DNA of 40,705 nucleotides from Candidatus Sulfotelmatobacter sp. (GTDB lineage Bacteria > Acidobacteriota > Terriglobia > Terriglobales > Acidobacteriaceae): NCBI GenBank assembly GCA_017883385.1, contig JADGNQ010000036.1, forward strand, positions 1 to 40,705, read 5' to 3'. Positions 1 through 40,705 of this stretch are shown one piece after another (position 1 is the stretch's first letter; each line of letters opens with the position of its first letter). Made by a program: the position numbers and the translations under genes. Under the pieces are notes generated by a model that was not told where the DNA came from, did no database searches, and was given only the letters and a program-made list of their open reading frames with translations.

Positions 1-389
1 ATCGAAAGGCCGGGACAGTCCCGAATCCGGCGCGATCAAAAGGGATTGACAGGGCGCGGGGGCGGGAGTAGTTTTCAGGGCGCTGGGGTGGGGGGTAGGC
101 TGCGGCAGTCCTCATTTTCGTACATCTGGTGCATGGAAAGTCCCCTCCTAAGGATCGTTGTAGCCTGCCGGGGTACAAAGGAATCGCGCCTCACTCAAGT
201 TGGCGCGCCGTAAGTCGAGCGTCAACCACTGTTCTCGCGTGACATTCCGGATGGGGAGCCGACTCCGCCAGAAAGCCGCCCGCGCCCAGCGGTTCCGGAA
301 GAACGCGAAGAAGTCGGATGCCTGGACGGAACTGCCTGGACAGGTTTCCGTTGGCCGCAAGAAAACCGATGCCAAAGGAGGCAACTAGG
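1..389. other. Left-edge stretch, no gene recognised
   Basis: I recognise no gene here. A short palindrome GGGACAGTCCC lies at 12-22, and TTGACA occurs at 46-51 without a convincing -10 partner. The region ends with the strong ribosome binding site AAAGGAG (374-380) of the next gene. Short open frames on both strands have no recognisable protein features. Confidence 0.5.
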
Positions 390-887
390 ATGAGAACAAA
401 ACTATCGAAAGTGATCGCGGTAATTGCCAGCTTGGTAGCCACAGCCAGTCTCGCCTTCGCCGTTCAGACGGGTGGGCCGTTAGTCTCGGTGAGCGTGCAG
501 ACCGGCACGACTCCCTTCGTCAGCGCTACCACTACCTATGTCAATGTACCCGGCGCCAGCGTGGCGGCCACGGTACCTGGCGGAGGCGCTCTGGTGCATG
601 TCACATTTTCGGCGGAATGCAAGCTGATCGGCGCAGGTCCGTTTGACTGGGTCGAGATTCGCGTACTGCTGAATGGCGCGCCCATGCAGCCCAACGACAC
701 CGTAAGCCCCACGGCGCTGTGCGGAGCCGACAGTTACTCGCTTAATTCCGGACAGTGGACCAGACGCGTTTCGGCGTCCGGCGCTGCTAACGTACGGGTC
801 CAGGTGAGGGTGGTTACAAATTCCACCAACACCGGGGAAAATCTTTGGGTTGATGACTTCACCCTGAAGGTCGAAATCTACCAGTGA
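390..887 (+). CDS. Secreted protein of unknown function
   Basis: A 165-residue protein with a clear Sec signal peptide: basic start (MRTKLSK), a hydrophobic stretch of about 15 residues, and a likely cleavage after ASLAFA near residue 24. The mature part is rich in Val, Thr, Ser and Gly with alternating hydrophobic residues, so a small beta-sandwich is likely. It has two Cys, roughly residues 76 and 108, that could form a disulfide outside the cytoplasm. The start is set by AAAGGAG nine bases upstream; the frame stays open further upstream but without a binding site. I do not recognise the family. A GC-rich hairpin lies 7 bases after the stop, so it is probably a single-gene unit. Export is well supported; function is unknown. 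Confidence 0.75.
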   Translation: MRTKLSKVIAVIASLVATASLAFAVQTGGPLVSVSVQTGTTPFVSATTTYVNVPGASVAATVPGGGALVHVTFSAECKLIGAGPFDWVEIRVLLNGAPMQPNDTVSPTALCGADSYSLNSGQWTRRVSASGAANVRVQVRVVTNSTNTGENLWVDDFTLKVEIYQ

Positions 888-894
888 AATCGAA

Positions 895-922
895 GCACCG
901 GGCTGCGCCAGCGGCCCGGTGC
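895..922 (+). terminator. Hairpin after the secreted-protein gene
   Basis: A perfect 9-bp stem (GCACCGGGC / GCCCGGTGC) with a 10-nt loop begins 7 bases after the stop codon. It has no T-run, so it is terminator-like rather than a textbook intrinsic terminator. Confidence 0.5.
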
Positions 923-948
923 GTCCTCTCGACCGGTTTGTACATGTT

Positions 949-1023
949 GTTATGTACGTATGTCACCGTACGTAACATGTTCCTTGCGGAAACACATTTT
1001 GCATTGTGTTCCTGCGGGAACAC
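949..1023. promoter_or_regulatory. Cluster of dyad sites upstream of ilvE
   Basis: Three inverted repeats lie close together in the 311-base gap before ilvE. At 949-976 GTTATGTACG faces CGTACGTAAC (one mismatch, 8-nt spacer). At 978-994 TGTTCC faces GGAAACA (imperfect). At 1006-1023 GTGTTCC-TGCG-GGAACAC is a perfect 7-bp dyad. The last two share the core TGTTCC(T)TGCGG, which suggests two binding sites for one dimeric protein about 28 bases apart. They sit about 140-180 bases upstream of the -10 at 1159. The binding protein is unknown; a hairpin repeat is the alternative reading. Confidence 0.4.
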
Positions 1024-1093
1024 TTCTTGATCCTCAGCTCCTGGAACCGCTTGGGATAGGGCTGCAAAGCCTGCGGCCCGATACACCTGGGCC

Positions 1094-1140
1094 GCCGGAC
1101 AGCCGGTGGCGGCTGTCCCCACATGGGCTGTCTCCACATG
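1094..1140. repeat. GGACAGCC fold-back repeat
   Basis: GGACAGCCGG and GGCGGCTGTCC form a hairpin, followed by CCCACATG and then a partial second copy (GGCTGTCTCCACATG). The same core occurs inside alaS at 12028-12056, so it is a dispersed element. Confidence 0.6.
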
Positions 1141-1158
1141 AGTCCACTTCGCCTCGGA

Positions 1159-1193
1159 TATAATTGTCTGGCAACGAAGCACCAACCAAGGAG
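1159..1193 (+). promoter_or_regulatory. ilvE -10 box and ribosome binding site
   Basis: A perfect -10 hexamer TATAAT lies at 1159-1164. I see no good -35 element 16-18 bases upstream, so the promoter may rely on an activator. AAGGAG at 1188-1193 is the ribosome binding site, 5 bases before the ATG. Confidence 0.5.
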
Positions 1194-1198
1194 TTCGC

Positions 1199-2143
1199 AT
1201 GGCAATTCAGAAGACCGACAAGATCTGGCACAATGGCAAGCTCATCAACTGGGACGACGCGACGCTGCACGTGATGTCGCACGTCGTCCATTACGGCTCT
1301 TCGGTCTTCGAAGGCATCCGCTGCTACGACCTGCCCAGCGGGCCCGCGATTTTCCGCGCCAACGAACACATCCAGCGCCTGCTCGATTCCTCCAAGGTCT
1401 ACCGCATTGATGTGCCGTTCACGCGCGACGAGATCGTCAAGGGCATGCTCGAAACCGTTGGACACAACGGCGCGTGGCCCTGCTACGTGCGTCCGATCGT
1501 CTTAAGAGGATATGGCGATGCGGGCGTGAACCCGCTCAACAATCCGGTTGAGGTCTACATCATCAACTATCCGTGGGGAAAATATCTGAGCGGCGATGGC
1601 GATGGCGTGGATGTCTGCGTCTCTTCGTGGACGCGCCTGGCGCCGAACACCTTGCCGGCCATGGCCAAGGCCGGCGCGAACTACATGAACTCGCAACTCA
1701 TCAAGATGGAAGCCATCGCCAACGGATACGTCGAGGGCATCGCACTCGACGTGAATGGATTCGTCAGCGAAGGTTCGGGCGAGAACATTTTTCTGGTGCA
1801 CCGCGACAAGCTGATCACTGCGCCGCTGGGGAGCTCGGTGCTGCCTGGGATCACCCGCGACTCGGTGCTGCAGATTGCGCGCGACCTGAACATTTCGATC
1901 GTCGAGCAGATGATTCCGCGTGAAATGCTGTACATTGCCGACGAAGTGTTCTTCACCGGAACCGCAGCCGAAGTCACGCCCATCCGCTCGGTGGACAAGA
2001 TCAAAGTCGGCAAGGGCACGATGGGGCCCGTCACCAAGGCGCTGCAGAAGGAGTTCTACGCCATCGTGCGCGGCGAGAAGACCGATCGCCACGAGTGGCT
2101 CACGCCGGTGCCGGTGCGCAGCAAGCAGCCGGTCGGCGTATAA
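1199..2143 (+). CDS. ilvE: Branched-chain amino acid aminotransferase
   Basis: A cytoplasmic PLP enzyme that transfers the amino group between glutamate and the 2-oxo acids of Leu, Ile and Val, the last step of their synthesis. The 314 residues match the usual length for class IV aminotransferases. Visible signatures are the N-terminal HYGSSVFEGIR (residues 31-41), the PLP lysine K157 in AMAKAGANYMNSQL, and the block EGSGENIFLV followed by SSVLPGITR and FFTGTAAEVTPI. The last of these contacts the cofactor phosphate in this fold. AAGGAG and a TATAAT box fix the start. The gene stands alone, with a strong hairpin terminator 20 bases after the stop. D-amino-acid aminotransferase is a related fold, but the motif spacing fits IlvE. 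Confidence 0.95.
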   Translation: MAIQKTDKIWHNGKLINWDDATLHVMSHVVHYGSSVFEGIRCYDLPSGPAIFRANEHIQRLLDSSKVYRIDVPFTRDEIVKGMLETVGHNGAWPCYVRPIVLRGYGDAGVNPLNNPVEVYIINYPWGKYLSGDGDGVDVCVSSWTRLAPNTLPAMAKAGANYMNSQLIKMEAIANGYVEGIALDVNGFVSEGSGENIFLVHRDKLITAPLGSSVLPGITRDSVLQIARDLNISIVEQMIPREMLYIADEVFFTGTAAEVTPIRSVDKIKVGKGTMGPVTKALQKEFYAIVRGEKTDRHEWLTPVPVRSKQPVGV

Positions 2144-2162
2144 TTCGGACTCGTTTGAATTT

Positions 2163-2189
2163 GGAAAGGGGCGCCATGCGCCCCTTTCC
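2163..2189 (+). terminator. Terminator of ilvE
   Basis: A perfect 12-bp stem (GGAAAGGGGCGC / GCGCCCCTTTCC) with a CAT loop begins 20 bases after the ilvE stop. The T-stretch lies inside the 3' arm. It also separates ilvE from the downstream gene. Confidence 0.75.
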
Positions 2190-2236
2190 GTCCGTTTCAG
2201 CCCGGAATAACAAGACACTCATCCAAGGAGAAAAAT

Positions 2237-2776
2237 ATGTCCGAGCAACAAGGTCTGACTCCTGAATTCGCCCTCGGCTTTCGAGCAGTCACGCTCGACG
2301 GCATCATGCGTGAACTCGAAATCACGAAGAAAGTACTCGGCGCCATTCCCGACGCGAACTCCAGCTACAAGCCCGATCCGCACGCCCGGACTGCCTGGGA
2401 ACTGGCCTGGCATCTGGCCAACACCGACGTTCAGTTTCTGACTGGGATTGCCGACCTGCAATTCAAGATGGAATCACCGACCGACAAGCCCAAGACCGTG
2501 ACCGCGCTCGTGGCGTGGTACGACACGAACATGAAACAGGCAGCCGCGCGGGTTGCCGCTCTTTCCCCGGAACAGCTGCTGACTCCGGTCAATTTCATGA
2601 ACGCTTTCAATTTTCCAGCCATGTTCTATCTCGGGTTTCTCAACAACCACAGCATCCATCATCGCGGCGAGCTGACGACGTACCTGCGACCCATGGGATC
2701 GAAAGTACCCTCGATCTATGGCGGCAGCTACGACGAGCCATTCCAGATGCCCGCGGCAGAAGAAACCGCCGCGTAG
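2237..2776 (+). CDS. DinB-superfamily protein
   Basis: A 179-residue cytoplasmic protein of the DinB/YfiT-like four-helix-bundle fold. These are usually metal-binding proteins related to thiol-dependent transferases, and most have no assigned substrate. The first conserved block is TAWELAWHLANTDVQFLTGI, with the first metal-ligand-type His in WHLA. The second is NNHSIHHRGELTTYLRPMG near residue 140, the usual last-helix HxxxHRGQL-type motif with two more candidate ligands. A conserved PSIYGGSYDEP tail follows, as is common in Acidobacteriota homologues. The binding site AAGGAG precedes the ATG, and a strong terminator follows. Despite the family name there is no evidence of a DNA damage role. 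Confidence 0.85.
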   Translation: MSEQQGLTPEFALGFRAVTLDGIMRELEITKKVLGAIPDANSSYKPDPHARTAWELAWHLANTDVQFLTGIADLQFKMESPTDKPKTVTALVAWYDTNMKQAAARVAALSPEQLLTPVNFMNAFNFPAMFYLGFLNNHSIHHRGELTTYLRPMGSKVPSIYGGSYDEPFQMPAAEETAA

Positions 2777-2796
2777 TCCGATTCGTTGTTATGCAG

Positions 2797-2823
2797 GCCG
2801 CCCGCTTAGCGGGCGGCTTTTTT
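2797..2823 (+). terminator. Rho-independent terminator after the dinB-like gene
   Basis: A perfect 9-bp stem (GCCGCCCGC / GCGGGCGGC) with a TTA loop is followed directly by six T. It starts about 20 bases after the stop codon. Confidence 0.92.
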
Positions 2824-2851
2824 GTGCGGGCCGAGAAGACGGGGCAGGTAG

Positions 2852-2910
2852 GATGCTTTCGACTCCGCAGCGGCTTCACTGCGGGAAGCCGCTTCTCCGC
2901 TCAGCATGAC
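2852..2910. repeat. TTCGACT...CGCTCAG repeat, copy 1
   Basis: The outer frame TTTCGACTCCG ... CCGCTCAGCATGAC encloses an inner hairpin AGCGGCTTC / GAAGCCGCT. It belongs to the family also found at 26606, 27573 and 37778, where the inner stem differs. It lies between the convergent ends of the dinB-like and doxX genes. Confidence 0.7.
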
Positions 2911-2919
2911 AAAGGCTGA

Positions 2920-3354
2920 CTAGCGGCGGCTGTCGAGGCTCCACGGCCCGGCGCCAAACTGCGAGATGAGAAGCGCGCCGCCCAGCATGGCCAGGTTCTT
3001 CATAAACATGACCATCTGCATCTGGTGCATCATGGGGTCCGCGATTCCCCAGAACTTGTGCATGGGTGTGACTGCGACCAGGAAGAAGGCGATCAGCCAT
3101 GCGCCGATTTTGGCGCGGTAGCCGAGCAAAATCGAAAGTGCGCCGACGAGGGCGATGACGCCGGAGAGCGGCACCGCGATCGAAGCCAGCGGCACGCCTT
3201 GCGACGCGGCGAAGGCAATCGTCTGGCCGGAGAAGTGGCTTAGTCCCGCCATGAGGAAGATGAGGACAAAGAGGAGCCGGCCGAGCAGAACTACGGGAGC
3301 GGCCAGAGCGACGGACGGACGGGAGGTTGCGACAGGCTGAGCGAGCGTTGCCAT
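2920..3354 (-). CDS. DoxX family membrane protein
   Basis: A 144-residue integral membrane protein of the DoxX/DoxD family with four predicted membrane helices. The first is around residues 20-40 (VVLLGRLLFVLIFLMAGLSHF), the next covers the ASIAVPLSGVIALVGALSILLGY region, then AKIGAWLIAFFLVAVTPM, and a last hydrophobic segment before the C-terminus. The LGRLLFVLIFLMAGLSHF block is typical of the family. Such proteins are often linked to quinone or thiol stress, but no activity can be read here. The start is chosen at the ATG preceded by AGGAG nine bases upstream; an in-frame ATG 60 bases earlier lacks a site. It is divergent from an HxlR regulator across a gap with two inverted repeats, a common regulator/target arrangement. 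Confidence 0.88.
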   Translation of the reverse strand: MATLAQPVATSRPSVALAAPVVLLGRLLFVLIFLMAGLSHFSGQTIAFAASQGVPLASIAVPLSGVIALVGALSILLGYRAKIGAWLIAFFLVAVTPMHKFWGIADPMMHQMQMVMFMKNLAMLGGALLISQFGAGPWSLDSRR

Positions 3355-3386
3355 ATTTGTTTTCTCCTGAAGGATCAAAACTTGCG

Positions 3387-3420
3387 AAACTGGTGAAATA
3401 TTCAAACGACTCACCAGTTT
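3387..3420. promoter_or_regulatory. Perfect inverted repeat near doxX start
   Basis: AAACTGGTGA and TCACCAGTTT form a perfect 10-bp inverted repeat with a 14-base AT-rich spacer. It lies 33 bases upstream of the doxX start codon in the divergent doxX/hxlR gap. This is a good candidate operator for the neighbouring HxlR protein. Confidence 0.55.
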
Positions 3421-3455
3421 TGGATGTATTGCTGGATCAATGGTTACAATAAATA

Positions 3456-3476
3456 ACTATCATCTCTTTTCATAGT
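3456..3476. promoter_or_regulatory. ACTAT...ATAGT dyad upstream of hxlR
   Basis: ACTATCA faces TCATAGT (one mismatch) over 21 bases, about 36 bases before the hxlR start. The spacing suits an autoregulatory site. Its sequence differs from the repeat at 3387, so the two may bind different proteins. Confidence 0.4.
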
Positions 3477-3512
3477 AGGAACTTTGGAGTAACCTAGTAT
3501 CCAGGAGTACTT

Positions 3513-3890
3513 ATGAGACGCTCAGCTCGAACTCCATCTCCATGCGCGATTGGCGGATTGCTGGAACTGCTGACCCGGCCCTGGACACTGCACATTCTAT
3601 GGGCGCTGAGCACGAACGGGCCTATGCGCTTCGGCGTGCTGAAGCGCAACGTGGACGGCATTTCTTCGCGCGTGCTGACGGAGCGGCTGCGCACGCTCGA
3701 GGACAAGGGGTTCGTGTTTCGCCACTACGAGCCAACGATTCCGCCGGCAGTGACCTACGGCATCACCGAGCGCATGAAGGACATTGAGAAGGTGCTCCAC
3801 CAACTGGAAGGGTTGGCGCGGAAGTGGCAGGGGGAAGGCGCGCCGGTGGGATCTGGTTCCGCGCGGAGCCGGGCTGGCGCGCACGCGTGA
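3513..3890 (+). CDS. HxlR family transcriptional regulator
   Basis: A 125-residue winged-helix DNA-binding protein of the HxlR/YodB type. The family block begins at CAIGGLLELLTRPWTLHILWAL (residues 11-32) with its N-terminal Cys at 11. That Cys is the position used by several family members to sense quinones or aldehydes. The recognition region follows (MRFGVLKRNVDGISSRVLTERLRTLEDKGF), then the wing (YEPTIPPAVTYGITERM). The start follows AGGAG at 3503-3507. The last ~20 residues are low-complexity and run into repeat-like DNA. It is divergent from doxX, with two inverted repeats between them, so control of doxX and of itself is the simplest reading. The inducer cannot be read from sequence. 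Confidence 0.9.
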   Translation: MRRSARTPSPCAIGGLLELLTRPWTLHILWALSTNGPMRFGVLKRNVDGISSRVLTERLRTLEDKGFVFRHYEPTIPPAVTYGITERMKDIEKVLHQLEGLARKWQGEGAPVGSGSARSRAGAHA

Positions 3891-3910
3891 CGAGGTGTCG
3901 CGGCTACACT

Positions 3911-3950
3911 CCCCAACCTTTTTGCAAAGAACGCGAAAAAAGGTGGGCAC
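3911..3950. repeat. AAAGAAC-loop hairpin, copy 1
   Basis: Stem TTTTTGC (3919-3925) / GCGAAAAA with loop AAAGAAC (3926-3932), flanked by CCCCAACC and AGGTGGGCAC. It lies just downstream of hxlR. Member of the six-copy family described in the findings. Confidence 0.75.
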
Positions 3951-4008
3951 GCGAGATCTGTGCTGGTCGAATTCTCCGACCAGGATTGAGGTTCAGTAGA
4001 ATCAAAAT

Positions 4009-4082
4009 CCCCACCCCTTCGGCTGTGCTCGGGGCAGGCTCTGTCTCGTCAAAGGGCGGCGAGACAAGGGATAGGGCAACCC
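4009..4082. repeat. AAAGAAC-loop hairpin, copy 2 (composite)
   Basis: The left module CCCCACCCCTTCGGC ... CGGGGCAGGCT (4010-4040) is followed by a hairpin GTCTCGTC / GGCGAGAC with loop AAAGGGC (4051-4057), ending GGGCAACCC. It is the only copy whose loop differs from AAAGAAC. It lies between the convergent ends of hxlR and the regulator gene at 4093. Confidence 0.7.
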
Positions 4083-4092
4083 GGCATTGGGT

Positions 4093-6432
4093 TTAGCGAA
4101 GTTTCGCGTATTCTGCTTGGGCTTGCTGGAGGATGGGGATCCCGGGGTCGGCGGTGTTCCAAAGCGTTAGGAAATCCTGGTAGGCGGATATCGCTTTCGT
4201 GGGGTCTCCCGCTTGCGCATACGCCCGCCCCAGTTGCAGCCGCGCCAGAGCGCCGATGGGATCGCTGACCACGATGCCGGGGTGATCGAGAATCTTCTGG
4301 AATTCGGCGGCGGCTTCAGGTGCCCGATGCGCTGCCAGATAGGCCTCGCCGCGCACATAGATGGGATAGAGCGCTCCGAAAAGCGCGTCGACGCTGCTGC
4401 GCGGAACACCCAGTTCGTGCGGAACAGCGACTTGCAGCGTTTCAAGAGCAATTGAAGCGTCGCCGCGGTGCAATGCGAGAAGTGCGCGAAGGGTGGGCAC
4501 GTAGCTGGACCTGACCGACGTGTCATCCGGGAAGCGCTTTTCCAGATCATCCGTGAGTGCTTGAGCCTGGGAAAGATCGCCAGAGAGGGCTAGCGCAAAG
4601 GCAGCGCCATATTCCGCCTCACGATCCTTTGAGAGCTGGAGTGCGACGGTGGCCCTCTTTCTTGCTTCAGACGCGTTCCCGAATAAAGCCTCGCGCACGG
4701 CGGTTCCGGCTTCCCAAAGGCTCGCCCGCTCTCGTTGCCCGACCTGCTGGGCCTGATCCACTGCGCGATGGGACATGCTCCTGGCCTGGCGCAGGTGGCC
4801 GGAGTATGCCAGGGCGAAGGCCTCTTTGTTGAAGATCCAGCTTTCCCCTCCGGATCTGCCCTGAGCCTGGGCAGCGGCGCGATCCATTCCCGCCTGATCG
4901 CCTCTCAGGAAGGCGAGGTCGTAGTCCAGCATGAGAAACTCGTCGATTTCGAGCCCACGTGCGATGCCGCGCCGCAGGGTGCGCTCGGCATCGTCGAGGC
5001 GACCGAGGTAGGACTGGTTGACAGCAAGACTGTAATACCCGAAGGCAAAATCCGGGTCGAGTGCGATCGTTTTCCGGGCTTCAGTGATCGCGCTTTCGTA
5101 TTGTCCCCTGGTCTTGTGAACCATCCCCGCCAACATAAGATGGGCCCTGGGCTCGCGAGGAAAAGTTTGCGCCCAGGCCTCACAGGTCTGCTGCGCTTGC
5201 TCCAGGTTGCCAGTCACCAGCGTCTGGTAGGCGGCAGTGATAAAGAACCTTTCCTGATCGCTGGCGCGATCGCGAAGGCGCCAGGCTTTGCCGATGTTTT
5301 CGGCGGAGAGATCAGATTCGTCGAGATCGGCGTAGATACGTCCCAGCGACGCGTGCGCCATGGCGAAGTTGGGGTCGATTTCCGCAGCGCGTCGGAAGAA
5401 CGGGAGAGCCGCCATGGCGCCACTTGAGGTGAGAACCCTCCATCCCGTGCTGTAAGCTTGCAGCGCTTCGAGGGACGAGGTTGTGGCTTCGGCAAGCGGA
5501 GTGTCGTGCTGTTCGACGGTGGAGATCGATTCACCGACTCGGGTCCGGAACTTGCTGGCCATTTGAGTGAGTGCGTGCAGCACATCCTCTTTCTTTCCCG
5601 CCTGCACCTGCTCATCGTCCAGGGTGTCTCCGCTGCGGCAGTTCCTGGCGCGTAATGCTAGGACGTATTGGCTGCCGAGGGGCGCGATGGAGCCTTCGAG
5701 GATGACCGCGCTTCCGGTCCGCTCGCAGATCTCGCGAGCGATTTCGGGAGTGAGGCGAGTGTCCGCTGAGCGGCCCATCAGGCGGAGCGTCTGCTCGATG
5801 CGCTGGTCGGAAATGAGGCTCAGGAAAGGCGACTGCGCCAGTTGAACAGCCATTCCCTGACGCAATGTTCCATCAAAAACGGAGTCGCCGGTGGAGTTGG
5901 TGAAGTCGGCCAGCACGACCGTATCTTTGGCAGTGAGAATTGGCGCGCGGGGGAATACCAATGGAAACGTCCCGGCAGCGACCGCAACCAGGACGACCAC
6001 CGCGACTGCGACCCACGCCCACGGTTTCGTCTCCCTGACCTGAACCTGCACCTTGGTGCGGTTCGCCGCAACAATATCAAGCTCCCGCCCAGGCACCAGG
6101 TGCACATTCTCAGCCAACCGATACCCACGGCCGGGCACAGTCAGAATGTAACGGTGATCCTGCGGGCTCTCGCCCAGCGCCTTGCGCAGCATGAAGATGT
6201 TGCGGCTCAGGTTGGCCTCTTCCACAAACGTGTCGGGCCAGACTTTTTTCATCAGGTCGTCTTTGGTGACGACTTCCTTGTTGTGGCGGACCAGGACCAA
6301 AAGAATCTGAAACGTCTTCGGCGTCAGGGGGACAATTTCGCCGCCACGTAACAGAGTTTCCTTCTGCGCGTCGACACGAAAAGGGCCAAATTCGTAGAGT
6401 TGCTCAGCCGCATCAACCTCATTCGCGCCCAT
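4093..6432 (-). CDS. Winged-helix / transmembrane / TPR regulator
   Basis: A 779-residue membrane protein in three parts. Residues 13-110 are an OmpR/PhoB-type winged helix as in ToxR and CadC, with the typical LTPKTFQILLVLVRH, LMKKVWPDTFVEEANLSRNI and YILTVPGRGYRL blocks. Residues 138-160 form one membrane helix. The rest lies outside the membrane. It has a TolB/adenylate-cyclase-associated-like domain at about 168-300 (DTVVLADFTNSTGDSVFDG) and then tetratricopeptide repeats to the end, for example DPNFAMAHASLGRIYADL and DPDFAFGYYSLAVNQSYLG. This architecture is very common in Acidobacteriota; a ToxR-like role, sensing outside and binding DNA inside, is inferred. It is divergent from the 89-residue gene at 6661. 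No phosphoacceptor domain is present. Confidence 0.88.
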   Translation of the reverse strand: MGANEVDAAEQLYEFGPFRVDAQKETLLRGGEIVPLTPKTFQILLVLVRHNKEVVTKDDLMKKVWPDTFVEEANLSRNIFMLRKALGESPQDHRYILTVPGRGYRLAENVHLVPGRELDIVAANRTKVQVQVRETKPWAWVAVAVVVLVAVAAGTFPLVFPRAPILTAKDTVVLADFTNSTGDSVFDGTLRQGMAVQLAQSPFLSLISDQRIEQTLRLMGRSADTRLTPEIAREICERTGSAVILEGSIAPLGSQYVLALRARNCRSGDTLDDEQVQAGKKEDVLHALTQMASKFRTRVGESISTVEQHDTPLAEATTSSLEALQAYSTGWRVLTSSGAMAALPFFRRAAEIDPNFAMAHASLGRIYADLDESDLSAENIGKAWRLRDRASDQERFFITAAYQTLVTGNLEQAQQTCEAWAQTFPREPRAHLMLAGMVHKTRGQYESAITEARKTIALDPDFAFGYYSLAVNQSYLGRLDDAERTLRRGIARGLEIDEFLMLDYDLAFLRGDQAGMDRAAAQAQGRSGGESWIFNKEAFALAYSGHLRQARSMSHRAVDQAQQVGQRERASLWEAGTAVREALFGNASEARKRATVALQLSKDREAEYGAAFALALSGDLSQAQALTDDLEKRFPDDTSVRSSYVPTLRALLALHRGDASIALETLQVAVPHELGVPRSSVDALFGALYPIYVRGEAYLAAHRAPEAAAEFQKILDHPGIVVSDPIGALARLQLGRAYAQAGDPTKAISAYQDFLTLWNTADPGIPILQQAQAEYAKLR

Positions 6433-6660
6433 CGGTCGTTCCTCATTCCCATAGCAGCGGAGCGAATTCTAGCACGGTTGCGGGGTTTTTCCCGCGCCTG
6501 CCAGTGCTTCGCGCACTCTCGCAAGCCGCGCGTCTTCAACCGCTTACGAGCCTGCGAGAAATTATCGGAAGTTTTCAGAAGCCTCGCAAAGACTTATTCC
6601 TCCCGGCGCTGGCAAGCTTGGGCTCGTTTAGCACGTGAGCCCACCCGGAGGACAGGTTCG

Positions 6661-6930
6661 ATGGCGAAGGAAACCAAGATCACGATCGAAACCGACTCTC
6701 TGTTAATCCTACGCGGTCGCAATTCGCTGCGGACATGGTGTCCGGCATGTACGGCCGAGTCAGAGATGATCGCGCTGGAGAGCGTCGGAGTGATCTCGAA
6801 CCTTGACCGCCCTGCTTTGGAAGCCTGGCTCAACTCAGGGGATCTGCATCGGTCGCTAGCCGCCGATGGCTCGTCGCTGATTTGCCTGAATTCCCTGCTG
6901 GCACGCGTGCAGAACAAGAAGGTCAGCTAA
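6661..6930 (+). CDS. Small protein with a CPAC motif, unknown function
   Basis: An 89-residue protein starting at an ATG 8 bases after GGAGGA. The first third is a short beta-rich stretch (KITIETDSLLILRGRNSL) followed by TWCPACTAESEMI, a CxxC motif near residues 34-37. The C-terminal half holds SNLDRPALEAWLNSGDLH, which resembles a small helical DNA-binding or excisionase-like segment. I recall similar small proteins as uncharacterised in Acidobacteriota, often next to exported proteins. It is 62 bases upstream of the HAF-repeat gene on the same strand and divergent from the TPR regulator, so it may be a small accessory regulator. A single CxxC pair is not enough for a zinc ribbon unless the protein dimerises. 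Function unassigned. Confidence 0.75.
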   Translation: MAKETKITIETDSLLILRGRNSLRTWCPACTAESEMIALESVGVISNLDRPALEAWLNSGDLHRSLAADGSSLICLNSLLARVQNKKVS

Positions 6931-6992
6931 GCGCCGCTCGACGCGGGTGGCGAAAGAGATCGCGAAACGAACGAAACGAATAAGGAGACGAT

Positions 6993-8285
6993 ATGAAAAC
7001 CAGATTGCTACGCACTTCACTGCTCGGATTGCTGGCTGTTGCGGCGGCTCAACTGGCCACCGCACAATCAGCAACTCCGGGAACTGTTCGCTACACCGTT
7101 ACCGACCTGGGCACGCTGGGAGGTCCCGGAACCAACAGCTCAGCCTTTGATAATAACAATGCAGGATGGGTCGCCGGCTCCGGCAACCTGACTCCCGATG
7201 GGCCGCAACACGCATTCGTTTGGTATGGCCGAGGTCCGTTGATCGATACTGGGACTCTGGGCGGACCCAACAGCGAGGCCGATGGCCCCAACCTTTGGGG
7301 ACAGGCGCCGGTTCTCTCGGAAACGGCCAAGCTCGATCCCAACGGGGAGGACTTCTGTAGTCTCGGCAATCACATGCAATGCCTCGGGGCGATATGGAAG
7401 AATCGAAAACTCACCGCGCTTCCAACTCTATCTGGAGGCGGTAACGCCGAAGTACTTGGCATCAACGATCTCGGCCAGATCGTCGGGTTTTCCGAGACGG
7501 GCGTCGCGGACTCCACTTGCAAATCTGCGATGCCGTCTCAATTGTTCCGCTACCAGGCCGCGATCTGGGAACCGAGCGGCAAGGTCCGGGAATTGCGTCC
7601 CCTTCACGGTGACACCGTGGGATTCGCCTTCGGCATCAACGACGAAGGCCAGGCCGTCGGCACTTCGGGTCTGTGCTCCAACACGGTGCTTCCCCTTCTC
7701 CAGCCGCACGGAGTACACGCCCTGCGGTGGGAAAGAGATGGAACGCCCCGTGACCTGGGCTCGCTCGCGGGAGGCGTTTCCAACATCGCCAACAGCATTA
7801 ACAATGCCGGACAGGTGGCTGGCACGTCGCAATTCACCGATGGCACCGTTCACTCCTTCTTCTGGACGAGAAACAAGGGTATGCGGGACCTGGGTACCTT
7901 GCCCGGGGCCATGTTGACGGTCGCGCCGTGCTGCAACACCCTGAATGATCGAGGCCAGGTGGTTGGCTTCTGGTTCGACAGCGACTTCAACCCAAGCGCG
8001 TTCCTCTGCCAAAACAATGTCATCACGGACCTCAACGATCTCATTCCCCAAAACTCGCCCTGGCAGCTACTCTTTGCCGAGGCGATCAACGACGCCGGAG
8101 AGATCGTCGGCCAGGGCTTGATCAATGGCGAACTGCACGCATTCCTCGCGACCCCAACGATCGGGAACGACGCTGGATCCGAGGTCGGAAGGCCGAAGGC
8201 CATCCTTACGGAGGTCGAGCGCCAACGGTTGCGGCAACAACTGCGTTCCAGCCGGCTGGGAGCATGGTTGGCTCGACCGAAATAA
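6993..8285 (+). CDS. HAF-repeat exported protein
   Basis: A 430-residue secreted protein. A Sec signal peptide (MKTRLLRTSLLGLLAVAAAQ, cleavage near ATAQ) is followed by at least six HAF-type repeats. Each has a strand of the form D-LGTLGG, then GINDLGQIVG or SINNAGQVAG, then a closing HAFVW/HSFFW. Examples are TVTDLGTLGGPGTNSSAF near residue 35, LGSLAGGVSNIANSINNAGQ near 255 and LGTLPGAMLTVAP near 300. The repeats likely build a beta-propeller or beta-helix; the family has no known enzymatic role. The last ~40 residues are charged, without a sorting signal I recognise. AAGGAG is placed ideally for the ATG. It probably shares a transcript with the 89-residue gene 62 bases upstream. Confidence 0.85.
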   Translation: MKTRLLRTSLLGLLAVAAAQLATAQSATPGTVRYTVTDLGTLGGPGTNSSAFDNNNAGWVAGSGNLTPDGPQHAFVWYGRGPLIDTGTLGGPNSEADGPNLWGQAPVLSETAKLDPNGEDFCSLGNHMQCLGAIWKNRKLTALPTLSGGGNAEVLGINDLGQIVGFSETGVADSTCKSAMPSQLFRYQAAIWEPSGKVRELRPLHGDTVGFAFGINDEGQAVGTSGLCSNTVLPLLQPHGVHALRWERDGTPRDLGSLAGGVSNIANSINNAGQVAGTSQFTDGTVHSFFWTRNKGMRDLGTLPGAMLTVAPCCNTLNDRGQVVGFWFDSDFNPSAFLCQNNVITDLNDLIPQNSPWQLLFAEAINDAGEIVGQGLINGELHAFLATPTIGNDAGSEVGRPKAILTEVERQRLRQQLRSSRLGAWLARPK

Positions 8286-8350
8286 CTGGCAAAGGGGATC
8301 GCAAGGTTCCCGGCTCGCCAAGGAGTCAAGGTCTATCGCCATGGGTGGGG

Positions 8351-8371
8351 GAGCAGGGAAGTTTCCTGCTC
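8351..8371. other. Hairpin in the pilT upstream gap
   Basis: GAGCAGG faces CCTGCTC (7 bp perfect, extendable by three weaker pairs) in the 233-base gap between the HAF gene and pilT. No T-run follows. The remainder of the gap (8372-8518) has a second weak fold around GTCATCTT / AAGGTGAC (8441-8460). It could end the HAF transcript or shape the pilT leader. Confidence 0.35.
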
Positions 8372-8518
8372 TCTCTTCGCTTCCCCCGCCCGCCGAACTT
8401 AAGGCTGTGTCCCGTCGCCAGACAGGGGCCATTACCTAGGTCATCTTGGGGAAGGTGACGAATCGGGCGATCATGGTAAAGAACCTCGTGCCAGAAAGCT
8501 TCGACGGGAAAACTCCGC

Positions 8519-9643
8519 ATGAATATTGATGACCTGCTTCGGATAGCGACGGAACGGCGAGCCAGCGACTTGCATTTGAAGGTGGGAAACTATCCTCACC
8601 TGCGCATTGACGGCGAACTAGTGCCGTTGACCGATCAGCCGCGCATCAGCGCCGAAGACATGCTGAACATGGCGTTCAGCATGATGTCGGCACGGCAGAA
8701 GCAAAAATTCAAAGAGACCACGGAGATCGATATGGCGTATGGCGTCGCCGGTCTGGGACGCTTCCGTGTGAACATATTTCAGCAACGCGGCAACGTGGGA
8801 TTGGTACTCCGCGTCATTCCGACGAAGATTCGCGCGCTGGACGAACTGTTTCTGCCCAAGGTGGTGGAACAGATCTGCGACATGCCTCGCGGGCTGGTGC
8901 TGGTGACCGGCGTGACCGGTTCCGGTAAGTCGACGACGCTGGCCGCCATGGTGGATCGCGTGAACTCGACACGCGCGGAACACATCATCACGATCGAAGA
9001 CCCTATCGAATTTCTGCATCGAGACAAGAAGGGCTACGTAAACCAGCGCGAGATTGGGGTGGACACGCCTGGGTTTGGCGCGGCGCTGCGCGCTTCTCTG
9101 CGTCAAGATCCGGACGTGATTCTGGTGGGCGAAATGCGAGACCTGGAAACGATTTCAACCGCGCTGCATGCGGCTGAAACCGGCCATATGGTGTTCTCGA
9201 CACTGCACACTTTGGACGCAGTCGAAACCGTGAACCGCATCATTTCGATTTTCCCGCCGCCGGAGCAGAAGCAGATTCGCATGCAATTGGCGGCTGTGCT
9301 GCGGGCCATCGTGAGTCAACGACTGGTACGGCGTTGCGACTCCGAAGGACGCGTTCCGGCAGTGGAAGTGATGATCAATACTGCTTACATTCGTGAGTGC
9401 GTGCTGGTGCCGGAAAAGACGCGTTCGATTCGCGACGCGATTGCAGCGGGCACATCGCAATACGGCATGCAGACCTTTGACCAGTCGCTGTGGGACCTGT
9501 TCCAGGCGGGTCTGGTCAACTATGAAACCGCGCTGGAAAACGCTTCCAACGCCGACGACTTCAAGCTGCGCATGCAGGGCATTGCGTCGACAGCGGACAT
9601 TTCGCGGCAGTCGATGCAGTCGGCGGGGTTTGGGGGACGGTAG
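8519..9643 (+). CDS. pilT: Type IV pilus retraction ATPase PilT
   Basis: A 374-residue cytoplasmic hexameric ATPase that powers pilus retraction and twitching motility. The motifs appear in order: Walker A GVTGSGKST (131-139), the Asp box TIEDPIEFLH (158-167), atypical Walker B ILVGEMRD (201-208), and the His box HAAETGHMVFSTLHT (217-231). The N-terminal PAS-like domain starts with SDLHLKVG. Length is close to the ~350 of E. coli/Pseudomonas PilT. No pilus assembly gene is adjacent, as is common for pilT in Acidobacteriota. The ribosome binding site is weak, but the N-terminus MNIDDLLRIA matches the family, so the start is reliable. PilU is the near alternative; the overall pattern fits PilT. 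Confidence 0.95.
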   Translation: MNIDDLLRIATERRASDLHLKVGNYPHLRIDGELVPLTDQPRISAEDMLNMAFSMMSARQKQKFKETTEIDMAYGVAGLGRFRVNIFQQRGNVGLVLRVIPTKIRALDELFLPKVVEQICDMPRGLVLVTGVTGSGKSTTLAAMVDRVNSTRAEHIITIEDPIEFLHRDKKGYVNQREIGVDTPGFGAALRASLRQDPDVILVGEMRDLETISTALHAAETGHMVFSTLHTLDAVETVNRIISIFPPPEQKQIRMQLAAVLRAIVSQRLVRRCDSEGRVPAVEVMINTAYIRECVLVPEKTRSIRDAIAAGTSQYGMQTFDQSLWDLFQAGLVNYETALENASNADDFKLRMQGIASTADISRQSMQSAGFGGR

Positions 9644-9665
9644 GATGCGGCTGGGTTTTCGGCCG

Positions 9666-9693
9666 TAGATGTTTTGGTCTTAGATGTTTGGTC
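9666..9693. repeat. Short direct repeat TAGATGTTT(T)GGTC
   Basis: TAGATGTTTTGGTC (9666-9679) is followed almost directly by TAGATGTTTGGTC (9681-9693). This is a two-unit direct repeat just after pilT. Confidence 0.6.
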
Positions 9694-9732
9694 CAGAGAT
9701 TTGCTTTTCTGTCTTTGCTTTGCCTCCATGAT

Positions 9733-9758
9733 GGGCGCGCGAGAGCGCGCCCTTTTTT
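9733..9758 (+). terminator. Terminator after pilT
   Basis: A perfect 8-bp stem GGGCGCGC / GCGCGCCC closed by a GAGA tetraloop and followed by six T. It lies 90 bases after the pilT stop. Confidence 0.92.
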
Positions 9759-9785
9759 CGTGCCTGCAAAATCAAGAAGGGCGGG

Positions 9786-9841
9786 AACCACGAAGGACAC
9801 CCTTCGACTCCGCTCAGGGCCGGCTCCGGTTCACGAAAGGG
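9786..9841. repeat. Composite fold-back repeat before recX
   Basis: AACCACGAAGGACAC (9786-9800), the start of the family seen at 36320 and 40540, runs directly into CCCTTCGACTCCGCTCAGGG, the core of the TTCGACT family. The fusion suggests one element inserted into another or a deletion between two. Confidence 0.55.
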
Positions 9842-9918
9842 AAATACGGGTTGCGTTCCCCCCACTTTTTCTTCTTTCTCTCGGCTTGCGGAACTGATTT
9901 GCGCTATCGTTAGCGTGT

Positions 9919-10458
9919 ATGGCGTTCTCCCGTCCAAAGAGAAGGACCTATTCCGAAGATGAGTTGTATGAGTATGCCGTGGGTGCGCTGGCGCGGCGCA
10001 TGAGGACTGTCGCGGAACTGAAGCGACTGATGCGGGCGCGCATTGAAGATGCCGATTCGGAGTATGGGCAGACGCTGGTGGAACTGGTGATCCGGCGACT
10101 GAAGGATCAGGGATATCTGAACGATTCGCAGTATGCGGCGTACTACTCTTCGCTGCGGCGGGACAATCTGAAGCTGGGGCGGATGCGCGTCATCACGGAA
10201 TTGAAGACGCGCGGGGTGCATGGCTCCGTAATCGAGAAGGCCGTGGAAGCCGCCTACGAAGGCGTGAGCGACGAAAAGCAGGCCCGCGAATATCTTCGCA
10301 AGAAGCGACTGCAAAAACCGAAAGACCAGAAGCAGGCGGCGCGAATTTTTCGTCAGCTGGCGCGGGCTGGCTTCGCGACGAAGACCATCTTCACGATCCT
10401 GAAAAAGTGGGATGTGGATGATGAAACCCTGAGTGCGCTGGAAAGCGAGACGGCGTGA
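9919..10458 (+). CDS. recX: RecX family regulator of RecA
   Basis: A 179-residue cytoplasmic protein built of three-helix RecX repeats. RecX binds the RecA filament and limits recombination. The typical opening is YSEDELYEYAVGALARRMRTVAELKRLM, followed by VIRRLKDQGYLNDSQYAAYYSSLR and then KLGRMRVITELKTRGV, the diagnostic central block. The C-terminal repeat (ARIFRQLARAGFATKTIFTIL) is also present. recX is often beside recA or alaS, and alaS lies 0.7 kb downstream here; recA is not in the window. The ATG at 9919 has no strong ribosome binding site, so the exact start is less certain. The gene ends without a visible hairpin. Confidence 0.92.
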   Translation: MAFSRPKRRTYSEDELYEYAVGALARRMRTVAELKRLMRARIEDADSEYGQTLVELVIRRLKDQGYLNDSQYAAYYSSLRRDNLKLGRMRVITELKTRGVHGSVIEKAVEAAYEGVSDEKQAREYLRKKRLQKPKDQKQAARIFRQLARAGFATKTIFTILKKWDVDDETLSALESETA

Positions 10459-10534
10459 GCCGGAGGGACTACGAGCCGCAAGAGAATCCAGGCGTCGGGA
10501 TTCCGCATCTCAAGAGAATAGGCGCGGCGCGGAT

Positions 10535-10563
10535 TTGCGTCGCATCGTCAGGTATTGCATACT
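10535..10563 (+). promoter_or_regulatory. Possible promoter of the lysine-rich protein gene
   Basis: TTGCGT (10535-10540) and CATACT (10558-10563) with a 17-base spacer, about 37 bases before the start codon. Each hexamer matches the consensus at about four of six positions. Confidence 0.4.
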
Positions 10564-10599
10564 CGGAGACAATCCCGGCTACAACTTGAGGAGGAATGT

Positions 10600-11055
10600 A
10601 TGAAAACGAAATGGGCCGCAGTTCTGATGGCTGCTTTATTGACCGCAGCACCGTTTGTTTATGGACAGGACACGACGAGCGCGGACAAGGATAAGTCCAC
10701 CGGCGCTGGAACGGCCGTAAAACACGCGGCCAAGACTACAGCGAAGGACACTGGGAAGGCCGCCGATAAGACGGCCGACGCAACCGGGAAAGCCGCGAAG
10801 AAAACTGGACACGCCACCAAGGGCGCCGCGAAGACGGTGGCGAAGGACACAAAGAAAGGTGCGAAGACGGCGACCAAGGACACGGAAAAGGGCGCCAAGA
10901 CTGTGGGGAAAGATACGGAAAAAGCGGCCGACAAGACGGGCGCGGGCACGGAGAAAGTCGCAAAGAAAACAGGTAGCGCCGTCAAGAAGGGCGCGAAAAC
11001 CACGGGCACCGAAGTGAAGAAGGGGACGGAGAAGACCGTCGATGCGGTGAAGTAG
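10600..11055 (+). CDS. Exported lysine-rich repeat protein (LEA/H1-like)
   Basis: A 151-residue protein with a Sec signal peptide (MKTKWAAVLMAALLTAAPFV, cleavage near VYGQ). The mature region consists almost only of Lys, Ala, Thr, Gly and Asp. It is arranged as loose 7-11-residue repeats of the kind AKDTKKGAKTATKDTEKGAK, GKAADKTADATGKAAKKTG and AVKKGAKTTGTEVKKG. The spacing resembles LEA group 3 11-mers and histone H1 tails, meaning disordered or amphipathic-helical and strongly basic. Export argues against a chromatin role; a periplasmic stress protectant or envelope-binding polycation is an inference. The start follows GAGGAGGAA, and a candidate promoter lies 40-65 bases upstream. No hydrophobic core is present, so a folded enzyme is excluded. 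Confidence 0.8.
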   Translation: MKTKWAAVLMAALLTAAPFVYGQDTTSADKDKSTGAGTAVKHAAKTTAKDTGKAADKTADATGKAAKKTGHATKGAAKTVAKDTKKGAKTATKDTEKGAKTVGKDTEKAADKTGAGTEKVAKKTGSAVKKGAKTTGTEVKKGTEKTVDAVK

Positions 11056-11071
11056 CAGGAAGACGTCAACC

Positions 11072-11131
11072 ACAGAGGACACAGGGGATACAGAGGGGGC
11101 AATGCTTCTCTGCGGTCTCTGTGTCCTTTGT
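11072..11131. repeat. ACAGAGGACACAG fold-back repeat
   Basis: ACAGAGGACACAG (11072-11084) faces CTGTGTCCTTTGT (11119-11131), 12 of 13 pairs, with a 34-base loop. A related sequence lies at 15918-15967. It fills the gap between the lysine-rich gene and alaS. Confidence 0.7.
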
Positions 11132-11189
11132 CTTTTGCGCGCGGCCACGGGCTGAGCAAAGTGTGGTTTTCATTTAGAATTGACCATTC

Positions 11190-14100
11190 ATGCCGACCGG
11201 TTCTGAGATTCGCCGCAAATTCCTGGACTTCTTTGTGCAGAAGGGGCACAAGGAAGTGCACTCGTCGTCGCTCGTCCCGGCTAATGACCCGACGCTGCTG
11301 TTCACCAATGCGGGGATGAATCAGTTCAAGGACGTTTTTCTTGGACTCGAGAAACGCGACTACTCTCGGGCTACGACTTCGCAGAAGTGCGTGCGCGCTG
11401 GGGGAAAGCATAACGATCTCGAAAATGTGGGATTCACCAACCGGCATCACACGTTTTTTGAGATGCTGGGGAATTTTTCGTTTGGGGATTACTTCAAGAA
11501 GGATGCGATTGCTTACGCGTGGGAGCTGATTACTTCGCCGGAGTGGTTTGGGATTGCGAAGGAGAAGTTGTATGTGACGATCTTCAAGGGCGAGGCAGGG
11601 GTTGATCGTGATGCCGAGGCTTATGACTTGTGGGCCGCACAGGGCGTTGCAAAAGATCGCATCTACGAGATGGGCCTGAAAGACAACTTCTGGCAAATGG
11701 GCGACACCGGGCCTTGCGGGCCGTGCAGCGAGATTCATTACGACATGGGCGTGGCGGCGTCGGATCAGGGGCACACGGACTGCGCGTTTGGCTGCGATTG
11801 CGGGCGGTATGTGGAGATTTGGAATCTGGTGTTCATGCAGTTTGACCGCGATGCTTCGGGCAAGCTGACGCCGTTGCCCAAGCCGTCGATTGATACGGGG
11901 ATGGGGCTGGAGCGGGTGGCGTCGGTGCTGCAGGGAGTGATTTCCAACTACGAAACAGATCTGTTCACGCCGCTAATTCGAAAGGCGGCGGAGTTGACGG
12001 GCGGCGGCAAAGCCGAGCTTCGCTCGGCCGGACAGCCGGGGGCGGCTGTCCCCACACAAGCAGGGGCAGTGGGAAGCAGCTATAAGGCTGCGGCTTCGTT
12101 GCGCGTGATTGCGGATCACTCGCGGGCAGCGACATTCCTGATTTCCGATGGCGTGCTGCCGGCGAATGAAGGGCGTGGGTATGTGCTGCGCAAGATCATC
12201 CGGCGCGCTATTACGCATGGACGGCTGCTGGGACAGACGAAGCCATTTCTGTATGAAACGGTCTTTGCGGTTCGCGATCTGATGCGGGATGGGTATCCGG
12301 AATTGAATGAGACGGCGGATCGAGTATCCAAGGCGGTGCGAGCAGAAGAGACGAGGTTCGCGCATACCCTCGATCTCGGCTTGAAGAAGCTAGAGGAAGC
12401 CTTCGAGACAGTTAACCAGATTCAACAGAATACTCGGCTGGCCTTGATTGATGACATCGCTCGCTCCAAGCCCGATGCGAATGCCACCGTGATGGAGGCG
12501 CTACGAAGGTCAGACAATATCCAGGATCCGGAGTCCTTCTGGAGGACCGTGGATCAGTTACTTGGGCCTCAGCTTGGTAAGGCGGCAAAGAATCGTTGGC
12601 AGGAACTCGGAACGAGTCCGACACTCCCCGGTGCAGAAGCTTTCAAGCTGTACGACACATTCGGCATGCCGTTGGACTTCATTCAAGACGCGGCGCGGGA
12701 TCAAGGAATTTCATTCGATCAGTCCGGCTTCGATGCCGCGATGGAGGAGCAGAAGTCGCGCGCGCGCGCTTCGTGGAAAGGTGCGGCTAAACAAACCGCG
12801 AATCCCGCATACCAGCAGCTTCCGAAATCAGAGTTTGAGGGTTACCGGCAGACTCGCTCTGATGGCTGCGAGGTGCTGGCGATTATTCACGACGGGAAGG
12901 GCGTGCGGGAGCTTCGTGCTGGCGAAGAGGGCGAGGTCATTCTTGATCACACGCCGTTCTACGCCGAATCCGGCGGGCAGGTTGGGGACCGCGGATGGCT
13001 TTATTCGGACGATCACAACACCGTGGTCGCCGAGGTGAAGGGGTGCTATTCCCCGATTCAGGGGGTGCGGGCGCATCAGGTCGTCGTGAAAGCGGGAACG
13101 TCAAGAATCCCACCCTCTTTCGCAAAGAACGCGAAAGAAGGGTGCGGCACCCCCGTGATTCGCGTGGGCGATCGCGTCGACGCCGTGGTTAACACCGACG
13201 TTCGGCTCGCTACCATGCGGAATCACACGGCTACGCACCTGCTGCATGCGGGGCTGCGCGAGGTGTTGGGGAAGCATGTGAAGCAGGCGGGGTCGCTGGT
13301 GGCGCCGGGGCATCTGCGGTTTGATTTTTCGCATTTCACTGCCGTGGAAGACGAAGAACTGCAGGATATTGAGGACATCATCAACAAGGAAGTGCTGCGC
13401 AACCGGAAGGTCGAGACCATTGCCGATGTGCCGATCGATGTGGCCGTCAACGAATACCACGCGATGGCGCTGTTTGGGGAGAAGTATGGAGACAAAGTTC
13501 GCGTGGTTAAGATCGGCGATTTCTCTACCGAGCTTTGCGGCGGGACACACACAGGTGCTACCGGTGAGATTGGGCTGATCAAGATTCTGAAGGAAGGCAG
13601 TGTGTCGTCTGGGGTGCGGCGCGTGGAGGCGGTGACGGGTGAGGGATCGCTGGCGCATTTCCGGGCAGATCACGAACTGGAGAACGTGGTGTCGAGTTTC
13701 GTGTCACCCACTTCTCGCGCAGGCGAAGATCCCCACTTCTCGCGCAAAGAACGCGCGAGAAATGGGGCACCCTCATCTGATTCACTGGCCGACAGTGGAC
13801 CTTCTTACTCTCCGGCGGCGGCGTTGAAAGCGGAACTCGACAAGAAGGATGCGGAGATCAAGCGGCTTACGCGGGAGCTGGACTCGGTGCGGATGAAGTC
13901 GGCTTCGTCTTCGACCGCGAACATCGGCGACCAGATCAAGGAAGTGAAGGGCGTGAAAGTTCTGGCGCATCGCGTGGACAATCTGGAGCGGGCGCAGCTG
14001 CGGACGCTGGTTGATCAATTGCGCGACAAGATTGGCTCAGGAGTTGTGATTCTGGGGTCGGCGTCGAATGGCAACGTTTCCCTGATTGTGGGGGTCACCA

Positions 14101-14273
14101 AAGACCTGACGGGGCGCGTGCAGGCGGGGAAGGTGATTGGTCCGGTGGCGCAGAAAGTTGGAGGCAAAGGTGGAGGGCGTCCTGACCTGGCAGAGGCCGG
14201 GGGCAAGGATGCTTCGGCCCTCGATGCCGCGCTGGACGAGGCTTATGGCGTGGTCGAGGGACTGCTCGCATGA
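11190..14273 (+). CDS. alaS: Alanyl-tRNA synthetase with inserted segments
   Basis: Charges tRNA-Ala with alanine and edits Ser/Gly mischarging in the cytoplasm. The catalytic core runs from [15 protein letters not shown] through [16 protein letters not shown] and KHNDLENVG. The editing domain has the zinc motif HTATH (679-683) and CGGTH (783-787), then a coiled coil and a C-Ala domain with [14 protein letters not shown]. At 1027 residues it exceeds the usual ~870-900. Extra pieces lie at about 272-299, 408-478, 637-655 and 836-873. The first, third and fourth are encoded by dispersed palindromic repeats inserted in frame (12028-12056, 13109-13150, 13714-13772). All key motifs are intact, so the enzyme is probably active. 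The stop overlaps the next start (ATGA). Confidence 0.97.
12028..12056. repeat. GGACAGCC repeat inside alaS
   Basis: GGACAGCCGGGGGCGGCTGTCC-type hairpin followed by CCCACAC, nearly identical to the intergenic copy at 1094. Read in frame it adds [12 protein letters not shown] between the catalytic-core block and the conserved SLRVIADH block of AlaRS. Confidence 0.75.
13109..13150. repeat. AAAGAAC-loop hairpin inside alaS, copy 3
   Basis: Stem CTTTCGC (13117-13123) / GCGAAAG (13131-13137) with loop AAAGAAC (13124-13130), flanked by CCCACCCT and AAGGGTGCGGCAC. It is translated as SFAKNAKEG within AlaRS, between the beta-barrel and the editing domain. Confidence 0.85.
13714..13772. repeat. AAAGAAC-loop hairpin inside alaS, copy 4
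   Basis: Stem TTCTCGCGC (13737-13745) / GCGCGAGAA (13753-13761) with loop AAAGAAC (13746-13752), flanked by CCCCAC and TGGGGCACCC. A truncated copy of the left arm (CACCCACTTCTCGCGC) directly precedes it. It is translated as [11 protein letters not shown], a different reading frame from copy 3. Confidence 0.85.
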
Positions 14274-14650
14274 CGTCCGGTGACTCTCTCGGCGAACGGT
14301 TGCGCTTCATCAAGCACAAGGGCCAAGCAATCTTCGTCATTGATTTCAGCCACTGTGCCGCGAAGGAAATGATGCTGCTGCTCGACCAGGTGCGCGCAGA
14401 TATTTCCCGCCATGCGCCCGGATCCGTGCTTACGCTCGCGGACTTTAGCGGAGCGGAGATCGACAAGAACGTGGCGACGCACATCAAGGAAGTGCTGACC
14501 CGCGATCGTCCTTATGTGAAGCGGTCGGCTTGGGTGGGAACGGAGAACCTGCCGCACGTTTTTTACGAGAACTTCAAGAGTTTTTCGCAGCGCGATTTTC
14601 CTACGTTCAAGACGCGGGAAGAGGCGATGGACTGGCTGGTGGGGGAGTAG
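14270..14650 (+). CDS. SpoIIAA/STAS-like protein coupled to alaS
   Basis: A 126-residue cytoplasmic protein. Its start codon overlaps the alaS stop by four bases (ATGA), so its translation is probably coupled to AlaRS. The pattern of alternating strands and helices fits the STAS/SpoIIAA-like fold: [21 protein letters not shown], then [24 protein letters not shown], then [19 protein letters not shown]. Similar short proteins are annotated only as STAS-like and have no known partner. The anti-sigma-antagonist serine motif (DxSxxxxxDSSG) is not conserved, so a phosphorylation switch of the SpoIIAA kind is not supported. A tandem repeat starts immediately after the stop. The protein is likely real; its role is unknown. 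Confidence 0.75.
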
Positions 14651-14741
14651 TTCTCAGTTCTCAGTTCTCAGTTCTCAGTTCTCAGTTCTCAGTTCTCAGC
14701 TTCCAGTTCTCAACTTCCAGTTCTCAACTTCCAGTTCTCAA
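14651..14741. repeat. Tandem repeats TTCTCAG x7 and a 14-mer x3
   Basis: Seven exact copies of TTCTCAG occupy 14651-14699. Three exact copies of CTTCCAGTTCTCAA follow at 14700-14741. The array begins directly after the STAS-like stop codon, and its last unit contains the stop codon of the Rieske gene on the other strand (14738-14740). Unit lengths of 7 and 14 suggest slippage-driven growth. Confidence 0.95.
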
Positions 14742-15853
14742 CTTCGCCACTTCAAGGTGACTGGGCCTTCCATCGGGTGCTTCATTTCTGCGCCCGAGCA
14801 TTTGGCTTCGAGATGCGCGGCCTTCAATTGGAAGTACCATTTCGCGGGGCGGTCGGCGTCGTCGATCAGCATCAGGTGCGGGTTGTGCTTCAGGCCCTCG
14901 GCTTGCAATTCCATGGTGCGGCGGTCTTGCTCGACGAACTTCGCGAAGACAAACCGCAGCAGGTCGGGGACGAAGGGCACCCAGCGGAACAGGTTCCACG
15001 CGGCGACTACGTCGATGCGGCAATGGTTGCGTGTGATGGGGGTAACCGTGGTCAGGCTGGAGAACCAGTATTTGCCGGCACGAATGGTTTCGGTGCGGAC
15101 GTTGGGCAGGACGAAATCGATGGTGGTGGTGATGGAATCGGCGTCGGCGTAGAGGCGCAGCAGTTTGTAGGGCGCGGAGTTGGAACTCGGCGTGTGCGCG
15201 CTCATGCGAAATCCATTTGGGATGGGCTCGAAGTTTTTCCTCTTCTCGTGAATGCTGTGCTGCGTGCGCCACCACCATGCCTGGTGAACGAAGGGTCCGT
15301 GCGCGGGATCCATTAAGCCGATGATGCCGTGGTCGATGCTGACGGGCATTTCGGCTTGCAGGTAGGCTAGCTTGTATTTGCTGCTGAATTTTTCGATCTG
15401 CGGTGCGGCGTCGGGAGCTTCGGACGGTGGAGCAAAGCCTGCGCCCGGCGGGGCCGGGTCCGGAATGTAAACCCAGATAAAATCGTCCTGTTCTTCACAG
15501 GGATAGCTGCCCGCGTAGATGCGATCGACTTTGAGTTTCTGGCCGGCAGTGAGGGATGGGATCAGCTGGCACTGGCCATTGTGGACATCGAACTTCCAGC
15601 CGTGATATCCGCACTCGAGATTCTCTCCGTCAAATTTGCCGCAGTTGAGGGGCATGCCACGATGCGGGCAGGCATCGCGTAGGGCGAAGGGCTGTCTCTG
15701 GCGGTCGCGGCCGATTACGAGTGGAATCTCCAGTAGCGTGGCCTTGTGCAACTGACTGCGGTGGACGCGATCGGCGGGCAGAGCGCGGTACCAGAAGCCG
15801 GTGAGCATGAGCGAGTCGGGCGCCTGGCGTTGTGGGAGGTCGAGTTCGGGCAT
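14738..15853 (-). CDS. Rieske-type non-heme iron oxygenase
   Basis: A 371-residue oxygenase alpha-subunit-like protein. The Rieske [2Fe-2S] motif is complete: C62-x-H64, 16 residues, C81-x2-H84 (CPHRGMPLNCG ... CGYHGW). The catalytic domain has the iron-binding block SIDHGIIGLMDPAHGPFVHQ near residue 190, with two His and a nearby Asp as in the aromatic-ring and sterol oxygenase group. Such enzymes need a reductase, which is not in the window, and their substrates cannot be told from sequence. The ATG at 15853 lacks a ribosome binding site and the frame stays open 159 bases upstream through repeat DNA; the N-terminal MPELDLPQRQAP fits better as the true start. It is divergent from an MFS transporter that might carry its substrate. 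Confidence 0.88.
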   Translation of the reverse strand: MPELDLPQRQAPDSLMLTGFWYRALPADRVHRSQLHKATLLEIPLVIGRDRQRQPFALRDACPHRGMPLNCGKFDGENLECGYHGWKFDVHNGQCQLIPSLTAGQKLKVDRIYAGSYPCEEQDDFIWVYIPDPAPPGAGFAPPSEAPDAAPQIEKFSSKYKLAYLQAEMPVSIDHGIIGLMDPAHGPFVHQAWWWRTQHSIHEKRKNFEPIPNGFRMSAHTPSSNSAPYKLLRLYADADSITTTIDFVLPNVRTETIRAGKYWFSSLTTVTPITRNHCRIDVVAAWNLFRWVPFVPDLLRFVFAKFVEQDRRTMELQAEGLKHNPHLMLIDDADRPAKWYFQLKAAHLEAKCSGAEMKHPMEGPVTLKWRS

Positions 15854-15860
15854 GTCAAAA

Positions 15861-15967
15861 ATTGTTGATTGCTGATTTCTGATTGCTGATTGAGAGCTTA
15901 TGCTAGCATCCGCAGAACTCTGTGTGCAGGAAGAAAGATAACCACAGAGGACACTGAGTACACAGAG
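15861..15967. repeat. Fold-back repeats between Rieske and MFS genes
   Basis: GATTGCTGATT occurs twice (15867-15877 and 15881-15891). Then CTCTGTGT (15918-15925) faces ACACAGAG (15960-15967) around AACCACAGAGGACAC, related to the repeat at 11072. The divergent promoters must lie in or next to these repeats. Confidence 0.6.
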
Positions 15968-15994
15968 GAAGAACAATAGGCTCAGATTAGCGAC

Positions 15995-17224
15995 ATGGAA
16001 TTTCTCGGGCACTTTCGGCGATTGACTTCGGTGCAGCGGAATACGTTTATCGCCTGTTTCTTAGGCTGGGCGCTGGACGCGTTTGATTTCTTCATTCTCA
16101 TATTTTGCGTCAGCGCGCTAGCCACTCAGTTTCAGGCGAAGGTTTCGGCAATCTCAGAGGCGATTTTTCTGACGCTGGCGATGCGCCCGGTGGGGGCCTT
16201 CCTGTTTGGGCTGATGGCGGACCGGTTCGGACGCCGGCCTACACTGATGGTCGACATCATTGCTTATTCCGTGTTTGAGCTGGCCTCGGCGTTCGCTCCG
16301 TCGTTGAAAATCTTCCTCATCATGCGGGCATTCTTCGGAATCGCCATGGGCGGCGAGTGGGGCGTGGGTGCGGCGCTGGCGTTTGAAACACTGCCGGCCG
16401 AGGGACGCGGATTTTTCTCAGGGCTGCTGCAAGAGGGATATGTAGTGGGATATTTCATGGCGGCGTTGGTTTACGGGACGCTGTTCCCTATCTTCGGGTG
16501 GCGTGGCATGTTCGTCATTGGCGCGTTGCCGGCGTTTCTGGTCATCTACATTCGCACCAAGGTGGACGAATCGCCGGCGTGGCTGCAGGGGCGGGTGTCG
16601 CGAGAGGCAGGGAGCCATCTCGGGAAAGATATCTTTTCGCACGCCGGCATTTTTCTTTTTCTGGTGGTACTGATGTTCACTTTCAACTCGTTCAGTCACG
16701 GCACGCAGGATCTCTACCCGACATTTCTGCAGAAGAATCTGCAGTTCACACCGAAGACGGTGAGCTTCATCGCCATCGTTTACAACATTGGTGCGCTGCT
16801 GGGAGGAATTTTGTTCGGGACGTGGTCAGAACGAATCGGGCGGCGGCGAGCCATCGTCATCGCGGCACTGCTTGCGATTCCGGTGATTCCGCTGTGGGCA
16901 TATTCGCACTCGGTGCCGATGCTGGCGCTGGGCGGGTTTCTGATGCAATTCATGGTGCAGGGAGCGTGGGGAGTGATTCCGGCACATTTGAACGAACTCT
17001 CGCCGCCCGCGGTGCGAGGAACGCTTCCGGGATTCGCGTACCAGCTGGGAAATCTTCTTTCATCACGCAATTCGGTGATCCAGGCGAAGCTCGTCGAGGG
17101 CCGGTATGGCGGCAGTTTCGCGCCGGTTCTGGCGTGGACCGTGCTGCTGGTGGCGAGTCTGGTGGCGATCGTCACGTGGAGCGGAAGTGAACGCCGAGGG
17201 GCTGACCTGTCGAATACGAAGTAG
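15995..17224 (+). CDS. MFS transporter, sugar-acid/lactate type
   Basis: A 409-residue inner-membrane transporter with 12 predicted helices. The MFS signature LMADRFGRRPTLMVD lies between helices 2 and 3, and its second-half echo GTWSERIGRRRAIV between helices 8 and 9. The opening FIACFLGWALDAFDFFILIF and the block FFGIAMGGEWGVGAALAFE match the SHS/NanT-like group, which carries lactate, sialate or related acids with protons. The precise substrate cannot be read. The N-terminus fits family models at the ATG at 15995, though the binding site is weak. It is divergent from the Rieske oxygenase gene, which suggests but does not prove a joint role in aromatic or acid uptake. Confidence 0.88.
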   Translation: MEFLGHFRRLTSVQRNTFIACFLGWALDAFDFFILIFCVSALATQFQAKVSAISEAIFLTLAMRPVGAFLFGLMADRFGRRPTLMVDIIAYSVFELASAFAPSLKIFLIMRAFFGIAMGGEWGVGAALAFETLPAEGRGFFSGLLQEGYVVGYFMAALVYGTLFPIFGWRGMFVIGALPAFLVIYIRTKVDESPAWLQGRVSREAGSHLGKDIFSHAGIFLFLVVLMFTFNSFSHGTQDLYPTFLQKNLQFTPKTVSFIAIVYNIGALLGGILFGTWSERIGRRRAIVIAALLAIPVIPLWAYSHSVPMLALGGFLMQFMVQGAWGVIPAHLNELSPPAVRGTLPGFAYQLGNLLSSRNSVIQAKLVEGRYGGSFAPVLAWTVLLVASLVAIVTWSGSERRGADLSNTK

Positions 17225-17247
17225 CGGGGCGAATCGATATTCTAGGG

Positions 17248-17267
17248 GTGTGCAAGATTTAGCACAC
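17248..17267 (+). terminator. Hairpin after the MFS gene
   Basis: GTGTGC faces GCACAC with an 8-base AT-rich loop, 24 bases after the stop. The stem is short and no T-run follows. TGCAAGATT is also directly repeated here. Confidence 0.35.
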
Positions 17268-17427
17268 TGCAAGATTGGGGCACGAACGAACGATTGTCAG
17301 GGGAAGAATCCTGTGTTACGGTAGGTAAAATTTCACGCCTTCGTTAATTACATTCCTAGGGCTCCCGAGTGTTGTGGTTTGCGCGAATGCGTGTATCCGA
17401 GGCAGCGCCACTATGAAGGAAATTATG

Positions 17428-17889
17428 ATGGATTCCGTTCCCACCGGTGAATCCGCCGAGAAGGAAAACTTCGCGAACCGCAAACTGATCCGTCCCACCC
17501 TGCAGCGGGTGGAGAATCACGGCAACAATCACACTTCTGCCCCAATGCAGCTGCAAGAACGGCGGGAGCGGCCGGAGAGGCACGACCGCGCAGAGCGTGG
17601 TGACCGCGGCGATCGGGGTGATCGTGCAATGGGGGGAAGTGGCGGCGGTGGCGGCCGGAAGGTTACTCCTCCGGAACAGACGAACGCCGAGAATTTTTAT
17701 TATCAGAAGCAGATGCAATCGCGGACGCCGATGGTCATCGTGCTGCGCGATGGCGAGGAAGTACACGGCATCATCGAGTGGTACGACAAAACCTGCATCA
17801 AGGTGACGCGGGAAAACGGCGAGCCGAACCTGATGATCTACAAGCCGGCGATCAAGTACATGTATAAAGAAGGGGAAAACCAGCGGTAG
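17428..17889 (+). CDS. hfq: Hfq-like RNA chaperone with N-terminal extension
   Basis: A 153-residue Sm-fold protein. The Hfq core lies at the C-terminus, residues about 84-150. Sm1 is [21 protein letters not shown] and Sm2 is [14 protein letters not shown]. Hfq rings pair small RNAs with mRNAs. Two features are unusual. The first ~80 residues form an extra disordered segment, Arg/Asp/Glu-rich ([10 protein letters not shown]) then Gly-rich; classical Hfq carries its tail at the C-terminus. The YKHA signature reads YKPA, losing the conserved His. The start at 17428 has AAGGA seven bases upstream; ATGs at 17425 and 17413 are alternatives. A longer gap with no clear promoter precedes it, and a composite repeat follows. 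Confidence 0.85.
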
Positions 17890-17893
17890 CACT

Positions 17894-17961
17894 GCCCCAC
17901 CCTTCGGCTTCGCTCAGGGCAGGCTTTCTCGCGCAAAGAACGCGCGAGAAATGGGGCACCC
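17894..17961. repeat. AAAGAAC-loop hairpin, copy 5 (composite)
   Basis: The left module GCCCCACCCTTCGGC ... CAGGGCAGGC (17894-17924) is followed by stem TTCTCGCGC / GCGCGAGAA with loop AAAGAAC (17935-17941) and the constant tail ATGGGGCACCC. It lies between hfq and the GH127 gene. Confidence 0.85.
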
Positions 17962-18004
17962 AGTGTCCGCTTCGCTCAGTTCACTTCTAGAAATGGGAGG
18001 ACAG

Positions 18005-19834
18005 ATGTCTTCCTTGCGATCAGTCTCCCGAAGAAGGTTTCTCCAGTCGGCGACGCTCGCGTCAGCCGCGAGTCTGATTCCCGGATTGCGAAGGCCGGCT
18101 CTGGCCCTCGCCTCTGGTCCGCTTGAATCCAGTCCACTCGAAGAATTCAGCTACGGCGATATCGCTCTCAACAGCGCGCTCCACGAGCAGCAGCTGCAAC
18201 AGACGCATGCCGTGCTGATGGAGTTGAGCGAAGACAGTCTGCTCAAACCCTTTCGGCAGATGATTGGACAGCCGGCGCCGGGCAAGGAGTTGGGCGGCTG
18301 GTACAACTACGATCCAAACTACGACTGGCACACGTTTGAGGCAGGATTCGCGCCGGCGGCGACGTTTGGGCAATGGGTGTCGGCGCTGGCACGGGTGTAT
18401 GCGATCACGGGCTCGCAGGCGGCACGCGAGAAAGTGCTGCGGCTGAACCGGCTTTACGCGCAGGTCATCGACGGGAAGTTTTACGAGAACAATCGCTTCC
18501 CTGCTTACTGTTACGACAAGCTGGTGTGCGGGCTGATCGATTCGCATAAGTATGTCGGAGATCCGGATGCGTTCGCGATTCTGCAAAAGACTACTGATGC
18601 GGCGATCCCGCACCTGCCGGGTAAGGCGATTGTGCATGGACAAAGCTGGCGGCCGGGCAAGGACGAGTCTTATACCTGGGACGAGTCGTACACCATGCCG
18701 GAGAATCTGTTTCTGGCGTACCAGCGCGGGGCGGGAGAGCGGTATCGTGCGATGGGCGTTCAGTATTTGAATGATGTGATTTTCGACCGGCTGGCGGCTG
18801 CACAAAATGATCTGGCGGGGCGGCATGCTTACAGTCACGTGAACTCGCTGTGTTCCGCGATGCAGGCTTATCTCACGGTGGGAAGCGAGAAGCATCTGCG
18901 GGCGGCGAAGAACGGGTTTGACATGCTGGCGGCGCAGAGTTTCGCCACGGGAGGTTGGGGTCCGGATGAGACGTTGCGCGCAACCGGCAGCGCTGACGTG
19001 TACGACAGTCTCAGCAAGACGCACAGCAGTTTTGAAACTCCCTGCGGTTCCTACGCGCACTTCAAGTTGACACGCTATCTGCTGCGGGTGACGCGCGATC
19101 CACGCTATGGCGACAGCATGGAGCGGATGATGTACAACACCATCCTGGGGGCGAAGCCGCTCGAAGCCGACGGGCGGACGTTTTACTACGCGGACTGCAA
19201 CTTCAAAGGGCGCAAAGTGTATTCGTCGCACGGCTGGCCCTGCTGCTCGGGGACGCATCCGCAAGTGGCGGCCGATTACCGGATCAACACGTACTTCCGC
19301 GATGCGCGCGGAGTGTATGTGAATCTCTACATTCCTTCGACGTTGAAGTGGACGCAGAACGGGGCGCAGGTTGTGCTGACTCAGAAGAGCGAGTATCCCT
19401 ATGATGCGCACGTGCAGTTTGAGGTGAAGGTTTCGAAGTCGGAGGAGTTCGCGGTGAATCTGCGAATTCCGGCGTGGGCGGAGAAGGCTTCGGTTTCCGT
19501 CAACGGCAAACGTGAGGCGGCGAACGCGGGGACCTTTGCGCAGGTGCAGCGGCAGTGGAAAACTGGCGACCGCATTGACGTTGAGCTTCCTCTGACAACG
19601 CGGCTGGAGGCTATTGACCCAGCGCATGCAGATACCGTGGCGTTGCTGATGGGGCCGCTGGTGCTGTTTGCCGTCACTGACAGCGAGCCCAAGGTGACTC
19701 GGGCGCAGTTGCTGGCGGCGAAGAGAACGGGTGGGCAGAACTGGCAAATGCAGACGGCCAGCGGACCGGTGAAGATGCTGCCTTTCACGGCGATTGCGGA
19801 CGAGCAGTATACGACGTATTTGCGGGTTACGTAG
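18005..19834 (+). CDS. Tat-exported GH127 (DUF1680) glycosidase
   Basis: A 609-residue exported enzyme of the GH127 family, whose studied members are retaining beta-L-arabinofuranosidases acting on plant arabinan or hydroxyproline-linked arabinose. A Tat signal is clear: SRRRFLQ followed by a hydrophobic stretch (SATLASAASLIPG). The zinc/nucleophile residues are recognisable: E344 and C347 in ETPCGSYAHF, and C413-C414 in WPCCSGTHPQ. These correspond to the Glu-x-Cys and Cys-Cys of Bifidobacterium HypBA1, with one extra residue in the first motif. The C-terminal half is beta-rich (NLRIPAWAEKASVSVNGK). GGGAGGA places the start at 18005; an earlier in-frame ATG at 17951 lies in repeat DNA. A plant-polymer-degrading role is likely; the substrate is uncertain. 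Confidence 0.9.
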   Translation: MSSLRSVSRRRFLQSATLASAASLIPGLRRPALALASGPLESSPLEEFSYGDIALNSALHEQQLQQTHAVLMELSEDSLLKPFRQMIGQPAPGKELGGWYNYDPNYDWHTFEAGFAPAATFGQWVSALARVYAITGSQAAREKVLRLNRLYAQVIDGKFYENNRFPAYCYDKLVCGLIDSHKYVGDPDAFAILQKTTDAAIPHLPGKAIVHGQSWRPGKDESYTWDESYTMPENLFLAYQRGAGERYRAMGVQYLNDVIFDRLAAAQNDLAGRHAYSHVNSLCSAMQAYLTVGSEKHLRAAKNGFDMLAAQSFATGGWGPDETLRATGSADVYDSLSKTHSSFETPCGSYAHFKLTRYLLRVTRDPRYGDSMERMMYNTILGAKPLEADGRTFYYADCNFKGRKVYSSHGWPCCSGTHPQVAADYRINTYFRDARGVYVNLYIPSTLKWTQNGAQVVLTQKSEYPYDAHVQFEVKVSKSEEFAVNLRIPAWAEKASVSVNGKREAANAGTFAQVQRQWKTGDRIDVELPLTTRLEAIDPAHADTVALLMGPLVLFAVTDSEPKVTRAQLLAAKRTGGQNWQMQTASGPVKMLPFTAIADEQYTTYLRVT

Positions 19835-19915
19835 AGCGCAAAGAACGATCATCGCTATTTTGGCTGAGATGGGTGCCGTCCCTAGCGGGACTCGGTTCCG
19901 TCTTCGACTATCCTA

Positions 19916-19935
19916 CCCGGCACTTCCGTGCCGGG
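19916..19935. repeat. CCCGGCAC hairpin repeat
   Basis: CCCGGCAC / GTGCCGGG with a TTCC loop, a perfect 8-bp stem in the 247-base gap between the convergent GH127 and dcd genes. The rest of the gap (19936-20081) holds CGCTTCGCGG-type small palindromes and AAGGCTGACGGCTGATAGCT, but no gene. Confidence 0.6.
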
Positions 19936-20081
19936 CTATCACATGCCGCCGCTTCGCGGCTGGAGTTCGGCGGGCTCGCCTCGCCTTGCTCGCGGAAGAT
20001 CTAGTTCTCACGCAGCTACTTCCAACCCCACTTCGAGACCCCAGGCGCGAACTGAAGGCTGACGGCTGATAGCTAGCACTT

Positions 20082-20633
20082 TCAGAGTTTCGGCAGCACG
20101 ATTCCCTGCTGCGACTGGTATTTGCCTTTGCGGTCGGCGTAGCTGGTCTCGCACATTTCGTCGGACTCGAAGAAGAGGATCTGGCACAGGCCTTCGTTGG
20201 CGTAGATGCGCGCCGGTAACGGCGTCGTGTTGGAAATTTCGAGAGTGACGAAGCCTTCCCATTCGGGCTCGAATGGCGTGACGTTAACGATGATGCCGCA
20301 GCGGGCGTAGGTGCTCTTGCCGACGCAGATGGTCAGCACGCTGCGTGGAATCTTGAAGTATTCAACCGAGCGCGCCAGGGCAAACGAATTGGGAGGAATG
20401 AGGCAGATGTCGGTTTGCATGGTAACGAAAGACTTCTCGTCGAAGTGCTTGGGGTCGACGATGGTGGAGTTAACATTGGTGAAAATTTTGAACTCGTCGG
20501 CCACGCGCAAGTCATAGCCGTAGGAGGACAGGCCATAAGAGATCACGCCTTCGCGCACCTGCTTCTCGGAGAATGGGTTAATCATTTCGTGTTCCCGGGA
20601 CATCTTGCGGATCCAGCGGTCACTCTTCAGCAT
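20082..20633 (-). CDS. dcd: dCTP deaminase
   Basis: A 183-residue cytoplasmic enzyme converting dCTP to dUTP and ammonia, feeding dTMP synthesis. Family blocks in order: [13 protein letters not shown] (36-48), the [18 protein letters not shown] stretch, [19 protein letters not shown], and the catalytic glutamate E132 in [19 protein letters not shown]. The C-terminal [10 protein letters not shown] is the usual nucleotide-closing tail. The length is normal. Some homologues also have dUTPase activity; the sequence does not decide between the two. The start ATG at 20633 begins [11 protein letters not shown], as in many family members. The gene is divergent from the HU gene, with repeat DNA in between. 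Confidence 0.94.
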
Positions 20634-20648
20634 GGAACTCCCTTTAGG

Positions 20649-20760
20649 AATTGAGTCAGTGAATCATTTGTGATTGAGTCATTGAAAGGCAATTGAGCAC
20701 TGGCCGAACTCGCGCTGCGAGAGAAATCACTCAATGACCCGATGGCTGAATCACACAATC
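20649..20760. repeat. ATTGAGTCATTG fold-back repeat
   Basis: Multiple variants of TTGAGTCA/TCATTGA and, facing them, TCACTCAATGAC ... CTGAATCAC, spanning most of the dcd/HU gap. GTCATTGA (20678 on) pairs with TCAATGAC (20731 on). A low-complexity fold-back related in style to those at 28892 and 38541. Confidence 0.55.
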
Positions 20761-20803
20761 TCGTTGGCTGGGTGCCTGTCAGTTTACGGGATTGATGCTC
20801 CCG

Positions 20804-20832
20804 TTGACAATCTGACTTATCTCCCTTAGCAT
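20804..20832 (+). promoter_or_regulatory. Promoter of the HU gene
   Basis: A perfect -35 TTGACA (20804-20809), a 17-base spacer and TAGCAT (20827-20832) as -10, 46 bases before the GTG start. Confidence 0.6.
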
Positions 20833-20877
20833 CAATAACTTGAAGCATCATCTTGACCCTGCACGCGGGAGCCACCT

Positions 20878-21147
20878 GTGATCAAGCTCGACATCATCAA
20901 CGAAGTGGTGGCCAAGACCGGCATCACCAAGACCAAGGCCGAGCTGGCCGTGGAGACCGTCTTCGAGAGCATGAAGAAGGCGCTGGCCGGCGGCAATCGC
21001 ATTGAACTGCGGGGATTTGGCGTGTTCAACGTGCGCCCGCGCAAGACCGGAATCGGGCGCAACCCGCGCACCGGAGCCGAAGTGTCCATTCCGCCAGGAA
21101 GGGCCGTGCGGTTTAAGCCGGGGAAAGAATTGCAGTCGATTGATTAG
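20878..21147 (+). CDS. hup: HU family nucleoid protein
   Basis: An 89-residue HU/IHF-type protein that bends and compacts DNA as a dimer. The N-terminal helices (MIKLDIINEVVAKTGITKTK) are followed by the conserved GFGVFNVRPRKTGIGRNPRTG arm with the intercalating Pro region and the closing VRFKPGKELQ. The start codon is GTG, preceded by GGGAG at a normal distance, with a sound promoter upstream. Whether it acts as an HU homodimer or IHF subunit cannot be told; a single-gene arrangement favours HU. Confidence 0.93.
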   Translation: MIKLDIINEVVAKTGITKTKAELAVETVFESMKKALAGGNRIELRGFGVFNVRPRKTGIGRNPRTGAEVSIPPGRAVRFKPGKELQSID

Positions 21148-21549
21148 GGCGCTCGCAGAGCTGAGCGCGGAATCCTTTCAGAATTGAGCTACCGCAAATA
21201 GCTGTCCCTTGCCTGCGCGGTCCGTTCATCGCGATTCTTCTGTCGTGCTCATGTTTCCTAATGATCGGCGCTGGCGATTTGCTTGAACGCGTTGCGCGAC
21301 TTACGGCACGAGTAAAAGAGGCTGCGGAAGAAGGCGCATTCCGAGTGGGCAGCGCCTAAAGGCGTGATTGATTCGCCAGCATTTACGCTATGCCTGAAGG
21401 CATAGCCTGATACGAATCGTGCGTTTTTCCGTGACCTCTAAAGCTCGTGCCCTTCTCGGCCGTGCACGATTCCAGACTTTTTCCGCAGCCTCTGAAGTGT
21501 GGTGCCGTCGAGGTCCCAGTGCAACAAGGGCACCGGCCACGCTATAGGG
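21148..21549. other. 402-base gap with two hairpin repeats
   Basis: No gene seen. CGCCTAAAGGCG (about 21354-21365) and the perfect hairpin GCTATGCC-TGAA-GGCATAGC (21387-21406) are the only clear structures; the rest holds nothing I can name. The gap lies between the convergent HU and FemAB/GNAT-like genes. Confidence 0.55.
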
Positions 21550-22644
21550 CTAGGGCTTCAGGCAGGTAACAATTTTCCGCAATGTTGGCCGTAGGCGCTT
21601 GGCTATGGGAAAGACCAGCTTCATCCACAGGCGGAACCAATCCTGTTTCAACACAACCGTCAGCGGGGCGGGGTAGCTTACAGGATGCTGGCAGAACTGC
21701 TGCTTGAATCGCGCCAGGGAACCCGGCCCGGGACCCAGGTTGTAGCGGCGCGCGCCCAGGCGATACATATTGCGCATAGAGTGCCAGTGCAGAAACGCGG
21801 CCGACTGCCTGTGCTCGGCATCGAAGGCGGCCAGTTGACAGTGCGCCGTAGTGCGATCGCGGAACACCAAGGTGCTGCCAACCAACTTGCCGTGCAGAAG
21901 CACCGAATACAAGCGGACACAATTGTGAGCCTGGGCCAGGCGCATGGCCTCCATGTAAACGGATAGGGGACGCTCGAGACGGAAGTGCTTGCGGTGGGAG
22001 CAGTCCCGATAAAGAGGCCACGCTTTCGCCAGCGCCTCTGGCGAATCGTCGGAGCGAAATTCGTACCCTAGTTCAGTGGCGCGGCGAATCTTGCGGCGCG
22101 CCTCGCGGTCGAGGGTGGCCAGCGTGTCTTCGTCGGCGTCGTACTGCTCGACGATGTAGTCCGGGCAGAGGACCGGGTAATCCAGGAAGTAGGGGAACGC
22201 GTCGAAATCCTCGGCATGGCCGGCGGCTGCAAGCTGAGTCAGGATCTGCGGGTCGGAGTGGGTGAAGCGGATGAAGATGTATCCGTGCGAGCGCGCCCAA
22301 TCGAACAACCCGGTAATTGCAGCCTGGGGAAACTCGATTTCTTGGTAGAGGCGAGCCGGTCCGCGAAAAACCAGACCAATCTTGGCCGGGCCGAAACCGA
22401 TAGTGAGAATGCAGACATACGTGAGTGGATGGTTCTGCGTGCCCCATACCAGGTAACGTGGCGTGAGCCAGAGCGGACGATTCGGCTCATTCCAGAATGG
22501 ATACTGATAGAGCGACGTAGCTGTGCCCAGCAGAATGTTGTTCCAGATGGAAAGATCGTGCGGGCGCACTTCGAACCACGCCGCAGGAATCGTCGCAGGC
22601 GACGGCCGGACCTCGATGTCAGGGATCGGGGCAACCAAACTCAT
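21550..22644 (-). CDS. FemAB/GNAT-like acyltransferase
   Basis: A 364-residue cytoplasmic protein with two GNAT-like halves, as in the FemAB/CelD group (Acetyltransf_6). The C-terminal half is the clear part: TLDREARRKIRRATELGYEF, the RLYSVLLHGKLVGSTLVFRD strands, and AAFLHWHSMRNMYRLGARRYNLGPGPGSLARFKQQF. The last is the family's closing block. Members transfer amino acids or acyl groups to peptidoglycan precursors, exopolysaccharide or lipids; the substrate here is unknown. No polysaccharide locus is adjacent. The first ~25 residues are rich in Pro and poorly conserved. Start at 22644 is the first ATG in frame with no strong binding site. A hairpin 156 bases upstream separates it from the divergent M50 gene. 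Confidence 0.8.
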   Translation of the reverse strand: MSLVAPIPDIEVRPSPATIPAAWFEVRPHDLSIWNNILLGTATSLYQYPFWNEPNRPLWLTPRYLVWGTQNHPLTYVCILTIGFGPAKIGLVFRGPARLYQEIEFPQAAITGLFDWARSHGYIFIRFTHSDPQILTQLAAAGHAEDFDAFPYFLDYPVLCPDYIVEQYDADEDTLATLDREARRKIRRATELGYEFRSDDSPEALAKAWPLYRDCSHRKHFRLERPLSVYMEAMRLAQAHNCVRLYSVLLHGKLVGSTLVFRDRTTAHCQLAAFDAEHRQSAAFLHWHSMRNMYRLGARRYNLGPGPGSLARFKQQFCQHPVSYPAPLTVVLKQDWFRLWMKLVFPIAKRLRPTLRKIVTCLKP

Positions 22645-22799
22645 GCAGGGAACCAGTTTTCGGGGGAGAAGATTTGTCGCCGAGCAGGCGACTTACGGCA
22701 TCAGGGTTCTGGCACATCCGGATATGTGCAAACAGGGCCCGGAGCGCCACCTCTGATGCAGTTGGCAACATATTAGGCCTTCCTGCGGCAGCTCAAAAT

Positions 22800-22827
22800 G
22801 GCACTTTCGTAATAGCCCGAAAGTGCC
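22800..22827. repeat. GGCACTTTCG inverted repeat
   Basis: A perfect 10-bp inverted repeat GGCACTTTCG / CGAAAGTGCC with an 8-base loop, in the divergent gap between the FemAB-like and M50 genes. No T-run. It could be an operator shared by both genes or a dispersed hairpin. Confidence 0.5.
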
Positions 22828-22937
22828 AAGCCAAAAGGCTCTGCCACCGACAGGGGTGTCGCCACCCCGTGTTTTCTCCGCTCGTAGTAGCATCAAAGAG
22901 CGGGCTCGGAATTCACGTCCTGGGCCGAAGAATCGCA

Positions 22938-23942
22938 ATGTCGGAACCCAATCCCCCGATTCCTACTTCCACGCTCGAGTACTATCAGCCGCTGCCGGAA
23001 CCGCAAGGACCGCCGCCGCGGGAACGTTATTGGATCCACGCGCTGCTGCTGATGGCGACGGGCTTCACCACGCTGGTCGTCGGGGCGCGGATGGAATTCA
23101 ACTTCCTGCACAACTTGCCGCCGTTTGCGGCGGCCGATGAGTACCTTCCCTTCTTTCCTATTGGATGGGTTCTAGCGCAACCTGCGCGGCTGCTCCTGGG
23201 CATTCCGTTTTCGGCAACGCTGCTGGTGATCCTGCTGGCGCATGAGATGGGGCACTACGTGTTCTGCCGTTACTACGGAGTGCGCGCAACGCTTCCCTTC
23301 TTCCTGCCCGCACCTACCATGATCGGAACTTTGGGAGCGGTCATCCGCATCAAGGCGCCAATTCGTTCGCGGGCGGCGCTGTTCGACATCGGAATCGCCG
23401 GGCCGATCGCGGGATTCGTCGTTGCAGTCGCTACGCTGGCGGTGGCGATGAACCTTTCGAAACCGCTCGCGACTGGCGCCGGCCAATCCGATCTGCAGTT
23501 AGGATTTCCCGCGATCTTCTACGTCATACATGGATTGCTGCGCAGTGTTGCTCCGAGCCATGCTATTGCGGCGCTGCCGTTGACTCGGGTGTATCTGCAT
23601 CCGACGGCGGTGGCCGCGTGGGTCGGAATGTTTGCGACGGCGCTGAACCTGCTGCCCAGCGGCCAGTTGGACGGGGGACACATCGTTTACGCTGTGGCGC
23701 CGCGCACGCACCGCATTATTTCCTGGCTGACGGTGATTGTTTTGGTTTACCTGGGCCGCTCGTATGTGGGATGGCGAGTGTGGGCCGGGCTGATCATCGT
23801 GATGAACGTCCTTACTTACCGCCAGCAGCAGGCGCCGGAATATCCCGTGCTTCCTGCCAGTCGTTGGGCCCTGGCACTGCTGGCGCTGATCATGCTGGCA
23901 CTGACCTTCACGATCTCACCCTTCCAGATAAGCTGGAGATAG
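22938..23942 (+). CDS. M50 family membrane metalloprotease
   Basis: A 334-residue multi-pass membrane protein of the site-2-protease (M50) type, which cuts substrates inside the membrane. The zinc site is complete: HEMGH (102-106) and the distal Asp D245 in NLLPSGQLDGGH. A Pro-rich cytoplasmic N-terminus (residues 1-30) leads into about eight hydrophobic segments. No PDZ domain is present, unlike RseP, so it belongs to the shorter group typical of Acidobacteriota and plants. Its substrate is unknown; regulated cleavage of a membrane-held transcription factor is an inference. The start at 22938 is where family homology begins; the frame is open 264 bases upstream but encodes nothing conserved. 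Confidence 0.88.
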   Translation: MSEPNPPIPTSTLEYYQPLPEPQGPPPRERYWIHALLLMATGFTTLVVGARMEFNFLHNLPPFAAADEYLPFFPIGWVLAQPARLLLGIPFSATLLVILLAHEMGHYVFCRYYGVRATLPFFLPAPTMIGTLGAVIRIKAPIRSRAALFDIGIAGPIAGFVVAVATLAVAMNLSKPLATGAGQSDLQLGFPAIFYVIHGLLRSVAPSHAIAALPLTRVYLHPTAVAAWVGMFATALNLLPSGQLDGGHIVYAVAPRTHRIISWLTVIVLVYLGRSYVGWRVWAGLIIVMNVLTYRQQQAPEYPVLPASRWALALLALIMLALTFTISPFQISWR

Positions 23943-24028
23943 TCACGCAAAAGCGGCGGTGATTCGAGGAAGAGGGCCAGGGCCGCGCCGATTTGGCTAA
24001 GAGTTAAAAGCTAAGAGCCAAGAGCTGC

Positions 24029-26569
24029 CTACATCAACCACAACGCGTCCACATCGACAATCACTTGTGTGCGCGGGATCTTCTGCTGAGTAGAGTAGGC
24101 CAGCATTGCGCGCAGGGTCGTGTTGAGTTTTTCCCGGCTAGGCGACTTGAGCACGAAGTGGTAGCGATAGTCGCGCTTCAGCCGCATGATGGGAGCGGCC
24201 GCCGGACCGAGCACGCGCACGCCTTCGTGGCGAGTCGCATCGAACCACTTCCCCAGAGTCCCCGACCATTGCAGGGCGTCGTCGAGCTTGTCGCTGCGCA
24301 CCAGGACGTTGGCGAGAGCGGAATAAGGCGGGTAGTGCATCCAACTGCGGAATTGCAACTCTTTCTCGTAGAAGCCGATGAAGTCGTGGTGCGCAGCGTA
24401 CTGCACCGCGTAGTGATCCTGAAAATAAGTTTGCAGCACGACCTTGCCTGGAGTTTGCCCGCGTCCAGCGCGCCCGGCGACCTGCGTCAGTAGCTGGAAG
24501 GTGCGCTCGGCGGCGCGGAAATCGGGGAGCCCGAGGGCAACGTCGGCTCCGACCACTCCGACCAGCGTGACGCCGTGAATGTCGTGGCCTTTGGCGATCA
24601 TCTGGGTACCGACGAGCAAGTCGAGTTCGCCTTCGTTCAATGCGTTGAGTGTGCGCTCGAAATCTTCGTGGCCACGTACGGTGTCGCGGTCGAGGCGGGC
24701 AATGCGCGCCTGCGGAAACATGCCGTGCAGCAACTCTTCGAGCTTTTCGGAGCCGGTGCCGAGAAAATAGACATACTCGCTGCCACAGTGCACGCATGCC
24801 TTCGGCACGGGCGCCGTGTAGCCGCAATAGTGGCAGACCATTCTGTGCTCGCGCTTGTGATGGGTGAGGGAGATGGCGCAATTCTGGCATTCGAGCTTCT
24901 TGCCGCAGGTGCGACAGAGAACGACCGGTGAATATCCGCGGCGGTTGAGGAGCACCATGACCTGCTCTTTGCGCTCGATCCGGTCTTTGATCTCGGCGGC
25001 CAGCTTGCGCGAGATCACCTGCTCATGTCCGGTTTCCTGGTACTCCTGACGCATGTCGATGATTTCGACTTCGGGCAGGGGGCGTTGCTCCACACGGTCG
25101 GGCAACTCGACGAGCGCGTACTTATTCTTCTTGGCATTGAAGTAGGACTCGAGCGACGGAGTAGCTGAGCCGAGCACGACAACGGCATTCGCCGACTTGG
25201 CGCGCACGACTGCAACGTCGCGCGCGTGGTAGCGCGGCGTTTCTTCCTGCTTGTAGGACGAGTCGTGCTCCTCGTCGACAATGATCAGCGCGAGATCGGC
25301 CACCGGCGCAAAGACTGCCGACCGAGTGCCGACGACCATGCGCGCATCGCCGCGCTTGATGCGATGCCATTGCTGGGCCCGCTCCTTGTCAGAAAGGTCG
25401 GAATGCAGAATGGCCACTTCATCGCCGAAGATCTGATGCAGATCGGCGGCAACCGCGGGAGTGAGGCCAATTTCGGGGACGAGCAGGATGGCCGAGCGTC
25501 CCGCTTCGAGCACCGAGCGCATCGCCGCTAGATATACAGCGGTTTTTCCCGATCCGGTGATGCCGTGGAGGAGCATGCCTGAAAATTTACGCGCGACCAC
25601 GCCTTCCCGCACTCGTGCGAGCGCGGATTGCTGCGCCGGGTTCAAATCGAACTCAAAAAGGGAGGGCCGCGGCTTGGAGCGCGAGACGCTGAAATCCGCG
25701 GGCGCATCCACAATCTCGACGAGTCCGCGGCGAACCAGCGAGGCCAGCGTAGTGCGCGGAACGTCCGGCGAGCGCAGCGTGATCACCGGGACCTTTCCCC
25801 CCGAAGCAGCCAGCGTATCGACTAGTTTCCGTTGGTTGTCGTTCAGCTTACCCTCGGCAGATTTCAGCAGCGCTACCTTCATCGTGCGGGTGGCGTCCTG
25901 AGCCGCGGAGAGATCCTCACGCGCCAGCCATTTCTTGCGAACCATTCCGCTGAGGATGGCCCTGGAGACGCGGGTGGCGGAACGAAGAGTTTCTTCCCGG
26001 ACGAGAGCTGATCCCTCAGGGGCTAAAGCCCTGCTCGCGGCGACCTCTAACGGCACGGCTGAAGCCGTGCCCTTCCCGGACACGCTCTCTTGGCCGGAGG
26101 CGTTTTCAGAAATGCAACCAGCGAGATAGTCGAGCACGCGGAACTCTGCTGCTTGCTCCTCGGGCGTGCGGCGCGAGCGGGCGGACGACCCTGACACGCC
26201 CGCCAGGTGCAGCGCCATCTGTCCGTCTGCCGTGATGCGATATCCGATGGAGCGCTTAAACTCTGCGTTCAGGGGCAGCATGGTGCGGAACACCTCACCC
26301 AGCGGAGCGAGATAATAGTCGGCGATCCAGCGGCCGAGGCGCAGCAGTTGTTCGTCCAGGACGGGTGCGGCATCAAGCACGCTGAAAATGTTCTTGATTG
26401 TGACCGAAGGTTTGCGATCGTGCAATTCGACGACGATGCCCGTCGTGCGTTGCTGGCGGAACGGGACCAGCACGCGCCCGCCCACGACCGGCATGGCGTC
26501 CGCTGGGACGCGGTAGGTGAAAACCATGTCCAGCGGCACGGGCACAGCTACGTCACAGAATTCGGGCAT
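24029..26569 (-). CDS. priA: Primosomal replication-restart helicase PriA
   Basis: An 846-residue 3'-5' DNA helicase that reloads the replisome at stalled forks. The N-terminal fork-binding domain opens CDVAVPVPLDMVFTYRVP. Walker A is GITGSGKT (336-343), followed by VDEEHDSSYKQEETPRYHARD and GSATPSLES. Two zinc-binding clusters of four Cys each appear around residues 550-600 (CRTCGKKLECQNC, CHYCGYTAPVPKACVHC), then motif V/VI (GTQMIAKGHD, QVAGRAGRG). It exceeds the usual 730-800 residues, partly because a palindromic repeat pair is inserted in frame at residues ~167-184 (26018-26071). I start it at MPEFCDV; the open frame upstream runs through a repeat into udg and is not conserved. Confidence 0.95.
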   Translation of the reverse strand: MPEFCDVAVPVPLDMVFTYRVPADAMPVVGGRVLVPFRQQRTTGIVVELHDRKPSVTIKNIFSVLDAAPVLDEQLLRLGRWIADYYLAPLGEVFRTMLPLNAEFKRSIGYRITADGQMALHLAGVSGSSARSRRTPEEQAAEFRVLDYLAGCISENASGQESVSGKGTASAVPLEVAASRALAPEGSALVREETLRSATRVSRAILSGMVRKKWLAREDLSAAQDATRTMKVALLKSAEGKLNDNQRKLVDTLAASGGKVPVITLRSPDVPRTTLASLVRRGLVEIVDAPADFSVSRSKPRPSLFEFDLNPAQQSALARVREGVVARKFSGMLLHGITGSGKTAVYLAAMRSVLEAGRSAILLVPEIGLTPAVAADLHQIFGDEVAILHSDLSDKERAQQWHRIKRGDARMVVGTRSAVFAPVADLALIIVDEEHDSSYKQEETPRYHARDVAVVRAKSANAVVVLGSATPSLESYFNAKKNKYALVELPDRVEQRPLPEVEIIDMRQEYQETGHEQVISRKLAAEIKDRIERKEQVMVLLNRRGYSPVVLCRTCGKKLECQNCAISLTHHKREHRMVCHYCGYTAPVPKACVHCGSEYVYFLGTGSEKLEELLHGMFPQARIARLDRDTVRGHEDFERTLNALNEGELDLLVGTQMIAKGHDIHGVTLVGVVGADVALGLPDFRAAERTFQLLTQVAGRAGRGQTPGKVVLQTYFQDHYAVQYAAHHDFIGFYEKELQFRSWMHYPPYSALANVLVRSDKLDDALQWSGTLGKWFDATRHEGVRVLGPAAAPIMRLKRDYRYHFVLKSPSREKLNTTLRAMLAYSTQQKIPRTQVIVDVDALWLM
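26018..26071. repeat. Palindrome pair inside priA
   Basis: AGGGGCTAAAGCCCT (26018-26032) and the perfect 20-base palindrome GGCACGGCTGAAGCCGTGCC (26052-26071) lie within the priA coding region and are translated in frame (GTASAVPLEVAASRALAPEG). Pairs of this kind recur between genes in related genomes, from memory. Confidence 0.75.
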
Positions 26570-26605
26570 TGTTTGGAAGAATAAACCAGACTCGTGCTCC
26601 GGTAG

Positions 26606-26664
26606 GGATCCTTCGACTGCGTCAGTCCGCCGCTTCGCGACGGACTGACTTCGCTCAGGATAAC
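26606..26664. repeat. TTCGACT...CGCTCAG repeat, copy 2
   Basis: The outer frame GGATCCTTCGACTGC ... CTTCGCTCAGGATAAC encloses the stem GTCAGTCCG / CGGACTGAC. It lies between udg and priA and is nearly identical to copy 3 at 27573 (two differences noted: one in the loop, one in the tail). Confidence 0.85.
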
Positions 26665-26676
26665 GGATGGGTGGGA

Positions 26677-27543
26677 TCACTCGCTCTTTTGCAGGGGCTG
26701 GAGGCCGAGGAACTTCATCACCATCTGCAAGTCCTTCCAGGCTTCGCCTTTCTGGCGCGGATCGCGCAGGAGAAATGCCGGGTGGTACGTCACTGCGAGC
26801 TTTGTGCCTGGCCATGAAGGATCGCTACTGCGCGCACCGGCCGGCATGAAGTCGTAGAAGCGGCCGCGAAGCTCGGACATGGGCGCGTTAATAGCGAGAA
26901 GATTCTTCGCCGAGACGGCGCCGAGCGCAACTACCACCTTGGGCTTGACGACCGCGATCTGGCGCATGAGAAACGGAGAACACGTTTCGCACTCGTCGCG
27001 CTCCGGCGTGCGATTCCCGGGTGGACGGCATTTGACGACGTTGGCGATGTAAACGTCTTCGCGCCTAATACCCATCGCCTTGATCATGTTGTTGAGAAGT
27101 TGTCCGGCCCGGCCCACAAAGGGCTCGCCCTGCGTGTCTTCGTCGGCTCCGGGTCCTTCGCCCACGAACATCAGTTCGGCGCGTGGATTGCCCACCCCGA
27201 ACACGATCTGCTTGCGCCCCTGCTTGTGCAGTTTGCAGCGAGTGCAGTCGCCCAGGTCTTCACGGATCAGTTTGAGCGCAGCTACAGGGTCAGTGATGCC
27301 CTGCTCTGGCTTCGGCGTCAACACCTGGAAAATGTTTCCCTCGGCGACTGTCGCGACTACAGCGGATTTTCTTGCGGGCATTTCCTCTCGCAATTCTGGC
27401 TGGGATGTGGAAAGTAGAGCTGATTCGGGCCGTATACCCGCGACCGGTTCGCGCCGGTAAAAATCGTAGATGCCCAGTTCGTGATAGTAGCGAACGCGCT
27501 CGGCGAGAGCGCGCCGCAACTGAGGATCAAGGACGGAGGGCAT
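26677..27543 (-). CDS. udg: Uracil-DNA glycosylase, family 4
   Basis: A 288-residue repair enzyme that removes uracil from DNA, of the thermostable/SPO1-type family 4 with an iron-sulfur cluster. The four cluster cysteines are visible: C100 and C103 (CTRC), C172 (VKCRPP), C188 (ECETC), with the typical 15-residue gap between the last two. The uracil-binding block [20 protein letters not shown] runs 128-146, and the C-terminal [13 protein letters not shown] carries the catalytic His region. The first ~85 residues are an extra low-conservation segment, common in Acidobacteriota. It is flanked by near-identical repeats at 26606 and 27573 in direct orientation. It sits in the run between coaBC and priA. 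Confidence 0.93.
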
Positions 27544-27572
27544 GAGGTGTCGTCAATTATACCGTGGGGTGG

Positions 27573-27631
27573 GGATCCTTCGACTGCGTCAGTCCGGCGC
27601 TTCGCGACGGACTGACTTCGCTCAGGATGAC
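27573..27631. repeat. TTCGACT...CGCTCAG repeat, copy 3
   Basis: GGATCCTTCGACTGC, stem GTCAGTCCG / CGGACTGAC, then CTTCGCTCAGGATGAC. It lies 30 bases upstream of the udg start and has the same orientation as copy 2 downstream of udg. Confidence 0.85.
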
Positions 27632-27666
27632 AAACTAAAAGGTGAGTGTGAAAGCCGGGCGGACGA

Positions 27667-28884
27667 TCAGGCTTTCACCGGCGATTTGCGATGCTGGCGC
27701 AGGTGCACGATCTGGTCGAGCACGCGCTGGGCCACTTCCCACTTGGTGGTCTCGGGGACTTCGACGACGTCTTCACGGGTGATGATCGTCACCGCGTTGC
27801 GATCGGAATCAAAGCCCACCCCCTCGCGTGAGACATCGTTGACCACGATGGCATCGAGATTCTTGGCGACCAGTTTCTGGCGGGCGTTTTCCAAGACGTT
27901 TTCTGTTTCAGCTGCGAAGCCGACAACGATCTGCACGGTCTTCTTGATTGAAAGCTCTTTCAGAATGTCAGGAGTGGCCTCGAGCTCCAGAGTCATCGGG
28001 CCCTTGCGCTTGAGTTTCTGGCCCGCGGCGACTTTGGGACGATAGTCAGAGACGGCCGCAGTCTTAATGACGATGCTGGCTTGGGGCAGCAACGTGAGAA
28101 CCGCGTCCTGCATTTCTTCGGTCGACTCGACTCGGGTTAACTCGGCGGCGCCGGGCGGCGTGAGCGACGTGGGACCGCTGACCAGAAGAACGCGTGCGCC
28201 GCGACGGAGGGCGGCTTCGACCAGGGCATATCCCATGCGTCCGCTGGAACGGTTCGAAAGGTAGCGCACCGGATCGATCTTCTCGCGCGTGGGACCGGCG
28301 GTGATGAGCACGGTCTCGCCGCTCAGATCCTGGGACGCACCGAGCGCCTCCAACACGGCAGCAACAATGGATTCGTTTTCAGCAAGGCGGCCCGGGCCTG
28401 TCATGCCACACGCCAGATAGCCTGCGCCTGGTTCGACAACCTTCACGCCTCGCTGGCGTAGAACCTGCAGATTGGACTGTGTGGCCGGGTGGTTCCACAT
28501 GTTGACGTTCATCGCCGGCGCTACAACGACCGGCGCGGTGGTCGCGAGATAGAGCGTCGTCAGAAAGTCGGTGGCGATTCCCTGCGCGAAGTGGGCAAGA
28601 ACGTCAGCCGTGGCAGGAGCGACGACGAGCGCGTCAATCGATTGGGCGACGGCGATGTGTTCGATGGCGGAGTCGATGTTGGGCTCATGCTCTTCGCCCG
28701 GCGCGAACATGCCGGTGATAACCTTTTCTCCGGAGAGGGCGGCGAAGGTGAGGGGTCGTACGAACTCCTGGGCGGCACGCGTCATGACGACTTGCACGCG
28801 GATGCCACGGTCCTGCAGAAGGCGGACGATTTCGGCCGCTTTGTAGGCTGCGATTCCGCCAGTAACGCCCAGTGCGATTTTCAT
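27667..28884 (-). CDS. coaBC: Bifunctional CoaBC (CoA synthesis)
   Basis: A 405-residue fused enzyme. It couples phosphopantothenate to cysteine using CTP (CoaB), then decarboxylates the product with FMN (CoaC), two steps of coenzyme A synthesis. CoaC residues are in place: H76 (IEHIAVA), N126 (PAMNVNMW) and C159 (YLACGMTG), matching E. coli H75/N125/C158. The CoaB half starts with ITAGPTREKIDPVRYLSNRSSGRMGYALVE, then KTAAVSDYRP, LKRKGPMTLELEATPDIL and the closing DAIVVNDVS block. The length is normal. The start MKIALGVTGGIAAYKAA is the family N-terminus; an upstream in-frame codon lies in repeat DNA. It follows rpoZ and precedes udg in the minus-strand run. Confidence 0.96.
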   Translation of the reverse strand: MKIALGVTGGIAAYKAAEIVRLLQDRGIRVQVVMTRAAQEFVRPLTFAALSGEKVITGMFAPGEEHEPNIDSAIEHIAVAQSIDALVVAPATADVLAHFAQGIATDFLTTLYLATTAPVVVAPAMNVNMWNHPATQSNLQVLRQRGVKVVEPGAGYLACGMTGPGRLAENESIVAAVLEALGASQDLSGETVLITAGPTREKIDPVRYLSNRSSGRMGYALVEAALRRGARVLLVSGPTSLTPPGAAELTRVESTEEMQDAVLTLLPQASIVIKTAAVSDYRPKVAAGQKLKRKGPMTLELEATPDILKELSIKKTVQIVVGFAAETENVLENARQKLVAKNLDAIVVNDVSREGVGFDSDRNAVTIITREDVVEVPETTKWEVAQRVLDQIVHLRQHRKSPVKA

Positions 28885-28891
28885 GATTAAC

Positions 28892-28990
28892 AAATTGTTG
28901 AGTGTTGATTTCTGATCGTTGATTAAAAAACCACCGATCCCAAACTGCGCTTGCGCAATCAACAATCAGCATTCACAAAATGAACAATTT
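28892..28990. repeat. Fold-back repeat between rpoZ and coaBC
   Basis: AAATTGTT (28892-28899) faces AACAATTT (28983-28990), and GATCGTTGATT faces AATCAACAATC within it. It spans almost the whole 108-base gap between two genes of the same run and could form a long weak hairpin in their transcript. Confidence 0.6.
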
Positions 28991-28992
28991 CC

Positions 28993-29226
28993 TTACTCCT
29001 GGCCGAGCGCCTTGTCCAGGGCATCTCCGGCCTGCTCGGCAGCGGTGCGGTTATCAGGAATCTCCCACTTCACCTTGCCGGCGCGGATTTCATCTTGCGC
29101 GATGCGGCAGGGCTTGCGGGAGTTGGTATCGACCACGGGCGGCGCACCGGACTGCAGTTGGCGCGCACGCCGCGCCGCCACCAGAATGTACCGGTAGTTG
29201 CTGTCAAAACCTTCAATCAACTTCAT
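28993..29226 (-). CDS. rpoZ: RNA polymerase omega subunit
   Basis: A 77-residue protein. Omega binds the C-terminal part of beta-prime and aids RNA polymerase assembly; in many bacteria it also helps bind ppGpp. The family block FDSNYRYILVAARRARQLQSGA (7-28) is followed by CRIAQDEIRAGKVKWEI, the conserved core. GGGAGAG lies 6 bases before the ATG at 29226, which excludes the longer open frame upstream. It lies 147 bases after gmk, in the order gmk-rpoZ-coaBC found in many phyla. The sequence fits omega with no missing part. Confidence 0.93.
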   Translation of the reverse strand: MKLIEGFDSNYRYILVAARRARQLQSGAPPVVDTNSRKPCRIAQDEIRAGKVKWEIPDNRTAAEQAGDALDKALGQE

Positions 29227-29373
29227 TGGGACTCTCCCTTTACCAACAACATTGCAGTCGGATGAATGCCGAGCGTCGAACCATGCATTCCGCAGAACAG
29301 GGCCAACAGAACATAACCGGCTTTCAGGCTTGTCCCGCCTCTTCAAATGATACCGCGAAAACTATGGGTGTGC

Positions 29374-30087
29374 CTAAGGCGGGGCGGTCCGAAAGGACGC
29401 CAGGATGGGCAGCACCCGATCCCTGATGTTGGCGAGCCGATGACGATCCGCCAAGTCCACGGTTCTTTTCTGTTCAGGGGAAAGCGCCCGTCCCGACCGC
29501 CGCAAGCGTTCCGAAAGAACGATCGCCTGCAGGCTCTCGCTCGATTCCTCGAGCTTGTCGTTGATCAAAATATAGTCATACTTGTCGTAGTTCTCAATCT
29601 CGCGACGAGCCGCGTCCAACCGGCGCTGGATGGTTTCTTCGTCGTTCTCGCTGCGGTGACGCAGCCGCCATTCCAAAGTCTTGCGGTCGGGAGGCAGGAC
29701 GAAAATGCTGATGGCACCGGGCACTCTTTGCTTGATCTGCGCGGCTCCCTGGACGTCGATGTCGAGCAAAAGATCATGACCATTTATCTCCGCTTCGCGC
29801 AGAAACCGCCGCGCGGTACCGTAGTAGTCTCCGAGGACATTGGCGTCGCCGAAGACATTGGCATGCTCCAGAAATTCGTCGTCGCGAATCATCTGCTCAA
29901 ATTCTTCGCGGGGAACAAAATGGTATTGCTTGCCGTTTTGCTCGCTGCCTCGGGGAGGACGAGTGGTGTAAGAGATCGAAAAATCGAGACGGGGAACCAG
30001 CCTCAGGAGTTCGTTGACGAGGGTCGACTTCCCGGAGCCCGAAGGCGCGGAGATGATGTAAACGATGGGCTTGCAGGGCTGGCTCAT
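29374..30087 (-). CDS. gmk: Guanylate kinase
   Basis: A 237-residue cytoplasmic enzyme that phosphorylates GMP to GDP with ATP. The P-loop APSGSGKSTL lies near residues 14-23; the GMP-binding block FSISYTTRPPRGSEQNGKQYHFV and the GDYYGTARRFLREAEINGHDLLLDIDVQGA core follow. The lid region has RLRHRSENDEETIQRRL. The C-terminus extends ~30 residues past the usual ~205 with a charged tail (SPEQKRTVDLADRHRLANIR). Its ATG overlaps the yicC stop by four bases, so the pair is translationally coupled. A normal kinase with no missing motif. Confidence 0.96.
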   Translation of the reverse strand: MSQPCKPIVYIISAPSGSGKSTLVNELLRLVPRLDFSISYTTRPPRGSEQNGKQYHFVPREEFEQMIRDDEFLEHANVFGDANVLGDYYGTARRFLREAEINGHDLLLDIDVQGAAQIKQRVPGAISIFVLPPDRKTLEWRLRHRSENDEETIQRRLDAARREIENYDKYDYILINDKLEESSESLQAIVLSERLRRSGRALSPEQKRTVDLADRHRLANIRDRVLPILASFRTAPP

Positions 30088-31022
30088 TCCAGGTTTTGCA
30101 CCTGCTCGCGCGACTTTTCGATTTCTGCCTTCATAGCCAATCCTGCTTCGGTAATCTTGAGCGCCTCCCCGGCCAGGCCGGAAGTCTTCGAAAGTAGAGT
30201 GTTGGCCTCGCGGTTCATTTCCTGAAGAAGGAAGTCGAGCTTCTTCCCGATCTCGCCGCCGGCATCGAGTAAGCCGAGGAAATGTTGCACGTGGGTGTCG
30301 AGACGTACGATCTCTTCCTGAATGTCGCTGCGATCGACCAGCAACGCGGCCTCTTGCAGCACTCTCTCCTTGTCGACGGTCGCACCCAGCAACTCCAGCA
30401 GACGCGATTGCAGCCGTTCGCTGTAGGTTTGCAACACGGCGCGGCGATGCTGTTGCACACTCTTGCTTGCCTCTGCCAAGTGCACCATGCGCTCGCGCAG
30501 TTCGCGGGCGATGCCGCGACCTTCTTCTTCGCGCATCTGATTGAGCTGTGCCAGAGCCTCGCCGACCTGGGCCATGACCGCGGCTTCGATCTCGCCGTCG
30601 GCACTATCGTTGGCCGAGTCGAGCGCGCCGGGGATACGCAGAACCGCGTTGAGGTCGGGTTCGGTCGCGAGGGAAAACTCGGCAGCGGCGGCGCGGAAGG
30701 CAGCGATGTATCCTCCGACAATTTCGCGGTTGAGAGAAAACGTGTCGCTGGTGGTGCGCTCCAGGCTCAGCGTCACTTCGACGTGACCGCGCGCCATCTT
30801 CTCTTTCAGCAGGCGCCGGAGTTGCATCTCAAGGGAATCCGTTCCGGAGGGAAGGCGGAAGTGCAGGTCAAGGAAACGGTGGTTGACCGACTTCAGCGAG
30901 AGCGCGAAACCCATTCGGCCATCGGAGCCTGCGTCGGACGCCGGGACTGCCGGGTTTGCGGCACTCTGACGCTGCACTTCACCTCTCACCTGAGAAAAAC
31001 CTGTCATCGAGCGTATGGGCAT
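30084..31022 (-). CDS. yicC: YicC family endoribonuclease
   Basis: A 312-residue cytoplasmic protein of the YicC family, recently assigned as endoribonucleases that act on small RNAs or mRNA. The typical opening IRSMTGFSQVRG is present. It is followed by LKSVNHRFLDLHFRLP and RRLLKEKMARGHVEVTL in the N-terminal domain. The C-terminal DUF1732 domain has DIQEEIVRLDTHVQHFLGLLDAGGEIGKKLDFLLQEMNREANTL, the most conserved part of the family. A short insert near residues 17-35 (QRQSAANPAVPASDAGS) is not conserved. It starts 18 bases after msbA ends and overlaps gmk, so all three likely share a transcript. Confidence 0.93.
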   Translation of the reverse strand: MPIRSMTGFSQVRGEVQRQSAANPAVPASDAGSDGRMGFALSLKSVNHRFLDLHFRLPSGTDSLEMQLRRLLKEKMARGHVEVTLSLERTTSDTFSLNREIVGGYIAAFRAAAAEFSLATEPDLNAVLRIPGALDSANDSADGEIEAAVMAQVGEALAQLNQMREEEGRGIARELRERMVHLAEASKSVQQHRRAVLQTYSERLQSRLLELLGATVDKERVLQEAALLVDRSDIQEEIVRLDTHVQHFLGLLDAGGEIGKKLDFLLQEMNREANTLLSKTSGLAGEALKITEAGLAMKAEIEKSREQVQNLE

Positions 31023-31040
31023 AGGGGCCGTATTCTGTGG

Positions 31041-32885
31041 CTAAGATCCTGCAACTGCTTTGGGCGCATCTGCATTCGCGAACTGCAATTCGTAGAGTCG
31101 CCGGTACGTACCTAACCTCGTCATCAACTCCTCGTGCGCGCCGATGTCGGCGATGGCGCCATTCTCGATGACCACAATACGGTCTGCGCGGCGCACAGTC
31201 GAAAGGCGGTGGGCGATTACGAACACGGTGCGACCAGTCATCAGGTTGTGCAAGGCGGTCTGCACCAGCGCCTCGGACTCACTGTCGAGTGCCGATGTGG
31301 CCTCATCCAGAATCAGGATAGGCGCATTCTTCAGCAGAGCCCTGGCTATGGCAAGCCGCTGACGCTCACCTCCAGAAAGCCGCACACCGCGCTCTCCGAT
31401 CACCGTATCGTAGCCGAACGGAAGAGCCCGGATGAAGTCGTGTGCCAAAGCGGCACGGGCCGCAGCCTCGACGTCCTTCTGCGGAACATTTGGCTGGCCG
31501 TAGGCGATATTGTTGCGCACCGTGTCGTTGAACAGCACCGTCTCCTGGGTGACGATGCCGACCTGTGCCCGTAGTGACGCAAGCGTCACATCGCGCACGT
31601 CGAGGCCGTCGATGAGCAAGCGGCCGGCGGTCACATCAAAGAAGCGCGGGATCAGGTGTACGAGCGTGCTTTTGCCCGCGCCGCTGGAGCCGACAATGGC
31701 CAATACTTCACCGCGCCGGACTTCGAGATCGATGTGGCGCAGAACATCGTGCCCCTCTTCGCCTACGTTGGAATAGGCGAAACTGACGCGCTCAAGGCGA
31801 ACACTTCCGGAGAACCTGCGTAATGTTTTGGCGCGCGGCTTTTCGCGCACGTCATCTTCGAGATCCATGAACTTGAAGATCTCCGATGAGGCGCCCAGCG
31901 CTTGCTGAAAATTGTTGTAAAAAAGCGCGAACTTGCGAACCGGGTTGTAGAGGCTGAAGACGGCGGTAATGAAAGCCACGAACACTCCGGGAGTCATCTG
32001 ATTGTGCGCAATCCGGTCACGGCCGAGCAGGAGCAGAAGAGCCACGCCGACCATTCCAAAAACATCCATTAGCGGCGAACTGATGGCGGCCGCCGCGACC
32101 GAGCGGAGATTGGCGCGGAAAAGGCGGCGCGCGGCTTTCCGGAACCTGGAGATCTCCCAGTTCTCTGTGTTAAAGGCCTTCACGATACGGTTGCCCGTGA
32201 TGGTTTCGTGCAGAATATTCTGGATTTCCGCCAGCTTATCCTGGCCGTGCCGCGTGGTGTGGCGCACGCGAGAACCGATCTTGCGCGACGAGAAGACAAT
32301 CACGGGGACGAACAAGAGCAACACCCAGGCAAGTTTCCCGCCCAGGATTACCACCACGGCAGCTACTGCGAGGAAGGTGAAGAATTGCTGCAACAACTCC
32401 GAGAGCACCGTCGACATCGCATACTGAACCCGCTCGATGTCATTGATGATGGTGGAGAGTAAGGTTCCGGTGGCGTGCTGTGAAAAAAAAGCGGCCGAGC
32501 GGCGCAGCAGCGCGGTGTAAAGATCGTCGCGGAGATCGGTGATCATGCCAAAGCCCGCGTGATTTACCAGATACGTGCCGGAGTAGTCGCAGATACCCTT
32601 GAGCAGGGTGGATGCAATCAGGGCAAACGCCACGATGTTCCACGCATTGGTGAAATGCGACGGCACAAACTGCTGCAGGTAGACTGCATGGTGCGTACCG
32701 GGAATGACGAAGAGCTGGATCTCCTTCGACCCGGTTGCGGGGCTCAGAACTCGATCAAATACGGGACGGACCAGCAGATACTTGAATGCGTCAAGCGCCC
32801 CGACCGCGGCCATGAGCAGAACGGAACACAGTATTTGCCACCAGTACGGGAGAGCATATCGGATGAGCCGCATCAGTTGCCGCAT
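31041..32885 (-). CDS. msbA: MsbA-like lipid A ABC exporter
   Basis: A 614-residue half-transporter that flips lipid A-core or a similar lipid across the inner membrane. The six-helix membrane domain spans about residues 1-320 (RYALPYWWQILCSVLLMAAVG; later NNILHET-type coupling region QNILHETITGNRIVKAFN). The nucleotide-binding domain has Walker A GSSGAGKST near 398, signature LSGGERQRLAIARALLKNAP near 502 and Walker B ILDEATSALD. The start at 32885 follows GGGAG; a GTG 27 bases upstream is less likely. Position beside gmk/rpoZ is typical for Acidobacteriota. Drug-export ABC proteins share this layout, so substrate assignment rests on family similarity. Confidence 0.88.
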   Translation of the reverse strand: MRQLMRLIRYALPYWWQILCSVLLMAAVGALDAFKYLLVRPVFDRVLSPATGSKEIQLFVIPGTHHAVYLQQFVPSHFTNAWNIVAFALIASTLLKGICDYSGTYLVNHAGFGMITDLRDDLYTALLRRSAAFFSQHATGTLLSTIINDIERVQYAMSTVLSELLQQFFTFLAVAAVVVILGGKLAWVLLLFVPVIVFSSRKIGSRVRHTTRHGQDKLAEIQNILHETITGNRIVKAFNTENWEISRFRKAARRLFRANLRSVAAAAISSPLMDVFGMVGVALLLLLGRDRIAHNQMTPGVFVAFITAVFSLYNPVRKFALFYNNFQQALGASSEIFKFMDLEDDVREKPRAKTLRRFSGSVRLERVSFAYSNVGEEGHDVLRHIDLEVRRGEVLAIVGSSGAGKSTLVHLIPRFFDVTAGRLLIDGLDVRDVTLASLRAQVGIVTQETVLFNDTVRNNIAYGQPNVPQKDVEAAARAALAHDFIRALPFGYDTVIGERGVRLSGGERQRLAIARALLKNAPILILDEATSALDSESEALVQTALHNLMTGRTVFVIAHRLSTVRRADRIVVIENGAIADIGAHEELMTRLGTYRRLYELQFANADAPKAVAGS

Positions 32886-32968
32886 GAGGCTCCCGCGCGG
32901 GGCAGGCCACAATCGCTTGCTGCCGGTCGAATAGGCATGAGATGCAAGGACTTATTCTACTTGAGTCG

Positions 32969-33005
32969 CGCGCCGGGAAGATGACGTTTCAGCTTCCCGG
33001 GCGCG
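32969..33005 (-). promoter_or_regulatory. Hairpin and possible -10 upstream of msbA
   Basis: CGCGCCGGGAAG faces CTTCCCGGGCGCG with a 12-base loop and one bulged base. On the minus strand a TAGAAT -10 box lies just downstream at 32959-32954, without a clear -35. The hairpin may end transcripts coming from rapZ, and the box may start the msbA run. Confidence 0.4.
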
Positions 33006-33083
33006 ACATTCCCGTTCTAGAATTCCCGCCCGCGGGTGGTTGGACGGACAACAGATCGATGGAGTTCATCTTTCCTTCCACAT

Positions 33084-33215
33084 TCACTTGCAGGGAAGTG
33101 AACCGCCAGACAGAAGCAGGGTCAAGAAGCCGAGCGGGATCTTCCACCGAGGATGGTTTTCGAGCCAACTCCTCTGCATCGGCTGGGAGACGAGCGGATA
33201 GGGCGGCTTGGACAT
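33084..33215 (-). pseudogene. Possible truncated membrane-protein ORF after rapZ
   Basis: A 43-codon open frame (MSKPPYPLVSQPMQRSWLEN, then HPRWKIPLGFLTLLL...) begins 10 bases after the rapZ stop. A Pro-rich start, basic WK motif and short hydrophobic run resemble the N-terminus of small acidobacterial membrane proteins (Coa1-like group, from memory). It then stops abruptly; sequence after the stop shows no continued frame of note. No ribosome binding site is visible. It could be a decayed gene or a chance frame. The rest of the 32886-33225 gap holds only the hairpin at 32969. Confidence 0.3.
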
Positions 33216-33225
33216 AGGAGGGCGA

Positions 33226-34161
33226 CTAACCGGGGCTGTCGCGGTGCACGACCTTTACGCGATAGCCAGCGCGGCGAAGATGCTTGCCTACATCTTCGGC
33301 GATCATGACGGAACGGTGTTGGCCTCCGGTGCAGCCGAACGCAATCGTCAGGTAGCTTTTGCCCTCGTGAATGTAGTGGGGAAGCAAGTAGATAAGCAGG
33401 TCGGAAATGCGCGAGATGAATTCTTTCGTTTGCGGGAAGGACCGGATGTATTTCGCCACGCGCGGATCGCGCCCCGTGAGCGGCCGGAACTCGGGCAAGA
33501 AATGCGGGTTGGGCAGGAAGCGTACGTCGAAGACGAGGTCGGCGTCCTCGGGGACACCCTGGCGAAATCCAAAACTGACGCAAGAGACCAGGATGCTCTT
33601 CTCGGAAGCCTGTTCCTGAAAACGCTCGGTGATGTGGGCGCGAAGTTCGTGAACATTGAACTTTGATGTATCGATGACGAAATCGGCGAACGCACGGATG
33701 GCGCCCAGGTGGCGGCGCTCAGTTTTGAGTGCCGATCTTACGGGCGAGTCTGTGCCCAGGGGATGAGGCCGGCGCGTCTCGCTGAAGCGCCGCACCAGAA
33801 CTGCGTCGGAGGCCTCGAGGAAGACCACCTTAGTCGGAATCATGCGCCGGACCGACTTCAGAATGCCCGGCAACTTCTCCAGCTTGGAGCCTTCGCGCAC
33901 GTCGACAACTAGAGCGGTGCGGCGAATCTCACTCGACTGCATCGCCAGCTCGGCAAATTGCGGGATGAGTTCTACCGGAAGGTTGTCGACGCAGTAGTAG
34001 CCGAGGTCCTCGAAGGCCTTCAGCACGGAAGCCTTCCCCGAACCACTCATGCCGGTGATGATGACCAGTTCGGGCGAGTGCAGCCCGGGGGTGCGGGCCG
34101 AGCTTTTGGCAACGCGCTTCGTGCGCTTCTGTGTCTTTCCAGAGGAGTGGCGGGGCCCCAT
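33226..34161 (-). CDS. rapZ: RapZ-type RNase adapter
   Basis: A 311-residue protein of the RapZ/YvcJ family. In E. coli RapZ guides RNase E to the small RNA GlmZ and so tunes glucosamine-6-phosphate synthesis; other bacteria use it in different ways. Walker A is GMSGSGKA (37-44), followed by EDLGYYCVDNLPVELIPQFA. The C-terminal domain carries FLPNPHFLPEFRPLTGRD and the GCTGGQHRSVMIAE block, the conserved RNA/metabolite-binding part. The first 30 residues are basic and not conserved; the start is weakly marked, without a clear ribosome binding site. In many genomes rapZ follows rpoN-hpf directly; here four accessory genes lie between hpf (37867) and rapZ. Confidence 0.94.
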   Translation of the reverse strand: MGPRHSSGKTQKRTKRVAKSSARTPGLHSPELVIITGMSGSGKASVLKAFEDLGYYCVDNLPVELIPQFAELAMQSSEIRRTALVVDVREGSKLEKLPGILKSVRRMIPTKVVFLEASDAVLVRRFSETRRPHPLGTDSPVRSALKTERRHLGAIRAFADFVIDTSKFNVHELRAHITERFQEQASEKSILVSCVSFGFRQGVPEDADLVFDVRFLPNPHFLPEFRPLTGRDPRVAKYIRSFPQTKEFISRISDLLIYLLPHYIHEGKSYLTIAFGCTGGQHRSVMIAEDVGKHLRRAGYRVKVVHRDSPG

Positions 34162-34321
34162 GAACTGGATAGTAGCATCGAAGGGCCCGCTCTCGCTTTC
34201 AGTTCCTGATTGCCAATTGAGATACCGCCGGCTTGATCCGGGCTCAGGGGTAGCAACATCGGGTCGAGAAGCGTAAATGCAGATTGTCTCCAGCCTGCAC
34301 GGGCAGGTAAGCTATGGCGTC

Positions 34322-35278
34322 ATGAAAAAGTTCGAAGATCTTACCGAGCGCGAAGTGCTGGCCCTGGCCATCGCCCTGGAAGAAGAAGATGAACGTGTGT
34401 ACTCGGATTTCGCCGAAGGGCTGCGGCAGGATTATCCCGCAACCGCCTCGATGTTTGACGGCATGCGGGAAGAAGAATCAGGACACCGTCGCCGCTTGCT
34501 CGAACTCTTCCAGAAGAAATTCGGTGAGCACATCCCACTGATCCGGCGGCAGGATGTGCGGGGGTTCGTGGAGCGCCCGGCATTGTGGCTGGTGCGTCCT
34601 CTGCGGATTGAAGCCGTGCGTAAAGAAGCGTCGACCATGGAGGTTGAGACGCGGCGCTTTTACGAGAAGGCGTCGGCCCGCACGCAGGATGCGAGCATCC
34701 GGCAACTGCTGGACGACCTGGCCACCGAAGAGCGCGAACACGAAGAGCGCGCCCAGGAACTCGACAAGCAAAGACTGCCGGACAATGTGAAGGCCGACGA
34801 AGAGGTCGCGCAACGGCGGTTGTTCGTGCTGCAGATTGTGCAGCCTGGGCTGGCGGGACTGATGGATGGGTCGGTATCGACGCTCGCGCCGGTGTTCGCC
34901 GCCGCCTTCGCTACCAAGAATAGTCACGAGGCATTTCTCGTGGGGTTGGCTGCATCGGCCGGTGCGGGCATCAGCATGGGATTCGCCGAGGCGCTCTCGG
35001 ATGACGGCAGTCTGACCGGACGGGGACATCCATGGGTACGAGGCTTGATCTGCGGGGCCATGACAGCCCTGGGAGGCATTGGGCATACGCTGCCCTTTCT
35101 GCTGCGCGACTTCCGCATGGCGCTTTGGGCGGCGGGAATTGTCGTGCTGGCGGAACTGGGCGTGATCACCTGGATTCGAAAGCGTTACATGGACACACCT
35201 TGGTTCTCTGCCGCTCTGCAAGTCGGACTCGGCGGAGTGCTGGTGTTCATCACGGGCGTGCTGATTGGGAGTTCGTAG
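34322..35278 (+). CDS. mbfA: Rubrerythrin-VIT1 fusion (MbfA-like iron exporter)
   Basis: A 318-residue membrane protein of two fused parts. Residues ~1-150 form a ferritin-like/rubrerythrin domain with di-iron ligand motifs: [39 protein letters not shown] and [12 protein letters not shown]. The second part is VIT1-like with five hydrophobic segments ([42 protein letters not shown]). This layout is that of MbfA of Agrobacterium and Bradyrhizobium, a membrane ferritin that exports iron or manganese and protects against peroxide. The start at 34322 matches the family N-terminus [14 protein letters not shown]; an in-frame ATG 45 bases upstream is an alternative. It is convergent with the creatininase-family gene, separated by a palindrome. 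Confidence 0.9.
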
Positions 35279-35287
35279 GGTGCAAAC

Positions 35288-35311
35288 AGAGACGTAGCAA
35301 GCTACGTCTCT
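35288..35311. terminator. Perfect palindromic hairpin between convergent genes
   Basis: AGAGACGTAGC / GCTACGTCTCT, an 11-bp perfect stem with an AA loop, lies 9 bases after the mbfA stop. Its last two bases overlap the stop codon of the minus-strand creatininase-family gene. It is placed as a bidirectional terminator, though no T-run follows. It may also be a member of a dispersed repeat. Confidence 0.6.
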
Positions 35312-36221
35312 ACGGTTGCGTGTCAAGCGGGTGTGTGCTCTTTTCGTAAAACTCATTCTGCAGCTTGAGGCTGACGTCGTCGCCTTTCACCGCGCGGATC
35401 GCCTTCACGACCGATTCAATCCACCACTTCATCTGGAATTCGCCAAGTTCCTTGGTCGCTACTGAGCCGTCGCCGGAATAGTGGAAGGGGAAACGCGTGT
35501 ACCACCAGATTCCGGTGTAGACGTCTTCGGGAAGCTTCTGGCGCGCCTGGTCGGCGCCTGATTCGTTAGTGGCGCGGTCAAGATGGACCGTGTCGGGGCG
35601 GGAGATCATCATCTTGGACGTTTCGCTCTCGCCGGCGTGCATGTCGATCTTGGTCTTCTTTGGCGGACCTCCTTTGTCCGGGGTGCGTTCGTCGAAGACG
35701 TAGACGACGTAGTCATGTGGCTTGTCGAGCTGCGTCTGAGCAAAGTATGGGAGCAGGCTGTCGTTGCCGCCGTGGCCGTTGACGATCAGGACTTTCTTGC
35801 AGCCGTTGCGCGCCATTTCGTCGGTCGTCTCCTGCAGGAGCGCGAGTTGCAGGTTGCGGCTGTAGGCCACGGTGCCGGGTTCGTGGCGCGCCTCGGCGAT
35901 TTGGCCGAAGTAATACTCGGGGAAGACTACCGCATAGTCTTGCTCGGCGGCGTGCAGCGCGGAGTAGCGGACATCGAGAAGATCGGTGCCGATCGGCAAA
36001 TGCGGACCGTGCTTCTCCAGGATGCCGAATGGGAGCAGGCACGTCCCCTGCGAGCGGCGAATGCCTTCGCGAAAGTCTGAGGCCGTGAGTTCCTCCCAGT
36101 GCACGGAGAGCTTGGCCGGCGACGACGCTGCTTGCGCGCGGACGAAGTTGGGGCTGAGAACAATGGCCAGAACCAAGAATGCAAGAACGGAGGAACTCTT
36201 GCGATAGACACGAGTCATCAT
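35310..36221 (-). CDS. Exported creatininase-family hydrolase
   Basis: A 303-residue protein with an N-terminal signal peptide (VYRKSSSVLAFLVLAIVLSP, cleavage near VRAQA). The mature part is a creatininase/creatinine amidohydrolase-like domain, a metal-dependent amidase fold. Diagnostic blocks are GILEKHGPHLPIGTDLLDV, with the metal-binding E/H/D pattern, IVNGHGGNDSLL, and DMHAGESETSKMMI. Related enzymes act on creatinine, formamides or pyrroloquinoline precursors; export suggests a different, external substrate. GGGAG places the start at the first of two adjacent ATGs (36221). The open frame continues 231 bases upstream, through a hairpin repeat, and is not conserved. Substrate unknown. Confidence 0.85.
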   Translation of the reverse strand: MMTRVYRKSSSVLAFLVLAIVLSPNFVRAQAASSPAKLSVHWEELTASDFREGIRRSQGTCLLPFGILEKHGPHLPIGTDLLDVRYSALHAAEQDYAVVFPEYYFGQIAEARHEPGTVAYSRNLQLALLQETTDEMARNGCKKVLIVNGHGGNDSLLPYFAQTQLDKPHDYVVYVFDERTPDKGGPPKKTKIDMHAGESETSKMMISRPDTVHLDRATNESGADQARQKLPEDVYTGIWWYTRFPFHYSGDGSVATKELGEFQMKWWIESVVKAIRAVKGDDVSLKLQNEFYEKSTHPLDTQP

Positions 36222-36319
36222 GGCGAAGTCTCCCTCGGCGGCGAATTTTAGCACGAGAATGCCGCTATTGAAACGTATCAATACCACCGACAGCGGTCGA
36301 TCTCTGGCTGGAGAAACCG

Positions 36320-36376
36320 TGAACCACGAAGGACACGAAGGTACACGAAGGAAACTGCAAGGTAGATTCCTTCGTG
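36320..36376. repeat. ACCACGAAGGACACGAAG fold-back repeat
   Basis: GAACCACGAAGGACACGAAG followed by CACGAAGGAA (36344-36353) facing TTCCTTCGTG (36367-36376). The same family occurs at 40540-40594 and, truncated, at 9786. Confidence 0.7.
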
Positions 36377-36406
36377 ATAGTTCGTGCCTTTGCGCGAGGG
36401 TCAAAG

Positions 36407-36454
36407 TCCCCGCCCTGTCTCGCCAAAGAACGGCGAGACCAGGACGGGGCACCC
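36407..36454. repeat. AAAGAAC-loop hairpin, copy 6
   Basis: TCCCCGCCCT, stem GTCTCGCC (36417-36424) / GGCGAGAC (36432-36439) with loop AAAGAAC (36425-36431), then ACGGGGCACCC. It lies just after the 143-residue gene ends, upstream of the creatininase-family gene. Confidence 0.85.
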
Positions 36455-36457
36455 ACT

Positions 36458-36889
36458 TTATTTCAAGAAAATCTCCTGCAGCAGTTCCGAGCTGATGATT
36501 TCCCGGATCTCGGCGCGCTTTTCCCCAAGTTGCTGCGCAGCACCTTTCCCTCCCATGATCTTGTCGCGGACGGCCTCACCTTTTGCGGCCAGGCCATCCA
36601 TCGCGGCATAGTTCTTGTATTCGATGGCCACGGCGATGTCCCAATCCTCCGGAGTGTTCTTGGTTTGCTTGAGGAAGATCTTGTAGTCCATGATCATCCC
36701 CTGTTTCTTCTGTTCCTCAATCAAGGGCTTGGTGGACTGGCGCAGGCTGGTGAGATAGGCGTCCATTGCAGTGGGCTTGACGCGAATGAGTTGAATACGC
36801 CAGATGGGGCCCTCGGAGTAGTGTTCCTGGGCGAACAGTGCAGGTGCGAATAGCAACAGGGTTACCACGAGCCCATAGAACTTCTTCAT
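36458..36889 (-). CDS. Small secreted protein of unknown function
   Basis: A 143-residue protein with a Sec signal peptide (MKKFYGLVVTLLLFAPALFA, cleavage before QEHY). The mature part (WRIQLIRVKPTAMDAYLTSL, then IMDYKIFLKQTKNTPEDWDI and VAIEYKNYAAMDGLAAKGEA) alternates strand and helix in the way of dimeric alpha+beta barrel (ABM-like) proteins, but I cannot assign a family. No Cys are present in the mature part. AGGAG precedes the ATG at a normal distance. It is in the same direction as the creatininase-family gene but separated from it by two repeats of about 240 bases, so cotranscription is uncertain. Confidence 0.72.
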   Translation of the reverse strand: MKKFYGLVVTLLLFAPALFAQEHYSEGPIWRIQLIRVKPTAMDAYLTSLRQSTKPLIEEQKKQGMIMDYKIFLKQTKNTPEDWDIAVAIEYKNYAAMDGLAAKGEAVRDKIMGGKGAAQQLGEKRAEIREIISSELLQEIFLK

Positions 36890-36969
36890 AGAATCTCCTG
36901 AATTTTCGAGTGATTTAACGGCTGGGGGATCATACGCTCGTCGGAGGAAATGTAACAGGCAGGAACGAA

Positions 36970-37677
36970 CTAGCGAGACGCCTTGAAATCGAAATATGCG
37001 AGATTCATGTTGCCTCCACTGAGAATGCGCACGGTGAGAACGCTCTTCCCGGCGGGAAGTCGCACACTAGTCACGCTAGGAGCGACGTTCCAGTGATGCC
37101 ACTGCCGCCAGGCAATGGGATCGGATGCATTGAAGGTGGAAGAGATTGCTACTGGCCCGGTAGCGTCGGTTCCGTTCACATCTATGGAAATCGTTCCGCC
37201 GCGATTTGAAGTGTACAGAAGATCGGCCCTATAAACGCCGGCGTGGGCGACCTGCACCGTAATGTTGAACCACTCTCCCGGCTCGGTCCATCCGACATAG
37301 AGTTGGTTTTCTGGAGGCTGGACCAGGTCGTAGGGACTGTTGTCGATCTGATCATGAAACTTGGTGTAGGAGACGTCGACGCCTTCGTCCATGCGGAACT
37401 GATTCAAGTACGTTCCATCCGCAGGATTGAGGGCTCCGCTGCCGTTGTTCTTGGCGTCGGCGTCATGATAAGCGATGCCTTCTCCGCCGCGATCGTAGTA
37501 GGCGCATTCGACTCGTCCGGGGATCCTTTGCGCTCCCCCGTGATAGCGGCTGTCCTGATATGGGGCTCCCTTGTAAGTTTTCAGGTAATTCGACTTTGAG
37601 GAGCATACGGAAACGGTTGTGAGGAAGGCCGAGAGAACTGCTACGAGCATGCGCGATCGCAACAAATGTCTTCTCAC
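36970..37677 (-). CDS. Secreted CBM6-like carbohydrate-binding protein
   Basis: A 235-residue exported protein. The start is GTG, with AGGAA eight bases upstream, and the N-terminus has a hydrophobic stretch (MLVAVLSAFLTTVSV) ending at Cys25. That Cys is preceded by Val at -1, so a lipoprotein signal is doubtful. The remainder is a CBM6-type beta-sandwich module: IPGRVECAYYDRGGEGIAYHDADAKNNG (about 53-80), VGWTEPGEWFNITVQV, GVYRADLLYTSNRGGTISIDVNG, and the closing MNLAYFDFK. These are the usual strands and Trp ligand region. There is no catalytic domain, so it is a free binding module; such modules bind xylan, glucan or agar-like polymers. Ligand unknown. Confidence 0.8.
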   Translation of the reverse strand: MRRHLLRSRMLVAVLSAFLTTVSVCSSKSNYLKTYKGAPYQDSRYHGGAQRIPGRVECAYYDRGGEGIAYHDADAKNNGSGALNPADGTYLNQFRMDEGVDVSYTKFHDQIDNSPYDLVQPPENQLYVGWTEPGEWFNITVQVAHAGVYRADLLYTSNRGGTISIDVNGTDATGPVAISSTFNASDPIAWRQWHHWNVAPSVTSVRLPAGKSVLTVRILSGGNMNLAYFDFKASR

Positions 37678-37777
37678 GATTTCGTTCCTGGAAAGCCTAC
37701 TTCCCTCGCGCAGACGGCAATGCCTAGCTGCCGACCTAGAAACTCCCGCATGAGCCTCGGGAGCAACTGGAGGGAAG

Positions 37778-37836
37778 GGATCCTTCGACTACGCGGCTGA
37801 TTCCCTTCGAGAATCAGCCGCTTCGCTCAGGATGAC
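37778..37836. repeat. TTCGACT...CGCTCAG repeat, copy 4
   Basis: GGATCCTTCGACTACG, stem GCGGCTGATT / AATCAGCCGC, then CTTCGCTCAGGATGAC. The frame is that of copies 2 and 3, but the inner stem is completely different. It lies between the CBM6-like gene and hpf. Confidence 0.85.
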
Positions 37837-37866
37837 AGAACTGCGAGTTGAGCGTGAAAACAACTT

Positions 37867-38490
37867 CTACGGGACTTCGATCAATTCCATCTTGTCGTCG
37901 CGACGGCGGCGGTGCAGCACCATCAGTTTGCCTTTGGGATCGCGGAAGACGAAGACGTCGCGGTCTTTGAAGTGGGTTTCCTTAATCGCTTCTTCGAGGG
38001 TCATGGGGCGCATGGCGACGGCTTCGTCGGAGCGGAGAAGGTGAACTTCGGTAGTCTTGGCCACAGCGGGATACTTGTGCACCATCACCGGCACAGCGGT
38101 CTTCTCGGACAGGCCGACGGCGGTTTGCAGTTCCTCTTGTTCATGGGGCGAGGTGTCGTGGCCGTTCCACTTCTTCACTTCTTCGCTTTTACGGGCCGAG
38201 CGCTTCTTCGACATCCAGCGCGTTTTGTATTTGACCGCCTGCTTCTCCAGGTGGTCGAGCGCTTCGTTGACAGCGATGTTCATGTCCTTGGCTTGAGCCA
38301 GGCCGACCAGCGGGCCATTGCGGGCGCTGATGGTGATTTCGGCTTTGTGGCGGTGCTTCTCGACGGCGAGGATGACCTTGGTTTCAAATCTATCGCCCAG
38401 AATTTTGCGGATTTTTGCGAGGCCGGTTTCTACTTCTTTGCGGATGGCGTTGGTGACTGTGTACTGTCTTCCCGTGTATTCCACGTTCAT
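37867..38490 (-). CDS. hpf: Ribosome hibernation factor, long HPF
   Basis: A 207-residue protein of the long-HPF type. The N-terminal domain (residues ~1-105) has the sigma-54 modulation fold (VEYTGRQYTVTNAIRKEVETGLAKI; HRHKAEITISARNG). It occupies the mRNA/tRNA channel of idle ribosomes. A variable linker follows. The C-terminal dimerisation domain starts at RPMTLEEAIKETHFKDRDVFVFRDPKGKLMVLHRRR and lets ribosomes pair as 100S. AGGAGGGG precedes the ATG. It is the direct downstream partner of rpoN, the standard arrangement, and was once named for a supposed effect on sigma-54. Confidence 0.95.
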   Translation of the reverse strand: MNVEYTGRQYTVTNAIRKEVETGLAKIRKILGDRFETKVILAVEKHRHKAEITISARNGPLVGLAQAKDMNIAVNEALDHLEKQAVKYKTRWMSKKRSARKSEEVKKWNGHDTSPHEQEELQTAVGLSEKTAVPVMVHKYPAVAKTTEVHLLRSDEAVAMRPMTLEEAIKETHFKDRDVFVFRDPKGKLMVLHRRRRDDKMELIEVP

Positions 38491-38540
38491 GAGCGCCCCT
38501 CCTAAGTTCGTTCGTGAGATAAATTGGGCACCGCATTGTA

Positions 38541-38653
38541 AGTCAGAAGTAAGAAGTCAAAATGCAGAATTGAAAATCGCGCTTTCCCAATGGCGTCGCA
38601 TTCTGCACAGACCACCTAACTTCTGAATTCTGACTTCTTATGTTCTGCATTAT
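38541..38653. repeat. Fold-back repeat between rpoN and hpf
   Basis: AGTCAGAAGT and AAGAAGTCA on the left face TTCTGACTTCTTA on the right, and AATGCAGAAT faces TTCTGCATT. The 113-base structure runs into the rpoN stop codon (38650-38652) on the minus strand. Confidence 0.55.
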
Positions 38654-40494
38654 TTCTTGACTCGACGCTGGTGCGTACTCGGGATGCGCATGTCTTCGCG
38701 GTATTTGGCTACCGTGCGGCGGGTCACCTGGATGCCCTGCGATTGCAGAATCCGGGTGATCTGTTCGTCGGTCAGCGGACGGCTGGGATCTTCTTCTTCG
38801 ATCAGTTTTTTGACGCGGCGCTTGAGGATCAGCAACGAAGTGCCGCCGCCTTCAGGCCCCTGCACGCTTTCGCTGAAGAAGTACCGCAGCTCGAATACGC
38901 CCTGTGGTGTGTGGGCGTATTTGCTGGCCACGGCACGGCTTACCGTGGAAGGATGCACGCCGATTTCTTCGGCCACCTCCTTGATCATCATGGGCTTCAG
39001 TTGATCGATGCCTCGTTCGAGGAAATCCTGCTGTCGGGCGACGATGCAATAGCAAACTTTGGTGATGGTCTGCTTGCGCTGTTCGATGTTCTTGATGAGC
39101 TGGATGGCGCTCTTGTAGCGCTCTTTGACGTAGTCGCGCGTGTTTTTGTCGTTGGTGCCATCGCGGGTGACCAGTTTTTTGTAGGCGGGATTCAGGCGAA
39201 GCTGCGGCAGGTCTTCGTCGTTCATGATAACCAGCCACTCGTCGCCGTGTTTGACGAAGGCGACGTCGGGCTCGATGAGCCGCGCTTGCCCTTTGTTGTA
39301 GCGCAGGCCGGGCCGCGGATCGAGGGTGCGGATATAGTCCAGAGCCTTTTGCACAGCTTCCATCGGACGGCCGATCGCCTTGCCAATCTCTTTGTACTGC
39401 TTGTTCTGTAGCCCGCGCAGATGCTGCTCGACCACGGCGACGGCATCCTGCAGAATCTGATCCGTACCAATGCCGTTCTTGTGCAATGCAAGCTGCGCCT
39501 GGTGGTAACGAAGCTGCGCGAGCAAGCACTCGCGCAAATCGCGGCAGCCTACACCCGGAGGGTCCAGCTGTCGCACGACTTCCAGGGCTTCCTGCAGATC
39601 AGCGGCGGTGAGTCTTGGCTGGTACACCGGGGGCGTTTGGACGGCGTTTTGTACGGCGCTTTCGACGGCGGGCTCGTGTGCAGGAGCAACCGCGGCCGCA
39701 CCATCTCCCGACCTGGAGGAAAAAGATGCTTCCCGGGGTTGCTCGGCGGGCGGCGGAACCTCCGAAGTTTCGGAATCACCGAGGCCGGCGGGCGGCGTGG
39801 CGTCCAGGTCAATGTCACCCGAATCCACAATACCAGCGGAACCAGGAGTCTCTTCCCCGTCAGCCTCCGGCTCGGCTGCGATCTCAGCCAGGCCCAAGGC
39901 TTGCGCCTCGTTCACAATATTCTTCGCGGTGGCCGCGTCGGCTTCAGGGGGCGCAGGTGGCGCTACTCCCAACAGTTCGTCATCGCTGGCGATCAGATAG
40001 CCGTCTTCATTGAGGTTGCCGATAATCAACTCGGCGGCCTCGCGCACCTCGCGGCGCAGGCTTAACGCGCCCAACTGCCAGGCAAGGTGGTCGGTGAGAT
40101 TGGTTGGCTTGGAGAGGAAGTTCTCAAACGAAGGACGTTCAATCTCCTCCATCTCGCCGTGGGTGCGGTAGCCGGGATCGAGATAGTCCTGGAAGAACGA
40201 GCCAAAGTCGATTTCCTCGAAGGGATCTTTCTTTTCGGCCGCGGTGGCGGGGTTTTCTTCGTTGGTCGCAGCCGCGGCGCGCTCGCGGTCCTCTTCCTTC
40301 TTACCCACCTCATCCAGCAGTGGAACCGAGTCTTCCAGTTCCTCGAGAACCGGGTTCTCGACCATCTCGGCGTTGATCATGTCCTTGAGCTCAAGCTTGT
40401 TGAGCGCGAGGACGGAGACCATCTGCACCAATCCCGGGGTGAGGATCTGGCGCTGCGAGAGTTTGACGCTTAGCTTGTGCTGTAACAGGACCAT
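38650..40494 (-). CDS. rpoN: RNA polymerase sigma-54 factor
   Basis: A 614-residue sigma-54, which directs RNA polymerase to -24/-12 promoters and needs an AAA+ activator. The region I activator-interacting N-terminus is present (MVLLQHKLSVKLSQRQILTP). The core-binding region follows: NLNEDGYL, then a break, then LDPPGVGCRDLRECLLAQL. The DNA-binding part has HPSTVSRAVASKYAHTPQGVFELRYFFS and the RpoN box RRTVAKYRED near the end. It is longer than the usual ~480 because of an acidic stretch at ~45-100 and a ~110-residue Ala/Pro/Glu-rich insertion at ~170-290. The start at 40494 is the conserved one, with only a distant AAGGA; it lies 110 bases from lptB. Confidence 0.94.
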   Translation of the reverse strand: MVLLQHKLSVKLSQRQILTPGLVQMVSVLALNKLELKDMINAEMVENPVLEELEDSVPLLDEVGKKEEDRERAAAATNEENPATAAEKKDPFEEIDFGSFFQDYLDPGYRTHGEMEEIERPSFENFLSKPTNLTDHLAWQLGALSLRREVREAAELIIGNLNEDGYLIASDDELLGVAPPAPPEADAATAKNIVNEAQALGLAEIAAEPEADGEETPGSAGIVDSGDIDLDATPPAGLGDSETSEVPPPAEQPREASFSSRSGDGAAAVAPAHEPAVESAVQNAVQTPPVYQPRLTAADLQEALEVVRQLDPPGVGCRDLRECLLAQLRYHQAQLALHKNGIGTDQILQDAVAVVEQHLRGLQNKQYKEIGKAIGRPMEAVQKALDYIRTLDPRPGLRYNKGQARLIEPDVAFVKHGDEWLVIMNDEDLPQLRLNPAYKKLVTRDGTNDKNTRDYVKERYKSAIQLIKNIEQRKQTITKVCYCIVARQQDFLERGIDQLKPMMIKEVAEEIGVHPSTVSRAVASKYAHTPQGVFELRYFFSESVQGPEGGGTSLLILKRRVKKLIEEEDPSRPLTDEQITRILQSQGIQVTRRTVAKYREDMRIPSTHQRRVKK

Positions 40495-40539
40495 GAATTT
40501 GGTCGATTCCTTCTTTACCGCCGTACCGCAAACATCCTG

Positions 40540-40594
40540 AACCACCAAGGACACGAAGGAAGTCCCTTAGTGTTACTTCGTGTCCTTCGTGGTT
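40540..40594. repeat. ACCACCAAGGACACGAAG fold-back repeat
   Basis: AACCACCAAGGACACGAAG (40540-40558) faces CTTCGTGTCCTTCGTGGTT (40576-40594), 18 of 19 pairs, with a 17-base loop. It occupies the gap between lptB and rpoN. It is the longest near-perfect inverted repeat in the window. Confidence 0.8.
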
Positions 40595-40604
40595 CCAGCT
40601 TCTT

Positions 40605-40705
40605 TCACACCAACGAAAAGCTTTCTCCCAAATACACACGCCGCACTTCCGGATCGCCCGCCAACTCCTCGGGCTGTCCCTGACGGAAGATTCTGCCGTC
40701 ATCGA
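40605..40705 (-). CDS. lptB: LptB, C-terminal end (partial)
   Basis: The last 33 codons of a minus-strand gene that continues past the right edge, translated [17 protein letters not shown] and then RRVYLGESF to the stop. This is the C-terminus of the ABC ATPase LptB, which drives lipopolysaccharide transport from the inner membrane. GxPEEL followed by RxxYLGExF is diagnostic of the LptB group. lptB just upstream of rpoN is the standard order, so the assignment is good despite the short stretch. No ribosome or promoter information can be given. Confidence 0.85.

Follow-up and report, generated by a model that had tools for sequence, protein, structure and literature searches.

Hairpin Elements of the Window

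The window analyzed here, a stretch of 40,705 nucleotides from Candidatus Sulfotelmatobacter sp. (contig JADGNQ010000036.1), contains six copies of a hairpin element, all of which are present on the + strand. Scores in bits are those of a covariance model of the element unless another model is named:

3912..3952, + strand: copy 1, a degenerate element (20.7 bits, E 0.16) between an HxlR-type regulator ORF (3513-3890) and an ORF at 4093-6432
4009..4082, + strand: copy 2, preceded by TCAAAAT, with a module inserted in the 5' arm (4017-4040) and the tail GGGCAACCC
11190..14273, + strand: alaS (TIGR00344, 894 bits, cut-off 457), which hosts copies 3 and 4
13109..13152, + strand: copy 3, an in-frame, sense-oriented insertion in alaS (31.2 bits)
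13731..13772, + strand: copy 4, in frame inside alaS, with stem TTCTCGCGC (62.4 bits)
17895..17961, + strand: copy 5, with stem TTCTCGCGC and a module inserted in the 5' arm (17903-17925), between an ORF at 17374-17889 and an ORF called from 17951
36408..36454, + strand: copy 6, with stem GTCTCGCC, preceded by GGTCAAAGT (37.3 bits), upstream of a creatininase-type gene on the - strand (ORF 35310-36452)

The called GTG start of the creatininase-type ORF falls inside copy 6. An earlier sequence-only reading of the window had described six hairpins with differing but paired stems around one constant loop. All six exist, and the stated loop sequences hold (five times AAAGAAC, once AAAGGGC), but the pairing of copy 1 is imperfect, its arm TTTTTGC facing GCGAAAAA with an extra G, and its folding z-scores are -1.15 on the + strand and -2.13 on the - strand. 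The tail GGGGCACCC is exact in three copies (at 13764, 17953, and 36446). The module inserted in the 5' arm of copies 2 and 5 measures approximately 24 nt; the complete copy 2 shows no folding advantage over its shuffles (z -0.33 and -0.55) and was missed by the covariance model at E up to 1. These hairpins are members of a REP-like mobile hairpin family in soil Acidobacteriota.

Unit Structure and Folding Strand

Genome-wide, the unit reads 5'-(GTCAAAAT)-CCCC[A/G]C, a variable inner stem, a loop of approximately 7 nt that is often AAARNRC, the inner stem again and [R]ATGGGGCACCC-3'. The claim of a constant loop did not survive this wider view: AAAGAAC occurs in 20 of 57 symmetric copies of the host genome, and within one stem subfamily the loop is in most cases more variable than the stem. 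What stays constant instead is the outer clamp CCCCAC..ATGGGGCACCC together with the tail, while the inner stems form discrete subfamilies that are still paired. Several of these stem subfamilies are clearly recent amplifications.

The sixth pair is a C.A mismatch in 105 of 144 unique sequences, and on the strand that carries 5'-GGGTG ahead of the hairpin this conserved mismatch turns into T.G, so that the GGGTG strand is probably the one that folds. The folding strand would thus be the complement, reading 5'-GGGTG, hairpin, ATTTTGAC-3'. DNA folding prefers it by 1.5 to 2.9 kcal/mol in all five elements of a first set and also in two of the three remaining window copies, the exception being copy 2, whose + strand folds slightly better (-11.7 vs. 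-11.2). The commonest 5' flank among 51 copies of the host genome is GTCAAAAT. As a target site it was rejected, the motif being missing from the empty relatives read at alaS site 1 (L106) and in uvrA (L241); it would more likely be part of the unit, as judged by eye from these two cases, with uvrA of L244 ambiguous.

Copy Number and Covariation

In the 6.8 Mb host genome 72 places fit CCCCA..TGGGGCACCC, compared to one for the reversed control, and the clamp combined with AAAGAAC gave 31 listed places, 27 of them distinct (four listings each being one copy with a shifted start), compared to none in the reversed control. Matches were present in 27 of 31 sampled genomes of the family to which the window belongs, in total 349 vs. 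5 in the control by our own count from the results table, and in 56 of 80 genomes of a second sample.

The compensating stem changes proposed from the window alone proved to be real and strong. Among 54 unique sequences, which represent 69 of the 72 host copies with three left out, 401 of 473 inner cells are Watson-Crick in register, far above the 126, 147, and 182 of 473 obtained in slid registers, and the covariation reached 0.526 vs. 0.149 for shuffled and at most 0.115 for slid alignments in 17 sequences hand-picked for equal length. Stems that change without compensation, or few copies all recently duplicated, would have spoken against a conserved fold; pairing is kept across the genome in many stem families.

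Association With RAYT Genes

No RAYT gene lies within the window. The host genome encodes two RAYTs (L031 and L032) recognized by the curated model NCBIfam NF047646 with 94.7 and 106 bits (cut-off 80), and these loci, of approximately 3.3 kb each, carry two and four elements, respectively. Of 150 genomes of the family, 126 contain RAYT relatives, and an element was detected at 24 of 30 RAYT loci in a first set and at 56 of 80 in a second. The two sets share part of their genomes, and the second consists of loci whose RAYTs are related to those of the host. Within the 80 loci, 96 of 124 matches fall at most 200 bp from the RAYT gene, where the density is approximately 24 times that further out, and 88 of these 96 show mirror orientation (minus upstream or plus downstream). 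An outward-facing element within 200 bp was found on at least one side at 51 of the 80 loci and on both sides at 34. The two flanks of one RAYT have the same stem type: for 33 of the 34 two-sided loci, upstream and downstream cores differ by a mean of 3.9 edits vs. 10.1 after shuffling, the lowest of 1000 shuffles giving 8.5. The stem of window copy 4, TTCTCGCGC, is also the stem on both flanks of one such RAYT (L201). As a control, 24 alaS loci gave six matches, all within alaS itself.

Of the 80 RAYT loci, 24 had no matching element. Nineteen of these were inspected, and in our own reading 14 possess an inverted hairpin pair with a variant tail (including GGGGCATCC, GGGGCAGCC, and GGCGCACCC), two a partial pair and three no flanking pair. 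No element was found at three of the five host Y1 genes (L033-L035) and at 28 of the 30 Y1 loci that scored best in the family (L036-L065); because these other Y1 loci mostly lack the element, the hairpin link is limited to one RAYT group. A PDDEXK_5 gene adjoins both host RAYTs but was rejected as a partner, as a sequence search found it at no more than 3 of the 64 distinct RAYT/Y1 loci (65 were scanned, but L131 and L031 are one and the same locus). Replication-strand bias was also considered as a sign of lagging-strand transposition, and none was seen: 20 of 37 copies are co-oriented in genome G323, counted by hand with the origin set at dnaA and the terminus opposite, and G337 has too few copies.

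The hairpins are in our judgment REP-like elements of a Terriglobia RAYT system, with a probability of about 0.85, and the suggestion of a REP/RAYT precedent made from the window was right in kind. As in REP/RAYT systems, a short palindrome is dispersed over the genome, lies mostly outside genes, and flanks a RAYT gene that scores above the cut-off of a curated model. The mover of the hairpins is probably the RAYT, an HUH Y1 transposase. It would bind the single-stranded hairpin together with its foot, cut it and rejoin it, and would so spread copies; the cleavage of the hairpin is what we infer for this enzyme. The pairing would be what is read, which would leave the stem letters free to drift pairwise with clamp and foot unchanged.

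Insertions in Genes

Most copies fall between genes, and a minority is inserted in frame, mainly in the sense direction. By a script cut-off 3 of 55 copies are intragenic and by our own ORF reading 8 of 55, compared to 345 of 600 random positions. The consensus forms tried are free of stops in the three sense frames, and the peptide encoded by the in-frame element is hydrophilic and stop-free. In-frame copies were found in alaS, uvrA, recN, a parB-like gene, hpnE, and in the RAYT gene itself. Apart from the RAYT gene, the sites in these genes are empty or differently filled in relatives; at one site the element is present or absent between related species, and among 13 rows of relatives read at the alaS site of copy 3, 10 are empty.

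Across species, the same alaS site keeps its stem while loop and surrounding synonymous sites have changed, and in L109 a G-C pair has turned into T-A in both arms. Fourfold sites of the alaS insert are equal in 78 of 100 comparisons vs. 1223 of 2196 in the flanks, these being 15 non-independent pairs of six sequences, for which the p-value obtained overstates the significance; such conserved synonymous sites also fit a recent re-insertion. In uvrA and recN, the elements at the same site have different stems that are nevertheless paired. We tentatively consider, as a rather doubtful possibility, that hairpins, once inserted, maintain their own pairing at the site, even in essential genes, either by a mechanism such as intrastrand template switching during replication or by lasting selection on folded DNA, in which case the elements sharing a site in uvrA and in recN would go back to a single old insertion with its stem rewritten on the spot, and not to many new ones.

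Alternative Explanations

The folded form is likelier to be single-stranded DNA than RNA. It is unlikely that the hairpins serve mainly as RNA, i.e., as terminators or as mRNA-stabilizing or regulatory structures that were spread by duplication and kept for their use. The location of most copies outside genes would suit such a role, as would the GTCAAAAT 5' flank, which on the opposite strand often places a short T run behind the hairpin (many copies have short TTTT tails there). However, no copy matches an Rfam family at gathering threshold, and a terminator scan of the window outside 19991-20799 placed no intrinsic terminator (a G+C hairpin plus a downstream T run) on the hairpins of the six copies. 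Copies also lie inside coding genes and occur in either orientation, and it is with a transposase gene that their position is strongly associated. One terminator-scan site (17885-17901) extends into the beginning of copy 5.

The in-frame copies in alaS, uvrA, recN, the parB-like gene and hpnE, with their empty or differently filled sites and stop-free frames, recall the RPEs of Rickettsia, palindromes that persist by inserting in frame into proteins and have no known mover. We consider this identity very improbable, since intragenic copies are a minority, far rarer than at random positions, and a mover is readily apparent. MITEs are typically short inverted-repeat units, and the elements are units of this kind; but an origin as MITEs of a DDE transposase, or as chance repeats, with the RAYT as a bystander, is the least credible explanation given the mirror-oriented copies with shared stems that flank the RAYT on either side at a fixed distance, and the excess of 72 matches over the single one in the control.

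Relation to Known Systems

Broadly defined, REPtrons include the present hairpin family, the variant being new and the kind already known. As described by Corneloup et al. (2018; PMC6006769), REPtrons with TnpA-REP/RAYT consist of a Y1 RAYT gene flanked by short multi-copy hairpins with a single-stranded foot 5' of the hairpin, and the present elements share this layout. Subclass 2.4 of that account, with REP copies in frame inside the RAYT gene, finds its counterpart in L032 and in 4 of the 80 loci. The foot differs, being GGGTG here and GT[AG]G in canonical GTAG-REPs; among the RAYT-flanking copies 53 of 66 end in GGGGCACCC, and the other 13 form seven variants without GTRG. Whereas REPs are presented there as species-specific and not conserved between species, clamp and foot are common to many genera here and only the inner stem is lineage-specific. 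The same source mentions Solibacter class 3 Y1 elements with approximately 600 copies of a hairpin, which resemble the present system as an acidobacterial Y1 gene with a many-copy hairpin and differ from it by their foot CnGA.

According to Di Nocera et al. (2013; PMC3733652), TIRYT genes of TIRtrons are RAYT-like genes of Terriglobus, Koribacter, Acidobacterium, and Granulicella with inverted-repeat flanks, one acidobacterial TIRtron repeat being a genomic family, with GGGGWSAS printed as common motif. The present loci likewise combine an acidobacterial RAYT with inverted-repeat flanks, and a Ca. Korobacter versatilis MAG (L204) carries the hairpin element on both RAYT sides, but GGGGCACCC does not fit GGGGWSAS, in a comparison with the printed consensus only. 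The same paper lists uvrA, uvrB, recBCD, and tRNA synthetases as hosts of RPEs and intragenic REPs, and a same-site insertion in recB of related Xanthomonas species. In-frame insertion into proteins is shared with Rickettsia RPE-1/4/6 and with the intragenic REPs of Opitutus, Thauera, and other bacteria, as is the choice of DNA-repair genes and tRNA synthetases (here uvrA, recN, and alaS). The sequence is probably unrelated to that of these RPEs and intragenic REPs, and the host is an acidobacterium. For CGTC REPs, a group with RPE-4 and RPE-6 among its members, that paper finds no associated transposase; the present elements end in GGGTG rather than CGTC and have a RAYT. Among the matches listed in a search of the open-licence literature, no description of the hairpin element was found.

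Implications

A hairpin family distributed across many genera of Terriglobia has now been given a named transposase and a common foot, and RPE-like in-frame insertions into proteins are tied to a visible mover. The filled and empty alaS, uvrA, and recN sites of relatives make the insertion mode of REPs testable, as well as the question whether the extra peptides are tolerated by the proteins or put to use. If inserted hairpins do keep themselves paired in place, the palindrome would persist long after its movement has stopped.

Anatomy of the Element

All six hairpins that the sequence-only reading had reported are present in the window on the plus strand; the four copies 3 to 6 are good elements, copy 1 has degenerated, and copy 2 carries an interruption and has no folding advantage over shuffled sequences. 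In the host genome (6.8 Mb assembly, 446 contigs, the window being contig C279), the outer clamp alone, CCCCA N14-44 TGGGGCACCC, occurs at 72 places vs. one in the reversed control. Copies are spread unevenly across this genome: 20 sample stretches of 15 kb, taken from contigs that mostly had a match elsewhere, gave covariance model matches (E up to 1) in only three, one of them weak (L073) and one clustered. The cluster, in L077 (G000:C164:10000-25000), lies within 6 kb, and 17 stretches are without any match.

The inner stems of the own genome fall into the subfamilies TTCTCGC, GTCTCGC, TTCTCGCGC, CCTAGCCGC, CCTAACGTCGC, CCTGTCGC, and others. That stems covary, as had been proposed, is borne out: across the 54 unique sequences of the own genome, Watson-Crick pairs fill 401 of 473 inner cells in register vs. 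126 to 182 when the register is slid by -2, -1, or +1. In 17 hand-picked, equally long sequences drawn from several genomes, 89.0% of cells are paired (67.0% shuffled), covariation reaches 0.526 (0.149 shuffled, at most 0.115 slid), and both sides have changed in 10 of 15 pairs; for two of the measures, both-sided changes and further pair types, 109 and 142 of 500 shuffles, respectively, at least matched the observed value. What the inner stem keeps is pairing rather than letters, and different genera retain the clamp and foot.

The loop, which had been described as constant, is only a common form. It reads in most copies AAA, three variable bases, and then C, and among 57 own copies with symmetric 7-nt loops AAAGAAC accounts for 20 and AAAGGAC for 16. 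Per site and copy, the loop deviates more than the inner stem in the own TTCTCGC/GTCTCGC (0.088 vs. 0.027) and TTCTCGCGC groups (0.143 vs. 0.025) and in the genomes G340 (0.100 vs. 0.025), G337 (0.243 vs. 0.050), and G318 (0.243 vs. 0.107), though not in the seven own CCTAGCCGC copies (0.082 vs. 0.087); one further group compared holds just three copies. It is thus the clamp that is constant. In 51 own copies, the bases preceding CCCC are most often GTCAAAAT (per-base frequencies 0.57, 0.51, 0.63, 0.69, 0.86, 0.71, 0.61, 0.47), and past CACCC there is no strong conservation.

At the sixth pair, 144 unique sequences show C.A 105 times, C-G 26 times, and T-A 11 times, C.A becoming T.G on the complementary strand. 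In DNA folding this strand, starting 5'-GGGTG, is more stable in five of five elements by 1.5 to 2.9 kcal/mol; it is also the more stable one in two of the remaining three window copies, copy 2 behaving oppositely.

Several elements carry a second repeated module, about CTTCGGCTTCGCTCAGGGCAGGCT, at the same place of the 5' arm, as if one repeat had been inserted into another; it also occurs in recN of locus L258.

CTTCGGCTTCGCTCAGGGCAGGCT-like modules in the 5' arm of elements
Window 4017-4040
Window 17903-17925
Loci L018 and L107

Two further observations concern annotation of the window: mechanical ORF calling takes the element's ATG or GTG as a gene start (17951, plus; 36452, minus), and an Acido-Lenti-1 RNA (RF01687) lies at 19916-19961 on the plus strand (55.8 bits, gathering 37).

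Association With One RAYT Group

Five Y1_Tnp genes are found in the host genome, of which those at L031 and L032 are identified as RAYTs with NF047646 and carry two and four elements, while the other three loci carry none. At L032 one element precedes the RAYT, one lies inside its frame, and one follows. The tie is specific to one RAYT group because only two of the 30 family loci with the best Pfam matches (L036-L065) bear an element. The L031 protein has relatives in 126 of 150 family genomes, and 24 of 30 such loci fetched carry elements, typically one on the minus strand before the gene and one on the plus strand behind it.

A larger set comprised the best 80 of 143 RAYT loci in named records (Ca. 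Sulfotelmatobacter, Acidobacteriaceae, Terriglobia, Granulicella, Ca. Korobacter), its genomes being partly shared with the 30-locus set. Elements match at 56 of these 80 loci, with 3.15 matches per kb up to 200 bp from the gene match, 0.14 at 200-700 bp, and 0.13 at 700-1500 bp; 88 of 96 near matches are in mirror orientation, and at four loci an element lies inside the RAYT gene. Upstream and downstream cores are alike (3.9 edits vs. 10.1 shuffled). Of the 24 no-match loci, 19 were inspected by eye: inverted hairpin pairs with related tails are clear in 14, partial in two, and absent in three. In the control, 24 alaS loci (100 kb) gave six matches, all within alaS. The nearest named RAYT relative is from a Ca. 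Sulfotelmatobacter MAG (79% identity), a genus placed in Ca. Korobacteraceae in the NCBI scheme.

A PDDEXK_5 gene adjoins both own RAYTs, in differing arrangement, but was rejected as a general neighbor, being found at only three of 64 distinct loci scanned.

L031 2138-2857, minus strand, PDDEXK_5 gene
L032 825-1295, plus strand, PDDEXK_5 gene

Downstream of the Y1 gene of L064, three element-like matches are regularly spaced by 135 bp (2857-3160).

Distribution Across Genomes

The element pattern matched in 90 of 297 genomes drawn from the phylum. Within the window's family 27 of 31 genomes match (349 matches vs. five in the control, counted by hand from the table), and a slightly tighter pattern matched 56 of 80 family genomes. 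Outside the family 63 of 266 genomes match, with at most five matches each; among the matches listed, those inspected are mostly unpaired stretches, many alike between genomes, as would be expected of conserved coding sequence. One family genome, G347, holds 42 Y1_Tnp matches, with none to the element pattern or the RAYT protein.

Copies Inside Genes

By ORF reading of seven chosen copies plus those of alaS and the RAYT, eight own copies lie in genes.

alaS (window 11190-14273, plus strand), with copy 3 (13109-13152) and copy 4 (13731-13772) in frame
RAYT
uvrA (NF001503 and TIGR00630 below cut-off, the locus holding only part of the gene)
recN
ParB-family gene
Lytic transglycosylase-like gene (below cut-off)
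hpnE
Unnamed ORF of 550 aa

In a scripted scan, the coding cut-off was passed on both sides by three of 55 scored own copies vs. 345 of 600 random positions, and one of these three, the L100 copy, was judged to precede its gene's start. Six of the eight intragenic copies run in the sense direction. For three consensus forms, the peptides of sense frames are hydrophilic (GRAVY -0.58 to -2.13), while those of antisense frames are more hydrophobic (-0.78 to 1.41), with a stop at the end in two of nine.

Across the genus, alaS site 1 is filled in three of 13 rows and empty in ten; at site 2, seven of 12 rows with data are clearly filled, two oddly filled, and three empty. Five species have the site 2 stem CTTGCGC in common with differing loops, and in L109 T and A replace the G and C of other species. 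The element is present in five of 14 uvrA rows (another palindromic insert in one, none in eight) and in recN of five of ten genomes (an odd remnant in one, none in four), the stems in both genes being unlike between species yet paired. Where one site is filled with different stems, either permissive linkers have taken insertions repeatedly or the element has been rewritten in place. A third alaS region, at about residues 405-476 (window 12402-12617), differs strongly in length between members of the genus, and most of its inserts are not the hairpin element.

Place Among Known Systems and Proposed Mechanism

The REP/RAYT-like precedent suggested earlier is right in kind: elements flank the RAYT in mirror orientation and share stems per locus. 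In its way of working the system resembles a REPtron. The canonical GTRG foot of GTAG REPs was searched for and is absent, and the elements are therefore not filed under that group. The nearest published counterpart, judged by its text description, is the acidobacterial TIRYT group (PMC3733652).

Direct observation covers the flanking of the RAYT, the mirror orientation, the stems shared by the elements of one locus, and the presence or absence of copies at one site. By analogy to TnpA-REP as published (PMC6006769), the RAYT would bind foot and hairpin on single-stranded DNA and would then cut and rejoin it, thereby spreading copies.
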